A DNA stretch of 64,000 nucleotides from Xestospongia bergquistia (lineage: Eukaryota; Porifera; Demospongiae; Haplosclerida; Petrosiidae), in NCBI GenBank assembly GCA_963965975.1, contig OZ014411.1, positions 64,501 to 128,500 on the forward strand, read 5' to 3'. Shown here piece after piece: positions 1-64,000 of the stretch. The position numbers were made by a program, and so were the translations under genes. Positions within the stretch are counted from its first letter, which is position 1. Each line of letters starts with the position of its first letter. The notes beneath the pieces are model-generated. The model was not told the origin of the DNA. It made no database searches and saw only the letters and a list, made by a program, of their open reading frames with translations.

Positions 1-479
1 CTTTTGAGACCACATGTTTTTATAAGGGGGTGGGGTTATGGGGTTTAACCCCAGCAAACCCCAAACCACAAAATGTGATATTTACATAGGAGGTGGGGAA
101 TCTTTTTGGGTTTTTGGGGTTTGGCAAACAAGAGGTTGGATTTATGAAGGATCTGACAACAAATAATCACATATTTTTCAAAAGGCTACATTCAGTTTGT
201 GTCCCTCGCAATTGTGGCCCTGCCTTCCAAAGTCGAATATAAAATCAGATGAGTGTCAAATTGAAACCTCATTAGTACAATATTAGCCATGCATAAATTG
301 GTGATCTAAATTAATTTTCTGGGATTCCTACACGCAACATTTTTAGAGAGGGACACAAAGATTTATCCACTGTAAAACATGTGTGTCCCTCAAACAGGGT
401 CAATAAATTTAGAAGCCACACTCCCTCATTAATAAATTCAAAATTTTGTGTCCCTCAGCAATAACAAATCTACAAATTG
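1..479. repeat. Diverged hairpin repeats before the satellite array
   Basis: No gene is seen. The stretch holds scattered copies of the motif that dominates the next 2 kb: GTGTCCCTC at about 199, 385 and 449, and AGGGACACA at about 352, so GGGACACA occurs in both orientations. GGGTTTAACCCC at about 40-51 contains the reverse complement of TAAACCC, the heptamer found at several SET-YR element borders further on. I read this as the worn edge of the satellite, and possibly the 3' terminal region of an element whose gene lies left of the window. Confidence 0.55.
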
Positions 480-2060
480 TGTAGAATTCAAAATTGTCAC
501 ATTGGAAACCTTCATGCAAATGTACTTTGCAATGGGGTTTTGGAGTTTATAAACAAATTCGTTTCAAAAAGGGCCACAAAATCTGTGTCCCTCATTCTTC
601 TAAAATTGCTACAGAGTATACTAGGGTTCCAAAACATTCACCATTGGAAACCTTATTTCAAATGCATTTTGCATTTGGGTTTTGGGGTTTGTAAACCTAT
701 TTGTTTCATAAAGGGCCAAAAAATCTGTGTCCCTCATTCTCCTAAAATTGCTACAGACATACTAGGATTCCAAAACATTCACCATTGGAAACTTTGTTTC
801 AAATGCATTTTGCATTGGGATTTTGGGATTTGTAAACCCATTCATTTCAAGAAGGGCCACAAAATCTGTGTCCCTCATTCAACAAAATTCCCTACAGGTC
901 GCACTAGGACTCCGAAACAGTCACCATTGCAAACCTTCTTTTAAATGGATTTTGCATTGGAATTTTGGGGTTTATAAACCTATTCGTTTCAAAAAGGGCC
1001 ACAAAATCTGTGTCCCTCATTCTCCTAAAATTGCTACAGAGCATACTAGGGTTCCAAAACATTCACCATTGGAAACCTTATTTCAAATGCATTTTGCATT
1101 GGGGTTTTGGGGTTTGTAAACCTATTTGTTTCATAAAGGGCCAAAAAATCTGTGTCCCTCATTCTCCTAAAATTGCTACAGACATACTAGGATTCCAAAA
1201 CATTCACCATTGGAAACTTTGTTTCAAATGCATTTTGCATTGGGATTTTGGGATTTGTAAACCCATTCATTTCAAGAAGGGCCACAAAATCTGTGTCCCT
1301 CATTCAACAAAATTCCCTACAGGTCGCACTAGGACTCCGAAACAGTCACCATTGCAAACTTTCTTTTAAATGGATTTTGCATTGGAATTTTGGGGTTTAT
1401 AAACCTATTCGTTTCAAAAAGGGCCACAAAATCTGTGTCCCTCATTCTCCTAAAATTGCTACAGAGCATACTAGGGTTCCAAAACATTCACCATTGGAAA
1501 CCTTATTTCAAATGCATTTTGCATTGGGGTTTTGGGGTTTGTAAACCTATTTGTTTCATAAAGGGCCAAAAAATCTGTGTCCCTCATTCTCCTAAAATTG
1601 CTACAGACATACTAGGATTCCAAAACATTCACCATTGGAAACTTTGTTTCAAATGCATTTTGCATTGGGATTTTGGGATTTGTAAACCTATTCATTTCAA
1701 GAAGGGCCACAAAATCTGTGTCCCTCATTCAACAAAATTCCCTACAGGTCGCACTAGGACTCCGAAACAGTCACCATTGCAAACCTTCTTTTAAATAGAT
1801 TTTGCATTGCGGTTTTGGGGTTTATAAACCCTTTGTTTCATAAAGGGCCACAAAATCTGTGTCCCTCATTCTCCTAAAATTGCTACAGAGCATACTAGGA
1901 TTCCAAAACATTCACCATTGGAAACCTTGTTCCAAATGCATTTTGCATTGAGGTTTTGGGCTTTGTAAACCCATTCATTTCAAGAAGGGCCACAAAATCT
2001 GTGTCCTTCATTCTCATTAGACCCTTACAGATGACAGTAATGCTCCAAAACTGTTGCCAT
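480..2060. repeat. Higher-order satellite: ~142-bp monomers in a 425-bp trimer unit
   Basis: About eleven monomers of roughly 142 bp. Three distinct monomer types form a unit of 425 bp that recurs almost unchanged (823 vs 1248, 965 vs 1390), while monomers inside a unit differ clearly. Every monomer carries an imperfect hairpin, GGGCCACA and TGTGTCCC separated by 4-5 bases. The long open frames across this stretch arise from the repetition; 425 is not a multiple of three, and the frames encode nothing recognisable. The hairpin heptamer matches the one in the array downstream of SET-YR element A (8090-8230), so this may be a terminal array of that element class. Confidence 0.85.
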
Positions 2061-2410
2061 TGGAAACCTTGTCACATAACGACTTTATGCATTTTTAGGG
2101 TGGTTTCAATTCCCCACCAATTCAGAGAGGGACATAATGTTGTGTCCCCCTCATTCAGGGTGCACTGCAAAGAAGACTATTCTTTTGTTAAGTAGTTTTT
2201 AAATTTTGTGTCCCTATCCAAATTTCTTGAAGCCGTAAAAAATTACACAGTAAGCATTGCACCTTTTCATCACTTCCATCATAAACCATGTGTTGTTGTG
2301 ATGTTGACAAATATATATATATATATGTCCATATTTTACAAAGGGACACACAATTTTGTGGCCTTCAATTGTGGCCTTTTGTGTCCCTCATCCAGAAATA
2401 TCCAGGAGCT
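2061..2410. repeat. Degenerate right edge of the hairpin satellite
   Basis: Monomers decay here but keep the heptamer in both orientations: AGGGACATAATG followed by TGTGTCCCC near 2130-2150, TGTGTCCC near 2208, and AAGGGACACACA...TTTTGTGTCCCTC between 2340 and 2390. A short TA run interrupts at about 2310. No gene is seen. Confidence 0.6.
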
Positions 2411-2479
2411 TCAAACAAATAGCTTTCAACACTTGACACTATGAAAATTTAATATAATTAAATCTTGTTCTAAAAGAGG

Positions 2480-2717
2480 TGTGGCCAGACAGATAGATAG
2501 ATTGGGAGATAGGTATACAGATGGTTAGATAGATAGATATATAAATAGATAACATAAGGTTAGATAGACAGATAGATAAATAGATAGATAGATAGATGGA
2601 TGAATGGATGGATGGATGGATGGATGGATGGAACGATAGATAGGTAGATAGACAGATTGATTGACATATACATAGAGAGACAGATTGATTGACAGATAGA
2701 TAGATGGATGGATGGAC

Positions 2718-2784
<67 letters not shown>

Positions 2785-2808
2785 GAGATAGATAGATATA
2801 GATAGATT

Positions 2809-2865
<57 letters not shown>

Positions 2866-2972
2866 AGATAGATAGATTGATAGATATAGATAGGTCGATG
2901 GATGGTTGGATGAACAGATAGATAGATACATAGATAGACAGACAGATTGATTGATAGATAGATAGATAGAAA
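2480..2972. repeat. GATA/GATG-type compound microsatellite
   Basis: Almost uninterrupted GATA tetranucleotides with GATG, GACA and GATT variants. The long minus-strand open frames rich in Ile-Tyr-Leu-Ser are simply translations of the repeat and are not genes. Confidence 0.95.
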
Positions 2973-3504
2973 CATACACAAAAAATCTCTCTTAGTTACA
3001 GAAATCTCATTATTTGAAAGGTATGTCAGTTAATAAACCAGCAAGTATGAGTATATTGCTTTTTAAAAGGTGTGGTTAGGCCGTTCTTCATTACTGCAAA
3101 ATTGATTAGGTAGTCAATATATTACTAAGGTGTAGGTAGTAATAGTATATGGACTAAACATTTCTAAAAAGAGCCCGGAATAATTAGAGTTCATTGAAAG
3201 GAGGACTATCGATGAGGTAGGGAGTAGGGACTTCCTTTGTTATTGGTGTAGTATTGGTAAAAATTGTACTTTAAGTGAAGATTTTATAGCTTTATTGTAA
3301 TTTGAAAACCTAACAGTTATTGATAAAAGTATTATACTTCTTCTATAAGTATAAAATAAATTTATGCATACATTATCTTTTCTACATTAACCTATGCAAA
3401 GCAGTGATAACATAAGCAGTGATGAGGTAAGACCTCAAACCAGAAGCCTTAGAAAACAGTATATGGCTATCACTCAGAAATATTATTTAATATAATAATA
3501 ACAG
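2973..3504. other. Region just upstream of SET-YR element A
   Basis: AT-rich sequence with no long reading frame. Short exon-like pieces flanked by GT and AG occur near 3400-3480 (an acidic run similar to SSDNISSDE near 3410-3425), so early exons of the element A gene may lie here. The start exon seen in copy B (MSGHSPGK...) is not found, so the true start of gene A is unknown. Confidence 0.35.
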
Positions 3505-4049
3505 GCTTAACAAATTTCTTACTCAGAAAGAGGTTGTAATATATGGACCGTCAAAAAATATTGACACCCCTCTGACCATTAAAACACCAATGGTATGTCA
3601 GGGGAGGGGTGTCTTTGCCACTGAAGATATTCCTTCCAATACATACCTCTGTGAATACAGAGGTGATGTAATTTTTGATAAGCAAATTTTACGTGAAAGG
3701 GAAGAAGAGTACAAGAAAGACAATGAAGGGTGTTTCATTTTTGAAACAACAACAAGTGATGGTACCTTCATAGCCATTGATGCAACCAGGAAAATGACGT
3801 CAATTGCACGGTAGGTCAATCATTCAATCAATAATTTTGAAATCATGAAATATAGTTTAATCAATCATTCGTCATCATCCCAAAACATTAATAGCCGATT
3901 TCTTCTACCAGTACTAATCAGAGGTAAATGGAGGATGGGCCTAATATCAATGAAACCAATAAAGAAGGGGGAGGAGGTTCTCTATGACTATGGGGTTCGG
4001 GATTCAGAAATCCCATGGTTGAAAAGTCGTACAACCTCAAAAACTAAAG
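3505..4049 (+). CDS. SET domain (KMT5A/SET8-like) of SET-YR element A
   Basis: Two exons, 3505-3810 and 3857-4049, split by a 46-bp GT-AG intron, encode a complete SET domain. Visible motifs in order: GRGVFA (SET start), CEYRGD, IDATR, RLINHS formed across the splice, then IKKGEEVLYDYG and the final PWLK. The order and the DYG-x-R...PWLK ending match KMT5A/SET8, the histone H4 Lys-20 monomethyltransferase, which also lacks a post-SET cysteine motif. S-adenosylmethionine binding (GRG, NHS) and the catalytic Tyr (DYG) look intact. Upstream, the frame stays open from the splice acceptor at 3504. The donor at 4050 leads into a long linker and then to a zinc finger and recombinase in the same orientation, so this is one domain of a multi-exon element gene and not a free host methyltransferase. 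Product specificity is inferred. Confidence 0.85.
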
Positions 4050-4135
4050 GTAAATGAAACATATTTGTGCACTTTTAATGTATACAAAAATGAAACAGCT
4101 GTCTTCCTGCAAATTCACCTTCTATCACCTCAAGT

Positions 4136-5371
4136 ACAGTTCTTCCTGTTCCTACTGCTACAACCTTGCACAACATGGAGGATTCTCCAACTTTTCCAGA
4201 TGCTCCATCTCTTTCAGATTATCCATTCCTCCTGATCTCATAGATCCTCAATCTGTTACAGGTTCTCAGTCTCTTACAATGCTTCATCTATACTATCTCT
4301 TCCAGATTGTTCATCTCATTTTGTATCTCCGTGTCCTTTAGATGAGACATGTGATCCATCTCATTCAGATCATTCATCCATTCCAGATCCTGCACTTTCA
4401 TCTATAATATCTCTTCCAGATGTTCCATCTCTTTTTAGTTCTCAATGTCCTATAGATGAGACAAGTGGTCCATCTCTATCAGAACATCCATCCTTTCAAG
4501 ATCATACAGATCATCAATATCTTACAAATCCAAGAGGTTCTCAATCTCTTCCAGATGCTTAGTCTTTACTATCTATTCCAGATTGTACATCCCTTTTACC
4601 TTCTTCATCTCCTTTATTTTTAGATGAGGCAGGTGGTCCATCTCATTCAGAAAATGATTGTGAGTTAAATATATTCATGTCAGTGATTTTATGTACGATC
4701 TTATGCATTGTGTTGTGTGTGCAAAAGGGTAATGCAAGGTAGTCATTTTTGTAAATGTTGCCTAAAAAATGCCATCCCTTTTGTTGAGATACTCATGGAA
4801 ATGAGGGATATGGATGTAATGTTACATGCTTTAATTGCATGGGGGTAAGTATTATTTATATATATATATATATTTCTTTTAATTGATTTATATATTCAGA
4901 AAGACCTTCTGCTGGTGGAAGATGCTAGCAAACCCTCAGCTAAAGTCATGGTATCTTCAGGTGAGTTTCCTCTGTGATATATAATTGCTTATTTGGTTTC
5001 ATAGATTCAGAAGATGACATACGTATCATCACAAAGAAGTCAAAAATGTCATTATCATCTGGTAGGTCTTTTACTTTGAACAATGTTCATGAGGACAACA
5101 TTTCATCAGTAAATAAAACCAGGAAGCGCCTCTTATCCTCATGTAAGTCTTTTAGTTTGAATCATGCTTATTTGTTCTCAGGTTCTGAAGAGGAGCTAAT
5201 AAAATCTTCCAGACCACCTAAAGGTACCTCTCTTTTGTAGAAAATATATTATATTCAAATTTCAACACTAGGTTACAAATCAATCATAGAAAGTAAAGTT
5301 AGAATCCTAATGACTACATATAAAACATTTCTTTTAGTCAGTGACTCAGACTCAGCTAACCCAAGAAAAGG
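4136..5371 (+). CDS. Ser/Pro-rich and acidic linker exons of SET-YR element A
   Basis: Between the SET and finger exons lies low-complexity coding-like sequence. About 4335-4660 reads as repeats of a motif like IDETSGPSLSEHPS (three variants), rich in Ser, Pro, Asp and His. It is followed by a string of tiny exons, each with GT/AG borders and acidic content: DLLLVEDASKPSAKVMVSS (about 4902-4960), DSEDDIRIITKKSKMSLSSG (about 5006-5061), DNISSVNKTRKRLLSS, GSEEELIKSSRPPKG and VSDSDSANPRKG. Some stops occur in the longer stretch, so the copy may be damaged or further introns may exist. The linker is likely disordered. Exon limits are approximate. Confidence 0.5.
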
Positions 5372-5442
5372 CAAGATATCTTGAAAATGTTAATCATTGT
5401 TCCCATTACTGTAGCAAAGACATACAATCGTGAAAAATACAG

Positions 5443-5590
5443 ATAATTATTTGCCCACTTAGTGGTGAGTGTGGCAACACACATCCTCTCAGAAAATTGA
5501 GCAACCATTTCGTATGTAAACATCCAAATGTGTCTAAAGAAGATCGTGCAAAATACCTCAAAGTAACTAGACATCAAGCAAAAACTTGAC
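5443..5590 (+). CDS. C2H2-like finger exon of SET-YR element A
   Basis: After the acceptor at 5442 the frame reads CPLSGEC, then 11 residues, then H-FVCK-H-P, giving C-x5-C-x11-H-x4-H with the signature LSNH. Copies B (14124) and G (46678) share the same arrangement with C-x4-C. The finger precedes the recombinase in all three, so it probably binds DNA near the recombination site, or a partner protein. The basic tail (KYLKVTRHQAK) ends in a stop near 5588 with no clean donor seen, so the exact splice is uncertain. Confidence 0.65.
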
Positions 5591-5608
5591 TTTCCTTGTT
5601 GTCAATAG

Positions 5609-6398
5609 TCAGCAAAAAAATTCATCCAGCTTTGAGAAACAGGCAACAAAGAGAGGAAGCTGGCCCATCACAGTCAACCATAGAGATTTCTTTTAAAAAA
5701 TCCATGACCAAACCACCAGAGGTTGATATATCAACCTTTGGCAAACGAAAAGGATACACTTATCATTATAACGAATTCTCCTTAGCAAACAAGGAGTTGC
5801 AAGATTTCTCTAACTTTTTACAGACACCAGATGGTGGTGGTAGGGGCCCAGATGTTGCAAAAGAGGTGAGGTTATTTTCTTAACAGCATTTTTATTTAAA
5901 GCACAGATTGTTACTGATGTGTCCAAATATCTATATTTTTCTGTGCCGACAACGATTGACCTCAGCTCCTTGCTAAACAAGAAACTGATTTTAAGATATA
6001 TTGACAGGCTACAAGTAAGTCAATAAATATACAATTCATGATTATACGTTATATTTTCAGAAGACTTTGTTGGAGTCAGAGGTCAATTGACAAAATTAGA
6101 GAGACTAGACCATGGACTAGATTACTTGATGGAGCTTCCAGATCCTCCACATAATGAAATTGCTGGAATGAAAAACAAGCTACAGAAATGGAGGAAAGTT
6201 TTGAGACGAAAAGTGGCAGGGGAAAGGGAGGCAAGACTTGAGAAGGATGTAGAGGCTGCATACACATTTGACAGCCTTCACAAGTTTTTAAATTGCAAAG
6301 AGCTATGGCATCTGGCAAAAGAGACCTGTAAAAAAGCCATAGAGGGCACTCAATCAAGTAAAGATAGTGATGACCTGGCCACATTTTTATTTGCACAA
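5609..6398 (+). CDS. YR core-binding (N-terminal) domain of SET-YR element A
   Basis: Three exons, 5609-5865, 5907-6014 and 6061-6398, joined by introns of 41-46 bp. The first contains FLQTPDGGGRGPDVAKE, which is conserved in copy G (LTTPDGGGR, about 47020) and in looser form in copy B (FDGGSRPTKEVKQI, about 14574). The helical stretch that follows (YLYFSVPTTIDLSSLLNKK, GQLTKLERLDHGLDYL) corresponds to the SAM-like arm that clamps DNA in tyrosine recombinases. It ends with ATFLFAQ just before the catalytic exon. Confidence 0.7.
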
Positions 6399-6445
6399 GT
6401 AATGAACAAATAACTACATTCTCACTTATCACAAATATATCCTAG

Positions 6446-6938
6446 CTCATGTACACAAACACTCAGCGCCCAGGAGCTATCTTACACATGCGCGTGGATG
6501 AGTTCAAAAATAGGGTGGATATTGAAGGGAGAGTCATCGTTAGGGTAGAAAATGATAAGACTGGGACTGCATATGGTGCAGCAAAGATTGTGCTCACCAA
6601 AGAGCTTGAGAAACTGGTCGAAACATATCTCATGCATTTAAGGCCTCAGACTGAAGCTGAGGAGCTCTTCATAACATCTCAAGAAGCTAAATACAATGAC
6701 TATGTACAAAAAATAAAAAGCTTGACAAAAAGGTACAATCTGGATGTGCCAATGACAGCAACAACAGCCAGAAAACTAGTAGCAACTAAAGCACATGAGA
6801 TATTGACTAGCACAGACACAAGATGCCTAGCTAAACACATGGGCCATGCATTAGAAACAAGTGACCGTTACTATCAAGCAATAGATACTGCAAAATCAAC
6901 GGTCAAAGTGCACACAATGATACAATCATTAATTTCAG
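6446..6938 (+). CDS. Tyrosine recombinase catalytic domain of SET-YR element A
   Basis: The exon begins at an acceptor (CCTAG) and ends at a donor (CAG/GTAAAG). Catalytic landmarks: QRPGAI (Arg I), DKTGTAYG (Lys of the beta hairpin), TTARKLVATKA (Arg II box with Thr where classical enzymes have His), HMGHALETSDRYYQ (His and the nucleophilic Tyr). The same spacing is seen in copies B, C1 and C2. Tyrosine recombinases cut and join DNA through a 3'-phosphotyrosine and usually act at short inverted sites. The copy reads open throughout this exon, so the enzyme core could be intact. The downstream gene continues to the C-terminal motif at 7262-7491. Confidence 0.85.
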
Positions 6939-7249
6939 GTAAAGACATACAGTAAAATGTTTTTTATTAATTATTTATTACAACCTTTTCAAAACCTCAA
7001 CAAGGTGACAATGGTTTGTTCTTCAGGTTGGATATTATCCCTCTATACTATTTCAGATTCAGCCATGCTGCATTCAACCCCAGGAACAATGACATCAATT
7101 CCTAATGAAGAGAAACCAATGCCAATTCAAGCAACAAATTCAAGTATATCTAGATCATCAAGTTATCATTTTTTTTATTGTCCTAAAAGGTACTGTTGAT
7201 CCCTCAACTACTTTAGATAGTAAAAGTAAGCAAAACAATGATCATTAAA

Positions 7250-7491
7250 CATTTAATGCCAAATTCATAGCTCAACAAAGAATCTTTTATAATGAAGAAG
7301 AAGTCAAAATTATCAAGGAATACTTCAAGGCATTCATATCAATGAGTGAGGTCAGGAAACCACCAATCTCCGTCTGCAAGGAGTTTTGTCTCAAACATAA
7401 ATTAACAACTCATGGAGATAAGCCAATAATCATTCAGGCTCGCAAAATACAGCATAAAGTTAGAAATATTATAATCATGTCCTCAAAGTAA
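7250..7491 (+). CDS. C-terminal SANT-like motif of SET-YR element A
   Basis: The final exon reads IFYNEEEVKIIKEYFKAFI, then PPISVCKEFCLKHKL, then ARKIQHKVRNI before a TAA at 7489-7491. Copies B, C1, C2 and D share the pattern E-x3-I-x3-F-x3-I ... PS/PL-x2-C-x2-F ... K-x-I/L-Q-D/H-K-V/L. The first part (R-Y/F-T/S-x-E-E/S) resembles a Myb/SANT helix. I infer a DNA-binding tail specific to this element class. Between 6939 and 7250 only small exon candidates are visible. Confidence 0.65.
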
Positions 7492-7720
7492 GCTGCCTCA
7501 GATGTGTATAATAATTAATTGTGAATAGGTAATCCATATATCAATGACATCATATATTCAAATGTACTACCGTTATTTACTACTCTCATCTATTTTAAAT
7601 ATGTAATATTGAATTTGTAATTACTTTAAAAGTACAGGACAAACTTTGGAATATTATAATCATGGCCTCAAAGTAAGCTGCCTGAGATGTGTATAATCAT
7701 TATTTGTGAATAGGTGGTCT
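7461..7720. repeat. Direct duplication at the 3' end of gene A
   Basis: The 3' end of the last exon and its flank (from about 7469, ATTATAATCATG, through TGAATAGGT near 7530) recur at about 7650-7715 with few differences. Replication slippage or a partial second copy would explain it. It is followed to about 8000 by AATAAT/AATGAT-rich simple sequence without genes. Confidence 0.7.
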
Positions 7721-8084
7721 ATCTTTGTCATTATCTACTCAATATAACTACTGTTATTTACTACTCTCATTTATTTTCATTACTTCACCCCCTTTATATG
7801 CCATAGATGGTATGTTAAGTAAATGATGATACTAAAATATAAATATTAGTAATACCAATGAAATTAATAATAATGCATAATAATAATTATATCAATGATA
7901 CCAATAAAATTAATAATAATGATAAAAATAAAATTAATAATTTACACTAACAATTACATTATCATCATCAATAATTAAAATAAAAATTGATAGTAAATAA
8001 TTCATACTAATGATGGTTCGAGACCCAAATATCGACTTTTCAGGACCAGTTTCGAGAACCATGTATACTTCAGATGAAGCACAG

Positions 8085-8232
8085 CTCTCAGAACGGACAA
8101 GGCCACAACAGCATCAACAAAGGCCACAGGGACACAATTTTCCAATTTTTCCAAAGGACACACGAAGGACACAAAAATCAGAACGCAGAGCCACAAAGGC
8201 CACAATTAGGGCTTCCAGGACACAATCAGATA
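8085..8232. repeat. Heptamer array (GGCCACA / GGACACA) 3' of SET-YR element A
   Basis: At least seven heptamers in one orientation within 150 bp: AGGCCACAA, AGGCCACAGGGACACAA, AAGGACACACGAAGGACACAA and CCACAAAGGCCACAAT. The spelling (CACA) is that of the 1-2.4 kb satellite and differs from the CATA versions near the other copies. I infer the 3' terminal region of element A. Confidence 0.65.
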
Positions 8233-9404
8233 GCTAAACGATATTGACTTTATTATTATTTTTACGGATGGAGAAGTCAATCAGGGATTACTTCAGGTAG
8301 ATGCAAGTGTATCCTTATTGGTTATTTGTTTGAGCAGTTTGGCCAGTGATGACAGACAAGATCACAGTGATTATGAAAGTACGTTAATATCACTATTAAT
8401 TCATTGCAAATATATTCTTTTACAGTAGTACAAGACCTGCAAGAGTGAGAACATGGTATGTTAACTGATATAGTAGTTTTTCATACATTCTATTTCAGAG
8501 AGACATTATGGGATGGAATTAGAAAGAGAGTCAGAAAGAGAGATCGAAACTTGTAAATAATCAACAAATTAAAATGAACTAAAATCATTAATTGCAGCCA
8601 CTATAGAGAGAGAGGAAGAACAAGAGTTAGGTAAGTATCTTAATCTATGAAAATCGTTAATTGCAACCATTATAGATTTAGAGGAAGAACAAGAGTTAGG
8701 GTTACTTCTGTATTTGCATTTGACAATAGTGATGCCTAAAATTTTAGATTTACTAACAAAAATAAGCATTGTACTTGAAAAATCCATTGAGTATACTATT
8801 ATTGACATTTACTTCAACGATTGTCATGTAGTTAAGGTTTCAACTAATTTCTGTTTTAACTTTAGCATATTAGGAAAAACATTATTCCTCTTTTAGAATT
8901 ATATCAAATTTTGTTATTTAGAAATCCTCTTCAAAGATTTAAAAGTAACACTTATTAATTTATTAATTCATTTTTTATTATTAATTTGTGGTCTTTTTGA
9001 ATGTTCTTCAAATGTTTGAAAGTAACATTTATTAGTTAACATTTATTTCATTTTTTTACATATACTTAATTTTGAATTATATTAGTTTGGTTTGCTTGAG
9101 TAACTGGAATCATAGTTGTATTGCAGAATTGAAAGGCTCTCTATATAGACAAATGTTTGACTGTATTATGTAATCTTTCACCTATCATGATTGTTTCAAA
9201 AAAACAATTCCATTTCTTGTTAATGTTTTTATTTTTCTTATGAGCACTTAAATACATTCCTTGGATCAATTCCCAGAGTGAATCCATTTAATTGTAATAA
9301 TCTTTTTAATGCAAATCCTTAATTTTGGCGGGTTTGTCCGGGACATGAAGTTCTCAAAGATATCTGACTCTGAGTTCATTTCTGGCTGAATTGCCTCATT
9401 TAAA
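8233..9404. other. Gene-poor AT-rich spacer with a small tandem duplication
   Basis: No protein family is recognised. At 8587-8640 and 8655-8705 a short segment encoding ATIEREEEQELG-like residues followed by a GT donor is duplicated in tandem. The remainder is AT-rich with no coding signal. Confidence 0.5.
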
Positions 9405-9690
9405 CCCTCTTGTCTTCTAGTTGGGAGGTCTTTCAGGGTTACTGCAACCAGTTTACTGGTTGCAATGCCAATCTGTACCCTGTACAGGCTTCAGATTGTT
9501 GTGGTAATTCGTGTACTGTGATGCCCTCTTACACTCTCTGGCTTTTAATAGTCTTTCAGAGTGAACGCAACTATTTTATTGTGGTTGTAGAGGTTGTCAA
9601 CAGTGTCCCTTCATGCCCTCTGATGAATGCCCATTTGTCCTTCAGGGCAATTGCAGTCTTTACGATTGTAAGGGACATTCAGAGCAGATC
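9405..9690. repeat. Array of inverted repeats of unrelated spelling
   Basis: Three or four related blocks begin with TTTCAGRGT or TTCAGGGC and contain short palindromes: arms TGCAACCAGT and ACTGGTTGCA around 2 bp (about 9442-9463), CTGTAC and GTACAG around 3 bp (about 9473-9487), a weaker CAAC...GTTG pair near 9570, and GCAATTGC near 9649. The organisation mirrors the heptamer arrays next to SET-YR copies but with a different stem. The 104-residue open frame across it looks incidental. Confidence 0.5.
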
Positions 9691-10370
9691 TTTTGGTATG
9701 ACTGACTTCTATCCAAGTGAGTAATATAACATTCACACATGACTAGGTAATGTATATACTATGTCCTTGCTTATTATGTTGCATCTAGATAGATAACAAT
9801 CTAGGACAATACCATTGGACTAACTTGTGTCAAACATGGTCGTAAAGTCAAGCAGGTTTATAGTGCAATCCATACCCCTCTCACAATAGCATTTGTTCTC
9901 TAGGTAAACAACCATCCGTAATATTCGGCCTATTGTTTTCATTACCAGGAATGTCTCGTGTTCACAAGCTTCCTGTAGACTTTAACAACTCTTGATGTGT
10001 ATATGGAATATTAAACCAGGAGTTCCATGGTCACTTTCTAAGATAATTGTAAGTTTTGTTTTAATTTGTTTTGTATTTATCCTGATTTGAGTGTTACAAT
10101 TTACTTTATGTGCTTGATGTTTTAACTACTCTCCATGGTATTTGAGTAATCTACATTTAAAAAAGTTATTTTATGTACATTCTTCATGAAGTGTTCCACT
10201 ATTTTGACGAGACTTCTCTTGGATCGACTTACTAAGTAGATGTGTTCATGTATAGCTATTATTAAGGTCAGCAATTACACCGTGACAGAAGTTTAAGAAG
10301 ACATACCTTTGGCAGTTGTTACTAGTGCATCAAGATTGTTGTTCATCATTCTTGGGAATGTGTAGTATGT
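9691..10370. other. No recognisable feature
   Basis: AT-rich sequence without a supported reading frame, repeat or RNA gene. Confidence 0.4.
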
Positions 10371-10760
10371 ATTCACTGATTTGTTACTCCTAACTGAAAT
10401 TTTACTCACGTAGCCATTTTCAGCTCATGTAGCTCCTTGTTTCTTGCCTTTCAAGCATTTTCCAAGGTTCCTTACAGAAATTTCCAGATCCAGATCACGA
10501 CAACGTACTGTTCTTGCTGTAAGTCGAACACAGTATACAGTAATGTTCACAGTAATGTTTGATAAGGCGTTTCAGTGCATCTGAATCTAGGCTTGTCATG
10601 AACATTTCCAACACTTTATAGACACATGTACAACACCTTCCCTCATGGATTGTGAGGCATTTCTATCCTGCTACCCACATATTAGACAAACATACATTTC
10701 AGACAAAAAGGCCATATCTCACAACCTCAAGCTTAATCTGGCCCAAAACTTGAGGGCCAT
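10371..10760 (+). pseudogene. E-type SET-YR 3' remnant, copy 1
   Basis: Homologous over its whole length to 25870-26240, starting at TTTTACTCA(C/G)GTAGCC. The coding part (about 10566-10700) reads RRFSASESRLV, then in another frame NISNTL, then LPSWIV, where copy 2 reads RRFSGSESRLVNEHF...TPSLMDCEAF; a one-base difference near 10600 shifts the frame. RRFS-x-SE-x2-L matches the C-terminal SANT-like motif of the SET-YR genes. Only the 3' part remains, without recombinase. Confidence 0.6.
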
Positions 10761-10832
10761 AATATGGCCCTCGATTTCTCAAAACAGGGCCATAAAGGCC
10801 ATATTTGGAGCAAAAGGGCCATAAATGGTGTG
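10748..10832. repeat. GGCCATA palindrome array, E-type 3' end, copy 1
   Basis: A perfect palindrome with 10-bp arms GAGGGCCATA and TATGGCCCTC around one A (about 10749-10769), then GGGCCATAAAGGCCATA and AAGGGCCATAAATGG. The matching array in copy 2 lies at 26228-26315. Confidence 0.75.
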
Positions 10833-11024
10833 GTGTGGTGGTAAAAGAATTGTTGATAAAAAAACACTTATCCCTCAATTTATCTCATATACCATGTTAA
10901 ATTGCTTTCAACCATTTACATTTCAATAGGTGTAACAGTGTCAAAAAATAAAATCATGGAGGCCAACATGGAGGATAAAAGTGAAATACATTCTTAGGTT
11001 TCCCAAGAAATAATACTATTTCAT

Positions 11025-11217
11025 AGAGCTTGGAAGAAGAAGATACACCGAAGAAGACACCAAGAAAATCTTGAACTTCTTCAAAAATTACATACAAAAA
11101 TCAGAAACCAAGCCACCATTGGGTATCTGCAGGCAATTTCTTGGGAGTAACCAATTGTCATCAACAAGGACTCCCAAACAAATACAGGACAAGGTGTATA
11201 ACCTACAAAAGAAATAA
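11025..11217 (+). pseudogene. Type D SET-YR C-terminal exon
   Basis: Open frame RRRYTEEDTKKILNFFKNYI, then KPPLGICRQFLGSNQL, then TPKQIQDKVYNLQKK and a TAA at 11215-11217. This is the cleanest instance of the SANT-like C-terminal motif in the window. No SET or recombinase precedes it; it sits between the E-type remnant and its own GGCCATA array, as expected if a second element joined the first and lost its 5' part. From 11218 to 11650 there is no gene. Confidence 0.65.
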
Positions 11218-11654
11218 AAATAAGTTTAACATTTAGTTATCATCAATAACTATATAATAAACAGTAGTCATTTATCCAAATACTATAATCATTAATTGTA
11301 TTGTACAGTGTCATCACATCAAGCCAACAATTATATTAAAAATTACAGTTCTAACATCTACCCAAACTTTAAAAAGAAACAATAAACAAAACTATAAATT
11401 GTGAGGCCCCATATTGTAAAAATTGATCTAAAGCTGTAAAAATGGATAAAACAAAGGAGGCCACATTTTTAAAAAATTAGATTAATGTCTTGACATAAAG
11501 CAAATCATGGGTAAAAGAGAGTTTTTGGGCAATAAAGCACAATAATTTAATTGCAAGTCACATAAACAGTGAGAAAGGGAAACATTAAGGCTACATTTTT
11601 CAAAATAGGCAACAGGCAATAAAGACAAGGGGAGGGAGGGCCATGTCATAGCCA

Positions 11655-11799
11655 CATTTTTCAAAAAGCCGGCCCTGGGCCATTAGGACCGTAAAGGCCA
11701 TAAATTTTTGCCTCAGGACGTAAATGTGGCCCTAAAACACCCAAAAGGACATAAAAAAGGCCATACCCAAAGGGCTAAACCCTAAACCCTAAACCCTAA
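11655..11799. repeat. GGCCATA-type array ending in (TAAACCC)3
   Basis: GGGCCATTAGGACCGTAAAGGCCATAA... and further GGAC(G/A)TAA, GTGGCCCT, AGGACATAA and AGGCCATA heptamers lead into three exact TAAACCC units at 11776-11796. Right after them begins the 5' region of element B, shared with 26334 onward. The junction therefore sits at TAAACCC. Confidence 0.75.
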
Positions 11800-12524
11800 G
11801 CCATACCCAGTGGTACCATTTTTGGATTCGAGAGCCGCTTCGTTACATTGCAGGGTGGTTTTGGATGTGAGGGACATACAGGGACATATTCAGTTTTTCC
11901 TGTTATTGACGATAACTAAGAAGCGAAAGCTTGGATTCATGTGGTACCACTGGGGTTTGCTACCCTGACTTGTAAGGTTTCCAACAATATGCATAAGTTG
12001 GCACTTTTGTAGTGTACCTTCTATGGGCTAGTAACGGAGTTTGACCGCCATTTTCTTGCTTCAGGTATGACTTTTCCATAATTAAAAATCACCAAAAATT
12101 TTGTCGTAACATCAGCTATCTGTTAGTGTGCTTTGTTATTGATTAGGACCCCTTTTTAATATATTTTTAAAATTGTTGGAAAAAGTAGGTAATATTTGGG
12201 CTGTGGGGTTTCACGTTCTACTCTAGGGATCTGCATGGGAGTAGTGGGGTTTGAAAGCACAAAGGAGGGGCTATCTACTGATATACAGAAACATCTATAT
12301 ATATATATATATAAAGCCCTTATTTTTTTTTAATTTTAAAAACGTTTTGAGTTTAAAAATTTTTTAAAAATTTATTTTTCATAACTTTGAAGGCCTGTAA
12401 CTATCGATTGGGAGGGGCTAACACACCCCTTCGTCACATTTTTAATATTTTTATTAACTTTTGTCTTCTTTAGTTTTGGAGTTATTAGCCTTAAGGTGGA
12501 ATTCATTAACTTATGAATATATTC
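11800..12524 (+). promoter_or_regulatory. Conserved 5' noncoding region of SET-YR element B
   Basis: About 725 bp, highly similar to 26334-27078. It starts with CCATACCCAGTGGTACCA and includes two GGGACATA heptamers at 11871 and 11881, the spelling used in the 3' array of B (16145-16440) and not that of the preceding E/D array. A TA microsatellite lies near 12295-12313. Because it precedes the start exon in both copies, it probably holds the element's 5' end and promoter; no specific promoter motif is claimed. Confidence 0.55.
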
Positions 12525-12688
12525 ATGAGTGGACACTCCCCTGGGAAATGTGTGACTTCTGATGACGTAACTTTCGATGCTTGTCATCCTGACAAAAGAC
12601 CTGAAGACCTATGTGGGAGGGCCGGTCAAGTACATAGGGTTTCGACAAAAGTCTATCCTGTCATATTATACAACTACACAAGAACATT
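12525..12688 (+). CDS. Start exon of the SET-YR element B gene
   Basis: ATG at 12525 opens MSGHSPGKCVTSDDVTFDACH followed by PDKRPEDLCGRAGQVHR and STKVYPVI, up to a GTAAGT donor at 12689. The second copy at 27079 keeps this reading almost residue for residue, supporting a real coding exon. The family of this N-terminus is unknown; several Cys and His residues (KC, ACH, LC, VH) could bind metal. Confidence 0.55.
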
Positions 12689-12734
12689 GTAAGTAGTCTC
12701 TCTAACATGTACATTTTGATTTTTTTAACAAATT

Positions 12735-13113
12735 ACAGCTTCTCTCCCGTCTCCACCGATAGACTGTAAGTGCAGTATTTTGACACTTTCTAATAGCCAA
12801 TATAGAACTCACAAGTTTTGAAGAAGGTATGCAATGTTTACTTCTATGTACTAACTCACATGGTCCAGGACCAGACATCCAAGAAATCAGCTCAGATGAA
12901 TTAGGTTTCCATTTACCAACTTGCATTTAACTCAAGACATACAGGTTACTCTGCTGACTCTGAGACATCATCTGATGAGTCACTGCCAGTTGAAGAAACA
13001 AGTAAGATCAAAGAAATAGTTTCTTTAACAGAGTATAATGCATCTAAACCTTCAACCTACAATACTTTCTAGCATCAGACGACAACCTGAGAAGATCCAC
13101 TAGAGTCAGGTTA
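12735..13113 (+). CDS. Acidic linker exons of SET-YR element B
   Basis: Small pieces between GT/AG borders: a short Ser/Pro piece near 12737-12768, GPGPDIQEISSDEL near 12863-12905, YSADSETSSDESLPVEETS near 12949-13003, and SDDNLRRSTRVR near 13076-13110. Composition and position match the acidic micro-exons of element A. Exon choices are provisional. Confidence 0.4.
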
Positions 13114-13281
13114 CCAATTTAATTGCACTTCATAATATGAATGCATGATTAGGCACATAATATCACCCAAGGAATATGTTATTACATACCTGGACAGAAA
13201 CATTGAGGCGAACCTGGAGATAAGATTTCTCCCCGCATGAGATATGTGCATGGTAGTAATTTCATGAATTTGTTTCTTTAG

Positions 13282-13776
13282 GAAGATCCGTCTTTGCAAA
13301 GGAGCCAATCAAGTCAGGAAATTATATAACAGAGTACAGGACCGTGAGTGTCTTAAAAGAGAGACAGTACAGAGTTTGAGAGAGAGAATACCTCCAAAAT
13401 GAGGAAAAGACAGCGGCCATCGAGGTCAAAATCGACGGTCACCGTCACTTTTTAGATGCCACCAGACGATTGGAGCAATATTAATCACTCGATTAATCCA
13501 AACATACAACCGTTCCCTACTGTGTTTGTACACGGAAAATATAGATTTGGGTTCTTGGCCATGCCAGACGATTGGAGCAATATGGCGCCTATATTAATCA
13601 CTCGATTAATCCAAACATACAACCGTTCCCTACTGTGTTTGTGTGCAGAAAATATAGATTTGGGTAATTGCCCATGCGTGACATAAGTCCCGGGGAGGAA
13701 TTGACCTGGGATTACAATACTAGAGATCCCAAATGGCCTTGGTTGAGCGGTCTTGATCCTCCCAAGGCCAAAAAAG
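13282..13776 (+). CDS. SET domain (KMT5A-like) of SET-YR element B, with internal duplication
   Basis: Exons 13282-13343 (GRSVFAKEPIKSGNYITEYR) and about 13374-13776. The latter encodes IEVKIDGHRHFLDATRRLEQ, INHSINPNIQPFPTVFVHGK, YRFGFLAM, RDISPGEELTWDYNTRDPKW and PWL. These match the IDATR, NHS, GEEL-x2-DY and PWL landmarks of KMT5A. About 105 bp (CCAGACGATTGGAGCAATAT ... GATTTGGGT) is repeated in tandem at about 13457-13557 and 13563-13665, duplicating the NHS-containing segment and disrupting the frame. The original domain therefore looks inactivated in this copy by a recent slippage event. Confidence 0.75.
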
Positions 13777-14123
13777 GTAAGTGTATATTTGTAAGTGGAT
13801 GCTTTTCATTTTTCCCAATACAACAAACAGCATCCCGATCCCCCCCAATGAGTAAGTGTACAGTATTCTTAACTGGCACTTTCATAACTTCCTTTATCCT
13901 CTCTCTCACCTCCACCGTCTCCATCCCGTAAGTCTAGAGTATTGTAATTTGACAGTTTTGCAACATGCTTTAGGATCTCACTCTTTACCGAAAGCTATGT
14001 CAAGTAAGTCTAGCATGTTTTTGTTTGGCACTTTTCCCACTTCCATTAGGAACAACTCCAAAAGTCAAGACATCTAAGAGTAAGGTTCATTAGATGGTCA
14101 ACAATAACATCATGCCATTACAG
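13777..14123 (+). other. Intron-rich linker between SET and finger, element B
   Basis: No long frame. Several GTAAGT-like donors recur (13777, 13853, 13928, 14003) with short Thr/Ser-rich pieces between them, a pattern like the micro-exons of element A. Assignments are weak. Confidence 0.3.
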
Positions 14124-14374
14124 CCAACTACGAGACATATAGAAAACCTTATTTCTGCCCTGTGGACGGCTGCAGAAATACCAAGGCAATTAAGAAATTG
14201 TCCAACCACCTTGTAGCCATCCACAGGGTCTCTGACGTTACAGCAAGGAAAGAGCTGCTCCACAAGGCAAAAGTCACTGGGCCACAGCCCCATGGCAGAC
14301 ACCAAATTACCATAACACAAGCTCTCTCCACAGCGTCGTCGTCATCTGCAACGATGCATCTCGTAATCCCACAA
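14124..14374 (+). CDS. C2H2-like finger exon of SET-YR element B
   Basis: Acceptor at 14121-14123, donor GTAAGT at 14375. The exon reads ANYETYRKPYFCPVDGCRN, then KKLSNHLVAIHRVSD, giving C-x4-C-x11-H-x4-H with the LSNH signature, then a basic stretch (ARKELLHKAKV) and a Ser/Thr tail. It lines up with the finger of copies A and G, at the same place before the recombinase. Confidence 0.75.
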
Positions 14375-14485
14375 GTAAGTACCTAACACACCACATTATA
14401 CAAGTGTACACTAGAGTACTCACTACAGAACACAACAGCATACTGCATGCTACAGCGCACTAGATATCTTTCCAATAAAACGTAG

Positions 14486-15547
14486 GGTCCAAAAAAAGAG
14501 GTTCAACACGGCATTTTGCTAAATATAGTGAAACCCATCCAGAGCTTGCAAAGTTCTACTCCAATCTTGTCTGTTTTGATGGGGGGTCCAGGCCCACCAA
14601 AGAAGTAAAGCAAATTGTTGCAGATATATCTAAAGTATTAGCCTTTCGCCAGCAGGGACCACTCCGGTGGTCCCTGCTTACTGACATCAACCATATCAAG
14701 GCGTATGTAGACACTCTGCTTACCAATGACATCGGGCCCGACGGAGTGTCTACTAAAATTGACCACATCATCATGGGCCTTAACTATCTCTCTCGACTAA
14801 AGTATATAACGTACCCTCAAAGTACCATCTCTCGGTTGAAGGAGTGACAGACCTCCTTCACACGGGCCAAGTTCATAATGGACCATGCCAGGGCGCTCAA
14901 AACACTGGCCTCTGACACACTAGATACTGCAAGAGCTTTTTTTGAAAGCGAACACCTAAATCACTTTCTGTCACATATGGAAACCTCACTGTCTCCCAGT
15001 TCGAGTGAAACAGACGTAAACCATCTTGTCACAGTTCTCTTCTGCTCCCCGACATACTCAAACCTCCAGCGTCCGGGTGCCGTCATCAATATGACGATGC
15101 CCGAGGCAACAGCTGCAACACCTAGAGAAGATGGCCATTTCATCTACAGTTCAGCAGACCATAAAACAGGGAATGTGTATGGTCCAGCCCACATGGTCTT
15201 GAACCCCCAGACTGCCAATCTTTTTTCCATATGTCTCTCAGACGTAAGACCAACAATCATCACATCATCTGATAAAGCCCTGGTCACGTACAATGGTTCA
15301 CCATTGACCCATTACAGGCATTTCATCAGATCACTCTGCACAAAGTTCCACCTACAGATGCTACCTAATCTCACCACCATGCGAAAGGCAGGAGCAATTG
15401 CTGCTGTGAGTGACTTACCACCATCCGAAATGGAGGTGGTAAGTCACCACATGTCCCATTCGAGCTCCACATCGGAGCGGTTCTATAGAGAAAGAAATTG
15501 AACCACTGAGGCGCAGCAGGCATTCAAGGCAATTTCTGCCATAACAA
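14486..15547 (+). CDS. Tyrosine recombinase of SET-YR element B
   Basis: One exon from the acceptor at 14485 to a GTGAGG donor at 15548. The N-terminal half (about 14500-14870) has FYSNLVCFDGGSRP and KIDHIIMGLNYLSRLKYI, matching the core-binding part of A. One in-frame stop follows (RLKE then TGA at about 14846). The frame then runs open from 14878 to 15501 with NLQRPGAVINM (Arg I), DHKTGNVYGPAHMVL (Lys), TTMRKAGAIAAVS (Arg II), and SHHMSHSSSTSERFYRER (His and the Tyr nucleophile). A stop (TGA, 15499-15501) follows the Tyr. The catalytic residues are present but the gene is interrupted at least twice, so this copy is probably inactive though young. Confidence 0.8.
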
Positions 15548-15594
15548 GTGAGGTCTTGATGCATCTACATTGAATTAAAGTCTTATGTTTTTAG

Positions 15595-15802
15595 CTAACC
15601 CAAGACCAAAGCCACAACTGGCTAGAGGCTTTAGCCTTGAAGTCCTCGACTTGATGAGGAGAAGCTTAAAACGTTTATAAACACCCCTAAGACGGCTCCA
15701 CTCTCAGTTTGCCGACAATTTCTCAAAAAACACAACATCACTGACAGGACAGCTAAACAGCTGCAAGATAAACTGAAGTCTATGCATAAAAGTAAGAACT
15801 AG
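15595..15802 (+). CDS. C-terminal SANT-like exon of SET-YR element B
   Basis: Begins at an acceptor with ANPRPKPQLARGFSLEVLDLM, then shifts frame near 15655 and continues as EKLKTFINTPKTAPLSVCRQF, LKKHNI and AKQLQDKLKSMHKSKN with a TAG at 15800-15802. The motif (F-I, PLSVCRQFL, KQLQDKL) is that of the family C-terminus. One frameshift is present. Confidence 0.65.
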
Positions 15803-15984
15803 GACAGGTCTTTTTTTGTCTGTATATTTTCATTTATCATTATATACTTTAATCACAATTTATCAAACGTATATTGTCTGTATACCATCACTTATATAAT
15901 CCAATCTTGTAAATATATATTTTAATCACCATTTATCATTATATACTTTTATTTATCATTTTATATTTTAATCACCATTTATCA

Positions 15985-16024
<40 letters not shown>
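15803..16024. repeat. AT-rich spacer and TA microsatellite
   Basis: Short repeats of the type TTTATCATTATATACTTT, then a TA run at about 15987-16024. No gene. Confidence 0.7.
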
Positions 16025-16027
<3 letters not shown>

Positions 16028-16463
16028 TTATAAAGTCTAAGTACATGAGACCAAGTCTAGGTACATGAGACCAAGTGTAAGTACATGATACTAGTATAAG
16101 TACATGAGACAACAACACTGTCACTATAATTACCCATAAAAATAAAGGGACATATGTCCTGAGGGACATCAGAGCAAGTATAAGTACATGAGACTAAGTA
16201 TAAGTACATGACACTAAGTATATATAAGTACATGAGACTAAATAAAGGGATATATGTCCCTGAGGGACATAACTTTGAAGGCTCACAACACCAAACAACA
16301 ACAACAAACAACTCCAAATGTACAAGTATGATAAACGACAAAGTTCAAAATTTTGTGAGGGACATATGTCCCTCACAAAAATTTTCAGAGACATAATATA
16401 TCCCTCCAAACACCAAAGGGACATATCCAGAGACATAAAATCAGGCGTAAACCTTAAACCCTA
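16025..16463. repeat. 3' array of element B: ~20-bp tandem repeat plus GGGACATA palindromes
   Basis: Eight or so units like AGTATAAGTACATGAGACT fill 16033-16245, broken by GGGACATATGTCCTGAGGGACAT-type palindromes at about 16148, 16246 and 16359 and by single heptamers at 16368 and 16420. The array ends TAAACCTTAAACCC at about 16448-16461. The heptamer spelling equals that in the 5' region of B. Confidence 0.75.
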
Positions 16464-16694
16464 TTGTGAGTCAAGTATATGAACAACTTATGCCAAATAT
16501 GCAGAGGTAGGATCTAGACAGAGTCTCCTAGAAAGTTCTCAAGGAAATGACATACACATGAACTGTGAAGTCAAAAGTATTGTGGGTCAAGTGCATGAGT
16601 TTTTGACTTTGCTGGAACTTCCCGCAATGGACATTTCAATTTTGTGTAAAAGAAGAGACGGTTGGTGACTACTCACACAGTTCCAAAAGCTGAG
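16464..16694. other. Flank between element B and the Crypton-like gene
   Basis: No gene. A piece resembling 29600-29700 begins before the ATG at 16695, so it is probably the 5' untranslated part of the Crypton-like element. Confidence 0.4.
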
Positions 16695-17916
16695 ATGGCT
16701 GAAATCTCAAGTGTTATAAGTGAACTTGTACTGCTAAGAAAAGAGAAGCAAATAGCATCTAACACAAACAAACGTTTGATGGTAGAAATAGGTGGTGCTG
16801 AGGCCTACATTATGAGCATTGTCAAAAATTTGAGATGACAAAGGATGAGTTTGTCAACAATATAAGGAAAAAAAAGGACAATCAAGGTCACTAGAAAGTT
16901 TACCAGATGCAACTGACATGGAAGCTACTCAGTCCTCACAATACCAACAGTGTGAATCATTTACTGAGAATTCATCAAAAAAGTGAAGACTCACCAATGA
17001 AATCGGTTGAAATGAAGAAATCTAAGAGGAGCAGAAAGAGACTTCTCTTAGATTCCTGGATGTCTGAGGAGATAACAGACGAGATCAAGAAATTGAGAGT
17101 TTTATGAATGTCCCTTCAATGATGAATGTCGAGGGGCTCCCCTGACACCTACAACAGTAAGGAAAATCGTCCAACACATCCAAAGTAAGACAAATGTTGT
17201 TGAGTGGATCTGCTAATTAATGTGTCATTTTTATTTTATAGTGTTCCATGATTATTGTGTAGAAGGAATGGCCACAACACTAGTATCAGTGCTGTCTTGG
17301 ATTGCAGTCTTCTCAACGATTGCTTTAAATTCCTTAAAGGTGATCGAGAATCATCTCCAGGAACATTGTCCTGTTATGGTGAAAGCCTTCTACAAGCAGT
17401 GAGGTATCTCTCAAAGGAGAAAGACTTGCTAGGTGTCCCCCAAGCACAGGTGTTAAGGACGTACTTTAAGCCAATCCCAAAAAGAGCCAGAAGTACATGA
17501 GAAAAGTCATGGAAAGATGAAAGGCCACTGGCTATCTTGGTAGACATTTTTTATGATGATGATGCATCACATATACACTTGTTGTTGTAAAGTCCATTTA
17601 GTGACACTGTTATAATTTTGTAGGGAGGAAATATTGGATGTTGTCAGACAGGTTCATCAAGATTATTGCTCTTCTAAATCATGGAATTGTGTTACAACAT
17701 GTAGAACTCTGCTCCTTCTTGTCTTTTACACAGACATCCCTCCTCGGAGAGGGAAAAAATATCGAGAATTAAAGTACAAATGCCACAAAAAGAAAATCTC
17801 TGGACCATTGGTCACCTCACCCAATGTTATCCACTATTCAGAATATGAGGGGAACCCTACGTTATACCTGACAGGATACAAGACAGCAAGTTTTGCAGGA
17901 TCACAACTCATGAAGT
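16695..17916 (+). mobile_element. Crypton-like tyrosine recombinase element, 5' part
   Basis: A different recombinase lineage from the SET-YR family. ATG at 16695 reads MAEISSVISELVLLRKEKQI. Frames then break up (16840-17110), with coding-like pieces such as FYECPFNDECRGAPLTPTTV near 17101-17160. From 17626 to 17916 an exon encodes the first half of the catalytic domain: VVRQVHQDYCSSKSWNCVTT, LLLLVFYTDIPPRRGKKYRE (Arg I in PPRRGK), and NPTLYLTGYKTASFAG (Lys box). It is cut at 17916 by a Gypsy element and resumes at 22026. Several frameshifts show it was already decayed. No SET or finger is seen. Confidence 0.65.
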
Positions 17917-18143
17917 TGTGATATCCTCTCAACTCTTTTCAACTCTTTAACACTTAGGTTTTGTTTGTAATTATGTTAGTTAGTATCTCTACTGTAAATT
18001 GGTGCTAATTGTGTTAATAGTTTTGTCACTTAGCTCTTTTGTTTATTGTTATTGATTTTGTATAAATAGGATTTAGTTTTTACTTGTACTAGAGTTTTCC
18101 ATTCTATCCATTAAAATTATTTCAATTTAACTTAAATACCACA
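17917..18143 (+). repeat. 5' LTR of the Gypsy element
   Basis: Starts TGTGATATCC, ends ATACCACA, with TG...CA ends. TGTATAAATAGG near 18060 is a plausible TATA element. Confidence 0.93.
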
Positions 18144-21100
18144 ATTGGCGACGAGAGTGGTGGATTTTCGCTAATATCATGGCAACTTCACAGTTCGGAA
18201 CTCTCAAAGAATTTAACTCAAATGAGGGATCAATCACCTCATATCTGGAACGTGTTGACCTTTACTTTACTGCAAACTCTGTTCCAGGGGACAAGCAAGT
18301 TCCCATTCTTCTGACCTGTATTGGTACATCTACGTATACCCTTCTCAGTGATCTTCTTGCTCCATCTCTGCCCAGCACCAAGTCACTGGCCGAGATCTCA
18401 GATGTTCTACGGAAGCATTTTGAACCAAAGAGAGCCATCATAGCTGAACGGTATCACTTTCACAAACGTAATCAAGCTGTGGGGGAATCTATTGCTGATT
18501 ATGACGCTGCTCTATGCAAGCTAGCGACTAACTGTAAATTCGGGGACTACCTAGAGGATGCTCTTCGTGACCGATTCGTATGTGGGCTGAGTAACGAAGC
18601 GATACAACGATGGTTACTTTCCGAGCCTGACCTAACTCTCACCAAAGCGATGGAACTAGCGCAAGGTATGGAAGCCGCTGAACGTAACTCCAAATCCCTT
18701 AAAGGTACCGAGTTCGCCGTTAGAAAACTTCGTGGCAAACCTCCGCCTCGACCTAAGACGCAACAACCGTGTTACCGATGTGGGAAGTCAAATCACTCAC
18801 CTATGGATTGTAAATTCAAGGACGTTGAATGTCATTCATGTGGAAAGAAAGGCCATATTGCCCCAGTTTGCCGAACTAAACATCAGAAACGGACCAACGC
18901 AGCCACTGGACGAATTAAGAAACCTTTCACAGCCAATGTTGTGAATGAGGACAGCATCGACGCTACCGACTCCGATAGTGATGAACACTATTTATTTAAG
19001 CTGCGTGAATCATCCTCCCATCCAATGGAAGTAACCGTGACCGTCGAAGACAAACCACTTGTTATGGAGGTAGACACCAGCGCCGCCGTATCTATCATCT
19101 CAGAAGCAACTCGAACGAAATTATTTCCACATCTGAAATTACATAAGTCCAAGGTTGTCCTGAAGACATACACGGACGAACCTATACAAGTTAAGGGACA
19201 AATTAATGTACTTTCCTGTCCCATTTGCAATTAAAGGTGCTGTAGGAAAGGAACTGGATCGACTGGAACAACAAGGAATAATCAGGAAGGTCGACCACAG
19301 TGACTGGGCTGCACCTATTGTTGTAGTGCCTAAGAAAGATGGAAGGTTCCGCCTGTGTGGTGACTACAAGGTCACAATAAACCAAGCTCTCACAGTAGAC
19401 CAGTACCCACTTCCCAAGCCTGAAGATTTGTTTGCTACATTAGCAAATGGAAAACATTTTACCAAGTTAGATCTTTCACAAGCCTACTTACAGCTAGCAC
19501 TGGCGGAAGATTCTATGAAGTATGTCACAATAAACACACACCAAGGTCTATACCAATTCACTAGATTGCCATTTGGAATTGCATCAGCACCTGCTATTTT
19601 TCAGAGGCTCATGGATAAGATCCTACACGGACTGCCAGGAGTCATTTGTTATATTGATGACATATTAATAACAGGAAAAGATGATGAAGAACATCTTCGA
19701 CATTTAGCAGCTGTGCTAAACAGATTAGAAGAGCACAATTTCAGACTTAAGAAGGACAAATGTCACTTCCTTATACCCTCTGTCGAGTATCTTGGATATC
19801 AAATCGATCAAGAAGGAATTCATGCAGTACCTAGCAAAGTGGAAGCCATCACCAACGCTCCACCACCTACTAACATCCAAGAACTTCGGTCATTTCTTGG
19901 CTTACTCAATTACTACGGAAAATTTATTCGAAATCTCTCAAGTATTTTACACCCACTCAACGGTCTGCTTCGTGCAAATCAAAAGTGGAAATGGACTGAT
20001 GAATGCACAAAAGCATTTAAAGAAGCCAAAAGACAATTAGTTTCTGCCAATGTATTGACCCATTACAACCCCACTCTACCCATCAATCTTGCAGCTGATG
20101 CCTCTGCCTATGGAATAGGAGCTGTAATTTCTCATGTCCTGCCAGATGGATCAGAAAAACCAATTTCCTTTGCCTCACGCACACTAACTAGTGCAGAGAA
20201 AAACTATTCACAGCTTGAAAAAGAAGCTCTCTCTTTGATTTTTGGAGTTCGTAAATTCCACCAATATCTTTACGGAAGAAAATTTACCCTCATAACTGAC
20301 CACAAACCCCTCACTGCAATTTTTGGCTCAAAGAAAGGAATTCCTTCTTTAGCTGCTGCTCGTTTACAGCGATGGGGACTTCTTTTGTCAGGTTATGATT
20401 ACAATATTTGTTTTAAACCTACAGAAAACCATAGCAATGCTGATGGACTGTCAAGACTTCCACTACATGACCAAGAAGCAGTCGGTGAAACGAAAACAGT
20501 TACCATCTTCAATCTTTCTCAAATTCAAGCCTTACCAGTCACCTGTAATCAAGTTCAGGTTGCCACTAGGCGTGATCCCATTCTTAGCAAGATTGTTGAT
20601 TATGTGAGGAGGGGATGGCCAAAGCAAGTACCAGATAACATTCGACCATATCAATCAAAACAAGAAGAAATTACTATTGAAAGTGGATGCCTACTATGGG
20701 GTATTCGTGTCATTATTCCAAAAAGAGTCACTAGAATGAAAGCTATAGCTAGAAGCTACATGTGGTGGTTGGGAATTGACAAGGATATTGAGAATTTAGC
20801 AAAGTCATGTCTTCCTTGCCTTGAAAACAAATCACAACCAGCTGCTGCACCTTTACACCCGTGGATCTGGCCTACCACACCATGGAAAAGAATTCACATC
20901 GATTTTGCAGGTCCTTTCCTGGACAAAATGTTCCTGGTAGTGGTGGATGCGCACTCTAAATGGCCAGAAGTAATTCAAATGCCTTCAACAACCTCTTTCA
21001 AAACTATTGAAGCACTCAGGAATCTCTTTGCAAAGTACGGTCTCCCAGAACAATTAGTATCAGACAATGGACCACAGTTCACCTCTGAAGAATTTGCCGA

Positions 21101-21798
21101 GTTTATGAAAGTTAATGGAATTAAGCATATTCGTAGTGCTCCATATCACCCCTCTACAAACGGGTTGGCAGAAAGGTTTGTTCAAACTTTCAAGAGAGCC
21201 ATGAAGATTAGTGCTCAAGATGAACCAAATCTCAGTACTCGATTATCACAGTTCTTACTTGGATATCGATCAACACCACATGCTACCACTAATGTTTCAC
21301 CTGGAGAATTATTTCTACAACGGAAGCTTCGTACGTGTTTTGATCTATTGAAACCTAACATTGAATCTGTCGTAAACACAAAACAGAGCAACCAGAAAAC
21401 TCATCATGATAAGCATGTCAAGCAGCGACACTTTTCAAAAGGGCAACTTGTGATGGTCAAGGACTTTATTCTCAAGAAATGGATACCTGGAAAAATAGTG
21501 AACACTACTGGACCACTGTCTTATTCAATTCAGATTGAAAATGGAAGGATAATTCGCCGTCATGTTGATCACATCAAATCTCGTTCGTTGATTACTGTCA
21601 AATCTCCTTCAGAACTTTATACCAATGATACTATGGAGTTTGATTTGTTTCCAACACCAAGTACTGATCATTTTGAACCTACACCTACACCAGTCGTTCA
21701 ACAAGAACCTGTTCGAGAACGTCACTACCCATTAAGGTCAAGTCGACATCCTCCTTCACGATATCAACCAGGACTGTCGCACTTAACAGGGGAGGAAA

Positions 21799-22025
21799 TG
21801 TGATATCCTCTCAACTCTTTTCAACTCTTTAACACTTAGGTTTTGTTTGTAATTATGTTAGTTAGTATCTCTACTGTAAATTGGTGCTAATTGTGTTAAT
21901 AGTTTTGTCACTTAGCTCTTTTGTTTATTGTTATTGATTTTGTATAAATAGGATTTAGTTTTTACTTGTACTAGAGTTTTCCATTCTATCCCTTAAAATT
22001 ATTTCAATTTAACTTAAATACCACA
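21799..22025 (+). repeat. 3' LTR of the Gypsy element
   Basis: Same 227 bp as the 5' LTR apart from one base near the end (CTATCC then A or C). It is preceded by the purine tract AGGGGAGGAAA. Confidence 0.93.
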
Positions 22026-22332
22026 GAAGTGTCCCGAAGACGCGTACTACATGGAGATACTGAGAGATTACTGGCTCCGTCACAGAAAGAAAATTCCCAA
22101 CAGTTACGACAGTGACTTAGTTTTCCTGGTAAGTAACCAAGGATGGAACAAACATGGTAACACGAGTAATAGTTTTTAGCAACTGTTAACTCTTTTGTGT
22201 TCTATTTACAGAATGACAGTGGGCACCCTTATGATGAGACAACATGGAGCAAATACATCTATACAATATTCAACAGGTACAAGGGAGCACACGTGTCCAT
22301 ACACACCCTAAGGTCTGCTTTCATTACCTATG
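22026..22332 (+). mobile_element. Crypton-like tyrosine recombinase element, 3' part
   Basis: Continues the recombinase cut by the Gypsy insertion. Exon up to 22128: KCPEDAYYMEILRDYWLRHR, KIPNSYDSDLVFL; intron 22129-22211; exon from 22212: NDSGHPYDETTWSKYIYTIF, KGAHVSIHTLRSAFITYVKR. HTLRSAF is the H-x2-R box of tyrosine recombinases, here with the classical His that SET-YR copies lack. The domain stops near 22332, before the nucleophilic Tyr, where SET-YR C1 sequence starts. Its 3' end is therefore lost. Confidence 0.65.
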
Positions 22333-22680
22333 TGAAAAGGAAGAGAGGGAGATAAGTAACTTCTTTCAAGGCAAAACTCCATCTCTTCAGAATTGTAGGA
22401 ATTTTATTTGGAAATTTAAAATTACAAAAACACTAAAGCAAATCCAGGACAAAGTCCGGGGGATGCGACGCTCATAAATACATTTATCACCATGAAACAT
22501 TTCTTACTATACATTTATCACCATGAAACATCATACATTTATCACTATGAAACATTATTATTCAGTAATAACTATTCAACATCATACATTTATTACTATA
22601 CATTTATCACCATGAAACATCATACATTTATCTATTACTATACATAATTATTCTGTAATAACTAGAAAACAAACTCTGCA
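22333..22680 (+). repeat. Direct repeat, left copy (SET-YR C-terminal exon and 3' flank)
   Basis: Very similar to 23585-23880. Coding part about 22345-22475: REISNFFQGKTPSLQNCRNF, KFKITKTLKQIQDKVRGM, the family C-terminal motif. It is followed by CATTTATCACCATGAAACAT-type short tandem repeats. The two copies bracket the C1 recombinase piece. Confidence 0.75.
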
Positions 22681-22689
22681 AACTCTGCT

Positions 22690-22925
22690 CCAGCGGCTTC
22701 ATATCGCCACTAAACTCCCAACAATCATGGCAGTTAGAAAGCTGGGGCAACAGCCGTGGTTGCTGAAGGAGATGAAACCCAAACTGAGCAGCTAGCAGAG
22801 CATATGTCTCACAAAAAAGACACCTCAGTATTTTATTACTGAGCTAGGGCTCGAATTGATTCAGCTGTCACAATTCATAACAAAATTACTCAAGTCACTG
22901 ATAAGTATTATGATTTGTGATAGGT
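22690..22925 (+). pseudogene. Tyrosine recombinase fragment, SET-YR copy C1
   Basis: Carries the end of a catalytic domain: LPTIMAVRK (Arg II), and after a one-base frame change KAGATAVVAEGDETQTEQLA, EHMSHKKDTSVFYY (His, Tyr), then an in-frame stop and ARARIDSAVTIHNKITQVTD. The order and spacing equal those of A, B and C2. The 5' half (Arg I, Lys) is missing. Confidence 0.7.
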
Positions 22926-23029
22926 AATGTAAAATTGTTTAGCAACTGCTATTTCAACTGCCTCTTCAAGATGGAAACATCAAGGTAACTACCATGAGCT
23001 TCAGTAAAATTAGCTTCATTACAATTAAC

Positions 23030-23710
23030 TTATGAATGATAGACTCTTCAGACGAAGCTGGATGTCACAAGGCTATAAAGGGTTAGTACAGCTCATTCAT
23101 TAATTAAAAATATTTCACTTACGAATAGTTCTTCAATCAGACTCTGATTCAGAAGAAAATTACTGTAAGTTAAACTTCTGAAGAACAATTATACATTCCC
23201 TTTAGCTTTACGACCTAAAGGAGGTAAACCTAAAGGAGGTCGACCAAAGGTCGTTAAGGGTAAGTACTACTTACCTTGTTAATTCATTCAAATAATTAAC
23301 AGACACAACTTCTAAATCAAAAGAGTCAACACAAATGTCAACACAGTCAAGTATGCCAATCTATTAAGTATGGCAACTACTTAATTGAATATTTTTGATT
23401 ATAGCAAAAGACTCACTAAGAGTAGGACAAGGTATGTCAGGACAATATGTAAAAAATGTTTATTTAAATGTTTATTTCTTCAATAGGTGCAAGTGTATCA
23501 AAAGACACACCCAGTGCTCCTGCACGAGGTATGTCAGGACAAGTGAAAATGTTTATGTCTTAAATAGGATTCACAGAAAAGGGAGGGAGATAAGTAACTT
23601 CTTTCAAGGCAAAAATCCATCTCTTCAGAATTGTAGGAATTTTATTGGGAAATTTAAAATTACAAAAACACCAAAGCAAATCCAGGACAAAGTCCGGGGG
23701 ATGTGATGCT
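23030..23710 (+). CDS. C1 tail: acidic, basic and SANT-like exons
   Basis: A chain of micro-exons after the C1 recombinase piece: DSSDEAGCHKAIKG (about 23042), DSDSEENYC (about 23142), LRPKGGKPKGGRPKVVKG (about 23210-23260, an AT-hook-like basic run), DTTSKSKESTQMSTQSS (about 23301), AKDSLRVGQG (about 23403), GASVSKDTPSAPARG (about 23487), and the last exon GREISNFFQGKNPSLQNCRN...KQIQDKVRGM ending near 23703. The exon series shows how the linker between recombinase and SANT-like motif is built. Exon borders are approximate. Confidence 0.5.
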
Positions 23711-23885
23711 CATAAATACATTTATCACCATGAAACATCATACATTTATCACTATGAAACATCATTATTCAGTAATATCTATTCAACATCATACATTTAT
23801 TACTATACATTTATCACTGTGAAACATCATACATTTATCTATTACTATACATAATTATTCAGTAATAACTATTCAAAAATTTGCA
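23585..23885 (+). repeat. Direct repeat, right copy
   Basis: Repeats 22333-22680 with about 1.25 kb offset: same C-terminal motif, same CATTTATCA repeats. It is followed at once by another recombinase fragment (C2), so two element tails stand head to tail. Confidence 0.75.
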
Positions 23886-23912
23886 ACATTGGCCCCATGA
23901 TGTCCAGCTGTT

Positions 23913-24527
23913 ATGGCATTGGAAGGAATAGCCAAGGAAGCATTTTTCTTCTATATAAATAATATCAGAAAGAACATTCCCACATCATCAAGTGTCGATA
24001 ATGCCCTTGTTACCAGTAATGGTAAACCCATGATCCATTACTGGGATCACATAAAATTAATTACAGGAAAATATGGCTTCAAAGATTTTCCCACCCTAAC
24101 AGAAATACGTAAATGTGGAGCAACATCAGCAGTAATTCATCAAAATGAACAGAAGCTTGTAAAAATCTCAGAGCATATGAGCCATTCTAAGGCAACATCA
24201 TCACATTACTACAGAATGCACAGCCGCATGCAATCTGTGGTGTCTGCACATACTACAATTCAAACAATTACAAGTAAGCTAACACATTTCTCTTCTCAAT
24301 TTATATCATCTTTTCTAGGTAATGCATCAGATAAAGATAAATTAACAGCAGCAAAATGTTTCAGTGATGTTGAAACAAAACTCATTAAGGATCATTTCAA
24401 AGAAAATATTAACCAGAAAAAGTCTGTGTCATTATCACAATGTCACAACTTCATGCAAAAGTACAAACTATCTAAAATACCTAAGCAAATACAAGACAAA
24501 GTAAAGAACATAATAAAGTTCAATTAA
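23913..24527 (+). CDS. Recombinase C-terminal half and tail, SET-YR copy C2
   Basis: Open frame of 204 residues. It starts inside the catalytic domain (NALVTSNGKPMIHYWDHIKL matches ALVTYNGSPLTHYRHFIRSL of B), then TLTEIRKCGATSAVIHQ (Arg II), SEHMSHSKATSSHYYRMHSR (His, Tyr), an in-frame stretch that is probably an intron (24276-24319, GTAAGC...TTCTAG), and the C-terminal motif KCFSDVETKLIKDHFKENI, SLSQCHNFMQKYKL, PKQIQDKVKNI with a TAA at 24525-24527. Arg I and the Lys box are absent, so it is truncated at the 5' side but uncorrupted where present. The ATG at 23913 is probably not a true start. Confidence 0.75.
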   Translation: MALEGIAKEAFFFYINNIRKNIPTSSSVDNALVTSNGKPMIHYWDHIKLITGKYGFKDFPTLTEIRKCGATSAVIHQNEQKLVKISEHMSHSKATSSHYYRMHSRMQSVVSAHTTIQTITSKLTHFSSQFISSFLGNASDKDKLTAAKCFSDVETKLIKDHFKENINQKKSVSLSQCHNFMQKYKLSKIPKQIQDKVKNIIKFN

Positions 24528-24869
24528 AATAACCTCTTGTACATTTCTTTGTTCCTTATTTAATGTCATCCTCATTTAATCTATTTACACAATGAAATAA
24601 AAACTAATAATCATGTAAAATTGTAAACTTCAACCTAACAATTATCAATCAAACATCAAAGTCAATAATTACAATCTTAATTTTCAATGTGTTTTATACT
24701 TCTAGTTCAATTGTTTTAACATGCTGTATTCTTTTTCAGAGCTTTCTAGTACTTGGTTACCTCTTGGATACATCTACATTTTTATTTAGTATTTTTCGTC
24801 TAATCTTTCACATTTTTATACTAACTTTAGTACTTTCATTACTTTAACATCACCTTTATCAACAAAATT
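24528..24869. other. AT-rich 3' flank of C2
   Basis: No gene. AT-rich sequence between the C2 stop and its heptamer array. Confidence 0.4.
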
Positions 24870-25205
24870 AATGAGGACATACTGGGATATAACACACTTC
24901 CATGCAGGACGTAAAATTAAAATTCATTTAATACTATGTCTCCAGATGTTTATTCTAAGGACATATAAAGTGTTCCCTGATGAAGTACATATGTCCTCGA
25001 ACTTCAGAAAGAAAGGACATAAAATGTCCCTCCCGAGGCCAAAAGGACATAAAATGGGACATACTGTAAGGCCTAAACCCTTAGGCCATGTGTATTGCCA
25101 AACCTCAAAGGACATTGGACCACAGAAAAACATTCCTCTTGACCCCCTGAATGAAACCACACCCACTTTTTGGAGGGTTTTGAGGTTTAGGGTTTTAAAC
25201 CTCAA
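24870..25205. repeat. GGACATA array 3' of C2, with a TAAACCC border
   Basis: AGGACATACTGGGATATAA, AAGGACATATAAAGTG, AAGGACATAAAATGTCCCTC, AAGGACATAAAATGGGACATA and AAAGGACATT, all within 24870-25120, then GCCTAAACCCTTAGGC at 25071-25086 (itself an imperfect palindrome). Further on come GAGGTTTAGGGTTTTAAACC and AACCTCAAACCTC. Confidence 0.65.
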
Positions 25206-25299
25206 ACCTCAAATGTGATTTTACTTACTCCAAATGATTCCTTAGCTGTCAATGTGCAATAAACCACGCCCATTTTTGCCACTCCTCCATTGTGAGGTT

Positions 25300-25869
25300 T
25301 GTATTGAGATTAAAAAAATTTATATGGCCCTCTATGGCCCACAAACTTTCTGGCTTGTCATTGTACTTAGACAGTGGGTATTGAATAATCATTCCCTGTT
25401 CTTGAATTTCTCTGAGTACGGTACTTTAGATTCCTTGAGGTTTTGACTTCTTAGCACTTGAGGTTTTTAAAAAAGCCATATGGCTCTTTCAGGAATGAAC
25501 CTCAAATCATCAAAAATTGGTGCTAAACATTAACAAATACCTCCTATCAAGTAAATATGGGACTGCAACCTCAAATTGAGGTTTAGGTGAAAAAAGGGCC
25601 ATATATATGGCCCTTTCTGTGCAGTGACAACGCACCACCTACATTCCAATGCCAAACATCAATCAACACATCATGTAAGTCACATAAACTACTGAAACCC
25701 TGACTTGAGGTTTCCTTTACAAAAGGGCCATATGGCCTTATATGGCACCTTTTTTACAAAAAATGATCACCTACCACTCCCCATTCCAAATAATTTATCA
25801 AATATTTCTGTATTTTTACTATACAAAACACTGTACATTGCAGCATTGACGGTTTATTAATAATTCATG
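25300..25869. repeat. GGCCATA palindrome array upstream of E-type copy 2
   Basis: ATATGGCCCTCTATGGCCC (25322), AAAGCCATATGGCTCTTT (25474), a perfect 18-bp palindrome GGGCCATATATATGGCCC (about 25597-25614), and AGGGCCATATGGCCTTATATGGCAC (25724). The copies are 100-250 bp apart, interleaved with TTGAGGTTT repeats. No gene in this stretch. Confidence 0.75.
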
Positions 25870-26240
25870 ACCATTCCTAACTGACATTTTACTCAGGTAG
25901 CCATTTTCAGCTGTTGTAGCTCCTTGTTTCTTGCCTTTCAAGCATTTTCTAAGGCTCCTTACAGAAATTTCCAGCTCCAGATCACGACAACCTACAGTTC
26001 TTGCTGTAAGTCGAACACAGTATAAAGTAATGTTTGATAAGGCGTTTCAGTGGATCTGAATCTAGGCTTGTCAATGAACACTTCCAACACTTTATAGACA
26101 CATGTACAACACCTTCCCTCATGGATTGCGAGGCATTTCTATCCTGCTACCCACATATCAGACAAACATACATTTCAGACAAAAAGGCCATGTCTTACAA
26201 CCTCAAGCTCAATCAGACCCAAAACTCGAGGGCCATAATA
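25870..26240 (+). pseudogene. E-type SET-YR 3' remnant, copy 2
   Basis: Homologous to 10371-10760. Reading frame from 26034: RRFSGSESRLVNEHFQHFID, TPSLMDCEAFLSCYPHIRQ, YISDKKAMSYNLKLNQTQ, which is the SANT-like C-terminal motif in a divergent form (no KQIQDKV). The open frame then runs into the palindrome array, so its end is uncertain. Confidence 0.6.
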
Positions 26241-26333
26241 TGGCCCTTGATTTCTCAAAACAGGGCCATAAACGCCATATTTGTAGCAAAAGGGCCATAA
26301 ATGGGCCATATTAAGAACCGTAAACCCTAAACC
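26226..26333. repeat. GGCCATA palindromes ending in TAAACCCTAAA
   Basis: GGGCCATA and TATGGCCC around one A (about 26230-26246), GGGCCATAAACGCCATA, AGGGCCATAAATGGGCCATA, then TAAACCCTAAA at 26321-26331, at once followed by CCATACCCAGTGGTACC, the 5' end of a B-type element. The same junction stands at 11776-11817 with three TAAACCC units. Confidence 0.75.
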
Positions 26334-27078
26334 ATACCCAGTGGTACCATTTTTGTATTCCAGGGCCGCTTCGTTACATTGCAGGGTGGTTTTGGATGTG
26401 AGGGACATACAGAGACATATTCAGTTTTTTTTCTGTTATTGACAATAACTAAGAAGCGAAAGCTTGGATTCATGTGGTGCCACTGGGGTTTGCTATCCTG
26501 ACTTGTAAGGTTTCCAACAATATGCATAAGTTGGCACTTTTGTAGTGCACCTTCTATGGGCGTGTAACGGAGTTTGACCGCCATTTTCTCGCTTCAGGTA
26601 CGACTTTCTCATAATTAAAAATCACCAAAAATTTTGTCATGACATCAGCTATCTTTTTATATGCTTAGTTATTGATTAGGATCCCTTTTTAATATTTTTT
26701 TAAAATTGTTGAAAAAAGTAGGTAATATTTGGGCTGTGGGGTTTCGCGTTCTACTGTAGGGATCTGCATGGGAGTAGTGGGGTTTGAAAGCACAAAGGAG
26801 GGGCTATCTACTGATATACAGAAACATCAATATATATTAAAGCCCTGATTTTTTCTTAATTTTAAAAACGTTTTGAGTTTAAAAATTTTTAAAAAATTTA
26901 TTTTTTCAAAACTTTGAAGGCCTCTAACTATCGATTGGGAGGGGCTAGAGACACCAATTTTAGTAAACTCCTGGACACACCCTTTCGTCACATTTTGAAT
27001 ATTTTTATTAACTTTTATCTTATTTAGTTTTGGAGTTATTAGCCTTAAGGTGGAATTCATTAACTTATGAATATATTC
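26334..27078 (+). promoter_or_regulatory. 5' noncoding region of a second B-type SET-YR element
   Basis: Homologous to 11800-12524 throughout, including GGGACATA at about 26402. One insertion relative to copy 1 lies near 26945-26985. Confidence 0.6.
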
Positions 27079-27400
27079 ATGAGTGGACACTCCCCTTGGG
27101 AAATTTGTGACGTCTGATGACGTAACTTTTGATGCTTGTCATCCTGAGAAAAGACCTGAAGCCCTATGTGGGAGGACGGGTCAAGTACATAGGGCTTCGA
27201 CAAAAGTCTATCCTGTCATATTACAGCCAAAGACAAAGTTTGCAATGACTAGTTGTATGCATTGATTTAAATTTTACAGGTCCAGTTACAACTACACAAG
27301 AACGTTGTAAGTAGTCTCTCTAACATCTACATTTTGATTTTTTTAACAAATTATAGCTCGTCTCCCGTTTCCACCGATAGACTGTAAGTGCAGTGGAGAT
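27079..27400 (+). pseudogene. Start exon of the second B-type gene, truncated
   Basis: ATG at 27079 starts MSGHSP, but one extra T compared with 12525 shifts the frame. The homologous reading continues from about 27100 as KFVTSDDVTFDACHPEKRPE, LCGRTGQVHR, STKVYPVI. A 60-bp piece (AGCCAAAGACAAAG...) is inserted before TACAACTACACAAG. The donor GTAAGTAG and the next micro-exon (CGTCTCCCGTTTCCACCGA) follow, then homology to B ends near 27395. The rest of the gene is absent. Confidence 0.6.
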
Positions 27401-27429
27401 AACGTTACAAAGATTTGACCATGAATTCA

Positions 27430-28290
27430 TTACTGGACACCAGTAAGTATATTATTATAATATTTTCAGTTTAATCCACATAATAATAATTATAGGTGTG
27501 TGCAATATGATGGGTACTACAGATAAGGTATTCTTCTTCTATGCTGCTCATCCTAAGTGGCAGAAAGCTCTAGTGAAAGCCATAGATAATACTCAGCCTG
27601 AATCATCTATTCATAAAGTAAAGGATTTGTGTTGCACACGATGGGTCCAATGCATTCATGCTCTTCAAACCTTTATGATCTTATAACCCTCTAAAGTAGC
27701 ATGTATGGAGGGTATATGTGATGAGGCCTCAAGTGCATTACAACAAATGACTTTCTTAGTGCTTTAGTTATCACCAATTTCTGTATTTCCTACCTGACAG
27801 CTCTGACTTCAGACCTACAGGCAGAAGCCAAGGATATAATAGAGGCTATAGCAGAGATGGACAATGTTTAAACTACTTTACAAAGTGTCAGAGACAACAT
27901 TATACTTACCATTCATGGTAAGTATAATTTTATTACATTGCATTTGAGATATTCATTTTGAATTATAGGATTCATACAGTTGAAGAAATGTTTAAAAGCA
28001 TTGTACCATCTATGCCAAGGAAATGTGTACATCAAACTCATCGTTCCAATATACCTGCAGAGACACCATCTGCATGCTACCATAGAAGCATCTCCATTCC
28101 ACTCCTAGACCATTTGTTGTCGGAGATGGATATGCAATTTACTACTCATCATCAAATAGCATTACGTGGCATCACACTGATTACCAATGGCTTTGAAGAC
28201 ACTAAAGCTAAAGTCACTGATTTAGTTGAAATGTACAAGGAAGCATTCAATTACATAGTGAGCTTCATTGCTGGTATGTGAAATTGAGAA
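27430..28290 (+). mobile_element. hAT-type transposase remnant (DUF4371/ZMYM-like group)
   Basis: Three coding pieces. 27498-27686: NMMGTTDKVFFFYAAHPKWQ, LCCTRWVQCIHALQTF (CxxRW-V box). About 27690-27930: VACMEGICDEASSALQQMTF, SDLQAEAKDIIEAIAEMD. 27958-28281: MPRKCVHQTHRSNIPAETPS, ACYHRSISIPLLDHLLSEMD. The PR-x3-Q-x-HR-x-N-P-A-x-TP ... Y-x-R-S-I-x-IP-x-LDHL arrangement is typical of the C-terminal half of hAT transposases of the ZMYM/52-kDa-repressor-like group. In-frame stops break the middle piece. No N-terminal zinc finger or terminal repeats were found. Confidence 0.7.
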
Positions 28291-29010
28291 AGCAACATGA
28301 TATATTTGGAAAAGCATGCTTACCTACAACACTAACATCGGCCTTGCCCTATGCTATTACTATGTTTTCAAACATCAACATACTATTCTGTATTTTGTGT
28401 ACTCTACCAGGTACTTCTAGACACCTCAGCAATGATTGATGACTTTCATGTCGTTATCCATGATGAATGAAATTAACAAATATTTTGGCAGACTAAAGCT
28501 CTCAATATAATATTCTTATACTTATTTTAATAATTTTTGCATGAATAAGATATGAAAATTGCTATTTAGTCTGGGTTGGGCACACCTCTGGCTTGAATCC
28601 TGGATACACCTCTGTGTATGGAATGAGATTTCAAGTACTTGGCTGCTCACCAAATGATATCAGTATGCTTAACATTGTAGGAAGATCATCTGACTTGAAG
28701 TCGAACAAAAGGACTGACTGTTGCCTGTTTTTAAAAAAGAGCACAAGGAGGGTATTGTTTGATCATTCAGTCACCTCCATGGGTTATAATTGTGATTTTA
28801 ATTTTTTAAAAGTTATTTTAAAATTGATTCTCCTACATAAAATGCTTTAAAAGCAATTTTTTTCCATTATGCTATTGTACTTACTTTAGGTTTTTACATA
28901 ATGTTTTGTTTTAAATCAAGTTATTTTGAAAAGATATTATCATTAGTTATGATGCTTTTCCAAAAACTTATGATGTAAGGTATATATATAATAGTTGGCA
29001 AATTACAAAA
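28291..29010. other. Mostly featureless; one unexplained open exon
   Basis: The only coding-like piece is 28593-28700 (LNPGYTSVYGMRFQVLGC, then SPNDISMLNIVGRSSDLKSN), which I cannot assign. The rest is AT-rich. Confidence 0.3.
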
Positions 29011-29015
29011 AGGTG

Positions 29016-29215
29016 TCTGACGACAAAACACAATTACTAACAGAATTAGGACAGACACAATAATGACACAACAGTTAAGAAGATCAATATTTATTCAATC
29101 TTCAGACTTGACTAGAGCAAAACAGACTACTGAAATTTTGATGATGGGCATGAGGGAACATGACCCGGTACTTACTTGCAATGACATATTTCAAGAAGTT
29201 GACTTCAAAAGCTCC
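29016..29215 (+). pseudogene. Possible histidine-phosphatase-like fragment
   Basis: SDDKTQLLTELGQTQ and, after a frame change, RRSIFIQSSDLTRAKQTTEI followed by HDPVLTCNDIFQEVDF. LTELG...SSDL-x-RA-x-QT-x-EI is the recurring middle motif of the histidine phosphatase (phosphoglycerate mutase-like) family. The catalytic N-terminal RHG motif and the C-terminal His are not seen. It may be one exon of a host pseudogene. Only the motif supports this. Confidence 0.4.
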
Positions 29216-29619
29216 CCATACATCCTAACCAGTATTATTTTCTTGATATGTATATTCATTTACAATAATATAATATTATGTTATTACTGTCAGAATGAGG
29301 CATATTAAAAAAGAGAGCAGTTGATGTATTAAAAGACATACTTAGTTTTAATGAAGAATATATATAGTTTTAAATTGAAGCAACATGTATCTATGTTTGC
29401 CATAAAAATTTAATTCAGTTTCTAGTCTCAAAGTAAGATGCTCTAATGTAGTGCTCAATAATTACTATAATTAAAGATCCAAATAACTTGCATACAATAT
29501 AACATTATAATCCATTATTATTATTATTTAATTGCCTAAACCTTTCTTTGTATCAGGATTTTGTGTTTCCTTTGTCGTATTAGGATTCTTAATGTCCTAC
29601 TTGTTGATATGAGGAAAGA
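29216..29619. other. No recognisable feature
   Basis: AT-rich sequence without a supported frame; a piece near 29425 (TCTCAAAGTAAGATGCTC) resembles the gene A 3' flank near 7480. Confidence 0.3.
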
Positions 29620-29760
29620 ACCACAATTTTAAAGAAATAGAGGATAAAGTGGAAAAATGTATATAAAGTATATACTCACACATATATATTCCAGAAGCTG
29701 AAATGACTGAAATTTCAAATGTGATAACAAGCGAAGTCCACAGAATTCCTGTCTAAGCTA
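29620..29760 (+). mobile_element. 5' fragment of a second Crypton-like element
   Basis: CCAGAAGCTGAAATGACTGA and the following MTEISNVITSEV-like reading parallel 16684-16730 (MAEISSVISELV). Nothing of the recombinase follows. Confidence 0.5.
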
Positions 29761-29764
29761 TATC

Positions 29765-30410
29765 AAGAAGTTACAAGCTGTTAGTACCATTTGTACAGTT
29801 AATTGGAATCTTCCAACTGCCAAGAATATACGATAGCAGCACAATATCTCGGAAATGAAGGTTACTAGTTCTCTTTCTTCACGTCTGGCCTGAGTTTGTT
29901 GTTGTAATTGCTTTTCCTCAAATTTTAATCACTTTTCTTCCAATTCAATCATGAGTCGATCGCTTTTGTTTTGCACGGCCAATAGTTTATCAGAAATATC
30001 AGTAGCAATTGTTTCTGTCCTTGACCGTTTCTGTTTCCTTTTTGATTGTACTACAGGAGTAAACCCTTCATCATGTCCACTTTCTTCAGGGGCTTCAGTG
30101 CTATGAGACATTCCACTACTAGTGCCAGTTTCTGGTGTAAAACAATGCCCAGCAGCGACTTCATCAATTCCAGGTGAATCTTCTTGAAGGGTGTCTATTG
30201 TGACTGTAGGCTTTGTTGTTGGCTTGTGACCTAAGACAGCATCTATTGGATCAAACTAATCCCACTCAGGATACCTTCCTTCTCCTGTTTTGCCTCTCTC
30301 GTTCTTGATCTTTTTATAATCAGCTCTAAGCTTTTTCAAGTTATGTCAACAATGCTGATAAGTCCTTTCAAATCCTGCCTCTGCTAATTCAAAACTCGCT
30401 CGGGATATAG
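29765..30410 (-). pseudogene. MADF/SANT-like DNA-binding protein remnant
   Basis: Read on the minus strand from 30410: ELAEAGFERTYQHC, a stop, NLKKLRADYKKIKNERGKTG, EGRYPEWD, a stop, FDPIDAVLGHKPTTKP, then an acidic linker, SKRKQKRSRTETIATDISDK and a Glu/Gln/Lys-rich coiled-coil-like tail (LEEK...KQLQQQTQARREEREL). The order matches Myb/SANT-like (MADF-type) proteins, known as companions of Harbinger transposases and as host genes. At least three in-frame stops make it a pseudogene. No Harbinger nuclease is nearby. Confidence 0.6.
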
Positions 30411-31745
30411 CGACAAGCAACATAAAGAAAAGTCATCTGAAAGCTTTGAGAAGATTTTTTTACAGACTTTAATGGACAATCGGCGTAAACGTGAGGAAGA
30501 AATTGCTGCCGAGCGTGCTCAGAGAGAAAAGGAAGTCCAAACACAGATGGACATGATGAAGGAGCAAATGGAATCGTTAGTGCGGATTGTTAGAGGGGCT
30601 CAAACGAAATCGACAAGAAGAAATGATGAACCTAGGTAACAGTTTTGATAATGATTTTTTCGTTCCAGGAAAGGAGAAAGTTAAGCTGACGAGAGGAGAT
30701 AAAAGAAAGCTCCATCAACAATATTTGGGAACAAGATGAAGAGAAATCAGATAAACATGTACTGGAATTGTCTGCAGCAACATTAAAGGAGTTGCAAGAG
30801 CAAGACGAATTGTTACTCAATATTCATAAATATGGCCATAGATCACCCAGTCTCACGACGTCTAAATTCTATCATCGTGACGGACTCCTTTATAGAAGGT
30901 GGACACCACCAGGCAGAGAAGATGGATGTCGAGCAGTTGGTTTATCCAAAGGTATGTAGGAGAAAAGTAATGGAGTTAGCCCATGAGATTCCTCTTGCTG
31001 GTCATATGGGTAAGGAGAAAATGAGACATAGAATCCTACAAAGATTCTATTGGCCTACTCTCTACAAGGATTTGGAAGAATATTGCAAGTGTTGTCTGCA
31101 ATGTCACAAGTCAAATAACAAGGGAGTACAATGTGTTCCACTGATACCTCTTCCAATTGTGGGAGAACCTTTTAAGAGAATTGCAATGGATATTATTGGA
31201 CCACTACCCAAGAGCAGGTGCGGTAATCGATTTATATTAGTCATCTGCGATTACGCCAATTGCTACATGGAGGCTATACACACTGAAGCGTATTGATAAG
31301 GAACACATAGCGGAAAAATTAGTCCAAGTATTTCCCAGAGTTGGGGTGCCTCAGGAGATCCTAACGGATCAAGGTAGTAATTTTACCTCACAATTGCTGG
31401 CCGAATTGTACCAACTACTCCACATCCACCCAATACGCAACACTCCATACCATCCACAAACTGATGGCCTAGTGGAGTGTTTTAACCAAACACTGAAGAC
31501 AAAGCTACGTAAACTGGCTACAAAGGAAGAGAGAGATTTGGACAAATTGATCCTCTACATTTTATTTGCCTATCGAGAAGTCCCACAAGCATCAACTGGG
31601 TTCTCACCATTCGAACTGACAGATGTAAGAGCCTTCCTAGACCTTACGGGATACTATCGAAAATTTATCCCGGGATATGCTACTGTCTCATCAGTACTCT
31701 CTGATCTCACGAGGAAGTCTGCCCTCAATAAAGTATCTATTTAAT
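30390..31745 (+). mobile_element. Gypsy-family fossil (gag and integrase pieces)
   Basis: Parts in order: gag N-terminal coiled region (about 30.46-30.62 kb, EEEIAAERAQREKEV), the integrase zinc-binding region (about 30.97-31.12 kb, GHMGKEKMRHRILQRFYW), the integrase core (about 31.17-31.62 kb, NTPYHPQTDGLVE), and a reverse-transcriptase tail motif at 31.63-31.73 kb (GYYRKFIPGY) standing out of its usual order. It is broken in several places and heavily deleted. No LTRs identified. An old, rearranged copy; the gag piece is related to the one at 44.26 kb. Confidence 0.75.
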
Positions 31746-32707
31746 CCTTCACACAGCCCAAATTCTATTATGCTTCCAATCCTACATGAAATGCTTTAAA
31801 AGGATTTTTTAGAATTACGTTCTTGTTTGATAGTTGGCAATTTGTCTGAATAGTAAAAAAATTAATAGAACACCTATGCATAGACAAATCAACACCCATG
31901 TGCACACCTACATGCAATGAGGAGAGAGAAAGAGTGAATGAATGAGTGAACATTGAAGTGAGATTGACAGATGAAGGAAATTAATGAACAATGTTCAATA
32001 TCTGAAATTGGTGTTGTGGATGAAAAAATAACATTGTCACTTACATCCTCATTCCGTACTTCATTCAGTGGAGGTTGGATAAACTTATGTCGAATGTAGA
32101 TATGCTAGGATTACTGGCATGGAGTAGTCTAAGATGACTGTGGTAATAAAGCCAATGCCACAATTAAAATATTACAAATAGTAAAGCTTACACTGAGACC
32201 AGCAAAACTACTTCTGCAAGTACTAAAAAATGTACAGTATCATTACTGAAAATGAAACCAACTTTTAATAGGAAGTTGAGTTGTCAAGTCATGTAACAAC
32301 CCCAAAAAGATGACTCATCCACAATATAATGTCACAATAACTAATAAAACCAACATGGCAACTGCTACTGGTGGTAAAGCACATTCATATTCATTTCAAA
32401 TTGAGATCTCTGTCGAAACTGTTTTATGATTCTCTCTCAAACATGTACCCACTCAAAAAAATTTTTTTTAAAATTCCTAAAAGTGAAACTTTTTGTGTCA
32501 TCCCTCACATTTATTGTTATAAATATTAATACAGTCATATCAACAAGTGCTTTGTAGCCTCTTTTAGCAGTGCTAAGAAGGCATAAAACAAACATATTCA
32601 CTAAAAGACAAATATAAGTCCTTGTTGAGAGGAGTATCATTCACCTCATGGAACCAATTCCTGACTTAAATATTGCTAAGTTGAATTTGATCTAGCACAC
32701 TGATTAA
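31746..32707. other. No recognisable feature upstream of piggyBac
   Basis: AT-rich sequence with no supported coding region. TTAA at 32704-32707 is the piggyBac target duplication. Confidence 0.4.
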
Positions 32708-35609
32708 CCCTTTCACATGTGGTTGCGCAATTTTGCGCAGCAGCCCATTACCAGGACACCTGGACTTTTTTTTGAAAGCAACAACGCGAAGGCAATTGTA
32801 AATACTCGTTTGCAAAGCTAAAGAGACGGCTCAGGCATCATGGCTTCGAGAGGCAGAAACTTGATACAGTTGCCTTCTGACCCAGACCTCCTTTTACAGT
32901 GCATTGATGGTGCTGAAAGCGATGATTCCGATAGTGATTTTGATGGCTATATTGACGAAGAAGAAGCATTGACAGATCTTTTGGAAAGAAGGCTGGCTTC
33001 TGACAGCTTTGTACTACAAAGCAATTCTTCAGCTCCACCTTCTCCTACAGGAAGCAGCTTCCCAGCTCCACCTACACCCACGGGTAAGATGAACATATAA
33101 AATAATAATAATTATTGTAGTTCATCCATTGGTTGCCACCACTCCAGCAACAGCAATCCCCAGTACTAGCACTATTGGTATAGCTAGCCCACCTACACGT
33201 AAGACAAGACAATACCAATAATATTAAAGCATCACTAACTTTATAGTTCATCCATTTACTGCATCACCTGGACTTACCCTTGATGTGACCAACAAAACAA
33301 AACTTGATTTCTTCAATCTGTACTTCACATCAGCAGTAAAAGATTTGATCCATGTGGAAACAGTTCGCTATGCTGAACAAGAGCTTGCATCAATGGAATC
33401 ATACTTGGATGATCATCCCAACGCTCGTGGCCATGACTGGAGAAGAAATCCAATGAAGCGTGAGGAAGTTGACCCATTATTAGCCATTATAATTACAATG
33501 GGAGTAGTTGGATATCCATCTGTGAGGTATTTATTATAACCTAGGAAATAGATTGATATGATTGCAAGTTATCTGAATTTTCTGTACAATTTACATATTT
33601 GTAGATCATATTGGAGCAGCAAATGGCCATTTCATACCGATACCTTCAGTCATATCATGTCTGGCAGAAGGTTTGAATTATTGATGAAATACCTTCATTT
33701 GAATAATTCAGAGAAGCAGCCTTCCCGAAGTAGCCCGGATTATGACAAGATTTACAAAATTCGGCTATTTCTTGATCAAATGATTGAGTCATTCCAGTCG
33801 GTTTATGTGCCCAATAGAGAAATTGCTGTTGATGAGAGTATCATTGGGTACAAAGGAAGACTCTCATGGATCCAGTACATGCCCAAGAAGCCCACAAAGT
33901 GGGGTATCAAGGCATGGGTATTGGCAGAATCAGGAAGTGGCTATGTATGGAATTTTAAATTATACACTGGTAAGATATTATACTTACTATAATGGTTGTT
34001 AACGAGTTATACAGGAAAGGAGAAAGATGATGTGCCTGAGCAAGGGCTAGCCTACAAAGTGGTCATGAATCTCGTGTCACCTTTATCAATGAGTGGATAT
34101 CATGTGTATACTGATAATTATTACACCTCACCTACATACACTTTTCGCTGACTTGAAGCTTGCTGCATTTGAGGCCTGTGGAACAGTAAGAAAAAATTGA
34201 AAGGGATTGAGTAGAGAATTTCAATTTGAAAAATTAACAAAAGGTAAAAAGTGATAATCAACTGTACTTACATTAGCCTAAAATGTGAAATGTAGGTGAA
34301 GTCTATTCTGATTACACAACAGATGGAATTTTGTGTTTGAAGTGGTCTGACAAGCGAGTGGTACACATGTTGTCAACCTTCCATAATGACAATATGATAG
34401 ATAATAGGAGGAGAACCAGAGCAGTAGATGGAGAAGTAGAGGTGGTACAGAAACCAAAAGTAATTGAAGACTACAACACTCATATGGGTGGAGTCGACAA
34501 GTGCGATCAACTTGTACTATATTATGGATATGCACACAGGTCACGCAAGTGGTGGAAGAAAGTATTTTTTCACTTACTTGACGTATCCATTGTCAATGCC
34601 AATATTTTGTACAATATGATTGCTGAAAAGCCTTTACCACAGCTTGATTTCCGGTTGTCATTGGTAGCCGGGCTACTAGATGGTCACAAACGACCAGTTG
34701 ACAGAAGGCACATTGCCCCAACAACAATACTTCCAATGAGATTGAGCGAATGCGGATTTCCAGAACCCATTCCAAAAGATACACCTTATGGAGGACGCCC
34801 CCAGTGTGAAGTATGTAAGGCAAAAGAAAAAAAAGATCACAAACACAGTACCAATGTGACATTTGTAAAACTCCTTTGCATGTACACCCATGTTTTAAAG
34901 AGTACCATACCAAATTACATTATGAATACTAAGAATCATGCTCATACACATCAATAACAATGTTTGTGTTTAGATTTTATGTACACGTGTATAATAATAT
35001 GTGTATATACCTGGTCATCAATCATTCCAAATGGCCTTACGATGGTCCAATTTAATCATATATGATTTTAATAAGTTTAAGTTTATAATACTATCAGTGA
35101 AAAAAAGCCAGGTAGAACAGTAATATTAATACAAGAAACAAAAACTTACATAAGTCGATTGCTTTCTTCCCCGATTGAAAGCTCCACCCAAATAAATTGA
35201 CAGGATGTGATTGTTTCATTATGAGATGTGTCCAAGAAAACCTTCGCTGTGCACTTAGTTTACATCATTTGGCTTAGAACAAAGTATCAACAGACTCCCC
35301 ACACAACGAAGAGATCAACTGTATGCTCATAAAGATGATCAGTCGAGTTCTACTGTTTCAGATATGGCTTCGAAATGTTAGCGTTTTTTGTCGTAGTATA
35401 GTACAGAGTTGAGCTTTCATTATGCGGCTTTTCTTGTTGTTATGGTAAAAACAACAACCTATATATCCTGTTATACTAGTTACTTACATGTAAGCGTCAC
35501 GTAGTTGCTACAGTAAGCTTTTAAAGCGTTGCTATTGTTGAAAAGCGTTTTTGCAAAAGTAGCCGCCCATGGGCGTGATTACACTTAATTTGCCCCGCCC
35601 GTCAAAGGG
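32708..35609 (+). mobile_element. piggyBac transposon, end to end (2.9 kb)
   Basis: Flanked by TTAA at 32704-32707 and 35610-35613, with ends CCCTTTCAC and, inverted, CCCTTTGAC. The left end holds an internal inverted repeat (TTGCGCAA...TTGCGCAG near 32725-32741). It carries a multi-exon transposase (32840-34932). Both ends and target duplications remain, so the whole element is present though its transposase has lesions. Confidence 0.9.
32840..34932 (+). CDS. piggyBac transposase (DDE_Tnp_1_7 type), damaged
   Basis: ATG at 32840 starts MASRGRNLIQLPSDPDLLLQ. Coding is split by short introns (about 33085-33120, 33200-33247, 33526-33603, 33970-34014, about 34243-34295). The acidic Ser/Pro N-terminus is followed by the core. 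The three catalytic Asp boxes are visible: EIAVDESIIGYKG (about 33820), YHVYTDNYYTSP (about 34105), and HMGGVDKCDQL (about 34490). A Cys-rich tail follows (CEVCKAKEKK, and in a shifted frame ICKTPLHVHPCFKEYHTK) up to a TAA at 34930-34932. Lesions: a frame change after YTSPT near 34138, a stop in the basic stretch near 34200, and a frame change near 34860. Cut-and-paste at TTAA is the family's activity; this copy is probably no longer active but recent. Confidence 0.85.
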
Positions 35610-35613
35610 TTAA

Positions 35614-36600
35614 TATCTTTCTATGCAAATATGCAATATATATCTGTTTTAAAAAAGTTTCAGATAAATGATAGTAAGATGAAGTCATCAATCAAAAATT
35701 GAAATGCATACAATTATTCGATAAAGTAATGATATGTACATGTTGTAATAGAAATGATCATTGCTTACATAATTAGGATATTCAATGTATGAGCAAATTT
35801 GAAATACTTCTCCTTATAGAACTTGTGACACCTTTGTAATACAAAATGGAAATGAATACTTTAAATTGTGGAATTTAATACTTCATAATAGGAAGTTTTG
35901 ATTTTCTTGTTGTCAACATGTCTGAGATACTAAAGTACTTAATCTCAGCATAGTAAGCAAAAAGTAATTTGGAATATTGATAAATTGATACAGACAAAAC
36001 ATTGCAGTAGCATTTTGTAATAGGTTACCTGAAGGGGGTGGTTAGAAGACACATTATATGTGTAGAGGAAAGATTTCAGGAACGACATTACATTGAACGA
36101 GGGACAACATGATGATGATACCTTGTATGTAATGACTATACAAAAGCAGAAAGACATGATATCATATATATACTGAACGATGCTATGAACTAATTAATTA
36201 TAAATTATAATATTATGGTTGTTTGAGGTTGCCATCGACAACTCATATATCATGTACAAATAAGTAATAGTATTAAAGCGATATCAATACATCTTTGCAA
36301 ATAAATAATAATCACTATATTGGTCTGCTTTGTCCAATCCACCCATGCTCTGGTTGTACCCGTCTTTAATAACCCTCTGGAATAGTCACAAAAATAAGCT
36401 AAAGTGTTAATGTTTCCAATAAATGAGTGATTCTTGTACTTGTAACAATCCCAGACATGCACCAACCCCTTCATTCTTACATGCATTCAAATAGAAAATG
36501 ACAGTAGTAGACAAATCGACTAATTATTACTTTTTTATTTTATTTTTAATTTTTTCCTTTTCAATTTTTTAGCATTATTGTTTCTCAATACTTAATGTTT
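35614..36600. other. No recognisable feature
   Basis: AT-rich sequence; open frames on the minus strand here have no family signature. Confidence 0.4.
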
Positions 36601-36604
36601 TCTA

Positions 36605-37312
36605 CGTAGCTGAGCTGAAAAAGCTGGCTGAGTTCTGTAATTTTGGAGATACGCTCGAACCGATGCTCCGTGATCATATTGTTTGCGGAATAGGCAACGA
36701 ATGCTGGCAGCGTTGTTTACTTGGTGAGGAAGATCTCACATACAAGAGTGCTATGAAAATCGTTCTAGCACTAGAATCAGCAGACAGCCAGGTGAAAGAA
36801 CTTCAAGGTGCTACAAAGATATACCAAGTCCGCAAGCCTTGGCAATCGCAGAGATCCAAGAGACAAGACACATTTCCACAGATTTTACCATGTTTTCGTT
36901 GTGGCGGAAAGCATGAGCCCAAGGAGTGCCGATTTAAGGACTTAGAATGTCACTTTTGTCACAAGAAAGGACACATATCCAAAGTTTGCCGTAAGAAGAC
37001 AGAGAATCAACAAGGTAAACGTACGGCGACTCCACATGGTACAAACACTGTTGCTGAACCAGATGAAGTGGAGTATCTCTTGCATGCTCTCACTAGAGGC
37101 AAAAACCACCCACTTACAGTGAAAGTGAAGATAAATAACGCCGACTTACAGATGGAAGTTGACACAGGAGCCACTCTATCTATTATCAGCAAAACAACAT
37201 ACGAGAGGCTATGGCCCACAAAAAAGCTGGCTCTGTTGTTAAAGTTCTCTCACGCTACGTTAAAAACGTATACTGGTAAACAGATTAAGGTATTAGAAAT
37301 GACTATATCCTG
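36605..37312 (+). mobile_element. Gypsy-family gag/protease fossil
   Basis: Fragment with the end of gag (DHIVCGIGNECWQRCLLGEE), two zinc knuckles (CFRCGG..., CHFCHKKGH) and a protease box (MEVDTGATLSIIS). It is related to, but clearly distinct from, the Gypsy at 17.9-22.0 kb. Nothing of pol or the LTRs was found; a truncated old copy. Confidence 0.8.
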
Positions 37313-37630
37313 ATCATGTAGAGTGCTCTGCAATAACACCTTCCATTGATGCATCTCCAATAAGACTATCCACCATTTCCACATTTCTTTAGTGTGTACT
37401 TGTGCCTATGAACCAAACCTGGCTTCATACTGGATTGTAACAAATTCATCCTTAAGAAACTAAACTACCAACATTATCATTTCCCTTTTTATGCTTCAAG
37501 TTCTTATGTTGCAAGTTTTGATTTAAGGTATTATAAGTGAAAACAGTGCCAACATATGATATCTGTATAACTGCTAACTGATCTAAAGTGACGTATCTAT
37601 TTAATTGATATTAACTTATTTCATTATTAG

Positions 37631-38990
37631 ATCAATTGGTGATTGCATTCATGTTAATAGACCAAACAAGAGTAGATGAAAGAGAACTGGACAATTTACA
37701 CAACAGAAATTGGGTGACTCCTTTGCAATACCGCAATTTTCAGGTGATCAGATGATATTGTTGCATATTACATGAAAAGAAGAATGATTAGGGAGTGCAT
37801 TTTAGAAAATTATTTTGTATAAATATATTTATTTATAGCCCTACTGGTTACCGATGGAAAAATCGTCAAACCTCTAAGAGGGTGGGAATCTATAACCAGC
37901 AAAGTATACGTATCTAAAGCAAACAGTGATAATATAGTGGCTGCTGGTGTCACAGGTAACCCAGGTGAATATGTGTAGGTTATGTAATATTTATATATGA
38001 TTTAGCAACAATTTATGCCGTCATCATGCTCTGTGAACAACGTATTGTGAAATTGGCAATTCGGATACAGTGTATATATAAACTACATATTTGCCTTGAC
38101 ATATGTATATTATCTTCTAGCAAATTCTTGTGTTTTCTTTCAAGCAGTCACCATGCGCTTCGTTGTTGTAATATAATGAAAATTCTAAATACGAGGAGTC
38201 AGCCTAACTTGACTCACACAAGTCAGGGTGACTGCAAATATAGTATAATAGAATTTAGACTACAAATATTACCACTGATGGGTTAAATGCACTCAGAAAA
38301 CTTATTTTCTTAGTTACTTGTTGGGTTTAACAGTTACTTAGACTTTCACAAATTAGTTTTAACATGCATTGCTTTCCCATGGAATTATTGCTATACTTTT
38401 ACTTTGGAATGATTAAGAGTCCTTAACCAAATGAACCTATGTAACTTCAAAGACTGTATGCCTGATAAGTATTCTCAGATTTATATGCTATGCATATAAA
38501 ATATCATTATGGGTATTATATTATAGTTTGATATTATAACAATAAAACATCTATTGCATTCTATAGTATATATTATAAGTACACATTATACATGTTTATA
38601 GTAGGAAGAAATAATGCCTTAACAAAGCACGAGGCGTGTAAGATGAGACACCTCTCCCCCACTGCTGACTTAGCAGTCAAAAATTGGAATCTACTAAATG
38701 AGACGATACGAATAAAAGTAATGAGCACTAAGGTAAGGTTTTAAATCCATAAAGCTATTCATATTATATATAATATAACACGTAGAGATAGATACATTAT
38801 AAGTAATAGACACAATATTATGCATATATTACCTTCACTACATAGTTTTATGGCAGTGGGGGATTGGGTAAATGCTCAGGTACATCAAAAGAGGAATCAC
38901 TAAAAAATATAAAGATCCAGGAGGATATAGTGAACTCCGAGGAAGTAGAGAAGCTATACCAAACATATCATCTGGAGAATGGACAGTATG
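37631..38990 (+). CDS. Unknown multi-exon gene or element fragment
   Basis: Consecutive exon-like pieces with GT/AG borders: DQLVIAFMLIDQTRVDEREL and NRNWVTPLQYRNFQ (37631-37741); LLVTDGKIVKPLRGWESITS and VYVSKANSDNIVAAGVT (37839-37953); GRNNALTKHEACKMRHLSPT and VKNWNLLNETIRIKVMSTK (38603-38731); GLGKCSGTSKEESLKNIKIQ and VNSEEVEKLYQTYHLENGQ (about 38857-38983). Homology of the second piece to 51296-51360 shows it is repeated. I do not recognise the family. Absence of long introns and the repeated piece suggest a mobile element. Confidence 0.35.
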
Positions 38991-39314
38991 TCATTATAGA
39001 CTAAAATTTAGCTAAGGAAAGAGTCTGATCAGCAATTAATGAGATGAAAAGGAAACAAATAGTATGTTAAAATCAATAAATATTATGAATAACCTTGAAA
39101 TAGAAGTTAACAATTATGTTATGCATCGTTGGCTGATTGTTCACCAGCGCCGACACATTTATGCGTTTCATGTATATAACATCTCGTACATTGATCGATT
39201 TACCCAGAAACTTCAGTATTTCACAGAACATGACCTTTTTTCCAATTTTACTTTAATAAACCACTCCCTTATACCGTAAAACACCTTAGTTAGCAGGTGT
39301 GAAAACATTACACA

Positions 39315-39935
39315 ATGACTGATAAATTAACCACAGAGGATGTTATTGTAAGGCTGTTTAGCGATGACGAAGAGAGTGATTTTAGTGACATTTTTGATGA
39401 AGACTTAGGTATTATAATATTTAATTATAATTTATTTCATTAAAAGCAAATAAATTGTTGCTTCTAGACAATTACATCCTGAAATTCTACAATTTGAGGG
39501 GTACGATGCAGAAAATGACAACTTGAAAGACGACGATGCAAATACAACCCATTTTTCTCAAAACGCACGCACACACATCTTATGATGACGCTACACACAC
39601 ACCTACACACACAAACACTCGTTCTTGTCAAAGCGAATCACTACTGGAGCTATTATAACAAACTAGTTCCTGGTCTGGCGATGTTACACCTACAACTTCA
39701 CAAAAGGGGGATTACAGACAATGTAGACACAACTACATACAACACAGACATAGTACTACCAACTTTTACTAGTCTAACTCCCTTTACTCACACCATACAT
39801 TCAAGCCAAGGTAATAAGCAATATTATATAATTCATTGTAATCATATTTTGTTGTTAGCCTCTACAGCAACACCTGGCTTGACAGCTCAGTCACTTCAAG
39901 AGCCAATTGACTTTTTCCATCTCCTATTTACATAA
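39315..39935 (+). mobile_element. piggyBac-like transposase N-terminal remnant
   Basis: ATG at 39315 reads MTDKLTTEDVIVRLFSDDEE and SDFSDIFDEDL up to a donor near 39408, typical of the acidic start of piggyBac-derived proteins. The following pieces (39520-39810) include DTTTYNTDIVLPTFTSLTPF and, at about 39859-39925, TPGLTAQSLQEPIDFFHLLF, matching the PGLT-x-P-x-DFF-x-LFF entry to the piggyBac core. Frames are interrupted and the core is not adjacent. The C-terminal part at 43226 could be the same class. Confidence 0.5.
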
Positions 39936-40074
39936 GAAGTGAAAAATAATGTATTTATAGAAACCTGTAAATACGCTGATCAAAAGACACAACGCTGCTG
40001 CTCTAGTGATAGGTATATATATAATATAGGTTGCAATAAGTGAATAGTCCATTGCATGCATTTATATTATTGTG

Positions 40075-40900
40075 TTCGTTTATCTCTGCAGTGATGTATG
40101 GTGACAGAATGTCCCCGTAATGGCAGAAGATTGAGGGGGATAAAAAGAACTGTAAGTTCTGTAAGCAATTGTATTGAAAGTATATAAAAATTAATTAAAA
40201 TGTTATTGATGTCCACTTACAGACATTATGATTGATCTACTTCAATGGATAGTTTCCATTGGGGGATGGAATTGTTTGTTACTTTGTAACCTGATGATAA
40301 GCCAAAGAAGAAAATAGATGCTTGAAAAATTGACTACACTAACACTCCAACCATAGTCTATTACATGCATTTCTGCAACGAGTAATGCCTACAATGTGAG
40401 CAAACACACATGGACGCACAAACATGTACATTATTAAGTTATTGTGTCCGTTTAAAATCTGCATACTTTGGACTGGTACTAGGCTATAGTACAGTGCACA
40501 TTAATATATGCTAGTGCCAATTCTCAGCAACCGCTCAATAAAAAAAACATGGCTTTAAGAGCATCTCAAAACGAATAGAAGTCATTAAACCTGGAACTCC
40601 ACAATCATAAGAATGTGAACTTCTTACCTCAGAAGACATAGCCAAGTCACTTGTTCTTGTTGAGAAAACTTCTCAATGTTTATTAGTATTACTGTACTGT
40701 AGTATAAAAATAAATATCACAGTGCATTAGTTGTATATACCAGTGTGAAGTTTGCCATTTAGTTCAAGTTACTTTGTAAAAGTTTTGCTGCTAATAGATT
40801 AGAATTTAGTCTTCTCTAGTATGCACATTTCAATCTTTTTAATTTCTTCAGTCAGTTAGAGTGCTGTGTGTTGTTATATACATGTAATGTGCTCAGTTGT
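40075..40900. repeat. Diverged copies of the 47-61 kb repeat family
   Basis: ATGTATGGTGACAGAATGTC ... GGGGGATAAAAAGAACTGTA (40095-40160) and TGCATTTCTGCAACGAGTAA (about 40367) recur several times between 47 and 60 kb. AAAAATTAATTAAAATGTTA (40185) matches 44690 and 47578. No complete exon set here. Confidence 0.6.
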
Positions 40901-40954
40901 GTGGAATATGTATACTATGTGTATAATATTGTCACTTTCTGTTTTTATATGACA

Positions 40955-42175
40955 TCAGCACTAAGAAATACAAGGCGCTAAAAAGGCATTACCATGAAAA
41001 TGGTATTGCTACACGACAACATGGCAATGAGGGAAGGTTACCAGCTAATACCATGACAAGAGATGATATCAACAACTTATTGAGATTCCTGGACAACTAC
41101 AGCAAAGAGAACGCAATTCTTTTACCAGGTAGAATTCCAGGATACAAAAGGGATGACTGTAAGCTATTACCATCAATCAATACAAAGAAAATGATTTGGA
41201 TAAAATACAAAGACTCAATTGAACAATATGGAGGTTGATGTGCTGCTTACACTACTTTCTGCTGTTATTGGAGGAAGCTTCGACCAACTCTTTGTATTAC
41301 AAAACCTATGGCTGACCTTTGTGCCATTTGCAGCCTGGACCACTCTATTTCAAAACACCTCGGAAGCGCGGTATCTTTGGAGTGCATTGTGAGAGTATTC
41401 CAATGCAGATGAATTACCTAATTGATGAGTCAGCAGTAACAGGAAAAGGGGCTAATGAAGTCATCAGTATGCTCCACCACTTCTTTGAGACACATGGTCT
41501 TGGAGAAGCACATTGCCATCTACATGCTGACAATTGCGTTGGGCAAAATAAAAACAACACAGTAATTCAGGTACTATAATAAGCTACTTTCAAATTAACA
41601 ATAACACTCAAATTGAGTACCTTTTATGGAGAGTTCTTGTTGGTCTACACAGTTGCATCACTCTCTCTTTCCTTCCAGTCGGACACACAAAATTTTCCCA
41701 AGACTGGTGTTTTGGACTTCTGAAACAAAAATACAGAAGAACAATAGTTGGTTGCTTAAATGACATTCACAATCTATCAGCTGAAGTCAACCAGGCCCAG
41801 TTAGTTGTTACCCAGGATGGAGAGATGATTGTAAAGATGTATGACTGGTCAAACGTTCTCAACCCTCACTTTAAAAAAGTTCCTGGAATAAAAAACTTTA
41901 AACATTTTCACATCAATACAGACAAACAGGGTATTTTCTAAAAATTTTTTAACTTCCACTAAAAACTTCTTCATTTTCTACTGTACATACATTTAATGCA
42001 CTAATTACTCCGTGGACTCCGTCTCAAGACAGCCTACCACTTGTAATTATCCCTAAAGGCTTAAATTCCAAGAGACAGTGGTACCTTTATGATAATATTA
42101 GGGAACATTGCCCTAATGAATTATGTATGAACGCTGTGTGTCCTCATAAGGCATTTTTTAAAGTAAGCATATTAT
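40955..42175 (+). CDS. DUF7869-type transposase-like gene
   Basis: Exons read: STKKYKALKRHYHENGIATR and NTMTRDDINNLLRFLDNYSK (40960-41110), LLPGRIPGYKRDDCKLLPS (to about 41235); then RKRGIFGVHCESIPMQMNYL, IDESAVTGKGANEVISMLHH, ETHGLGEAHCHLHADNCVGQ, NKNNTVIQVL (41340-41577); then VLVGLHSCITLSFLPVGHTK, FSQDWCFGLLKQKYRRTIVG (about 41632-41760), QLVVTQDGEMIVKMYDWSNV (about 41800-41860); and a tail LVIIPKGLNSKRQWYLYDNI (about 42040-42105). LxADNCxGQNKNN and LPVGHTKFxxDWCFG are signatures of DUF7869 proteins, multi-copy genes of sponges and cnidarians suspected to be transposases with an RNase-H-like fold. Introns are short; one stop (41236-41238) and frame uncertainty between exons leave its integrity open. 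Confidence 0.65.
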
Positions 42176-42299
42176 GAGATGTTGTTATTACGATTACTGA
42201 ACTGATAGAGAAAGGAGGCAAAAAAAGAGGGAAGGAAATTACGTTAAAGGAGAAGGAGGTAGTTGTAAAAAAAGACCTCCTAAATTTTAGAAAAAAAGA

Positions 42300-42858
42300 A
42301 GCTAGATACATTTTTAAAGTTGCACATAAGACAATAGGTTTATTAGAAATTCAGTGATTAAAATGTTTGTGAAATCTTCTCTAATTTCTCTTAGTATTTG
42401 AATGATGTTTAAACATATTGATATTTGCTCATAAGGGAAAAGGTTTATTGCATTTTGCACATTAGGCAAAAGGTTTCTTGCATTTGGTGCATAATGCAAA
42501 AGGTTTATTGCATTTTTCTAATAAGGCAAAAGGTTTACTGCAGTTTGCAAATAAGGCAAAAGGTTTATTGCCAATTCAGTGACTGAAACATTTGTGAAAT
42601 CTTCTCTAACTTATTTTATTATTTGAATGACGTTTAAACATATTACAGTTTCCCCTTAATGCAAAAAAGGTTTATTGCATTTTGCACATAAAGCAAAAGT
42701 TGTATGGCAGATTCAGTGACTAAAGTGTTTGTGAAGTCTTGTCTCACTTTTCTTATTGCTTGTATGACATTTAAACATATTCCAGTTTTGCCCATAAGGA
42801 AAATGCATCTGCACATGAAACAAGAGGTTGATTGCGAATCAGGTAACCCTAAACCCTA
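42300..42858. repeat. GCAAAAGGTTTATTGC array with a TAAACCC border
   Basis: About eight units of a 32-37-bp repeat (GGCAAAAGGTTTATTGCATT with TTGCACATAA) lie between 42320 and 42850. Nested in them, a longer unit containing TTCAGTGACT...TTTGTGAAATCTTCTCTAA...GTTTAAACATATT recurs about three times (42350, 42570, 42710). It ends TAACCCTAAACCCTA at 42844-42858, just before SET fragment F. The layout repeats that of arrays elsewhere: short inverted heptamers, then TAAACCC, then an element gene. Confidence 0.65.
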
Positions 42859-42924
42859 TAGTCTATGTCTTTAAAACCATAAAAATTAGAAATGTTGGTA
42901 CTTAAAAAGAATTTGCCTTTAGAG

Positions 42925-43225
42925 CTCTAACAAAATACCTGCAAGCTCTGATTGAGGCAAGGTTTTGTGAAGACATAAGTAAGCCGACATGCAAATGGTT
43001 CTTATAAACTCTTTGATCTTAGGTAAGGGGAAAGGTCTCTTCGCACTAGAAGATTCACCAGCAGGTACATTTATCTGTGAGTATAAAACAACTGGTGCTT
43101 ACACAAGGAAGGAGTACAGCAGGGAGGAATTTGAGTACAAATTAAATGAAGAAAAGTGTGCTTGTGTTGATGTCAAGATAGATGGAAAGATGTTGTACTT
43201 CGATGATACTCGAAGAATAAACCAA
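42925..43225 (+). pseudogene. SET-domain fragment, SET-YR copy F
   Basis: Small exon ALTKYLQALIEARFCEDI (about 42925-42978), then after the acceptor at 43022 GKGKGLFALEDSPAGTFICE, YKTTGAYTRKEYSREEFEYK, CACVDVKIDGKMLYFDDTRR. GKGLFA, CEY and DDTRR are the first half of the KMT5A-like SET domain; the NHS and GEEL-x2-DY parts are missing because piggyBac sequence starts near 43226. The open frame of 119 residues at 42989 crosses this junction and is a chance fusion. Confidence 0.65.
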
Positions 43226-43730
43226 GATGAAGGGGGTCCTGGCTGTTATAATAAATATGGACGTCCTCCACTGCCGGGACTTGACAGCATATTGGAAGAT
43301 GTCGTGGGAAAGTTACATTCCTTTCTTCCTCCCAAGGAACAGATTTGAAGAAGTCTTTTTGATGCTCCACCTTCCTGAACCAAAAACTTTAACACAAAGA
43401 CTTGACAAGGTTAGACCTCTCCTCGAATCGCTGCTTTGCAGTTTCCAGAGAGTTTTCTAGCCTGAGTGTGACGTTTCAGTGGATGAAACTATGGTTGGGT
43501 TCAAGGGTGTGGTTTCATTTAAACAATAATGTCCACTGAAATCGACCAAATATGGCCTGAAGGCGTTTGTTCTCGCTGACAGTAGAACGGGATATATTCT
43601 AAATATTTTCCCGTATACTGAAAGTGAGATGCGAAAAAAGTATTTGTCGTGTCTAAATCCTGATCTCCCTATGCTTGCCCAGGTTGTGATTGCCATTATA
43701 AAGGAGGCCTCAGAGGTTGGATGACTTCAT
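43226..43730 (+). mobile_element. piggyBac-like transposase core remnant
   Basis: Reads VLAVIINMDVLHCRDLTAYW, KMSWESYIPFFLPRNRFEEV, FLMLHLPEPKTL, then, after a stop, CDVSVDETMVGFKGVVSFKQ (first catalytic Asp box), a stop, KSTKYGLKAFVLADSRTGYI, NIFPYTES. It belongs to a piggyBac group different from the 32.7 kb element. No ends were recognised. It interrupts SET fragment F. Confidence 0.7.
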
Positions 43731-44640
43731 TCCTATTGAATCTACACCCAGTACTGGTCATTGGGTAGGGTTTGGGAGATTATGCTCCAAAAATGCTCTA
43801 TTATGTTAGGCTGCAATTCACAGGAAGAAGCTCTGTTATGCTCAGCCTGTGATGGACTCATTGATGTGTTAGTTATTATTGTGTGTGATAAGTGTTTAGT
43901 ATATTATTTGAGTTATCATTGATTTGGATTATTGTTAATGACTGTTACTGACACCTCTATTGTTCTTGTAATTTATATTAAGTGTGTTGATATATATTTC
44001 TTAGTGCTAGTTTTCACTAGTGTTACTTTTTCATTTGCACTTGTTCTATGTCCTGTGTACTATTTAAACTCTGTTCTTACTGTAATAAAATAGGCTTCTT
44101 GTGATATTAAAATTACCCTGTCAACTTGGTGACTAGTTGTGCTTGTGTAGCACCAGACCTCTTTTATCTAATTTTTCACATTAATTTTGGTGGCAATTAT
44201 GGGATTTCACTCATTGAACAAACATTCGACTTTCCATGCTTATTTTCAGGTTATATGACAACTCGCTCGGGATATAGCTACAAGCAACATGAAGAAATGT
44301 CAGCTGAAAGCTTTGAGAAGATTTTTCTACATGTTTAATGGACGATCAGCGTAAATGTGAGGAAGAAATTGCTGCCGAGCGTGCTCAGAGAGAAAAGGAA
44401 ATCCAAACAGATGGATATGATGAGGGAGCAAACGGAATCATTAGTGTGGATTGTTAGAGGGGCTCAAACGAAATCAACAAGAAGAGATGATGAACCTAGG
44501 TAACAGTTTTGATAATGATATTTTTTTGTTCCAGGAAAGGAAAAAGTTAAGCTGACGACGAGAGATAAAAAAAAAGCTTAGGACGTCCGCGAGGACAAAA
44601 GTCTTTTAGATGACGTGAGTGAGATTTGATTAAGGAAGGA
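43731..44640 (+). mobile_element. Gypsy-family fossil (possible LTR and gag start)
   Basis: A promoter/terminator-like AT-rich stretch ending ACCCTGTCA near 44121, followed by TTGGTGACTAG, resembles an LTR end and a primer-binding region. A gag start (TTRSGYSYKQHEEM, near 44260) and the coiled EEEIAAERAQREKEI piece (about 44.35-44.41 kb) follow. The same gag piece stands at 30.4 kb. Broken and truncated, no pol; LTR limits are not certain. Confidence 0.5.
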
Positions 44641-45209
44641 GGGGGGTAAAAAGTACTGTAAATTCTGTAAGCAATTGTATTAAAAGTATATAAAAATTAA
44701 TTAAAATGTTATTGATGTCCACTAAATTTGACTACAGGACTGATTGACTGACCATTCAACTATCAAGCATTTGACTATTTGACTGACTTCATTGACTTGA
44801 TGAGTGTCTGTCTATTTGATCAAAATTGCCCGTCCGCTCTTTTAGCTCGACAGGGATCATTAGAAGAAAAGTCCATGAGATGGAAGTGAGAGGAAATGCT
44901 TACTTATATAATCGTAGAAACTTCTTAACAAACTCTACAGTGAAAAGGAAGTGGGGGATTCAGTGTATGCCAAGGCACAACAAAAGAGGACAGCTTAACA
45001 AACTGTATAAATCATGCTCAAAGAGAGCACTGCATGTTTTACAATTACCTTGCTCACATCTTGCAAGGTGTGAGCCAGTGCATCCATTCCGGCAGCTGTG
45101 GGAGTGAATAGCACAAGCTAAGATGAGGCACAAGCCAATATGGAGATGAGTGCTCTCATTCATGCTCCCAGGAACGTTTTGGAGGAACTGCTGGCGAGGG
45201 TAAGTGTTT
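44641..45209 (+). other. N-terminal pieces of the Plavaka/KDZ-like element
   Basis: Contains AAGAACTGTAAGTTCTG-like repeat sequence (about 44650) and a copy of the exon AREHCMFFDHL/TCSHLARC-type region at about 45010-45150 that also occurs at 52.85, 55.32 and 59.81 kb. In one frame it gives ANMEMSALIHAPRNVLEELL after 45137, parallel to AALIHAARNVLLQLRKQCE of the later copies. Probably 5' coding exons of the transposase gene below. Confidence 0.4.
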
Positions 45210-46412
45210 TGTACATTCTGACTAACCAGTCCATTTTACAACCTAGCGATTCTGTTATTTTTTAAATGTTGGCTCGCCACCTCAATAACCAAAGAAAGGA
45301 AGAAATGCTGGACATTCTCAATCGTTGTGGCTGTCAAAGGTGCCAACATGTTTGGTCTGAGAGGTCAATAATTTTCAAATTAGGTCACAGTACCTACAGT
45401 CAAAATGTACTTAATAATACCTTAAATAGTTGTTCCTTTTAGGAATACTTGTGCTACACTGAACCGCATCATCTTAAATCCTTTGCTGCTGGTAGACAGA
45501 TTGTTATAGTTCCATTGTTTTTGTACTCTGATAATACAAGTGGAAACAGATCAAAAAAGTGGAACAAATTTGATTTGTGGTGTCTATCTCTGGCTAACCT
45601 TCCAAAACACGAAGCTCAAGCATTTACCAACATACACTTCGTTGCCTGTTAAAATTGCATATCTGCCAAAGAAATGAGTGGTCCCATTGTTAATGACCTT
45701 TGTTTGCTAGAAAAAGGTGTTTGTGTGTATGATTCATTTTTAGAGGCTGATGTTCTTGTAATTGCTCCTGTCATATGTTTACTCTGTGACAATGTCAGAG
45801 CTTCAGAACTTCTTAACCATCAAGGTAGTACTGCTGTGAAACTTTGCCGACTTTGTATGGTTACTATACACATTTTGTTGATGTATAATTTCTTGCTACT
45901 AGACATTTGATGCAACTGTGCTTGGGCAGCCTCGCTCGTAGCAACTGACTATAAGCCAGATTGCACACATATCTGAACAGACAACAGAGGCATCAAGAAA
46001 GTCTTTACGAAAAAATTATGGAATAAGAGAAGGTGATAATCCTATGTTTAACCTCTCAGTGGATTTCTTCAAGTAATTAATTACATTTGGTATTATTACA
46101 CATGTGACACTATCCACAGATCAACACCAGTGGAAGCTCTACACACAATTCTCTTGGGTTGTTGCAAATATATGTTGCGTGAATTTATGGATAAGAGATC
46201 TCGTCAGGAGAAGAAGGAAATTCTTGCTAGGATTAAGTCATTTCCATACTGTGGTTTTACCACTCGTATTACTGCTAATATATGTTATTATTATAAGTCT
46301 TTTGTAGGTCGTGATTTTAAAGCATGGATGCAAATGGCTCTTTTTATTATAAGACCGTACTTATCAGAATCTGAAAGAAAATGTTGGTTTGAACTGGCTA
46401 AAGTACTCCAGT
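45210..46412 (+). mobile_element. Plavaka/KDZ-like transposase gene, broken
   Basis: Pieces in order: DSVIF then MLARHLNNQRKEEMLDILNR, CGCQRCQHVW (45247-45360); EYLCYTEPHHLKSFAAGRQI, LFLYSDNTSGNRSKKWNKFD, WCLSLANLPKHEAQAFTNIH (45443-45652); MSGPIVNDLCLLEKGVCVYD, VICLLCDNVRASELLNHQGS, KLCRLCM (45674-45858); then TPVEALHTILLGCCKYMLRE, KEILARIKSFPYCGFTTRIT, SFVGRDFKAWMQMALFIIRP, LSESERKCWFELAKVL (46111-46410). DxTSGN-x2-K-x-WNK, CDN-x-R-A-x-E...C-x2-C and VE-x-LHTILLG are hallmarks of fungal Plavaka and related KDZ/CACTA-like transposases. A few stops split the gene. It abuts SET-YR fragment G at about 46412. Confidence 0.75.
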
Positions 46413-46414
46413 GT

Positions 46415-47220
46415 GCCATCAGATTCTGATGAGGAGGAGGACAAGCACCAGGAGGAGGACAGAACTACATTACCTGCAGAGGAAGAGGAGGGTTAGTCCC
46501 ATCCTTTCTTCTGATTCAGAATCAGGTAATGAAGTTATTGAGGTTAAGGGGTATGATTCTGACTCAACTCTGTTATCCTTGAATCAGATTCAGACCCACA
46601 AGCCATTGAAGTGATATCTGATTCCGACAATGTAGTGCTTTTGGAGGATGTAGAGCCAACACCGGTGAAAAGAGACTTTGAGTGCTACAGAAAAATGGTG
46701 TCCGGTACCAAGTTGTCTGTCCAAACCTCAAAAGAAACTCTCAAATCACATCATTTGTGCCCATCCCCATGTCACCACTGAAGAGAGGGCGGTGTATCTC
46801 AAAAAGGCTAAGATTGCCACACCCACTGACAGAAAAACATCCGTAGTTACAACTTTAACCATCGACAAAGCATTCAAACTGGCAACAAGGCGGAAACAAC
46901 AGAGAAAGCGAAGGTGATACATCCCACGTACAAGTGATGCCTAGGTAAGACCCACCATTACACATGGTTTTGTACAGTTGGCAACAAACTATTAGCAGAC
47001 TTCCGTGAATATCTAACAACACCTGACGGGGGACGAAGAATATTGGGGAGGCCAAACAGATAGCAGAGGATGTTTCAAAATATCTTTACTATGCTGACAA
47101 CACCAAGGTTAATGAGAGAATGATTGTGGATATTAAGCTACCAAATGATTTGTACTTGTACCCCATAACAAATCTATGCATACATTACACTCATGTATGT
47201 GTATATATTATATTTTTTTA
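46415..47220 (+). pseudogene. SET-YR copy G: acidic linker, finger and recombinase N-terminus
   Basis: Acidic pieces SDSDEEEDKHQEEDRT, DSESGNEVIEVKGYDSD and ESDSDPQAIEVISDSDN (46420-46640) lead to KWCPVPSCLSKPQKKLSNHI, ICAHPHVTTEERAVYLKKAK (about 46694-46815), a finger of form C-x4-C-x10-H-x4-H with LSNH. A basic run (RRKQQRKRR) ends near 46917. About 46990-47200 reads ADFREYLTTPDGGGR, a frame change, and YYADNTKVNERMIVDIKLPN, homologous to the core-binding domain of A. It stops there: no catalytic part and no SET. Confidence 0.7.
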
Positions 47221-47264
47221 AATTCACAACTGAATATCTCTTGTCACTGATTCATTCATCTTTA

Positions 47265-47432
47265 TATAGTTGGATATGAATGTGACATCTGTAAGATAAC
47301 TTTCCCATTTAAATCTAAATTGGAGCAGCATTTAAGAACTAAGAGACATTGTGAATTTGCTGCTACCCTTCAGCATTTATCTTCAGAAGACATGTTCTCT
47401 GGTGATCAGACTGAGTACTTGGATTGTTCTGT
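47265..47432 (+). CDS. C2H2 zinc-finger exon
   Basis: YECDICKITFPFKSKLEQHL, RTKRHCEFA gives a standard C-x2-C-x12-H-x4-H finger, then SSEDMFSGDQTEYLDCS up to a donor-like GTATGT. Its parent gene is unknown. It may belong to the SET-YR G copy or to the repeat family that follows. Confidence 0.5.
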
Positions 47433-47559
47433 ATGTTTATTAATCATAATACTTAATATTACTAGCAATATCGAGGCCTAGGTATTACGCATGCGCACAC
47501 ATGTAACATTGTACTGCTTTACACATTTACAGTCAAGTTGTTGAGTTTTGAAAATAGAG

Positions 47560-48182
47560 CTTCTTAAAAGTATATAAAAATTAATTAAAATGTTATTGAT
47601 GTCCACTTACAGATATTATGATTGATCTACTTCAATGGATAGTTTCCATTGGGGGATGGAATTGTTTGTTACTTTGTAACCTGACGATAAGCCAAACAAG
47701 AAAATAGATGCTTGAAAATTGACTACACTAACACTTGAAACATACTCCATTGCATGCATTTCTGCAACAAGTAATGCCTACAACATGAGCAAACACACAT
47801 GGACCCATAATGGTAGAAGAAGGAGGGGGATGAAAAGAACTGTAAGTTCTGTAACCAATTGTGTCATGACTGTTTCATTTCTTCTTCAACATAGATATTG
47901 TTGTGCTCACAGCACTTCGATGAAATTTCAGTAAGCACAATTACAACTATTTGCACTGTTGCATATGTATTTCCATTTTGATATGATGGGAGGAGGTGGA
48001 GGGACAGGTTTAGGCAGACTAACTGCCCTTTCACTTTGTGCAGAGGCACAAACAGCATAGGGCAGTTGATCAACACGCTGCTGATCTTGGGGTAAGTATA
48101 TATAATATAGCATGTGATAAGTGTTCTTCTAGATTCTCCACAGGAAAAAGACCAAGATCAGCAGACAAAAACATTACCATAA
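47560..48182 (+). repeat. Zinc-binding exon cassette, copy at 47.7-48.2 kb
   Basis: First of many related cassettes. Exon 1: CKFC...LCHDCFISSS (about 47825-47930, here with a few changes), ending in a conserved CAGTAAGCACAATTACA donor region. Exon 2: RRWRDRFRQTNCPFTLCRGT, NSIGQLINTLLILG-like reading around 47990-48092, with C-x4-C and a later C/H pair. Exon 3: DSPQEKDQDQQTKTLP (about 48133-48180). The exons look like treble-clef zinc-binding modules that precede the Plavaka-type gene, although no transposase core follows this copy. Confidence 0.5.
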
Positions 48183-48500
48183 AAAAGTGAGCTGATACAT
48201 ATAAGTCATACAGCAATGTCACTTCCTTTTAATTTAGGTACCAAAACAGACTATTATATATAATATTAAAGGTAATTACATACAACATTAGGACTTTTTA
48301 CATACAATTTTATTTACGTATTTTTCTTTACATTTCATTTCTATTTAAAATAATAATGGTAACGTTTCATGATGATAATAATAATACAAAAAATAATGAA
48401 AAAGTTTCTTCGTTAATACTTGTGAGTTCTAAAGAGAACAAGAGAAACACAATCAGTAACATGTTATCTTGCTCTACATTGGTGAGCCCCACCCAAGTTT
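48183..48500. other. AT-rich spacer of the cassette repeat
   Basis: Contains the spacer shared with 51650-51780 and 53990-54120 (TACCAAAACAGAC, TACATACAATTTTATTTA). No exon. Confidence 0.5.
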
Positions 48501-48835
48501 CAACATTAATTAAATTAATTAAGTAATTCAAGGTGTCAGTGTGAATTTTATTTTTGCACCTGCAATTCTCAACTCAACTTTAGTGAATTCGGGTTATTTC
48601 TTCATGGCTGACGTTTAAGAAATGTAAAAATCTTTGATTGATGGGGAGTGTTTGATTGCATACATAAGTGTACTAACTAACAATTAGTTGTATATAAGTA
48701 TGTAATATTTACAATTAAATTTTAGTAGTGTTGAAACGAGTAGTGCAAACATTCAAATAATTGATCGACTATTCAGTTTGAAGCCACGTCCTTAACATGA
48801 TAACACATGCTCAACAGAGTTTCTATATATTACAT
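48501..48835 (+). repeat. Diverged N-terminal exon copy (MADIKEIVKSL family)
   Basis: Homologous to the intact copies at 52380, 54720, 56350 and 60830, but the exon is damaged (ATGGCTGACGTTTAAG). The adjoining GAAGCCACGTCCTTAACATG matches 56650 and 61135. Confidence 0.55.
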
Positions 48836-48959
48836 CCAAAATGATATGTGATGTAGATGAACTTTGACCAATTATCATATCTGTGCACTCTGTTATCAAC
48901 TTGTAACAAAACTAGTAATTCTTACATAGTTTTTGCATCTAATATCCAAGAGTAAACAC

Positions 48960-49080
48960 TACGACAAACTATCGGTAAGCACAATTACAGCTAGTTGATA
49001 CTGTTGCATATGTATTCCCACTTGCATAGACTTCTGACGGTGGAAAAAGTGGAGGTAGAGCTATATGCAAACTAACTATA
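48960..49080 (+). repeat. Zinc-binding exon 2, partial copy
   Basis: GGTAAGCACAATTACAGCTA at about 48973 and a degenerate exon 2 (to 49080), cut by the Tc1/mariner-type element that starts at 49081. Confidence 0.5.
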
Positions 49081-49605
49081 CTATGTCCAAGTTGAGAAGA
49101 GCCCTTCATTAAAAAAGGTGTTTTATGCATGGAATGTAAGGTGAGGATTTCCTTCTCTATTATACACAATTAGCGCTGAAGCACATTTTAACTATATTCA
49201 TTTTCTGTTCACGTGAATGTCATGCAAACACAACATGTTTTCTCTCGCGTTTGTGAACATACCAACTGTCTTCCTTCTTTGTCGAAAGGTCTTTTTCAAA
49301 AGCATGGTGGCTTTATAGATGCATCAAATCACAAAAAAGACGACACCTGGTTATTATTTTAATAATAATTGTTATAATATACCATTTGTTCATATAATTA
49401 GAATTGTAATTTTGAATTACCATGTGACAGATGGCTGACTTCTCAAGGCAAAAATTGTTTTTTATTAAACCCTCGAAGGTGTTCAATTTGAAGTATGTGA
49501 AAGGTATGCCATTGAAAATGTATGGAGTTTTCTAGTTTGGTACTTTCTCGTAGTGCTAGAGAGCCAAATTTCATATATGAAATGCGCATTTGCAAGCTGA
49601 ATTGA
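49081..49605 (+). mobile_element. Tc1/mariner-type remnant, older copy
   Basis: Starts at TA with CTATGTCCAAGTTGAGAAG, one mismatch to the TIR at 57852. It shares CATGGAATGTAAGGTGAGGA, the CACGTGAATGTCATG region and the ATGGCTGACTTCTCAAGGC region with 57852-58616, but about 160 bp of the HTH exon is deleted. The right TIR was not found. Confidence 0.65.
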
Positions 49606-49689
49606 TAGTGCAAGTTTCATGTTGATGTACATTATTATTGTGTTTAATTCTGCAGAAAACCAGCATCTATATGATTAAAGAATGTGGAA

Positions 49690-50010
49690 ATAGTGGTGAA
49701 TCACGGAGGGGATGCGGAAAAATGTAAGTTCAGCTAGCATTGTCACTGTTTTATTTCTTCTTCAACACAGATAATTTTATGTTATGACCATTTCTACGAG
49801 CTGTCTGTAAGCACAATTATAGCTATTCGTCATTTTTGTATATATATTCCCTTTTTCAAAGAGTTCAGAAGGAGGAATGAATTGGAGACAGAGAAACCGG
49901 CAGACTACCTGCCTTTCAAATTATGCAGAAACATGAAAGAGATAGGGCAGTTAATCTGCCGGTATCATAATGATGCTTTAGGTGTGTGTATAATATAGCG
50001 TGCAATAAGT
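49690..50010 (+). repeat. Zinc-binding exon cassette, diverged copy
   Basis: Exon 1-like CGGAAAAATGTAAGTTCAGC, then AGCACAATTATAGCTATTCG, exon 2 with SEGGMNWRQRNRQTTCLSNY-like reading (49865-49960), and IGQLICRYHNDALG (about 49942-49983). The IGQL-x-C-x2-H motif is kept. Confidence 0.5.
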
Positions 50011-51290
50011 GTGATAATATTTGTATTCTAGTTAATAAAATGGACCAGTGATCTGTATTTGTACCATTTAGACCATTTTCATTTATGAGTCTGAAAACTG
50101 AAGTTTAAACACTTGGTCTTTGAGAAAGGGTCCCAATCCAGGATTGACCATTGTCAATTTTATCCCCTGGGGGAGCAAACAACAATTTTAAAGGAGTCAC
50201 TGATACATAGTATTACAAATGGGATTACGTGGAGGTGATGGTAGATTGTGAAGCAAATAATAGTCTTTTTGCAGTTGGGATGGTTGAAACATTGGTTTGT
50301 TATTAATCCATGGAAAGGATAGGAGAATGAAAGCTGATATGTTTTGGTATCATATATTATAGACATGGGAATTACAAACCTTCCAACTCATCTGCATTTA
50401 GCGGGTGACACCCGCTTTTGCCGTCGTTCTTCCTTACTTCACCTACGCTGCACACGTATGGGATAGGCGGGGCCTTAGTTTATGCAAGCGTGGGAGAATG
50501 GAGCTTGGAGAAAGCATTGGTACTGGCAGTGTTTGTGGCCGCAGAAATTACACAGTTGAAGTTAAGTTAAATTACGAACTTTAATAAATGCAATAAATAG
50601 TAGGCTAAAGATAATGAACAAAGATGGGAGTGTGGCCTCAAATTAATATTAGTAATAGAATTATCATATGCCAACTAAATAAAAACACACTTTTTAATAC
50701 AAATTACAATTATTTTAAATAATGACTTTATTCTCCGAATAGTTTACTTAATAGATGTCTATAATTTTGGCAACTTTAATAAATATACACTATTAAGCTA
50801 TACATGAAGGTTAGTAAAATGTACGCACAAGATTTGGCCCAGAGCCTGCATATAATTATAAAAGTTGTATGAATATTCGTGAACTAATCATTAGATGTTA
50901 CTTATAACACTTACCAACCCATATATGTTGCTTTTTCGATTTGGCCTTTGTTGAGTAAGACGCCCACTTGCTAATTCCTTTAAGATACTGGGCGTTACTA
51001 CAAGAGCTCTAATTATCTCATTCATTCCTAATTCCCACGCATTTTGAAAATATTAAAATCTCGAACTTCATCAAGCAACTTCATTATTGAACTGTCAACT
51101 GTGCGATGGAGTACCTACCTACCTTTGAAAGAGACGAGGAAGTAGAACTTGCGCTTGACGAGACTCAATGTATACCTATTTCTAGCCTTCAGGTGAACTA
51201 TGGAAAACAAGCCACTGGGCTTCATTTTTTTTACTGAAGAAGAAGAAAAATGTAAGCACATACATAATTCTATTCTTTGTATAAATATAT
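50011..51290. other. No recognisable gene
   Basis: AT-rich. A compact perfect palindrome, GCGGGTG and CACCCGC around one A, lies at about 50401-50415 with further GC-rich sequence (50420-50480), unlike its surroundings. No coding region is supported. Confidence 0.4.
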
Positions 51291-51360
51291 TTATTTATAG
51301 CCCTACTGGTTACCGACGGAAAAATCTCTTAGGGGGTGGGAATCTATAACCAGCAAAATA
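51291..51360 (+). repeat. Copy of the unknown exon at 37.84 kb
   Basis: CCCTACTGGTTACCGACGG and GGGTGGGAATCTATAACCAG repeat 37838-37905, with a small deletion in the middle. Confidence 0.65.
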
Positions 51361-51775
51361 TACAATTACAGCTATTTGTCACTGTTGCATATGTATTTCT
51401 ATTTGCAAAAGACATCTGAGGGGGGGAAGAGGTGGCGGGAAAGGTTTAGGCAGACCAATTGCCCTTTCTCTTTGTGCAGAGAGACAAAGAACATAGGGCA
51501 GTTGGTCTGTCGTCAGCATGCTGCTGACCTTGGGGTGAGTATATATAATATAGCATGTCATAAGTGTTCTTCTAGATTCTCCACAGGAGAAAGCCCAAGG
51601 TCAGCAGCCGGCATTACGATAAAAGAGTAAGCTGAAACATTATATATAAGTCATACAGCAATCGTCACTTCCTTTTAATTTAGATACCAAAACAGACAAT
51701 TATATATAACGTTAAAGGAAATAAATACGTACAACATTAAGACATTTTACATACAATTTTATTTAGGTATTTTTT
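51361..51775 (+). repeat. Zinc-binding exon cassette, copy 51.4 kb
   Basis: Exon 2: TSEGGKRWRERFRQTNCPFS, LCRETKNIGQLVCRQHAADL (51409-51534), with C-x4-C and C-x2-H; exon 3: DSPQEKAQGQQPALR (51577-51625). Nearly identical to 53725-54120 (offset about 2.34 kb). Confidence 0.6.
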
Positions 51776-52160
51776 ACTAAGGAGGGGGGTAAAAAGAACT
51801 GTAAGTTCTGTAAGCAATTGTGTCAAGATTGTTTCATTTCTCCTTCAACACAGATATTGTTGTGCTTACAACACTACAACAAACTATCAGTAAGCACAAT
51901 TACAGCTAGTTGTCACTGTTGCATATGTATTCACACTTGGATAGACTTCTGACAGAGGAAAAAAGTGGAGTGAGAGCTATAGACAGACTAACTGCAATTT
52001 CGCTTTGTGCATAGGCACAAAGAGTGTAGGGTAGCTACTCTGTTGATATCATGTTGCCGCTCTAGGATATGTATATATATAATATAGGAAACGATAAGTG
52101 TCATAATATCTGTGTTATTCTAGCTTCTGCATGAAAAAAGCCCAAAAGGAGAAGCAACCA
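51776..52160 (+). repeat. Zinc-binding exon cassette, copy 51.8 kb
   Basis: Exon 1: KKNCKFCKQLCQDCFISPST, QILLCLQHYNKLS (about 51790-51890), C-x2-C-x3-C-x2-C with a following C-x2-H; exon 2 degenerate (51955-52070). Nearly identical to 54120-54490. Confidence 0.6.
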
Positions 52161-52379
52161 TTGATTTAAAAAACAAAAGTTTAACAGCTACAGAAATTAT
52201 TTTATGTATACTTTTAGAGGTAAAGTTATGGTAGACAAGAGATTAAAAATTAACTTCTTTGGTGTGTATTTTAGTGCTTAAAACTTAGAAAATTGAAGGA
52301 AAGTTATGCAATACAAGGGGTTAAAATTTTGCAAACTTTAGACTGGTACACCCGAGTTTCAACATTAATTGAATTAATT

Positions 52380-53280
52380 AATTAATTCAAGGTGTGAAGG
52401 TGAATTTTATTTCTGTTATTCTCAACTCAAGTTTAGTGAATTATGGCTGACATTAAAGAAATTGTCAAGTCTTTGATTGACGGAGAGCGTTTCATTGTAT
52501 TATAGATAAGTGTACTAACTAACAATTAGTTGTATATACATGTGTGATCTTAACAATTAAACTTTAGTAGTGTTGAAATGAATAGTGATGTTAGTACTGG
52601 AAACACTGCGAATAGTTTGACTGGTAGTACTACGACTGCAGCTGCTCTTAGCAGTACCAATGCTTCTGCCATCACTGGCACTGGATGTAGTTCCATAAAT
52701 ATGCTCACAGTCAAGAGGCAAAGATACCTGAATTAAATCGTCCTCAAAGGATGAAGGGAGAGAGCGCTGTAAGTACATACTGATTTATATTTCTGTACAC
52801 GATCTATTCTTATAGGTTTACTTGTGACAGATGAGAAAATTGGTCCTCAAAGAGAGCACTGCATGTTCTTCGATCACCTCACTCACATCTTACAAGGTGT
52901 GAGCCAGTGCATCCATTCCGGCAGCTGTAGGAGTGAATAGCACAAGCTAATATGGAGATGAGGCAAAAACCAACATGGAGATGAGTGCTCTCATTCATGC
53001 TGCCAGGAACATTTTGCTCCAACTCAGCAAGCAGTGTGAAACCCAGTGCACGCTCCACACTGTTCTGCTTTTGGAGAGCGAGGATAAGTCTTTTGTAGAT
53101 GTTGACTAACTGGTGTATTTTACAACCTAGCGATTCTGTTATTTTTCAAATGTTGGCTCGCCACCTCATTAACCAAAGAAAGGAAGAAATGCTGGACATT
53201 CGCAATCGTTGTGGCTGTCAAAGGTGCCAACGTGTTTGGTCTGAGAGGTCATCATCACTCACTAGTGAGTGAGATTTGAT
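52380..53280 (+). CDS. N-terminal exons of a repeated element gene, copy 52.4 kb
   Basis: Exon 1 MADIKEIVKSLIDGERFI (ATG 52443), exon 2 SVEMNSDVSTGNTANSLTGS, TTTAAALSSTNASAITGT (52568-52690), then a piece around 52720-52770 with a small deletion compared with 54903-55240. Further exons: SASIPAAVG-type piece (52850-53060) and SDSVIFQMLARHLINQRKEE, CGCQRCQRVW (53127-53260), the latter identical in kind to the Plavaka-like gene at 45.25 kb. This connects the MADIKEIV exon, the zinc-binding cassettes and the Plavaka-like core as one element family. The core itself is absent here. Confidence 0.5.
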
Positions 53281-53420
53281 TAAAATGTCACACAATTATT
53301 GTGATCTTTCTGGTAATTTAGTACCGTTTGATGGATGTTGTCTCACATCCTCCTATTCCTTCTTCTGATCTTCCTATTCCTCCTTTTTCTGATCCTCTTT
53401 CTCCTGTTCCTCCCCTTGTA
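53281..53420. other. Proline-rich micro-region
   Basis: TCCTCCTATTCCTTCTTCTG-type pyrimidine-rich sequence that reads PPIPSSDLPIPPFSDPLSPV, before a GTAAGT at about 53417; also at 58860-58930. Possibly a Pro-rich exon. Confidence 0.4.
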
Positions 53421-54119
53421 AGTCAATACTGCAGCCATAGTCCATTGCATGCATTTCTGCAACAAGTAATGCCTACAATGTGAGCAAACACAAATGGATG
53501 CACAAACATGTACATTATTATATTACTGTGTTCATTTAATTCTGTAGTGATGTATGGTGGGGGAATGCCCCAATATTGGCAGGAGGAGGAGGGGGATAAA
53601 AAGAAGTGCAAAGTTCTGTAAGCAATTGTGTCATGATTGTTTCATTTCTTCTTCAACATAGATATTATTGTGCTAAAGGCATTTCGAAGAATTGACAGTA
53701 AGCACAATTACAGCTATTTGTCACTGCTGCATATGTATTTCTATTTGCATAGACATCTGAGGGGGGGAAGAGGTGGCGGGAAAGGTTTAGGCAGATCAAT
53801 TGCCCTTTCTCTTTGTGCAGAGGGACAAAGAACATAGGGCAGTTGGTCTGCCGTCAGCATGCTGCTGACCTAGGGGTGAGTATATATAATATAGCATGTC
53901 ATAAGTGTTCTTCTAGATTCTCCACAGGAGAAAGCCCAAGGTCAGCAGCTGGCATTACGATAAAAGAGTAAGCTGAAACATTATATATAAGTCATACAGC
54001 AATCGTCACTTCCTTTTAATTTAGATACCAAAACAGACAATTATATATAACGTTAAAGGAAATAAATACGTACAACATTAAGACATTTTACATACAATTT
54101 TATTTAGGTATTTTTTACT
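53421..54119 (+). repeat. Zinc-binding exon cassette, copy 53.5-54.1 kb
   Basis: Begins with CATTGCATGCATTTCTGCAA, then ATGTATGGTGGGGGAATGCC; exon 1 with CKVL...HDCF (one-base difference from the consensus), exon 2 TSEGGKRWRERFRQINCPFS, LCRGTKNIGQLVCRQHAADL (53755-53878), exon 3 DSPQEKAQGQQLALR (about 53920-53970). Confidence 0.6.
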
Positions 54120-54495
54120 AAGGAGGGGGGTAAAAAGAACTGTAAGTTCTGTAAGCAATTGTGTCATGATTGTTTCATTTCTTCTTCAACACAGATATTG
54201 TTGTGCTCACAGCACTACAACAAACTATCAGTAAGCACAATTACAGCTAGTTGTCACTGTTGCATATGTATTTCCACTTGGATAGACTTCTGACGGAGGA
54301 AAAAAGTGGAGGGAGAGCTATAGACAGACAATCTGCAATTTCGCTTTGTGCACAGGCACAAAGAGTGTAGGGTAGCTACTCTGTTGATATCATGTTGCCG
54401 CTCTAGGATATGTATATATATAATATAGGAAACGATAAGTGTCATAATATCTGTGTTATTCTAGCTTCTGCATTGAAAAAAGCCCAAAAGGAGAA
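54120..54495 (+). repeat. Zinc-binding exon cassette, copy 54.1 kb
   Basis: KKNCKFCKQLCHDCFISSST, QILLCSQHYNKLS (54132-54232) is the best-preserved exon 1. Exon 2 is degenerate. Confidence 0.6.
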
Positions 54496-54719
54496 GCAAC
54501 CATTGATTTAAAAAACAAAAGTTTAACAGCTACAGAAATTATTTTATGTATACTTTTAGAGGTAAAGTTATGGTAGACAAGAGATTAAAAATTAACTTCT
54601 TTGGTGTGTATTTTAGTGCTTAAAACTTAGAAAATCGAAGGAAAGTTATGCAATACAAGGGGTTAAAATTTTGCAAACTTTAGACTGGTACACCCGAGTT
54701 TCAACATTAATTAAATTAA

Positions 54720-55515
54720 TTAATTAATTCAAGGTGTGAAGGTGAATTTTATTTCTGTTATTCTCAACTCAAGTTTAGTGAATTATGGCTGACATTAAAG
54801 AAATTGTCAAGTCTTTGATTGACGGAGAGCGTTTCATTGTATTATAGATAAGTGTACTAACTAACAATTAGTTGTATATACATGTGTGATCTTAACAATT
54901 AAACTTTAGTAGTGTCGAAATGAATAGTGATGTTAGTACTGGAAACACTGCGAATAGTTTGACTGGTAGTACTACGACTGCAGCTGCTCTTAGCAGTACC
55001 ATGGCTTCTGCCATCACTGGCACTAGAAGTGGTTCCATAAACATGCTCACAGTCAAAGAGGCGAAGATACCTGAATTAAATCGTTCTTGTGATGTTTTAC
55101 AGAAATGGATTTCGTAGTCGTTGAAAGCAGAACTAGCTCTTGATTCTGAGGGATCTCTCCCTGTAGAGAGCTTAAAAGCTTATTTTGGGCCAAACGCTAA
55201 CAGTTTGTATTATATAACGGATGATGGGAGAGAGCGCTGTAAGTACATACTGATTTATATTTCTGTACACGATCTATTCTTATAGGTTTACTTGTGACAG
55301 ATGGGAAAATTCGTCCTCAAAGAGAGCACTGCATGTTCTTCGATCACCTTGCTCACATCTTGCAAGGTGTGACCCAGTGCATCCATTCCAGCAGCTGTGG
55401 GAGTGAATAGCACAAGCCAATATGGAGATGAGGTACAAGCCAACATGGAGATGAGTGCTCTCATTCACGCTGCTAGGAACGTTTTGCTCCAACTCAGGAA
55501 GCAGTGTGAAACCTA
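54720..55515 (+). CDS. N-terminal exons of the repeated element gene, longest copy
   Basis: Exon 1 MADIKEIVKSLIDGERFI (ATG 54785); exon 2 from about 54911: SVEMNSDVSTGNTANSLTGS, TTTAAALSSTMASAITGTRS, SINMLTVKEAKIPELNRSCD, VLQKWIS, one stop, SLKAELALDSEGSLPVESLK, YFGPNANSLYYITDDGRERC to a GTAAGT donor at about 55240. A following exon (about 55310-55515) reads STACSSITLLTSCKV, a stop, SASIPAAVGVNSTSQYGDEV, ANMEMSALIHAARNVLLQLR. Ser/Thr-rich then helical; no known family recognised. The four other copies support reading these as real exons. Confidence 0.5.
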
Positions 55516-55814
55516 GTACGCACTAATAGAACCCATTAAAGCTAGAACTCCACAATCATAAGAATGTGGACTTCTGACATCTGAATTATTTTATGCATAC
55601 TTTTAGAGGTAAAGTTATGATAGACAAGAGGTTAAAAATTAACTTCTTTGGTGTGTATTTTAGTGCTTAAAACATAGAAAATCTAAGGAAAGTTATGTAA
55701 TACAAGGGGTTAAAATTTGTAAACTTTAGACTGGTACTAGGCTGTAGTATAATACAGTGCACATTTCTATATTCTAGTGACAATTCTCAGCAAGAGTTCA
55801 ATAACAATTTAATT

Positions 55815-56260
55815 CTTAAGTGATGTATGGGGGGAGACTACCCCCATAATGGTAGAAGGAGGTTGTGGATGAAAAGGTCTGTAACTTATGTAACCAATTG
55901 TGTCATGATTGTTTCATTTCTTCTTCAACACAGATTCTTTTATCCTGACAACATTTACAGGAATTATCAGCAAGCACAATTACAGATATTTGTCACTGTT
56001 GCATATGTATTTCCATTTATCATAAACCTCTGACAGTGGGAAGAGGTAGAGGATTATGCAGACCAAATGCTCTTTCGCTTTGTGCATAGGCACAAAAAAC
56101 ATAGGGGAGTTGGTCTGCTGTCAAGATGGTGCTGCTCTTCACGTGAGTATATATAATATAGCATCCAATAAGTGTGATAATATCTATGTTCATCTAGATT
56201 CTCCATAGGAAAAACCCCACGATCAGCAGTTAAAATGACTGTAAACATTACCATAAAAAA
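55815..56260 (+). repeat. Zinc-binding exon cassette, copy 55.8 kb
   Basis: Exon 1: VCNLCNQLCHDCFISSSTQI, then LLS with a different 3' part (55870-55965); exon 2: SGKRXRIMQTKCSFALC-like, then IGELVCCQDGAALH (56035-56142); exon 3: DSP-KKPHDQQLK (about 56199-56232). A more diverged subtype of the cassette. Confidence 0.5.
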
Positions 56261-56436
56261 GTTATGAAAATAGTTCCAAAGAGAACAAGAGAAGCAGAAT
56301 CAATGACATGTTCAAAGTTGTGTTGCTGCACATTGGCAAGCCCCACCCAAGTTTCAACATTAATTAAATTAATTAATTAATTCAAGGTGTGAAGGTGAAT
56401 TTTATTTCTGTTATTCTCAACTCAAGTTTAGTGAAT

Positions 56437-56886
56437 TATGGCTGACATTAAAGAAATTGTCAAGTCTTTGATTGACGGAGAACGTTTCATTGTATTATAG
56501 ATAAGTGTACTAACTAACAATCAGTTTTATATATATATGTGATATTAACAATTAAACTTTAGTAGTGTTGAAATGAATACTGCAAATATTCAAATAATTG
56601 ATTGTTACACTAATTATTTCAATAATTCTGAGGTATTAGAATATTCGGTTCGAAGCCACGCCCTTAACGTGATAACACATGCTCAACAGACAAAGCAATG
56701 ACTAAACGTTTTCAAAGTGCAGTTTGGGAGTTTTTTGAATTAGTTGGTGAAGAGAGTGTGAAATGCAAGCTGTGTGATCCTCCTATAACTGTTCTAAGAT
56801 ACCTTCAGAGATTGTTTCTGGGAATATCTGTTTCTTCAAGAAACAATTATTCCAATATTGACTTTGTCTATCCATTTCAACATTAA
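56437..56886 (+). CDS. N-terminal exon and BED-type finger exon
   Basis: MADIKEIVKSLIDGERFI at 56437, then SVEMNTANIQIIDCYTNYFN (about 56564-56625), then MTKRFQSAVWEFFELVGEES, VKCKLCDPPITVLRY (56698-56805). SAVWEFF...VKCKLC is the start of a BED-type zinc finger as in hAT transposases. The later His residues are not found in the same exon. Its alternative exon 2 differs from the Ser/Thr-rich exon 2 of the 54.7 kb copy, so two gene types share one first exon. Confidence 0.45.
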
Positions 56887-56935
56887 ATTTTAGTACTAGT
56901 TACTTTTATTTAAAGTTTTGCTGCTAATAGTTTAT

Positions 56936-57851
56936 GATTTACTCTCCACTATAGCTTTAGCTAGTTACAGTTAATTGGACATAGTTATTGTTACTTTTGC
57001 TCTATTGGAAGAAACTTTGCTAATTTTTAGGAAATGATGTAATTGAAAAGTTAAAGATAACTAAGGTTCAATGCCCAATTGACAGGGAAAACAAGTCTAG
57101 AATATGATATAGCATAAACAAAACGTTTGCTGCATTCCAAGTAGAGTAGAGAGTTAGTTTAAAACATTGTGAACTGGAACTTCATTTTAATACAAGGTCT
57201 ACATCCACAGAATTGAGCACTCAGTATTTGTTGAGTTATGGACACTTGTATACATTATTCCAAGGGGTTAAAAATTGTTTCCATTGGGCATATTTTTGAT
57301 GATTAAATTTTAAAAACTTTTAGCAAATTTATGCAATACAAGAGGTTAAAAATTAATAATCTTTCGAGAGTTACTAGGCTGTAGTGTAGTACAGTGCACA
57401 TTAAAATATATTGTTGCCACATCTCACCAACAGTTCAATAGAAATTTATTTAATAAACAGATAGAACATTGTTTTAAGGGTATACCACAATCTTAATATA
57501 AACTTACATCAGAAGACTCAAGCCAAGTCATTTTTTTTGGCTTGATGGAAAATGTTTCAATGTTAATTAGTATTACTGCAGTAAATAGTGCTTACATGAT
57601 AATAGTTGGATTAAACTATACTATTTGTGACTAGATAAGCAAAAAGGGACCACTTGAGTCATTTCTGTCATTTTCATATTTTCATACCATTTTAAAGTAT
57701 AGATAATGATGAATTGTTTGATACATTGGATAAATGTAAGTGTTGATAAAGAAACAAGATATAAATGGAAATACAGTGGCTACTGCTAAAAACTAATTTT
57801 GAGAATAGTGGAATTTAATTTTCCACCCACGAATAGAGCAAAACAGCCATA
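56936..57851. other. No recognisable gene
   Basis: AT-rich; repeats of the type TAGGCTGTAGTGTAGTACAG (57368) and AAGTCATTTT (57525) resemble 40480-40660. TA at 57850-57851 is the target site of the next element. Confidence 0.4.
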
Positions 57852-58616
57852 CCATGTCCAAGTTGAGAAGAACCCTTTATTAAAAAAAAGGTGTTTTATA
57901 CATGGAATGTAAGGTGAGGAATCTCCTTCCCTATTATACACAATTAGCACTGAAGCACATTTTAATTATATTCATTATTTGTTCACGTGAATGTCATGTG
58001 AACACACCACGTTTTCTCTCGTGTTTGTGAACATGCCAACTGGAAAGAGATTGAGAGCACAAACAAAGGAGGCTGTTGTGAATGTCTATGAATATTTTGA
58101 GGAACTTAGCAGGTGTAAACGGACTGAAGAATCTCTGAAACGAACCTCTGATGCTACAAAACTTTCACGTACCAGAATCAAGAGGTTACGGAAGGAGAAA
58201 CTTAGCACATATCTCAATCTTCCTTCTTTGTTGAAAGTTTTTTTTCAAAACCATGGTGGCTTTATAGCTGCCTCAAATCACAAAAGACGATACCTGGTTA
58301 TTATTTTAATAATAATTGTTATAATATACCATTTGTTCATATAATTAGAATTGTAATTTTGAATTGCCATGTGACAGATGGCTGACTTCTGAAGGCAAAA
58401 ATTGTTTTTTTAAAACCATCGAAGGTGTGCAATTCGAAGTATGTGAAAGGTATGCCATTGAAACTGTATGGAGTTTTCTAGTTTGGTACTTTCCCGTAGC
58501 GCTAGAGAGCCATGCGCATTTGCAAGATAAATCGATTGTGCAAGTTTCATGTCGATAGCACGTAAAACGACGAAGTCATTCACATGTCTGTGTGGGCCCT
58601 CTCAACTTGGACATGG
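57852..58616 (+). mobile_element. Tc1/mariner-type TIR element, nonautonomous (765 bp)
   Basis: Ends CCATGTCCAAGTTGAGA and its exact reverse complement, flanked by TA dinucleotides (57850-57851, 58617-58618). Inside, ATG 58033 reads MPTGKRLRAQTKEAVVNVYE, EELSRCKRTEESLKRTSDAT, LSRTRIKRLRKEKLS (to about 58210), the N-terminal helix-turn-helix of Tc1/mariner-like (DDE_3) transposases; a short second exon follows (58370-58540). The catalytic DDE core is missing. An older, deleted copy is at 49081. Confidence 0.8.
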
Positions 58617-58618
58617 TA

Positions 58619-59345
58619 TAGTGCATAAAAGAGCTTGGCCTTTTGCACCTCTATTATTGATTGAGCAGCTGAAATTGTAAGTTTCTACAAGTGTTTGCGT
58701 CACTGTGTTACTGTTTGACTGTTTTTTACTGCAGATGAGCAACATCAACCAAAACGAGAATCTTCTTGATGATGTGAGTGAGATTTGATTAAAATGGCAC
58801 ACAATTATTGTCATCTTTCTGGCAATTTAGAACATTTTGATGGATGTTGTATCAGAAAGTTCTGATCCTCCCATTCCTCCATCCGTTGATCCTCCTATTC
58901 TTCCTCCTTCTCCTGTTCCTCCCCCCGTAAGTCAGCCATAGTCCATTGCGTGCATTTCTGCAACAAGTAATGCCTACAACGTGAGCAAACACAAATGGAT
59001 ACACAAACATGTACATTATTATATTATTGTGTTCGTTTAATTCTGCAGCGATGTATGGTGGGGGAATGTTCGAATATTGGGAGGAGGAGGAGGGGGATAA
59101 AGAGAAGTGTAAGTTCTGTAAGCAATTGTGTCATGATTGTTTCATTTCTTCTTCAACACAAATATTATTGTACTCATGGCACTTCAAAGAATTGACAGTA
59201 AGCACAATTACAGCTATTTGTCACTGTTGCATATGTATTCCATTTGCATAGACATCTGAGGGGGGGAAGAGGTGGCGGGAAAGGTTTAGGCAGACCAATT
59301 GCCAGACAAAGAGCATAGGGCAGTTGGTCTGCGATCAACCATGGG
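58619..59345 (+). repeat. Zinc-binding exon cassette, copy 58.9-59.3 kb
   Basis: Pro-rich piece PPIPPSVDPPILPPSPVPPP (about 58870-58927), MYGGGMFEYWEEEEGDKEKC, KFCKQLCHDCFISSSTQILL (59051-59175), then exon 2 GGKRWRERFRQTNCQTKSIG with part of the Cys cluster deleted. It shows the open link between the MYGGG and zinc-binding parts of exon 1: GD-x-x-K-C-x2-C-x3-C-x2-C. Confidence 0.55.
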
Positions 59346-59640
59346 ACAGGAACGTCTGATAAACTTGAGTGTGTTGGCATGTGAACGAGATATTGCAATA
59401 GGATTAGATTACAATGACATTATTATGTCATTTGCGAAGAAAAAAGCCAGAAAGGTAACTGACAAGCCAATAATATGAACTTAATTTGCATGTCTATTTG
59501 TTCACATTTTGTTGTATATACACATTACATTACATGAATTTAACACAGTATTCTACTAAAGCCTGATACATGTAAGGGCCCACATTTGAAAACTTTTTGC
59601 CCCGGGCTCCAAAATCTCTGTTGGCAGCCCTGGCTGACGG
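59346..59640. other. Unassigned; contains a small GC-rich repeat
   Basis: MGQERLINLSVLACERDIAI, GLDYNDIIMSFAKKKARK (59340-59453) reads open up to a GTAACT donor and may be an exon of unknown kind. GGGCCCACATTTG...GGCAGCCCTGG at about 59577-59631 is GC-rich and resembles the end of a dispersed short element. Confidence 0.35.
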
Positions 59641-60000
59641 TGGAGTTAGTACTGGAAACACTGTGACTAGTTTGACTGGTAGTACTATGACTGCAGCTGC
59701 TCTTAGCAGTACCAATGCTTCTGCCATCACTGACACTAGAAGTGGTTCCATAAACATGCTCACAGTCAAAGAGGCAAAGATACCTGAATTAAATCGTCCT
59801 CAAAGAGAGCCCTGCATGTTTTTCGATCACCTTGCTCACATCTTGCAAGGTGTGAGCCAGTGCATCCATTCCGGCAGCTTTGGGAGTGAATAGCACAAGC
59901 CAATATGGAGATGAGGCACAAGCCAACATGGAGATGAGTGCTCTCATTCACGCTGCCAGGAACGTTTTGCTCCAACTCAGGAAGCAGTGTGAAACCTAGT
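59641..60000 (+). CDS. N-terminal exon 2 copy, 59.6 kb
   Basis: VSTGNTVTSLTGSTMTAAAL, SSTNASAITDTRSGSINMLT, VKEAKIPELNRPQ (59646-59803), fused directly to the REPCMFFDHLAHILQGVSQC piece without the intervening coding sequence seen at 55080-55310. A deletion derivative of the 54.7 kb copy. Confidence 0.5.
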
Positions 60001-61420
60001 GCGCACTAATAGAACCCATTAAAGCTAGAACTCCACAATCATAAGAATGTGGACTTCTGACATCAGAATTATTTTATGCATACTTTTAGAGGTAAAGTTA
60101 TGATAGACAAGAGGTTAAAAATTAACTTCTTTGGTGTGTATTTTAGTGCTTAAAACATAGAAAATCTAAGGAAAGTTATGTAATACAAGGGGTTAAAATT
60201 TGTAAACTTTAGACTGGTACTAGGCTGTAGTATAATACAGTGCACATTTCTATATTCTAGTGACAATTCTCAGCAAGAGTTCAATAACAATTTAATTCTT
60301 AAGTGATGTATGGGGGGAGACTACCCCCATAATGGTAGAACGAGGACATGGATGAAAAGGTCTGTAACTTATGTAACCAATTGTGTCATGATTGTGTCAT
60401 TTCTTCTTCAACACAGATTCTTTTATCCTGACAACATTTACAGGAATTATCAGTAAGCACAATTACAGATATTTGACACTGTTGCATATGTATTTCCATT
60501 TATCATAAACCTCTGACAGTGGGAAGAGGTAGAGGATTATGCAGACCAAATGCTCTTTCGCTTTGTGCATAGGCACAAAAAACATAGGGGAGTTGGTCTG
60601 CTGTCAAGATGGTGCTGCTCTTCACGTGAGTATATATAATATAGCATCCAATAAGTGTGATAATATCTACGTTCATCTAGATTCTCCATAGGAAAAACCC
60701 CAAGATCAGCAGTTAAAATGCCTGTAAACATTACCATAAAAAAGTTATGAAAATAGTTCCAAAGAGAACAAGAGAAGCAGAATCAATGACATGTTCAAAG
60801 TTGTGTTGCTGCACATTGGCAAGCCTCACCCAAGTTTCAACATTAATTAAATTAATTAATTAATTCAAGGTGTGAAGGTGAATTTTATTTCTGTTATTCT
60901 CAACTCAAGTTTAGTGAATTATGGCTGACATTAAAGAAATTGTCAAGTCTTTGATTGACGGAGAGCGTTTCATTGTATTATAGATAAGTGTACTAACTAA
61001 CAATTAGTTGTATATACATATGTGATATTAACAATTAAACTTTAGTAGTGTCGAAATGAATAGTGCAAATATTCAAATAATTGATTGTTACACTAATTAT
61101 TTCAATAATTCTGAGGTATTTGAATATTCGGTTCGAAGCCACGCCCTTAACGTGATAACACGTGCTCAACAGACAAAGCAATGGCTAAACATTTTCAAAG
61201 TGCAGTTTGGGAGTTTTTTGAATTAGTTGGTGAAGAGAGTGTTAAATGCAAGCTGTCTGATCCTCCTATAACTGTTCTAAGATACCTTCAGAGACTGTTT
61301 CTGGGAATATCTGTTTCTTCAAGAAACAATTATTCCAATATTGACTTTGTCTATCCATTTCAACATTAAATTTTAGTACTAGTTACTTTTATTTAAAGTT
61401 TTGCTGCTAATAGTTTATGA
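59991..61420. repeat. Segmental duplication, right copy (pairs with 55507-56935)
   Basis: Contains the cassette at 60.31-60.74 kb, MADIKEIVKSLIDGERFI at 60922, and the BED exon at 61181 (MAKHFQSAVWEFFELVGEES, VKCKLSDPP: the second Cys of the finger is Ser here). It ends at GCTGCTAATAGTTTATGATTT. Confidence 0.85.
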
Positions 61421-61477
61421 TTTAAAACAAAACAAAAGCATGCTTGATACCTCAAGGCAAAATAATTTAACAATTAC

Positions 61478-61515
61478 CGATCACGCCCACGCAAATTAGC
61501 ACGTAAAGGGTTAAG
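61478..61515. repeat. piggyBac-like right end
   Basis: CACGCCCACGCAAATTAGC...AAAGGGTTAA resembles the right end of the piggyBac at 35565-35613 (GGGCGTGATT...AAAGGGTTAA). A matching left end was not found nearby, so this is a solo remnant at best. Confidence 0.4.
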
Positions 61516-62652
61516 ACAAAAGGAGAGAAAAAATATGTCCATGTCCTTTTAAGACTACTGTCTCTAAGAAATCACAATGTTTTCCGTATGTTATAAATAT
61601 TTAGTAGATAGTAGATGAATACATTATGTCATAATATGTACCTTCAGAAAGAAATGCAAACTCTTTCCTAAGACACAGTGTCATAACTTGTTGGTAAGTA
61701 AAATAGTTGTCAGTCTCATGGCCATCCTTTTCAGTCCCTTACGTTCATTACCAAGTAATGCCACACTATCAGATGAAGGAAGAAAGTTGGAGTAAATGTA
61801 ACATGTGTTATAACAAAAGAACACAGTTAACATACAACTACTGGATATGTTTGGAATACAAAAAGTATTTATATCACACAGTGAAGCTAGAAATGGATTA
61901 CTTCCTACTTTATAATAAGACGAAAAATAGAGTAAATTTGATTTGTCTTCAAACAAGCTCTAATATAGTAAATATAAACAACATTTACTAACATATATTC
62001 GTTATATATAAGTATACAACAATGATAGTATATTAACATACTAACGCTTGTACACTAAAGGTGTCACAATTCCACAATACATTCAAAAACTTACTCATTT
62101 ATCTTGAAACTGTTCAAAAACATATCAGAGACACTTCCAAACTATTGTTGAGTAGTTTCATTAGACATTTGTAATGTTAGAAAAGCTAACCAACTACTAA
62201 CACAACACACGTTTCTTTCTCTTGAGGTGTTACTAAATTAATGACGTCATACTAAAATATAATGCGCATGCGCAATTCTGTTAATAAAGGATTAATTAAA
62301 AGTATTAACTCTTGAACAATCTAATATAAAAATAAAGTGTGTCTTTGATATTGAATTTTAAATTTCTAGCATGTTCTATCTGTAATGTCATTGAAGATGT
62401 CTATAAAAAGTGAGATTTTCAAGTACTATAATAACTTTGTCACTACTCGAGGCAGAGAAGAGCATGCTTCCTTACCTACTAGATGTTACAGCAACTATGT
62501 TTCTAGTTTGGATCATTGTTCTTCTGCAAAACTTGAGAACTAGTCTTATATTTCATTTTGGACCAGATTTAGAATGTGAACTTCACAAGTTTCCATGTAC
62601 TTCATTGTTGTAATATAACAAATATTCCAAATATACTGAGTATTCACCAAAT
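61516..62652. other. No recognisable gene
   Basis: AT-rich sequence. The open frame at 62410-62610 has a hydrophobic stretch (YLLDVTATMFLVWIIVLLQN) but no supporting family or neighbours. Confidence 0.4.
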
Positions 62653-63055
62653 CCTGAATCCAATAAGTCAGGTTACAACAAAGTCATAAAAGGTAAGGCT
62701 TAAAAATTCACTTATTTTATGTATATTTTTGGAAGCTAAAAACTTAGAAAATATGCTGTTCCCACATCTCATCAATAATCAGTTCAATGACAAACAACAT
62801 GGTTTGATGATATCTCAAAACTAATAGATGCCATTTAAGTTACATAGTATATATCTTTGTTTAATAACTGTTCTTAATAAAAAAGAAAAAATGCCAAACC
62901 TTATAACAAACATCATTGGCTTGGTACACATGATCCTAGCACTATATGACTTAGAAAATATGCTGTTCTAAGTTTTAAAAAATATACATAAAATAAGTGA
63001 ATTTTTAAGCCTTACCTTTTATGACTTTGTTGTAACCTGACTTATTGGATTCAGG
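62653..63055. mobile_element. Foldback element with ~78-bp inverted repeats
   Basis: Arm 1 (62653-62730) begins CCTGAATCCAATAAGTCAGG; arm 2 (62977-63055) is its near-perfect reverse complement. About 246 bp lie between. ACTTAGAAAATATGCTGTTC occurs in direct orientation at 62741 and 62949. No coding capacity. It could be a MITE or a hairpin-forming foldback transposon. Confidence 0.8.
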
Positions 63056-63533
63056 CTTTGATGAATCCAATAAGTCAGTGAATAGTGACGTCAATAGATT
63101 CAAAGAAACACAACTTTAACATATCACTGTAAAAAGTGAAGTTTGTTATACCCACATTTATGACCATTGGTATTCACAAGATATAGAGTGTTATACACAC
63201 ACCATATCACACCAAATATTGTGTATCATTTTCACAATGTGGATTAAACTTAAACTGTTCAATAAGGTAATAACAAAAACAAGAATGTTGCGTATTTTTC
63301 CAAACACAGGACTGAGTTCCATTTCAAGCAGCACAACACCACCAACTTTATAAATTATTACATTGACTTAAATCCATGATAATCTAAAATTTACAAGGAA
63401 TAATTAGCATAACTTAGGTGATAATGAAAACCTGGTAATGATGGATTAGGCTGTCAGATCCTCTCTTAACACACTCACATCAGCAGAATAAGGTACATCA
63501 TTAACTGGAACCTTCTGTTCTATTACATATTGT

Positions 63534-63827
63534 ATAGGTGTAGGAACAGGGGGGGCACAGGGGGCACGTGCCCCCCAATATTTTTGGTATATTGTGAGGT
63601 CGTTTCACAATCAACTGATTTAGATTAGCCACTTCTCAATCCCTATCATCATAATACAATTTACAGCTGTAGATGCACATTTTATGTAAAACATTTTAAA
63701 AATTTTTGTCAGTGTAAATGACAGAAGGTTTATTTTGGTTGTTATTGAAATACTTCACTGTTAAACTAAACAATGTTAAAATGTTACATATGTGCCCCCC
63801 GAATGACAAAATTGTTCCTACACCTAT
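63534..63827. mobile_element. MITE with 15-bp terminal inverted repeats (294 bp)
   Basis: Ends ATAGGTGTAGGAACA and TGTTCCTACACCTAT are exact inverted repeats. Subterminal G/C runs follow: GGGGGGCACAGGGGGCACG and TGCCCCCC on the left (about 63549-63577), TGTGCCCCCC on the right (about 63791-63800). The ATTGTAT sequences on both outer sides are a possible but inexact target duplication. The G-run layout is reminiscent of hAT-like MITEs of marine invertebrates; family assignment is tentative. Confidence 0.75.
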
Positions 63828-64000
63828 GCATTGTATAAGAAGTATTATGGTATTAAAGTTATTTACCTGGTCCTGCCTGACATTGCCTGCTTCTTTAGGC
63901 TCATTCCACTCTCCCTATTTAAGTACAGATACATTAGTCTTTGGTGATGATTGGCAAGGTTTTTGGGTATATTTCTGAAGCATTATTCTCTGAGCTAAAC
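63828..64000. other. Window end, nothing recognised
   Basis: AT-rich sequence with no supported feature. Confidence 0.4.

Follow-up and report, generated by a model that had tools for sequence, protein, structure and literature searches.

The window, the whole 64,000-nucleotide stretch of DNA that was analysed, very probably holds members of a tyrosine recombinase (YR) DNA-transposon family that integrates site-specifically at CTA within the telomere repeat, whose C-strand reads CCCTAAA; the family's one gene combines a SET domain, a C2H2-like finger, the YR and a small C-terminal domain (Table 1). The window starts 64 kb from the contig end, and the telomeres of this genome are TTTAGGG; three Wnt loci mark the genome as that of an animal, possibly a sponge. 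Architecture, ends, target, joints, modelled fold and retained catalytic residues were all read from the sequence. The domains follow one order on one strand: SET, finger, YR and a KQIQDKV tail. The original prediction had described this order for copies A and B, and we saw it again in both; partial copies were found as well. The SET exons of A are joined across a 45-base GT..AG intron (window 3811-3855), and acidic short exons lie upstream of SET in other copies too (by eye). Outside the element, Gypsy-like LTR retrotransposon gag/pol frames occupy 18131..21803 on the plus strand (ORFs by eye).

Table 1. Element features, in window coordinates unless prefixed C1.
Feature	Position	Strand	Details
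Element A	1..8233	+	91-96% identity with second copy A' at C1:21816-32094
Element A 5' end	C1:64428		TATACCTTCTGG, 72 bases before window start; preceded by CCCTAAACCCT
Element A 3' end	8233		...ATCAGATAG, then CTAAACG
Element A 5' tandem repeats	482..2019	+	~142-base and ~425-base periods, non-coding part; self-matches
A SET exon 1 (GRGVFA ... IDATR)	3562..3810	+	PF00856 E 2.3e-6
A SET exon 2 (LINHS ... GEEVLYDY)	3856..4049	+	PF00856 E 2.2e-7; exon end by eye
A C2H2-like finger (C...C...LSNH...H)	5452..5523	+	by eye
A tyrosine recombinase	5590..6955	+	catalytic exon 6446-6955: QRP, DKT, RK, HMGH...YY
A C-terminal tail	7249..7491	+	KIQHKV form of KQIQDKV
C1R-type element fragment (5' short exons)	8242..8700	+	directly 3' of A's end; 93% to C1R; confirmed partial copy
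E-type element, 5'-truncated	10832..11774	+	tail 11014-11217; 3' end ACCCAAAGGG at 11774, then CTAAACCCTAAACCC; partial copy confirmed at about these positions
B-type element 5' end, reversed	11793..12639	-	ends ...GGTCAAGTACATAGGG against B; 83.5% to C2R derivative
Element B, 5'-truncated, decayed	12643..16445	+	91% identity with copy at left end of C13
B SET, decayed	about 13281-13718	+	five stops within matched stretch, and internal repeat
B finger	about 14156-14227	+	
B YR	14479-15501	+	stop at 14845-14847
B tail	about 15600-15802	+	
B 3' end	16445		AAATCAGG, then CGTAAACCTTAAACCC; core CGTA, not CCTA
C1R-type fragment (tail, 3' part)	22334..22664	+	87% to C1R; confirmed partial copy
C1R-type fragment (post-YR part, tail)	22677..23806	+	92% to C1R; confirmed partial copy
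Copy D	23901..25071	+	23901-24527 holds the YR C-terminus and the tail; the 3' end at 25071 reads ACTGTAAGG and is followed by CCTAAACCC; confirmed partial copy
Second reversed B-type 5' end	26324..27194	-	87.5%
B-type 5' fragment	27196-27393	+	94%

We searched the 3' end alone, without telomere letters, in two families, neither of them the B-type. All 24 exact matches (17 and 7 in the two families) continue into CTA, followed by telomere repeat in 16 cases and by another element's 5' end in 8. In three families the 5' ends are preceded by CCCTAAACCCTA, and head-to-tail joints, also in three families, keep a single CTA within an 8-base spacer between 6-base inverted arms (for example AAGTCAGG-CCTA-TATACTTGACC), a layout resembling a YR core site. 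Together, the 3'-end junctions, the 5' ends after CCCTAAACCCTA and the single-CTA joints support site-specific integration in the telomere repeat. Absent from the original prediction were the insertion target, where the elements end, and the deletion derivatives that lie on several chromosome ends. Some observations depart from the target model: the 3' end of element A runs into CTAAACG with no array, and the core at B is CGTA. On their 5' side A and A' read CCCT-TATACC, without the A of CTA. Furthermore, 9 of the 24 YR places lie at least 464 kb inside chromosomes, the 5'-junction matches (n=20) include four 1.1 Mb inside C10 and one on C9, and, among the junctions near ends, two on the 3' side and two on the 5' side have the reversed orientation. 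At the site of the 5'-truncated E fragment the undisturbed relative reads GTAAACCCTAAACCATACCC, a candidate for the exact empty site.

Copies are concentrated at chromosome ends, a B-type derivative recurs at 7 places across four chromosomes, each time with an identical remnant score, and the 3.9-kb tandem units on C1, which are 99.9-100% identical, could reflect unequal exchange; all three observations favour a subtelomeric host gene family, that is, a domesticated SET-YR gene spread only via exchange between chromosome ends and not by its own recombinase. We consider this explanation improbable, because the same CTA point recurs in families of this genome that have YRs with just 25-43% likeness (37k, C13/B, C1R and A), because the single-CTA joints with inverted arms recur in three families, and because telomere repeats flank single units on both sides at C2R, C8L and C15R and, paired by position, at C3R, C4R and C5L. 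A few insertions could become many by exchange between chromosome ends, so the sites are not all independent, and the families have an ancestry in common.

The original prediction had named a genome-wide lack of linkage between SET and YR copies as refuting it; linkage was found. Of the 24 genomic YR places (22 listed and 2 added, with C4:5113098 and C4:5113250 counted as one), 8 are preceded within 3 kb by a SET match in the same orientation. Since SET matches number only 93 in 146 Mb genome-wide, this association is not due to chance. Seven of the remaining 16 YR places, which have no SET nearby, are remnants of one deletion derivative. Among copies, SET identities co-vary with YR identities (r = 0.96). 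SET, finger and YR also occur together in two predicted database proteins, P0003 and P0023, the latter with the tail as well, and SET is above the Pfam cut-off in both (E 9.6e-18 and 6.3e-20, respectively). P0003 seemingly reads through short introns. The genomic linkage and these two proteins support a mobile-element family with SET as a regular part; against SET as a standard part stand the relatives P0007, P0013 and P0024, in which SET was not detected and which are possibly partial gene predictions.

The kinship proposed for the SET domain was likewise borne out in part. KMT5A was the best PDB hit of the joined A domain (1.6e-14) and also the best match of P0023 (KMT5A/SETD8, PDB 5teg and others), whereas the copy at C1:37.7 kb (37k) matched ASH1L and SETD2 first; unlike KMT5A/SETD8, SET here is part of a mobile element. 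In the aligned rows GRG is present in 5 of 6 (C13 has GRS), and NHS and DY in 6 of 6. SET dN/dS values of 0.54 and 0.39 are based on few changes, too thin to carry weight, and in SET exon 1 all 6 changes between A and A' are replacements, with 0 silent. That the SET clusters on C7 and C1 belong to the family was not supported: the two loci examined (L045, L046) had no match to any element SET. Two other loci, L001 and L002, hold SET genes of the host, NSD/ASH1-like and SUV39/EHMT-like (by eye).

In models of the relatives P0003 and P0023 the recombinase shows a YR fold across its core-binding and catalytic domains, and a SAM-like N-terminal part is present. QR, KT, RK, (S/G)H and the second Y of YY/FY are retained in 6 of 6 rows, and H402 and Y411 are invariant among 11; these residues have the roles of the catalytic R, K, R and H and the nucleophile Y. 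The finger pattern C...C...KKLSNHL...H precedes the YR in the rows covering it. No Pfam zinc finger was found above cut-off, the B and P0003 fingers giving only sub-threshold Sina_ZnF matches. The tail, a putative SANT/Myb-like domain, is helical in the predicted structure of P0023 (residues 690-740, pLDDT about 90); tail dN/dS is 1.0 on 5 changes.

The recombinase had originally been set beside Cryptons, a label that was not supported. DUF3504, the profile matched by animal Crypton YRs according to PMC3212892, gave 3 matches in the genome, 0 of them at the 24 YR places, and none at E up to 1 in P0001, P0002, P0003, P0005, P0007, P0013, P0023 or P0024. An hhalign comparison of the YR with one genomic DUF3504 frame gave a probability of 0.2%, a weak negative with one sequence on that side. 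On these two results we rejected animal-type Crypton membership, in a comparison that covered Cryptons of the animal type only. A Crypton with extra domains would be compatible with a telomere-integration mechanism and would share the YR, the introns, terminal inverted repeats not being noticed and the short core common to both ends; it is very unlikely given the DUF3504 and profile results and the description, in PMC10871703, of published telomere YRs as not close kin of Cryptons. Remnants of an integrated large, nimavirus-like DNA virus would fit the nimaviral YRs with C2H2 and a SAM-like domain that PMC10871703 reports inserting in telomere repeats, but are highly improbable. Where both ends are placed, A spans 8.3 kb, A' 10.3 kb and the element at C1:32105-40604 8.5 kb; the SET and the YR frame are the sole frames of at least 180 aa in C1:30001-40000 (A's other frames being repeat frames, by eye); and a one-pattern peptide scan of IMG/VR gave no confirmed relative. 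The BFVD fold matches listed were mostly phage integrases, with a few eukaryotic-virus proteins and some unnamed entries, none named nimaviral.

For the telomere-integrating transposon we infer a circle, its reaction, mobilisation in trans and a SET role. The circle would carry the joint (G/C)CTATAT(A/C) between 6-base inverted arms; the YR would bind this joint and recombine it with the CTA of a telomere repeat. The 5' side would then read CCCTAAACCCTA joined to TAT..., and the 3' side ...GG joined to (G/C)CTAAACCC; the element 3' end would face the centromere. Recombination at an existing element end would yield head-to-tail tandems with one common CTA, and internally deleted derivatives may be carried along in trans, filling chromosome ends. 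SET would most likely act on telomeric chromatin, where it could open or mark the target or shield the element from silencing. More tentatively, and with somewhat less than even confidence, these elements may constitute a separate superfamily of self-mobile YR transposons integrating in telomere repeats, whose recombinase protein regularly includes a histone lysine methyltransferase, with SET preparing or marking telomeric chromatin, and with arrays and derivatives making up some of the chromosome ends in an animal that has telomere repeats as well.

The family offers a base-level view of the telomere repeat as a possible attachment site for a eukaryotic tyrosine recombinase, and ties a chromatin-modifying enzyme and a recombinase within one predicted polypeptide. 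If SET aids integration at heterochromatic telomeres, it provides a handle on the dealings of mobile elements with chromatin. A short joint and a telomere oligonucleotide would allow a direct in vitro test of the integration model, and the element arrays bear on the composition of animal chromosome ends.

Literature searches did not find a fused SET-YR telomere-specific transposon. The HarbingerS and MuDR families use DDE transposases, not a YR. SET-bearing members in oomycetes, described in work cited in PMC12730594, are likewise DNA transposons with a methyltransferase of this kind. SART1 and TRAS1 are described as telomere-specific non-LTR retrotransposons; they have telomere-repeat insertion in common with the present elements, but achieve it by retrotransposition and without a recombinase. 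Cryptons, as described in PMC3212892, are also eukaryotic DNA transposons with a YR, and a short direct repeat at both ends (CTA here, a few bases in some Crypton groups) is a further likeness; unlike them, the present family is not matched by DUF3504, targets the telomere repeat and has a fused SET. Telomere-associated YRs are reported for endogenous nimaviruses, namely Majanivirus, Pemonivirus and some Whispovirus (PMC10871703) and Nimav-1_LVa, whose exact boundary PMC7016691 states as undetermined. The present YRs resemble them in features, having C2H2 and a SAM-like part and inserting in host telomere repeats. Unlike nimaviruses, the elements are ~8-10 kb long, have one recognised gene to which SET and a C-terminal tail are added, and target TTTAGGG instead of (TAACC)n, with junctions and joints resolved to the base. 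The nearest published systems are the C2H2-bearing nimaviral telomere YRs and the SET genes in HarbingerS and MuDR.

We examined the ends of the transposon family, which carries a SET domain, a C2H2-like finger, a tyrosine recombinase (YR) and a KQIQDKV tail, in the genome (146.46 Mb, 21 contigs) containing the window (C1:64501-128500). Here L and R denote the left and right ends of numbered contigs (C). The 3' end of B-type copies, AAGTCAGG, was followed by CCTAAACCC at C13L, C2R, C15R, C8L, C8R and C5R, and the 5' end at C5L, C8L, C15R and C2R read CCCTAAACCCTA-TATACTTGACC. The family at C1R finished as TACGAGG-GCTAAACCC, at the same end point as the B type, and the window types D and E and the copies at C1:37.7 kb (37k) and C1:61.4 kb (61k) terminated there too. 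Less clean ends were found for the B copy itself (CGTAAACC at its 3' end), for A, whose 3' end continues into CTAAACGATA, and for the start of A and its second copy A' (CCCT-TATACC). The 3' junction pattern AGGSCTAAACCCTAAA occurred at 22 places genome-wide (reversed control, 0), all 22 no farther than 52 kb from a contig end and 20 with the 3' end inward; an element end lay upstream in 21/21 places read, C5:10815 being excluded. The 5' junction pattern occurred at 20 places (control, 0); on contigs of known length, 15 of 19 were near contig ends, 13 of these 15 in the expected direction, and the other 4 sit 1.1 Mb inside C10. Because AGGSCTAAACCCTAAA includes telomere letters, the 3' end was also searched alone for two families, counting exact matches only, so that decayed copies fall outside the count. 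The E end was found at 17 places, followed by CTAAACCCTAAA in 9, CTATATCCCTG in 7 and CTAAACCCTG in 1, and the 37k end at 7 places, followed by telomere in 6 and CTATATACCTGACC in 1. Thus, CTA follows in 24/24 exact matches.

TTTAGGG is the telomere repeat in this genome, whose three Wnt loci (9 match rows) mark the host as an animal; for Chordata and the other major groups of animals the form described is TTAGGG (PMC10767889, in the text available). Among eight contig ends inspected, TTTAGGG arrays were present at six (C1R, C13L, C5L, C8L, C15R and C2R) and absent from C4L, and C1L, whose first 2500 bases are N, held short stretches only. One telomerase exon match in the genome (E 1.5e-5) suggests that the host has telomerase.

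Head-to-tail tandem units had a single CTA common to both, with no telomere repeat between them. There was one B-type joint (C5R), one 37k-type joint (C10) and seven E-type joints (C1, C2, C3 and C14); about five E units of 3.9 kb on C1 are 99.9-100% identical, which shows that they were amplified recently. Each of the three joint types has an 8-base spacer, (G/C)CTATAT(A/C), between 6-base arms forming an inverted repeat with 5/6 positions matching. This arm match in a common frame arose in 0/20000 random triples, the joint types not being three independent trials, since the families share ancestry. Judged from sequence, the simplest account would be that a circle integrates by YR site-specific recombination at the CTA of CCCTAAA, that tandem units arise by integration at existing element ends, and that deletion derivatives are either mobilised in trans or duplicated when chromosome ends exchange sequence. 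The palindrome GGGACATATGTCCC, spaced ~130 bases in a B-type derivative, may mark binding sites.

Features of the element family and its surroundings
Feature	Location	Observation
A'	C1:21816-32094	91-96% identity to A
Relative of B	C13:3054-6656	91% identity
37k copy	C1:37.7 kb	Better kept; SET, finger-YR and tail frames each open; short stretches separating them bounded by GT..AG (by eye)
61k copy	C1:61.4 kb	Frame broken within SET
Further better-kept copy	Right end of C1	
Simple repeat	Window 2439-3029	IYLSIYLS-like frames; inside 5' part of element A
Gypsy-like LTR retrotransposon	Window 18131-21803	Long open pol frame; between B and D (by eye)
Palindrome	17-30 and 6642-6655 of one extracted locus (L016)	Example of repeats near both ends of element copies
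Array inner edge	C13L 6776-8179; C1R; C15R	CCCTAAA turns to degenerate TTTAGGG within ~16 bases (these three ends)
Internal telomere-like site	C10:6194061-6249505	Four copies of element 5' junction plus telomere repeat; ~1.1 Mb inside contig
SET clusters	C7:3.43-3.95, 0.84-0.90 and 4.32-4.34 Mb; C1:1.67-1.75 Mb	Dozens of matches, many with several internal stops, as if intron-split; no match to element SETs at two loci inspected
SET cluster	C4:8235363-8264783	Five SET matches; one inspected has a short stretch resembling the C1R element SET (KGIGVFAAEFIP); no YR here in genome-wide YR match lists

The original prediction placed SET, finger, YR and tail in that order in A and B. Sequence, frames and profile matches confirmed this for A; B has the same order but is decayed. 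The likeness of the SET to KMT5A held as the best resemblance for copy A and the predicted protein P0023, but not for the 37k copy. SET-YR linkage was found in the host genome, with a same-strand SET match <3 kb upstream at 8 of 24 YR places (C4:5113098 and C4:5113250 taken as one); 7 of the 16 others are the 58-residue piece of YR retained in a single deletion derivative. Fifteen YR places lay no more than 100 kb from a contig end, each with its 3' end pointing inward, and nine lay at least 464 kb inside contigs. The C4 SET cluster is possibly a domesticated SET.

Two predicted proteins, each a single database entry, carry both SET and YR: P0003 (665 aa; SET, E 9.6e-18, finger and YR; contig of 6,079 bases), which apparently runs through two short introns and so looks like a mechanical prediction, and P0023 (747 aa; SET, E 6.3e-20, finger, YR and tail; contig of 9,580 bases). 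They alone among 24 proteins returned by database searches had a Pfam SET match, and several of the other 22 begin inside the gene. Across six copies or proteins, pairwise identities (SET, 33-60%; YR, 23-46%) co-varied with r = 0.96, reached by the true pairing alone among 720 permutations, as expected for parts inherited together. For the YR, dN/dS was 0.30 between A and A' (42 changes) and 0.25 between B and its C13 relative. SET ratios were 0.54 on 14 changes and 0.39 on 19 changes (8 gapped codons excluded), SET exon 1 of A and A' differed by 6 replacement and 0 silent changes, and the tail gave 1.0 on 5 changes. Selection on the SET is thus suggested, on few changes. P0007, P0013 and P0024 carried finger, YR and tail with no SET match in the Pfam profile search, and SET may therefore be absent from part of the family. 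For this reason, a separate superfamily of telomere-integrating YR transposons with SET as a regular part, which we had put only just short of an even chance, now seems to us somewhat less probable, though still a serious possibility. The likelihoods assigned to rival explanations are not mutually exclusive.

Neither a SET-YR element nor a small YR transposon that specifically targets telomere repeats appeared among the literature matches listed, most subscription journals and Repbase Reports being beyond reach. The closest of these matches were nimaviral YRs (PMC10871703, as partly available), likened by description; the accessible text of PMC7016691 states the boundary of the nimavirus Nimav-1_LVa as undetermined. 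Also among the closest listed are the SET genes described, in the available part of PMC12730594, in oomycete HarbingerS and MuDR elements.
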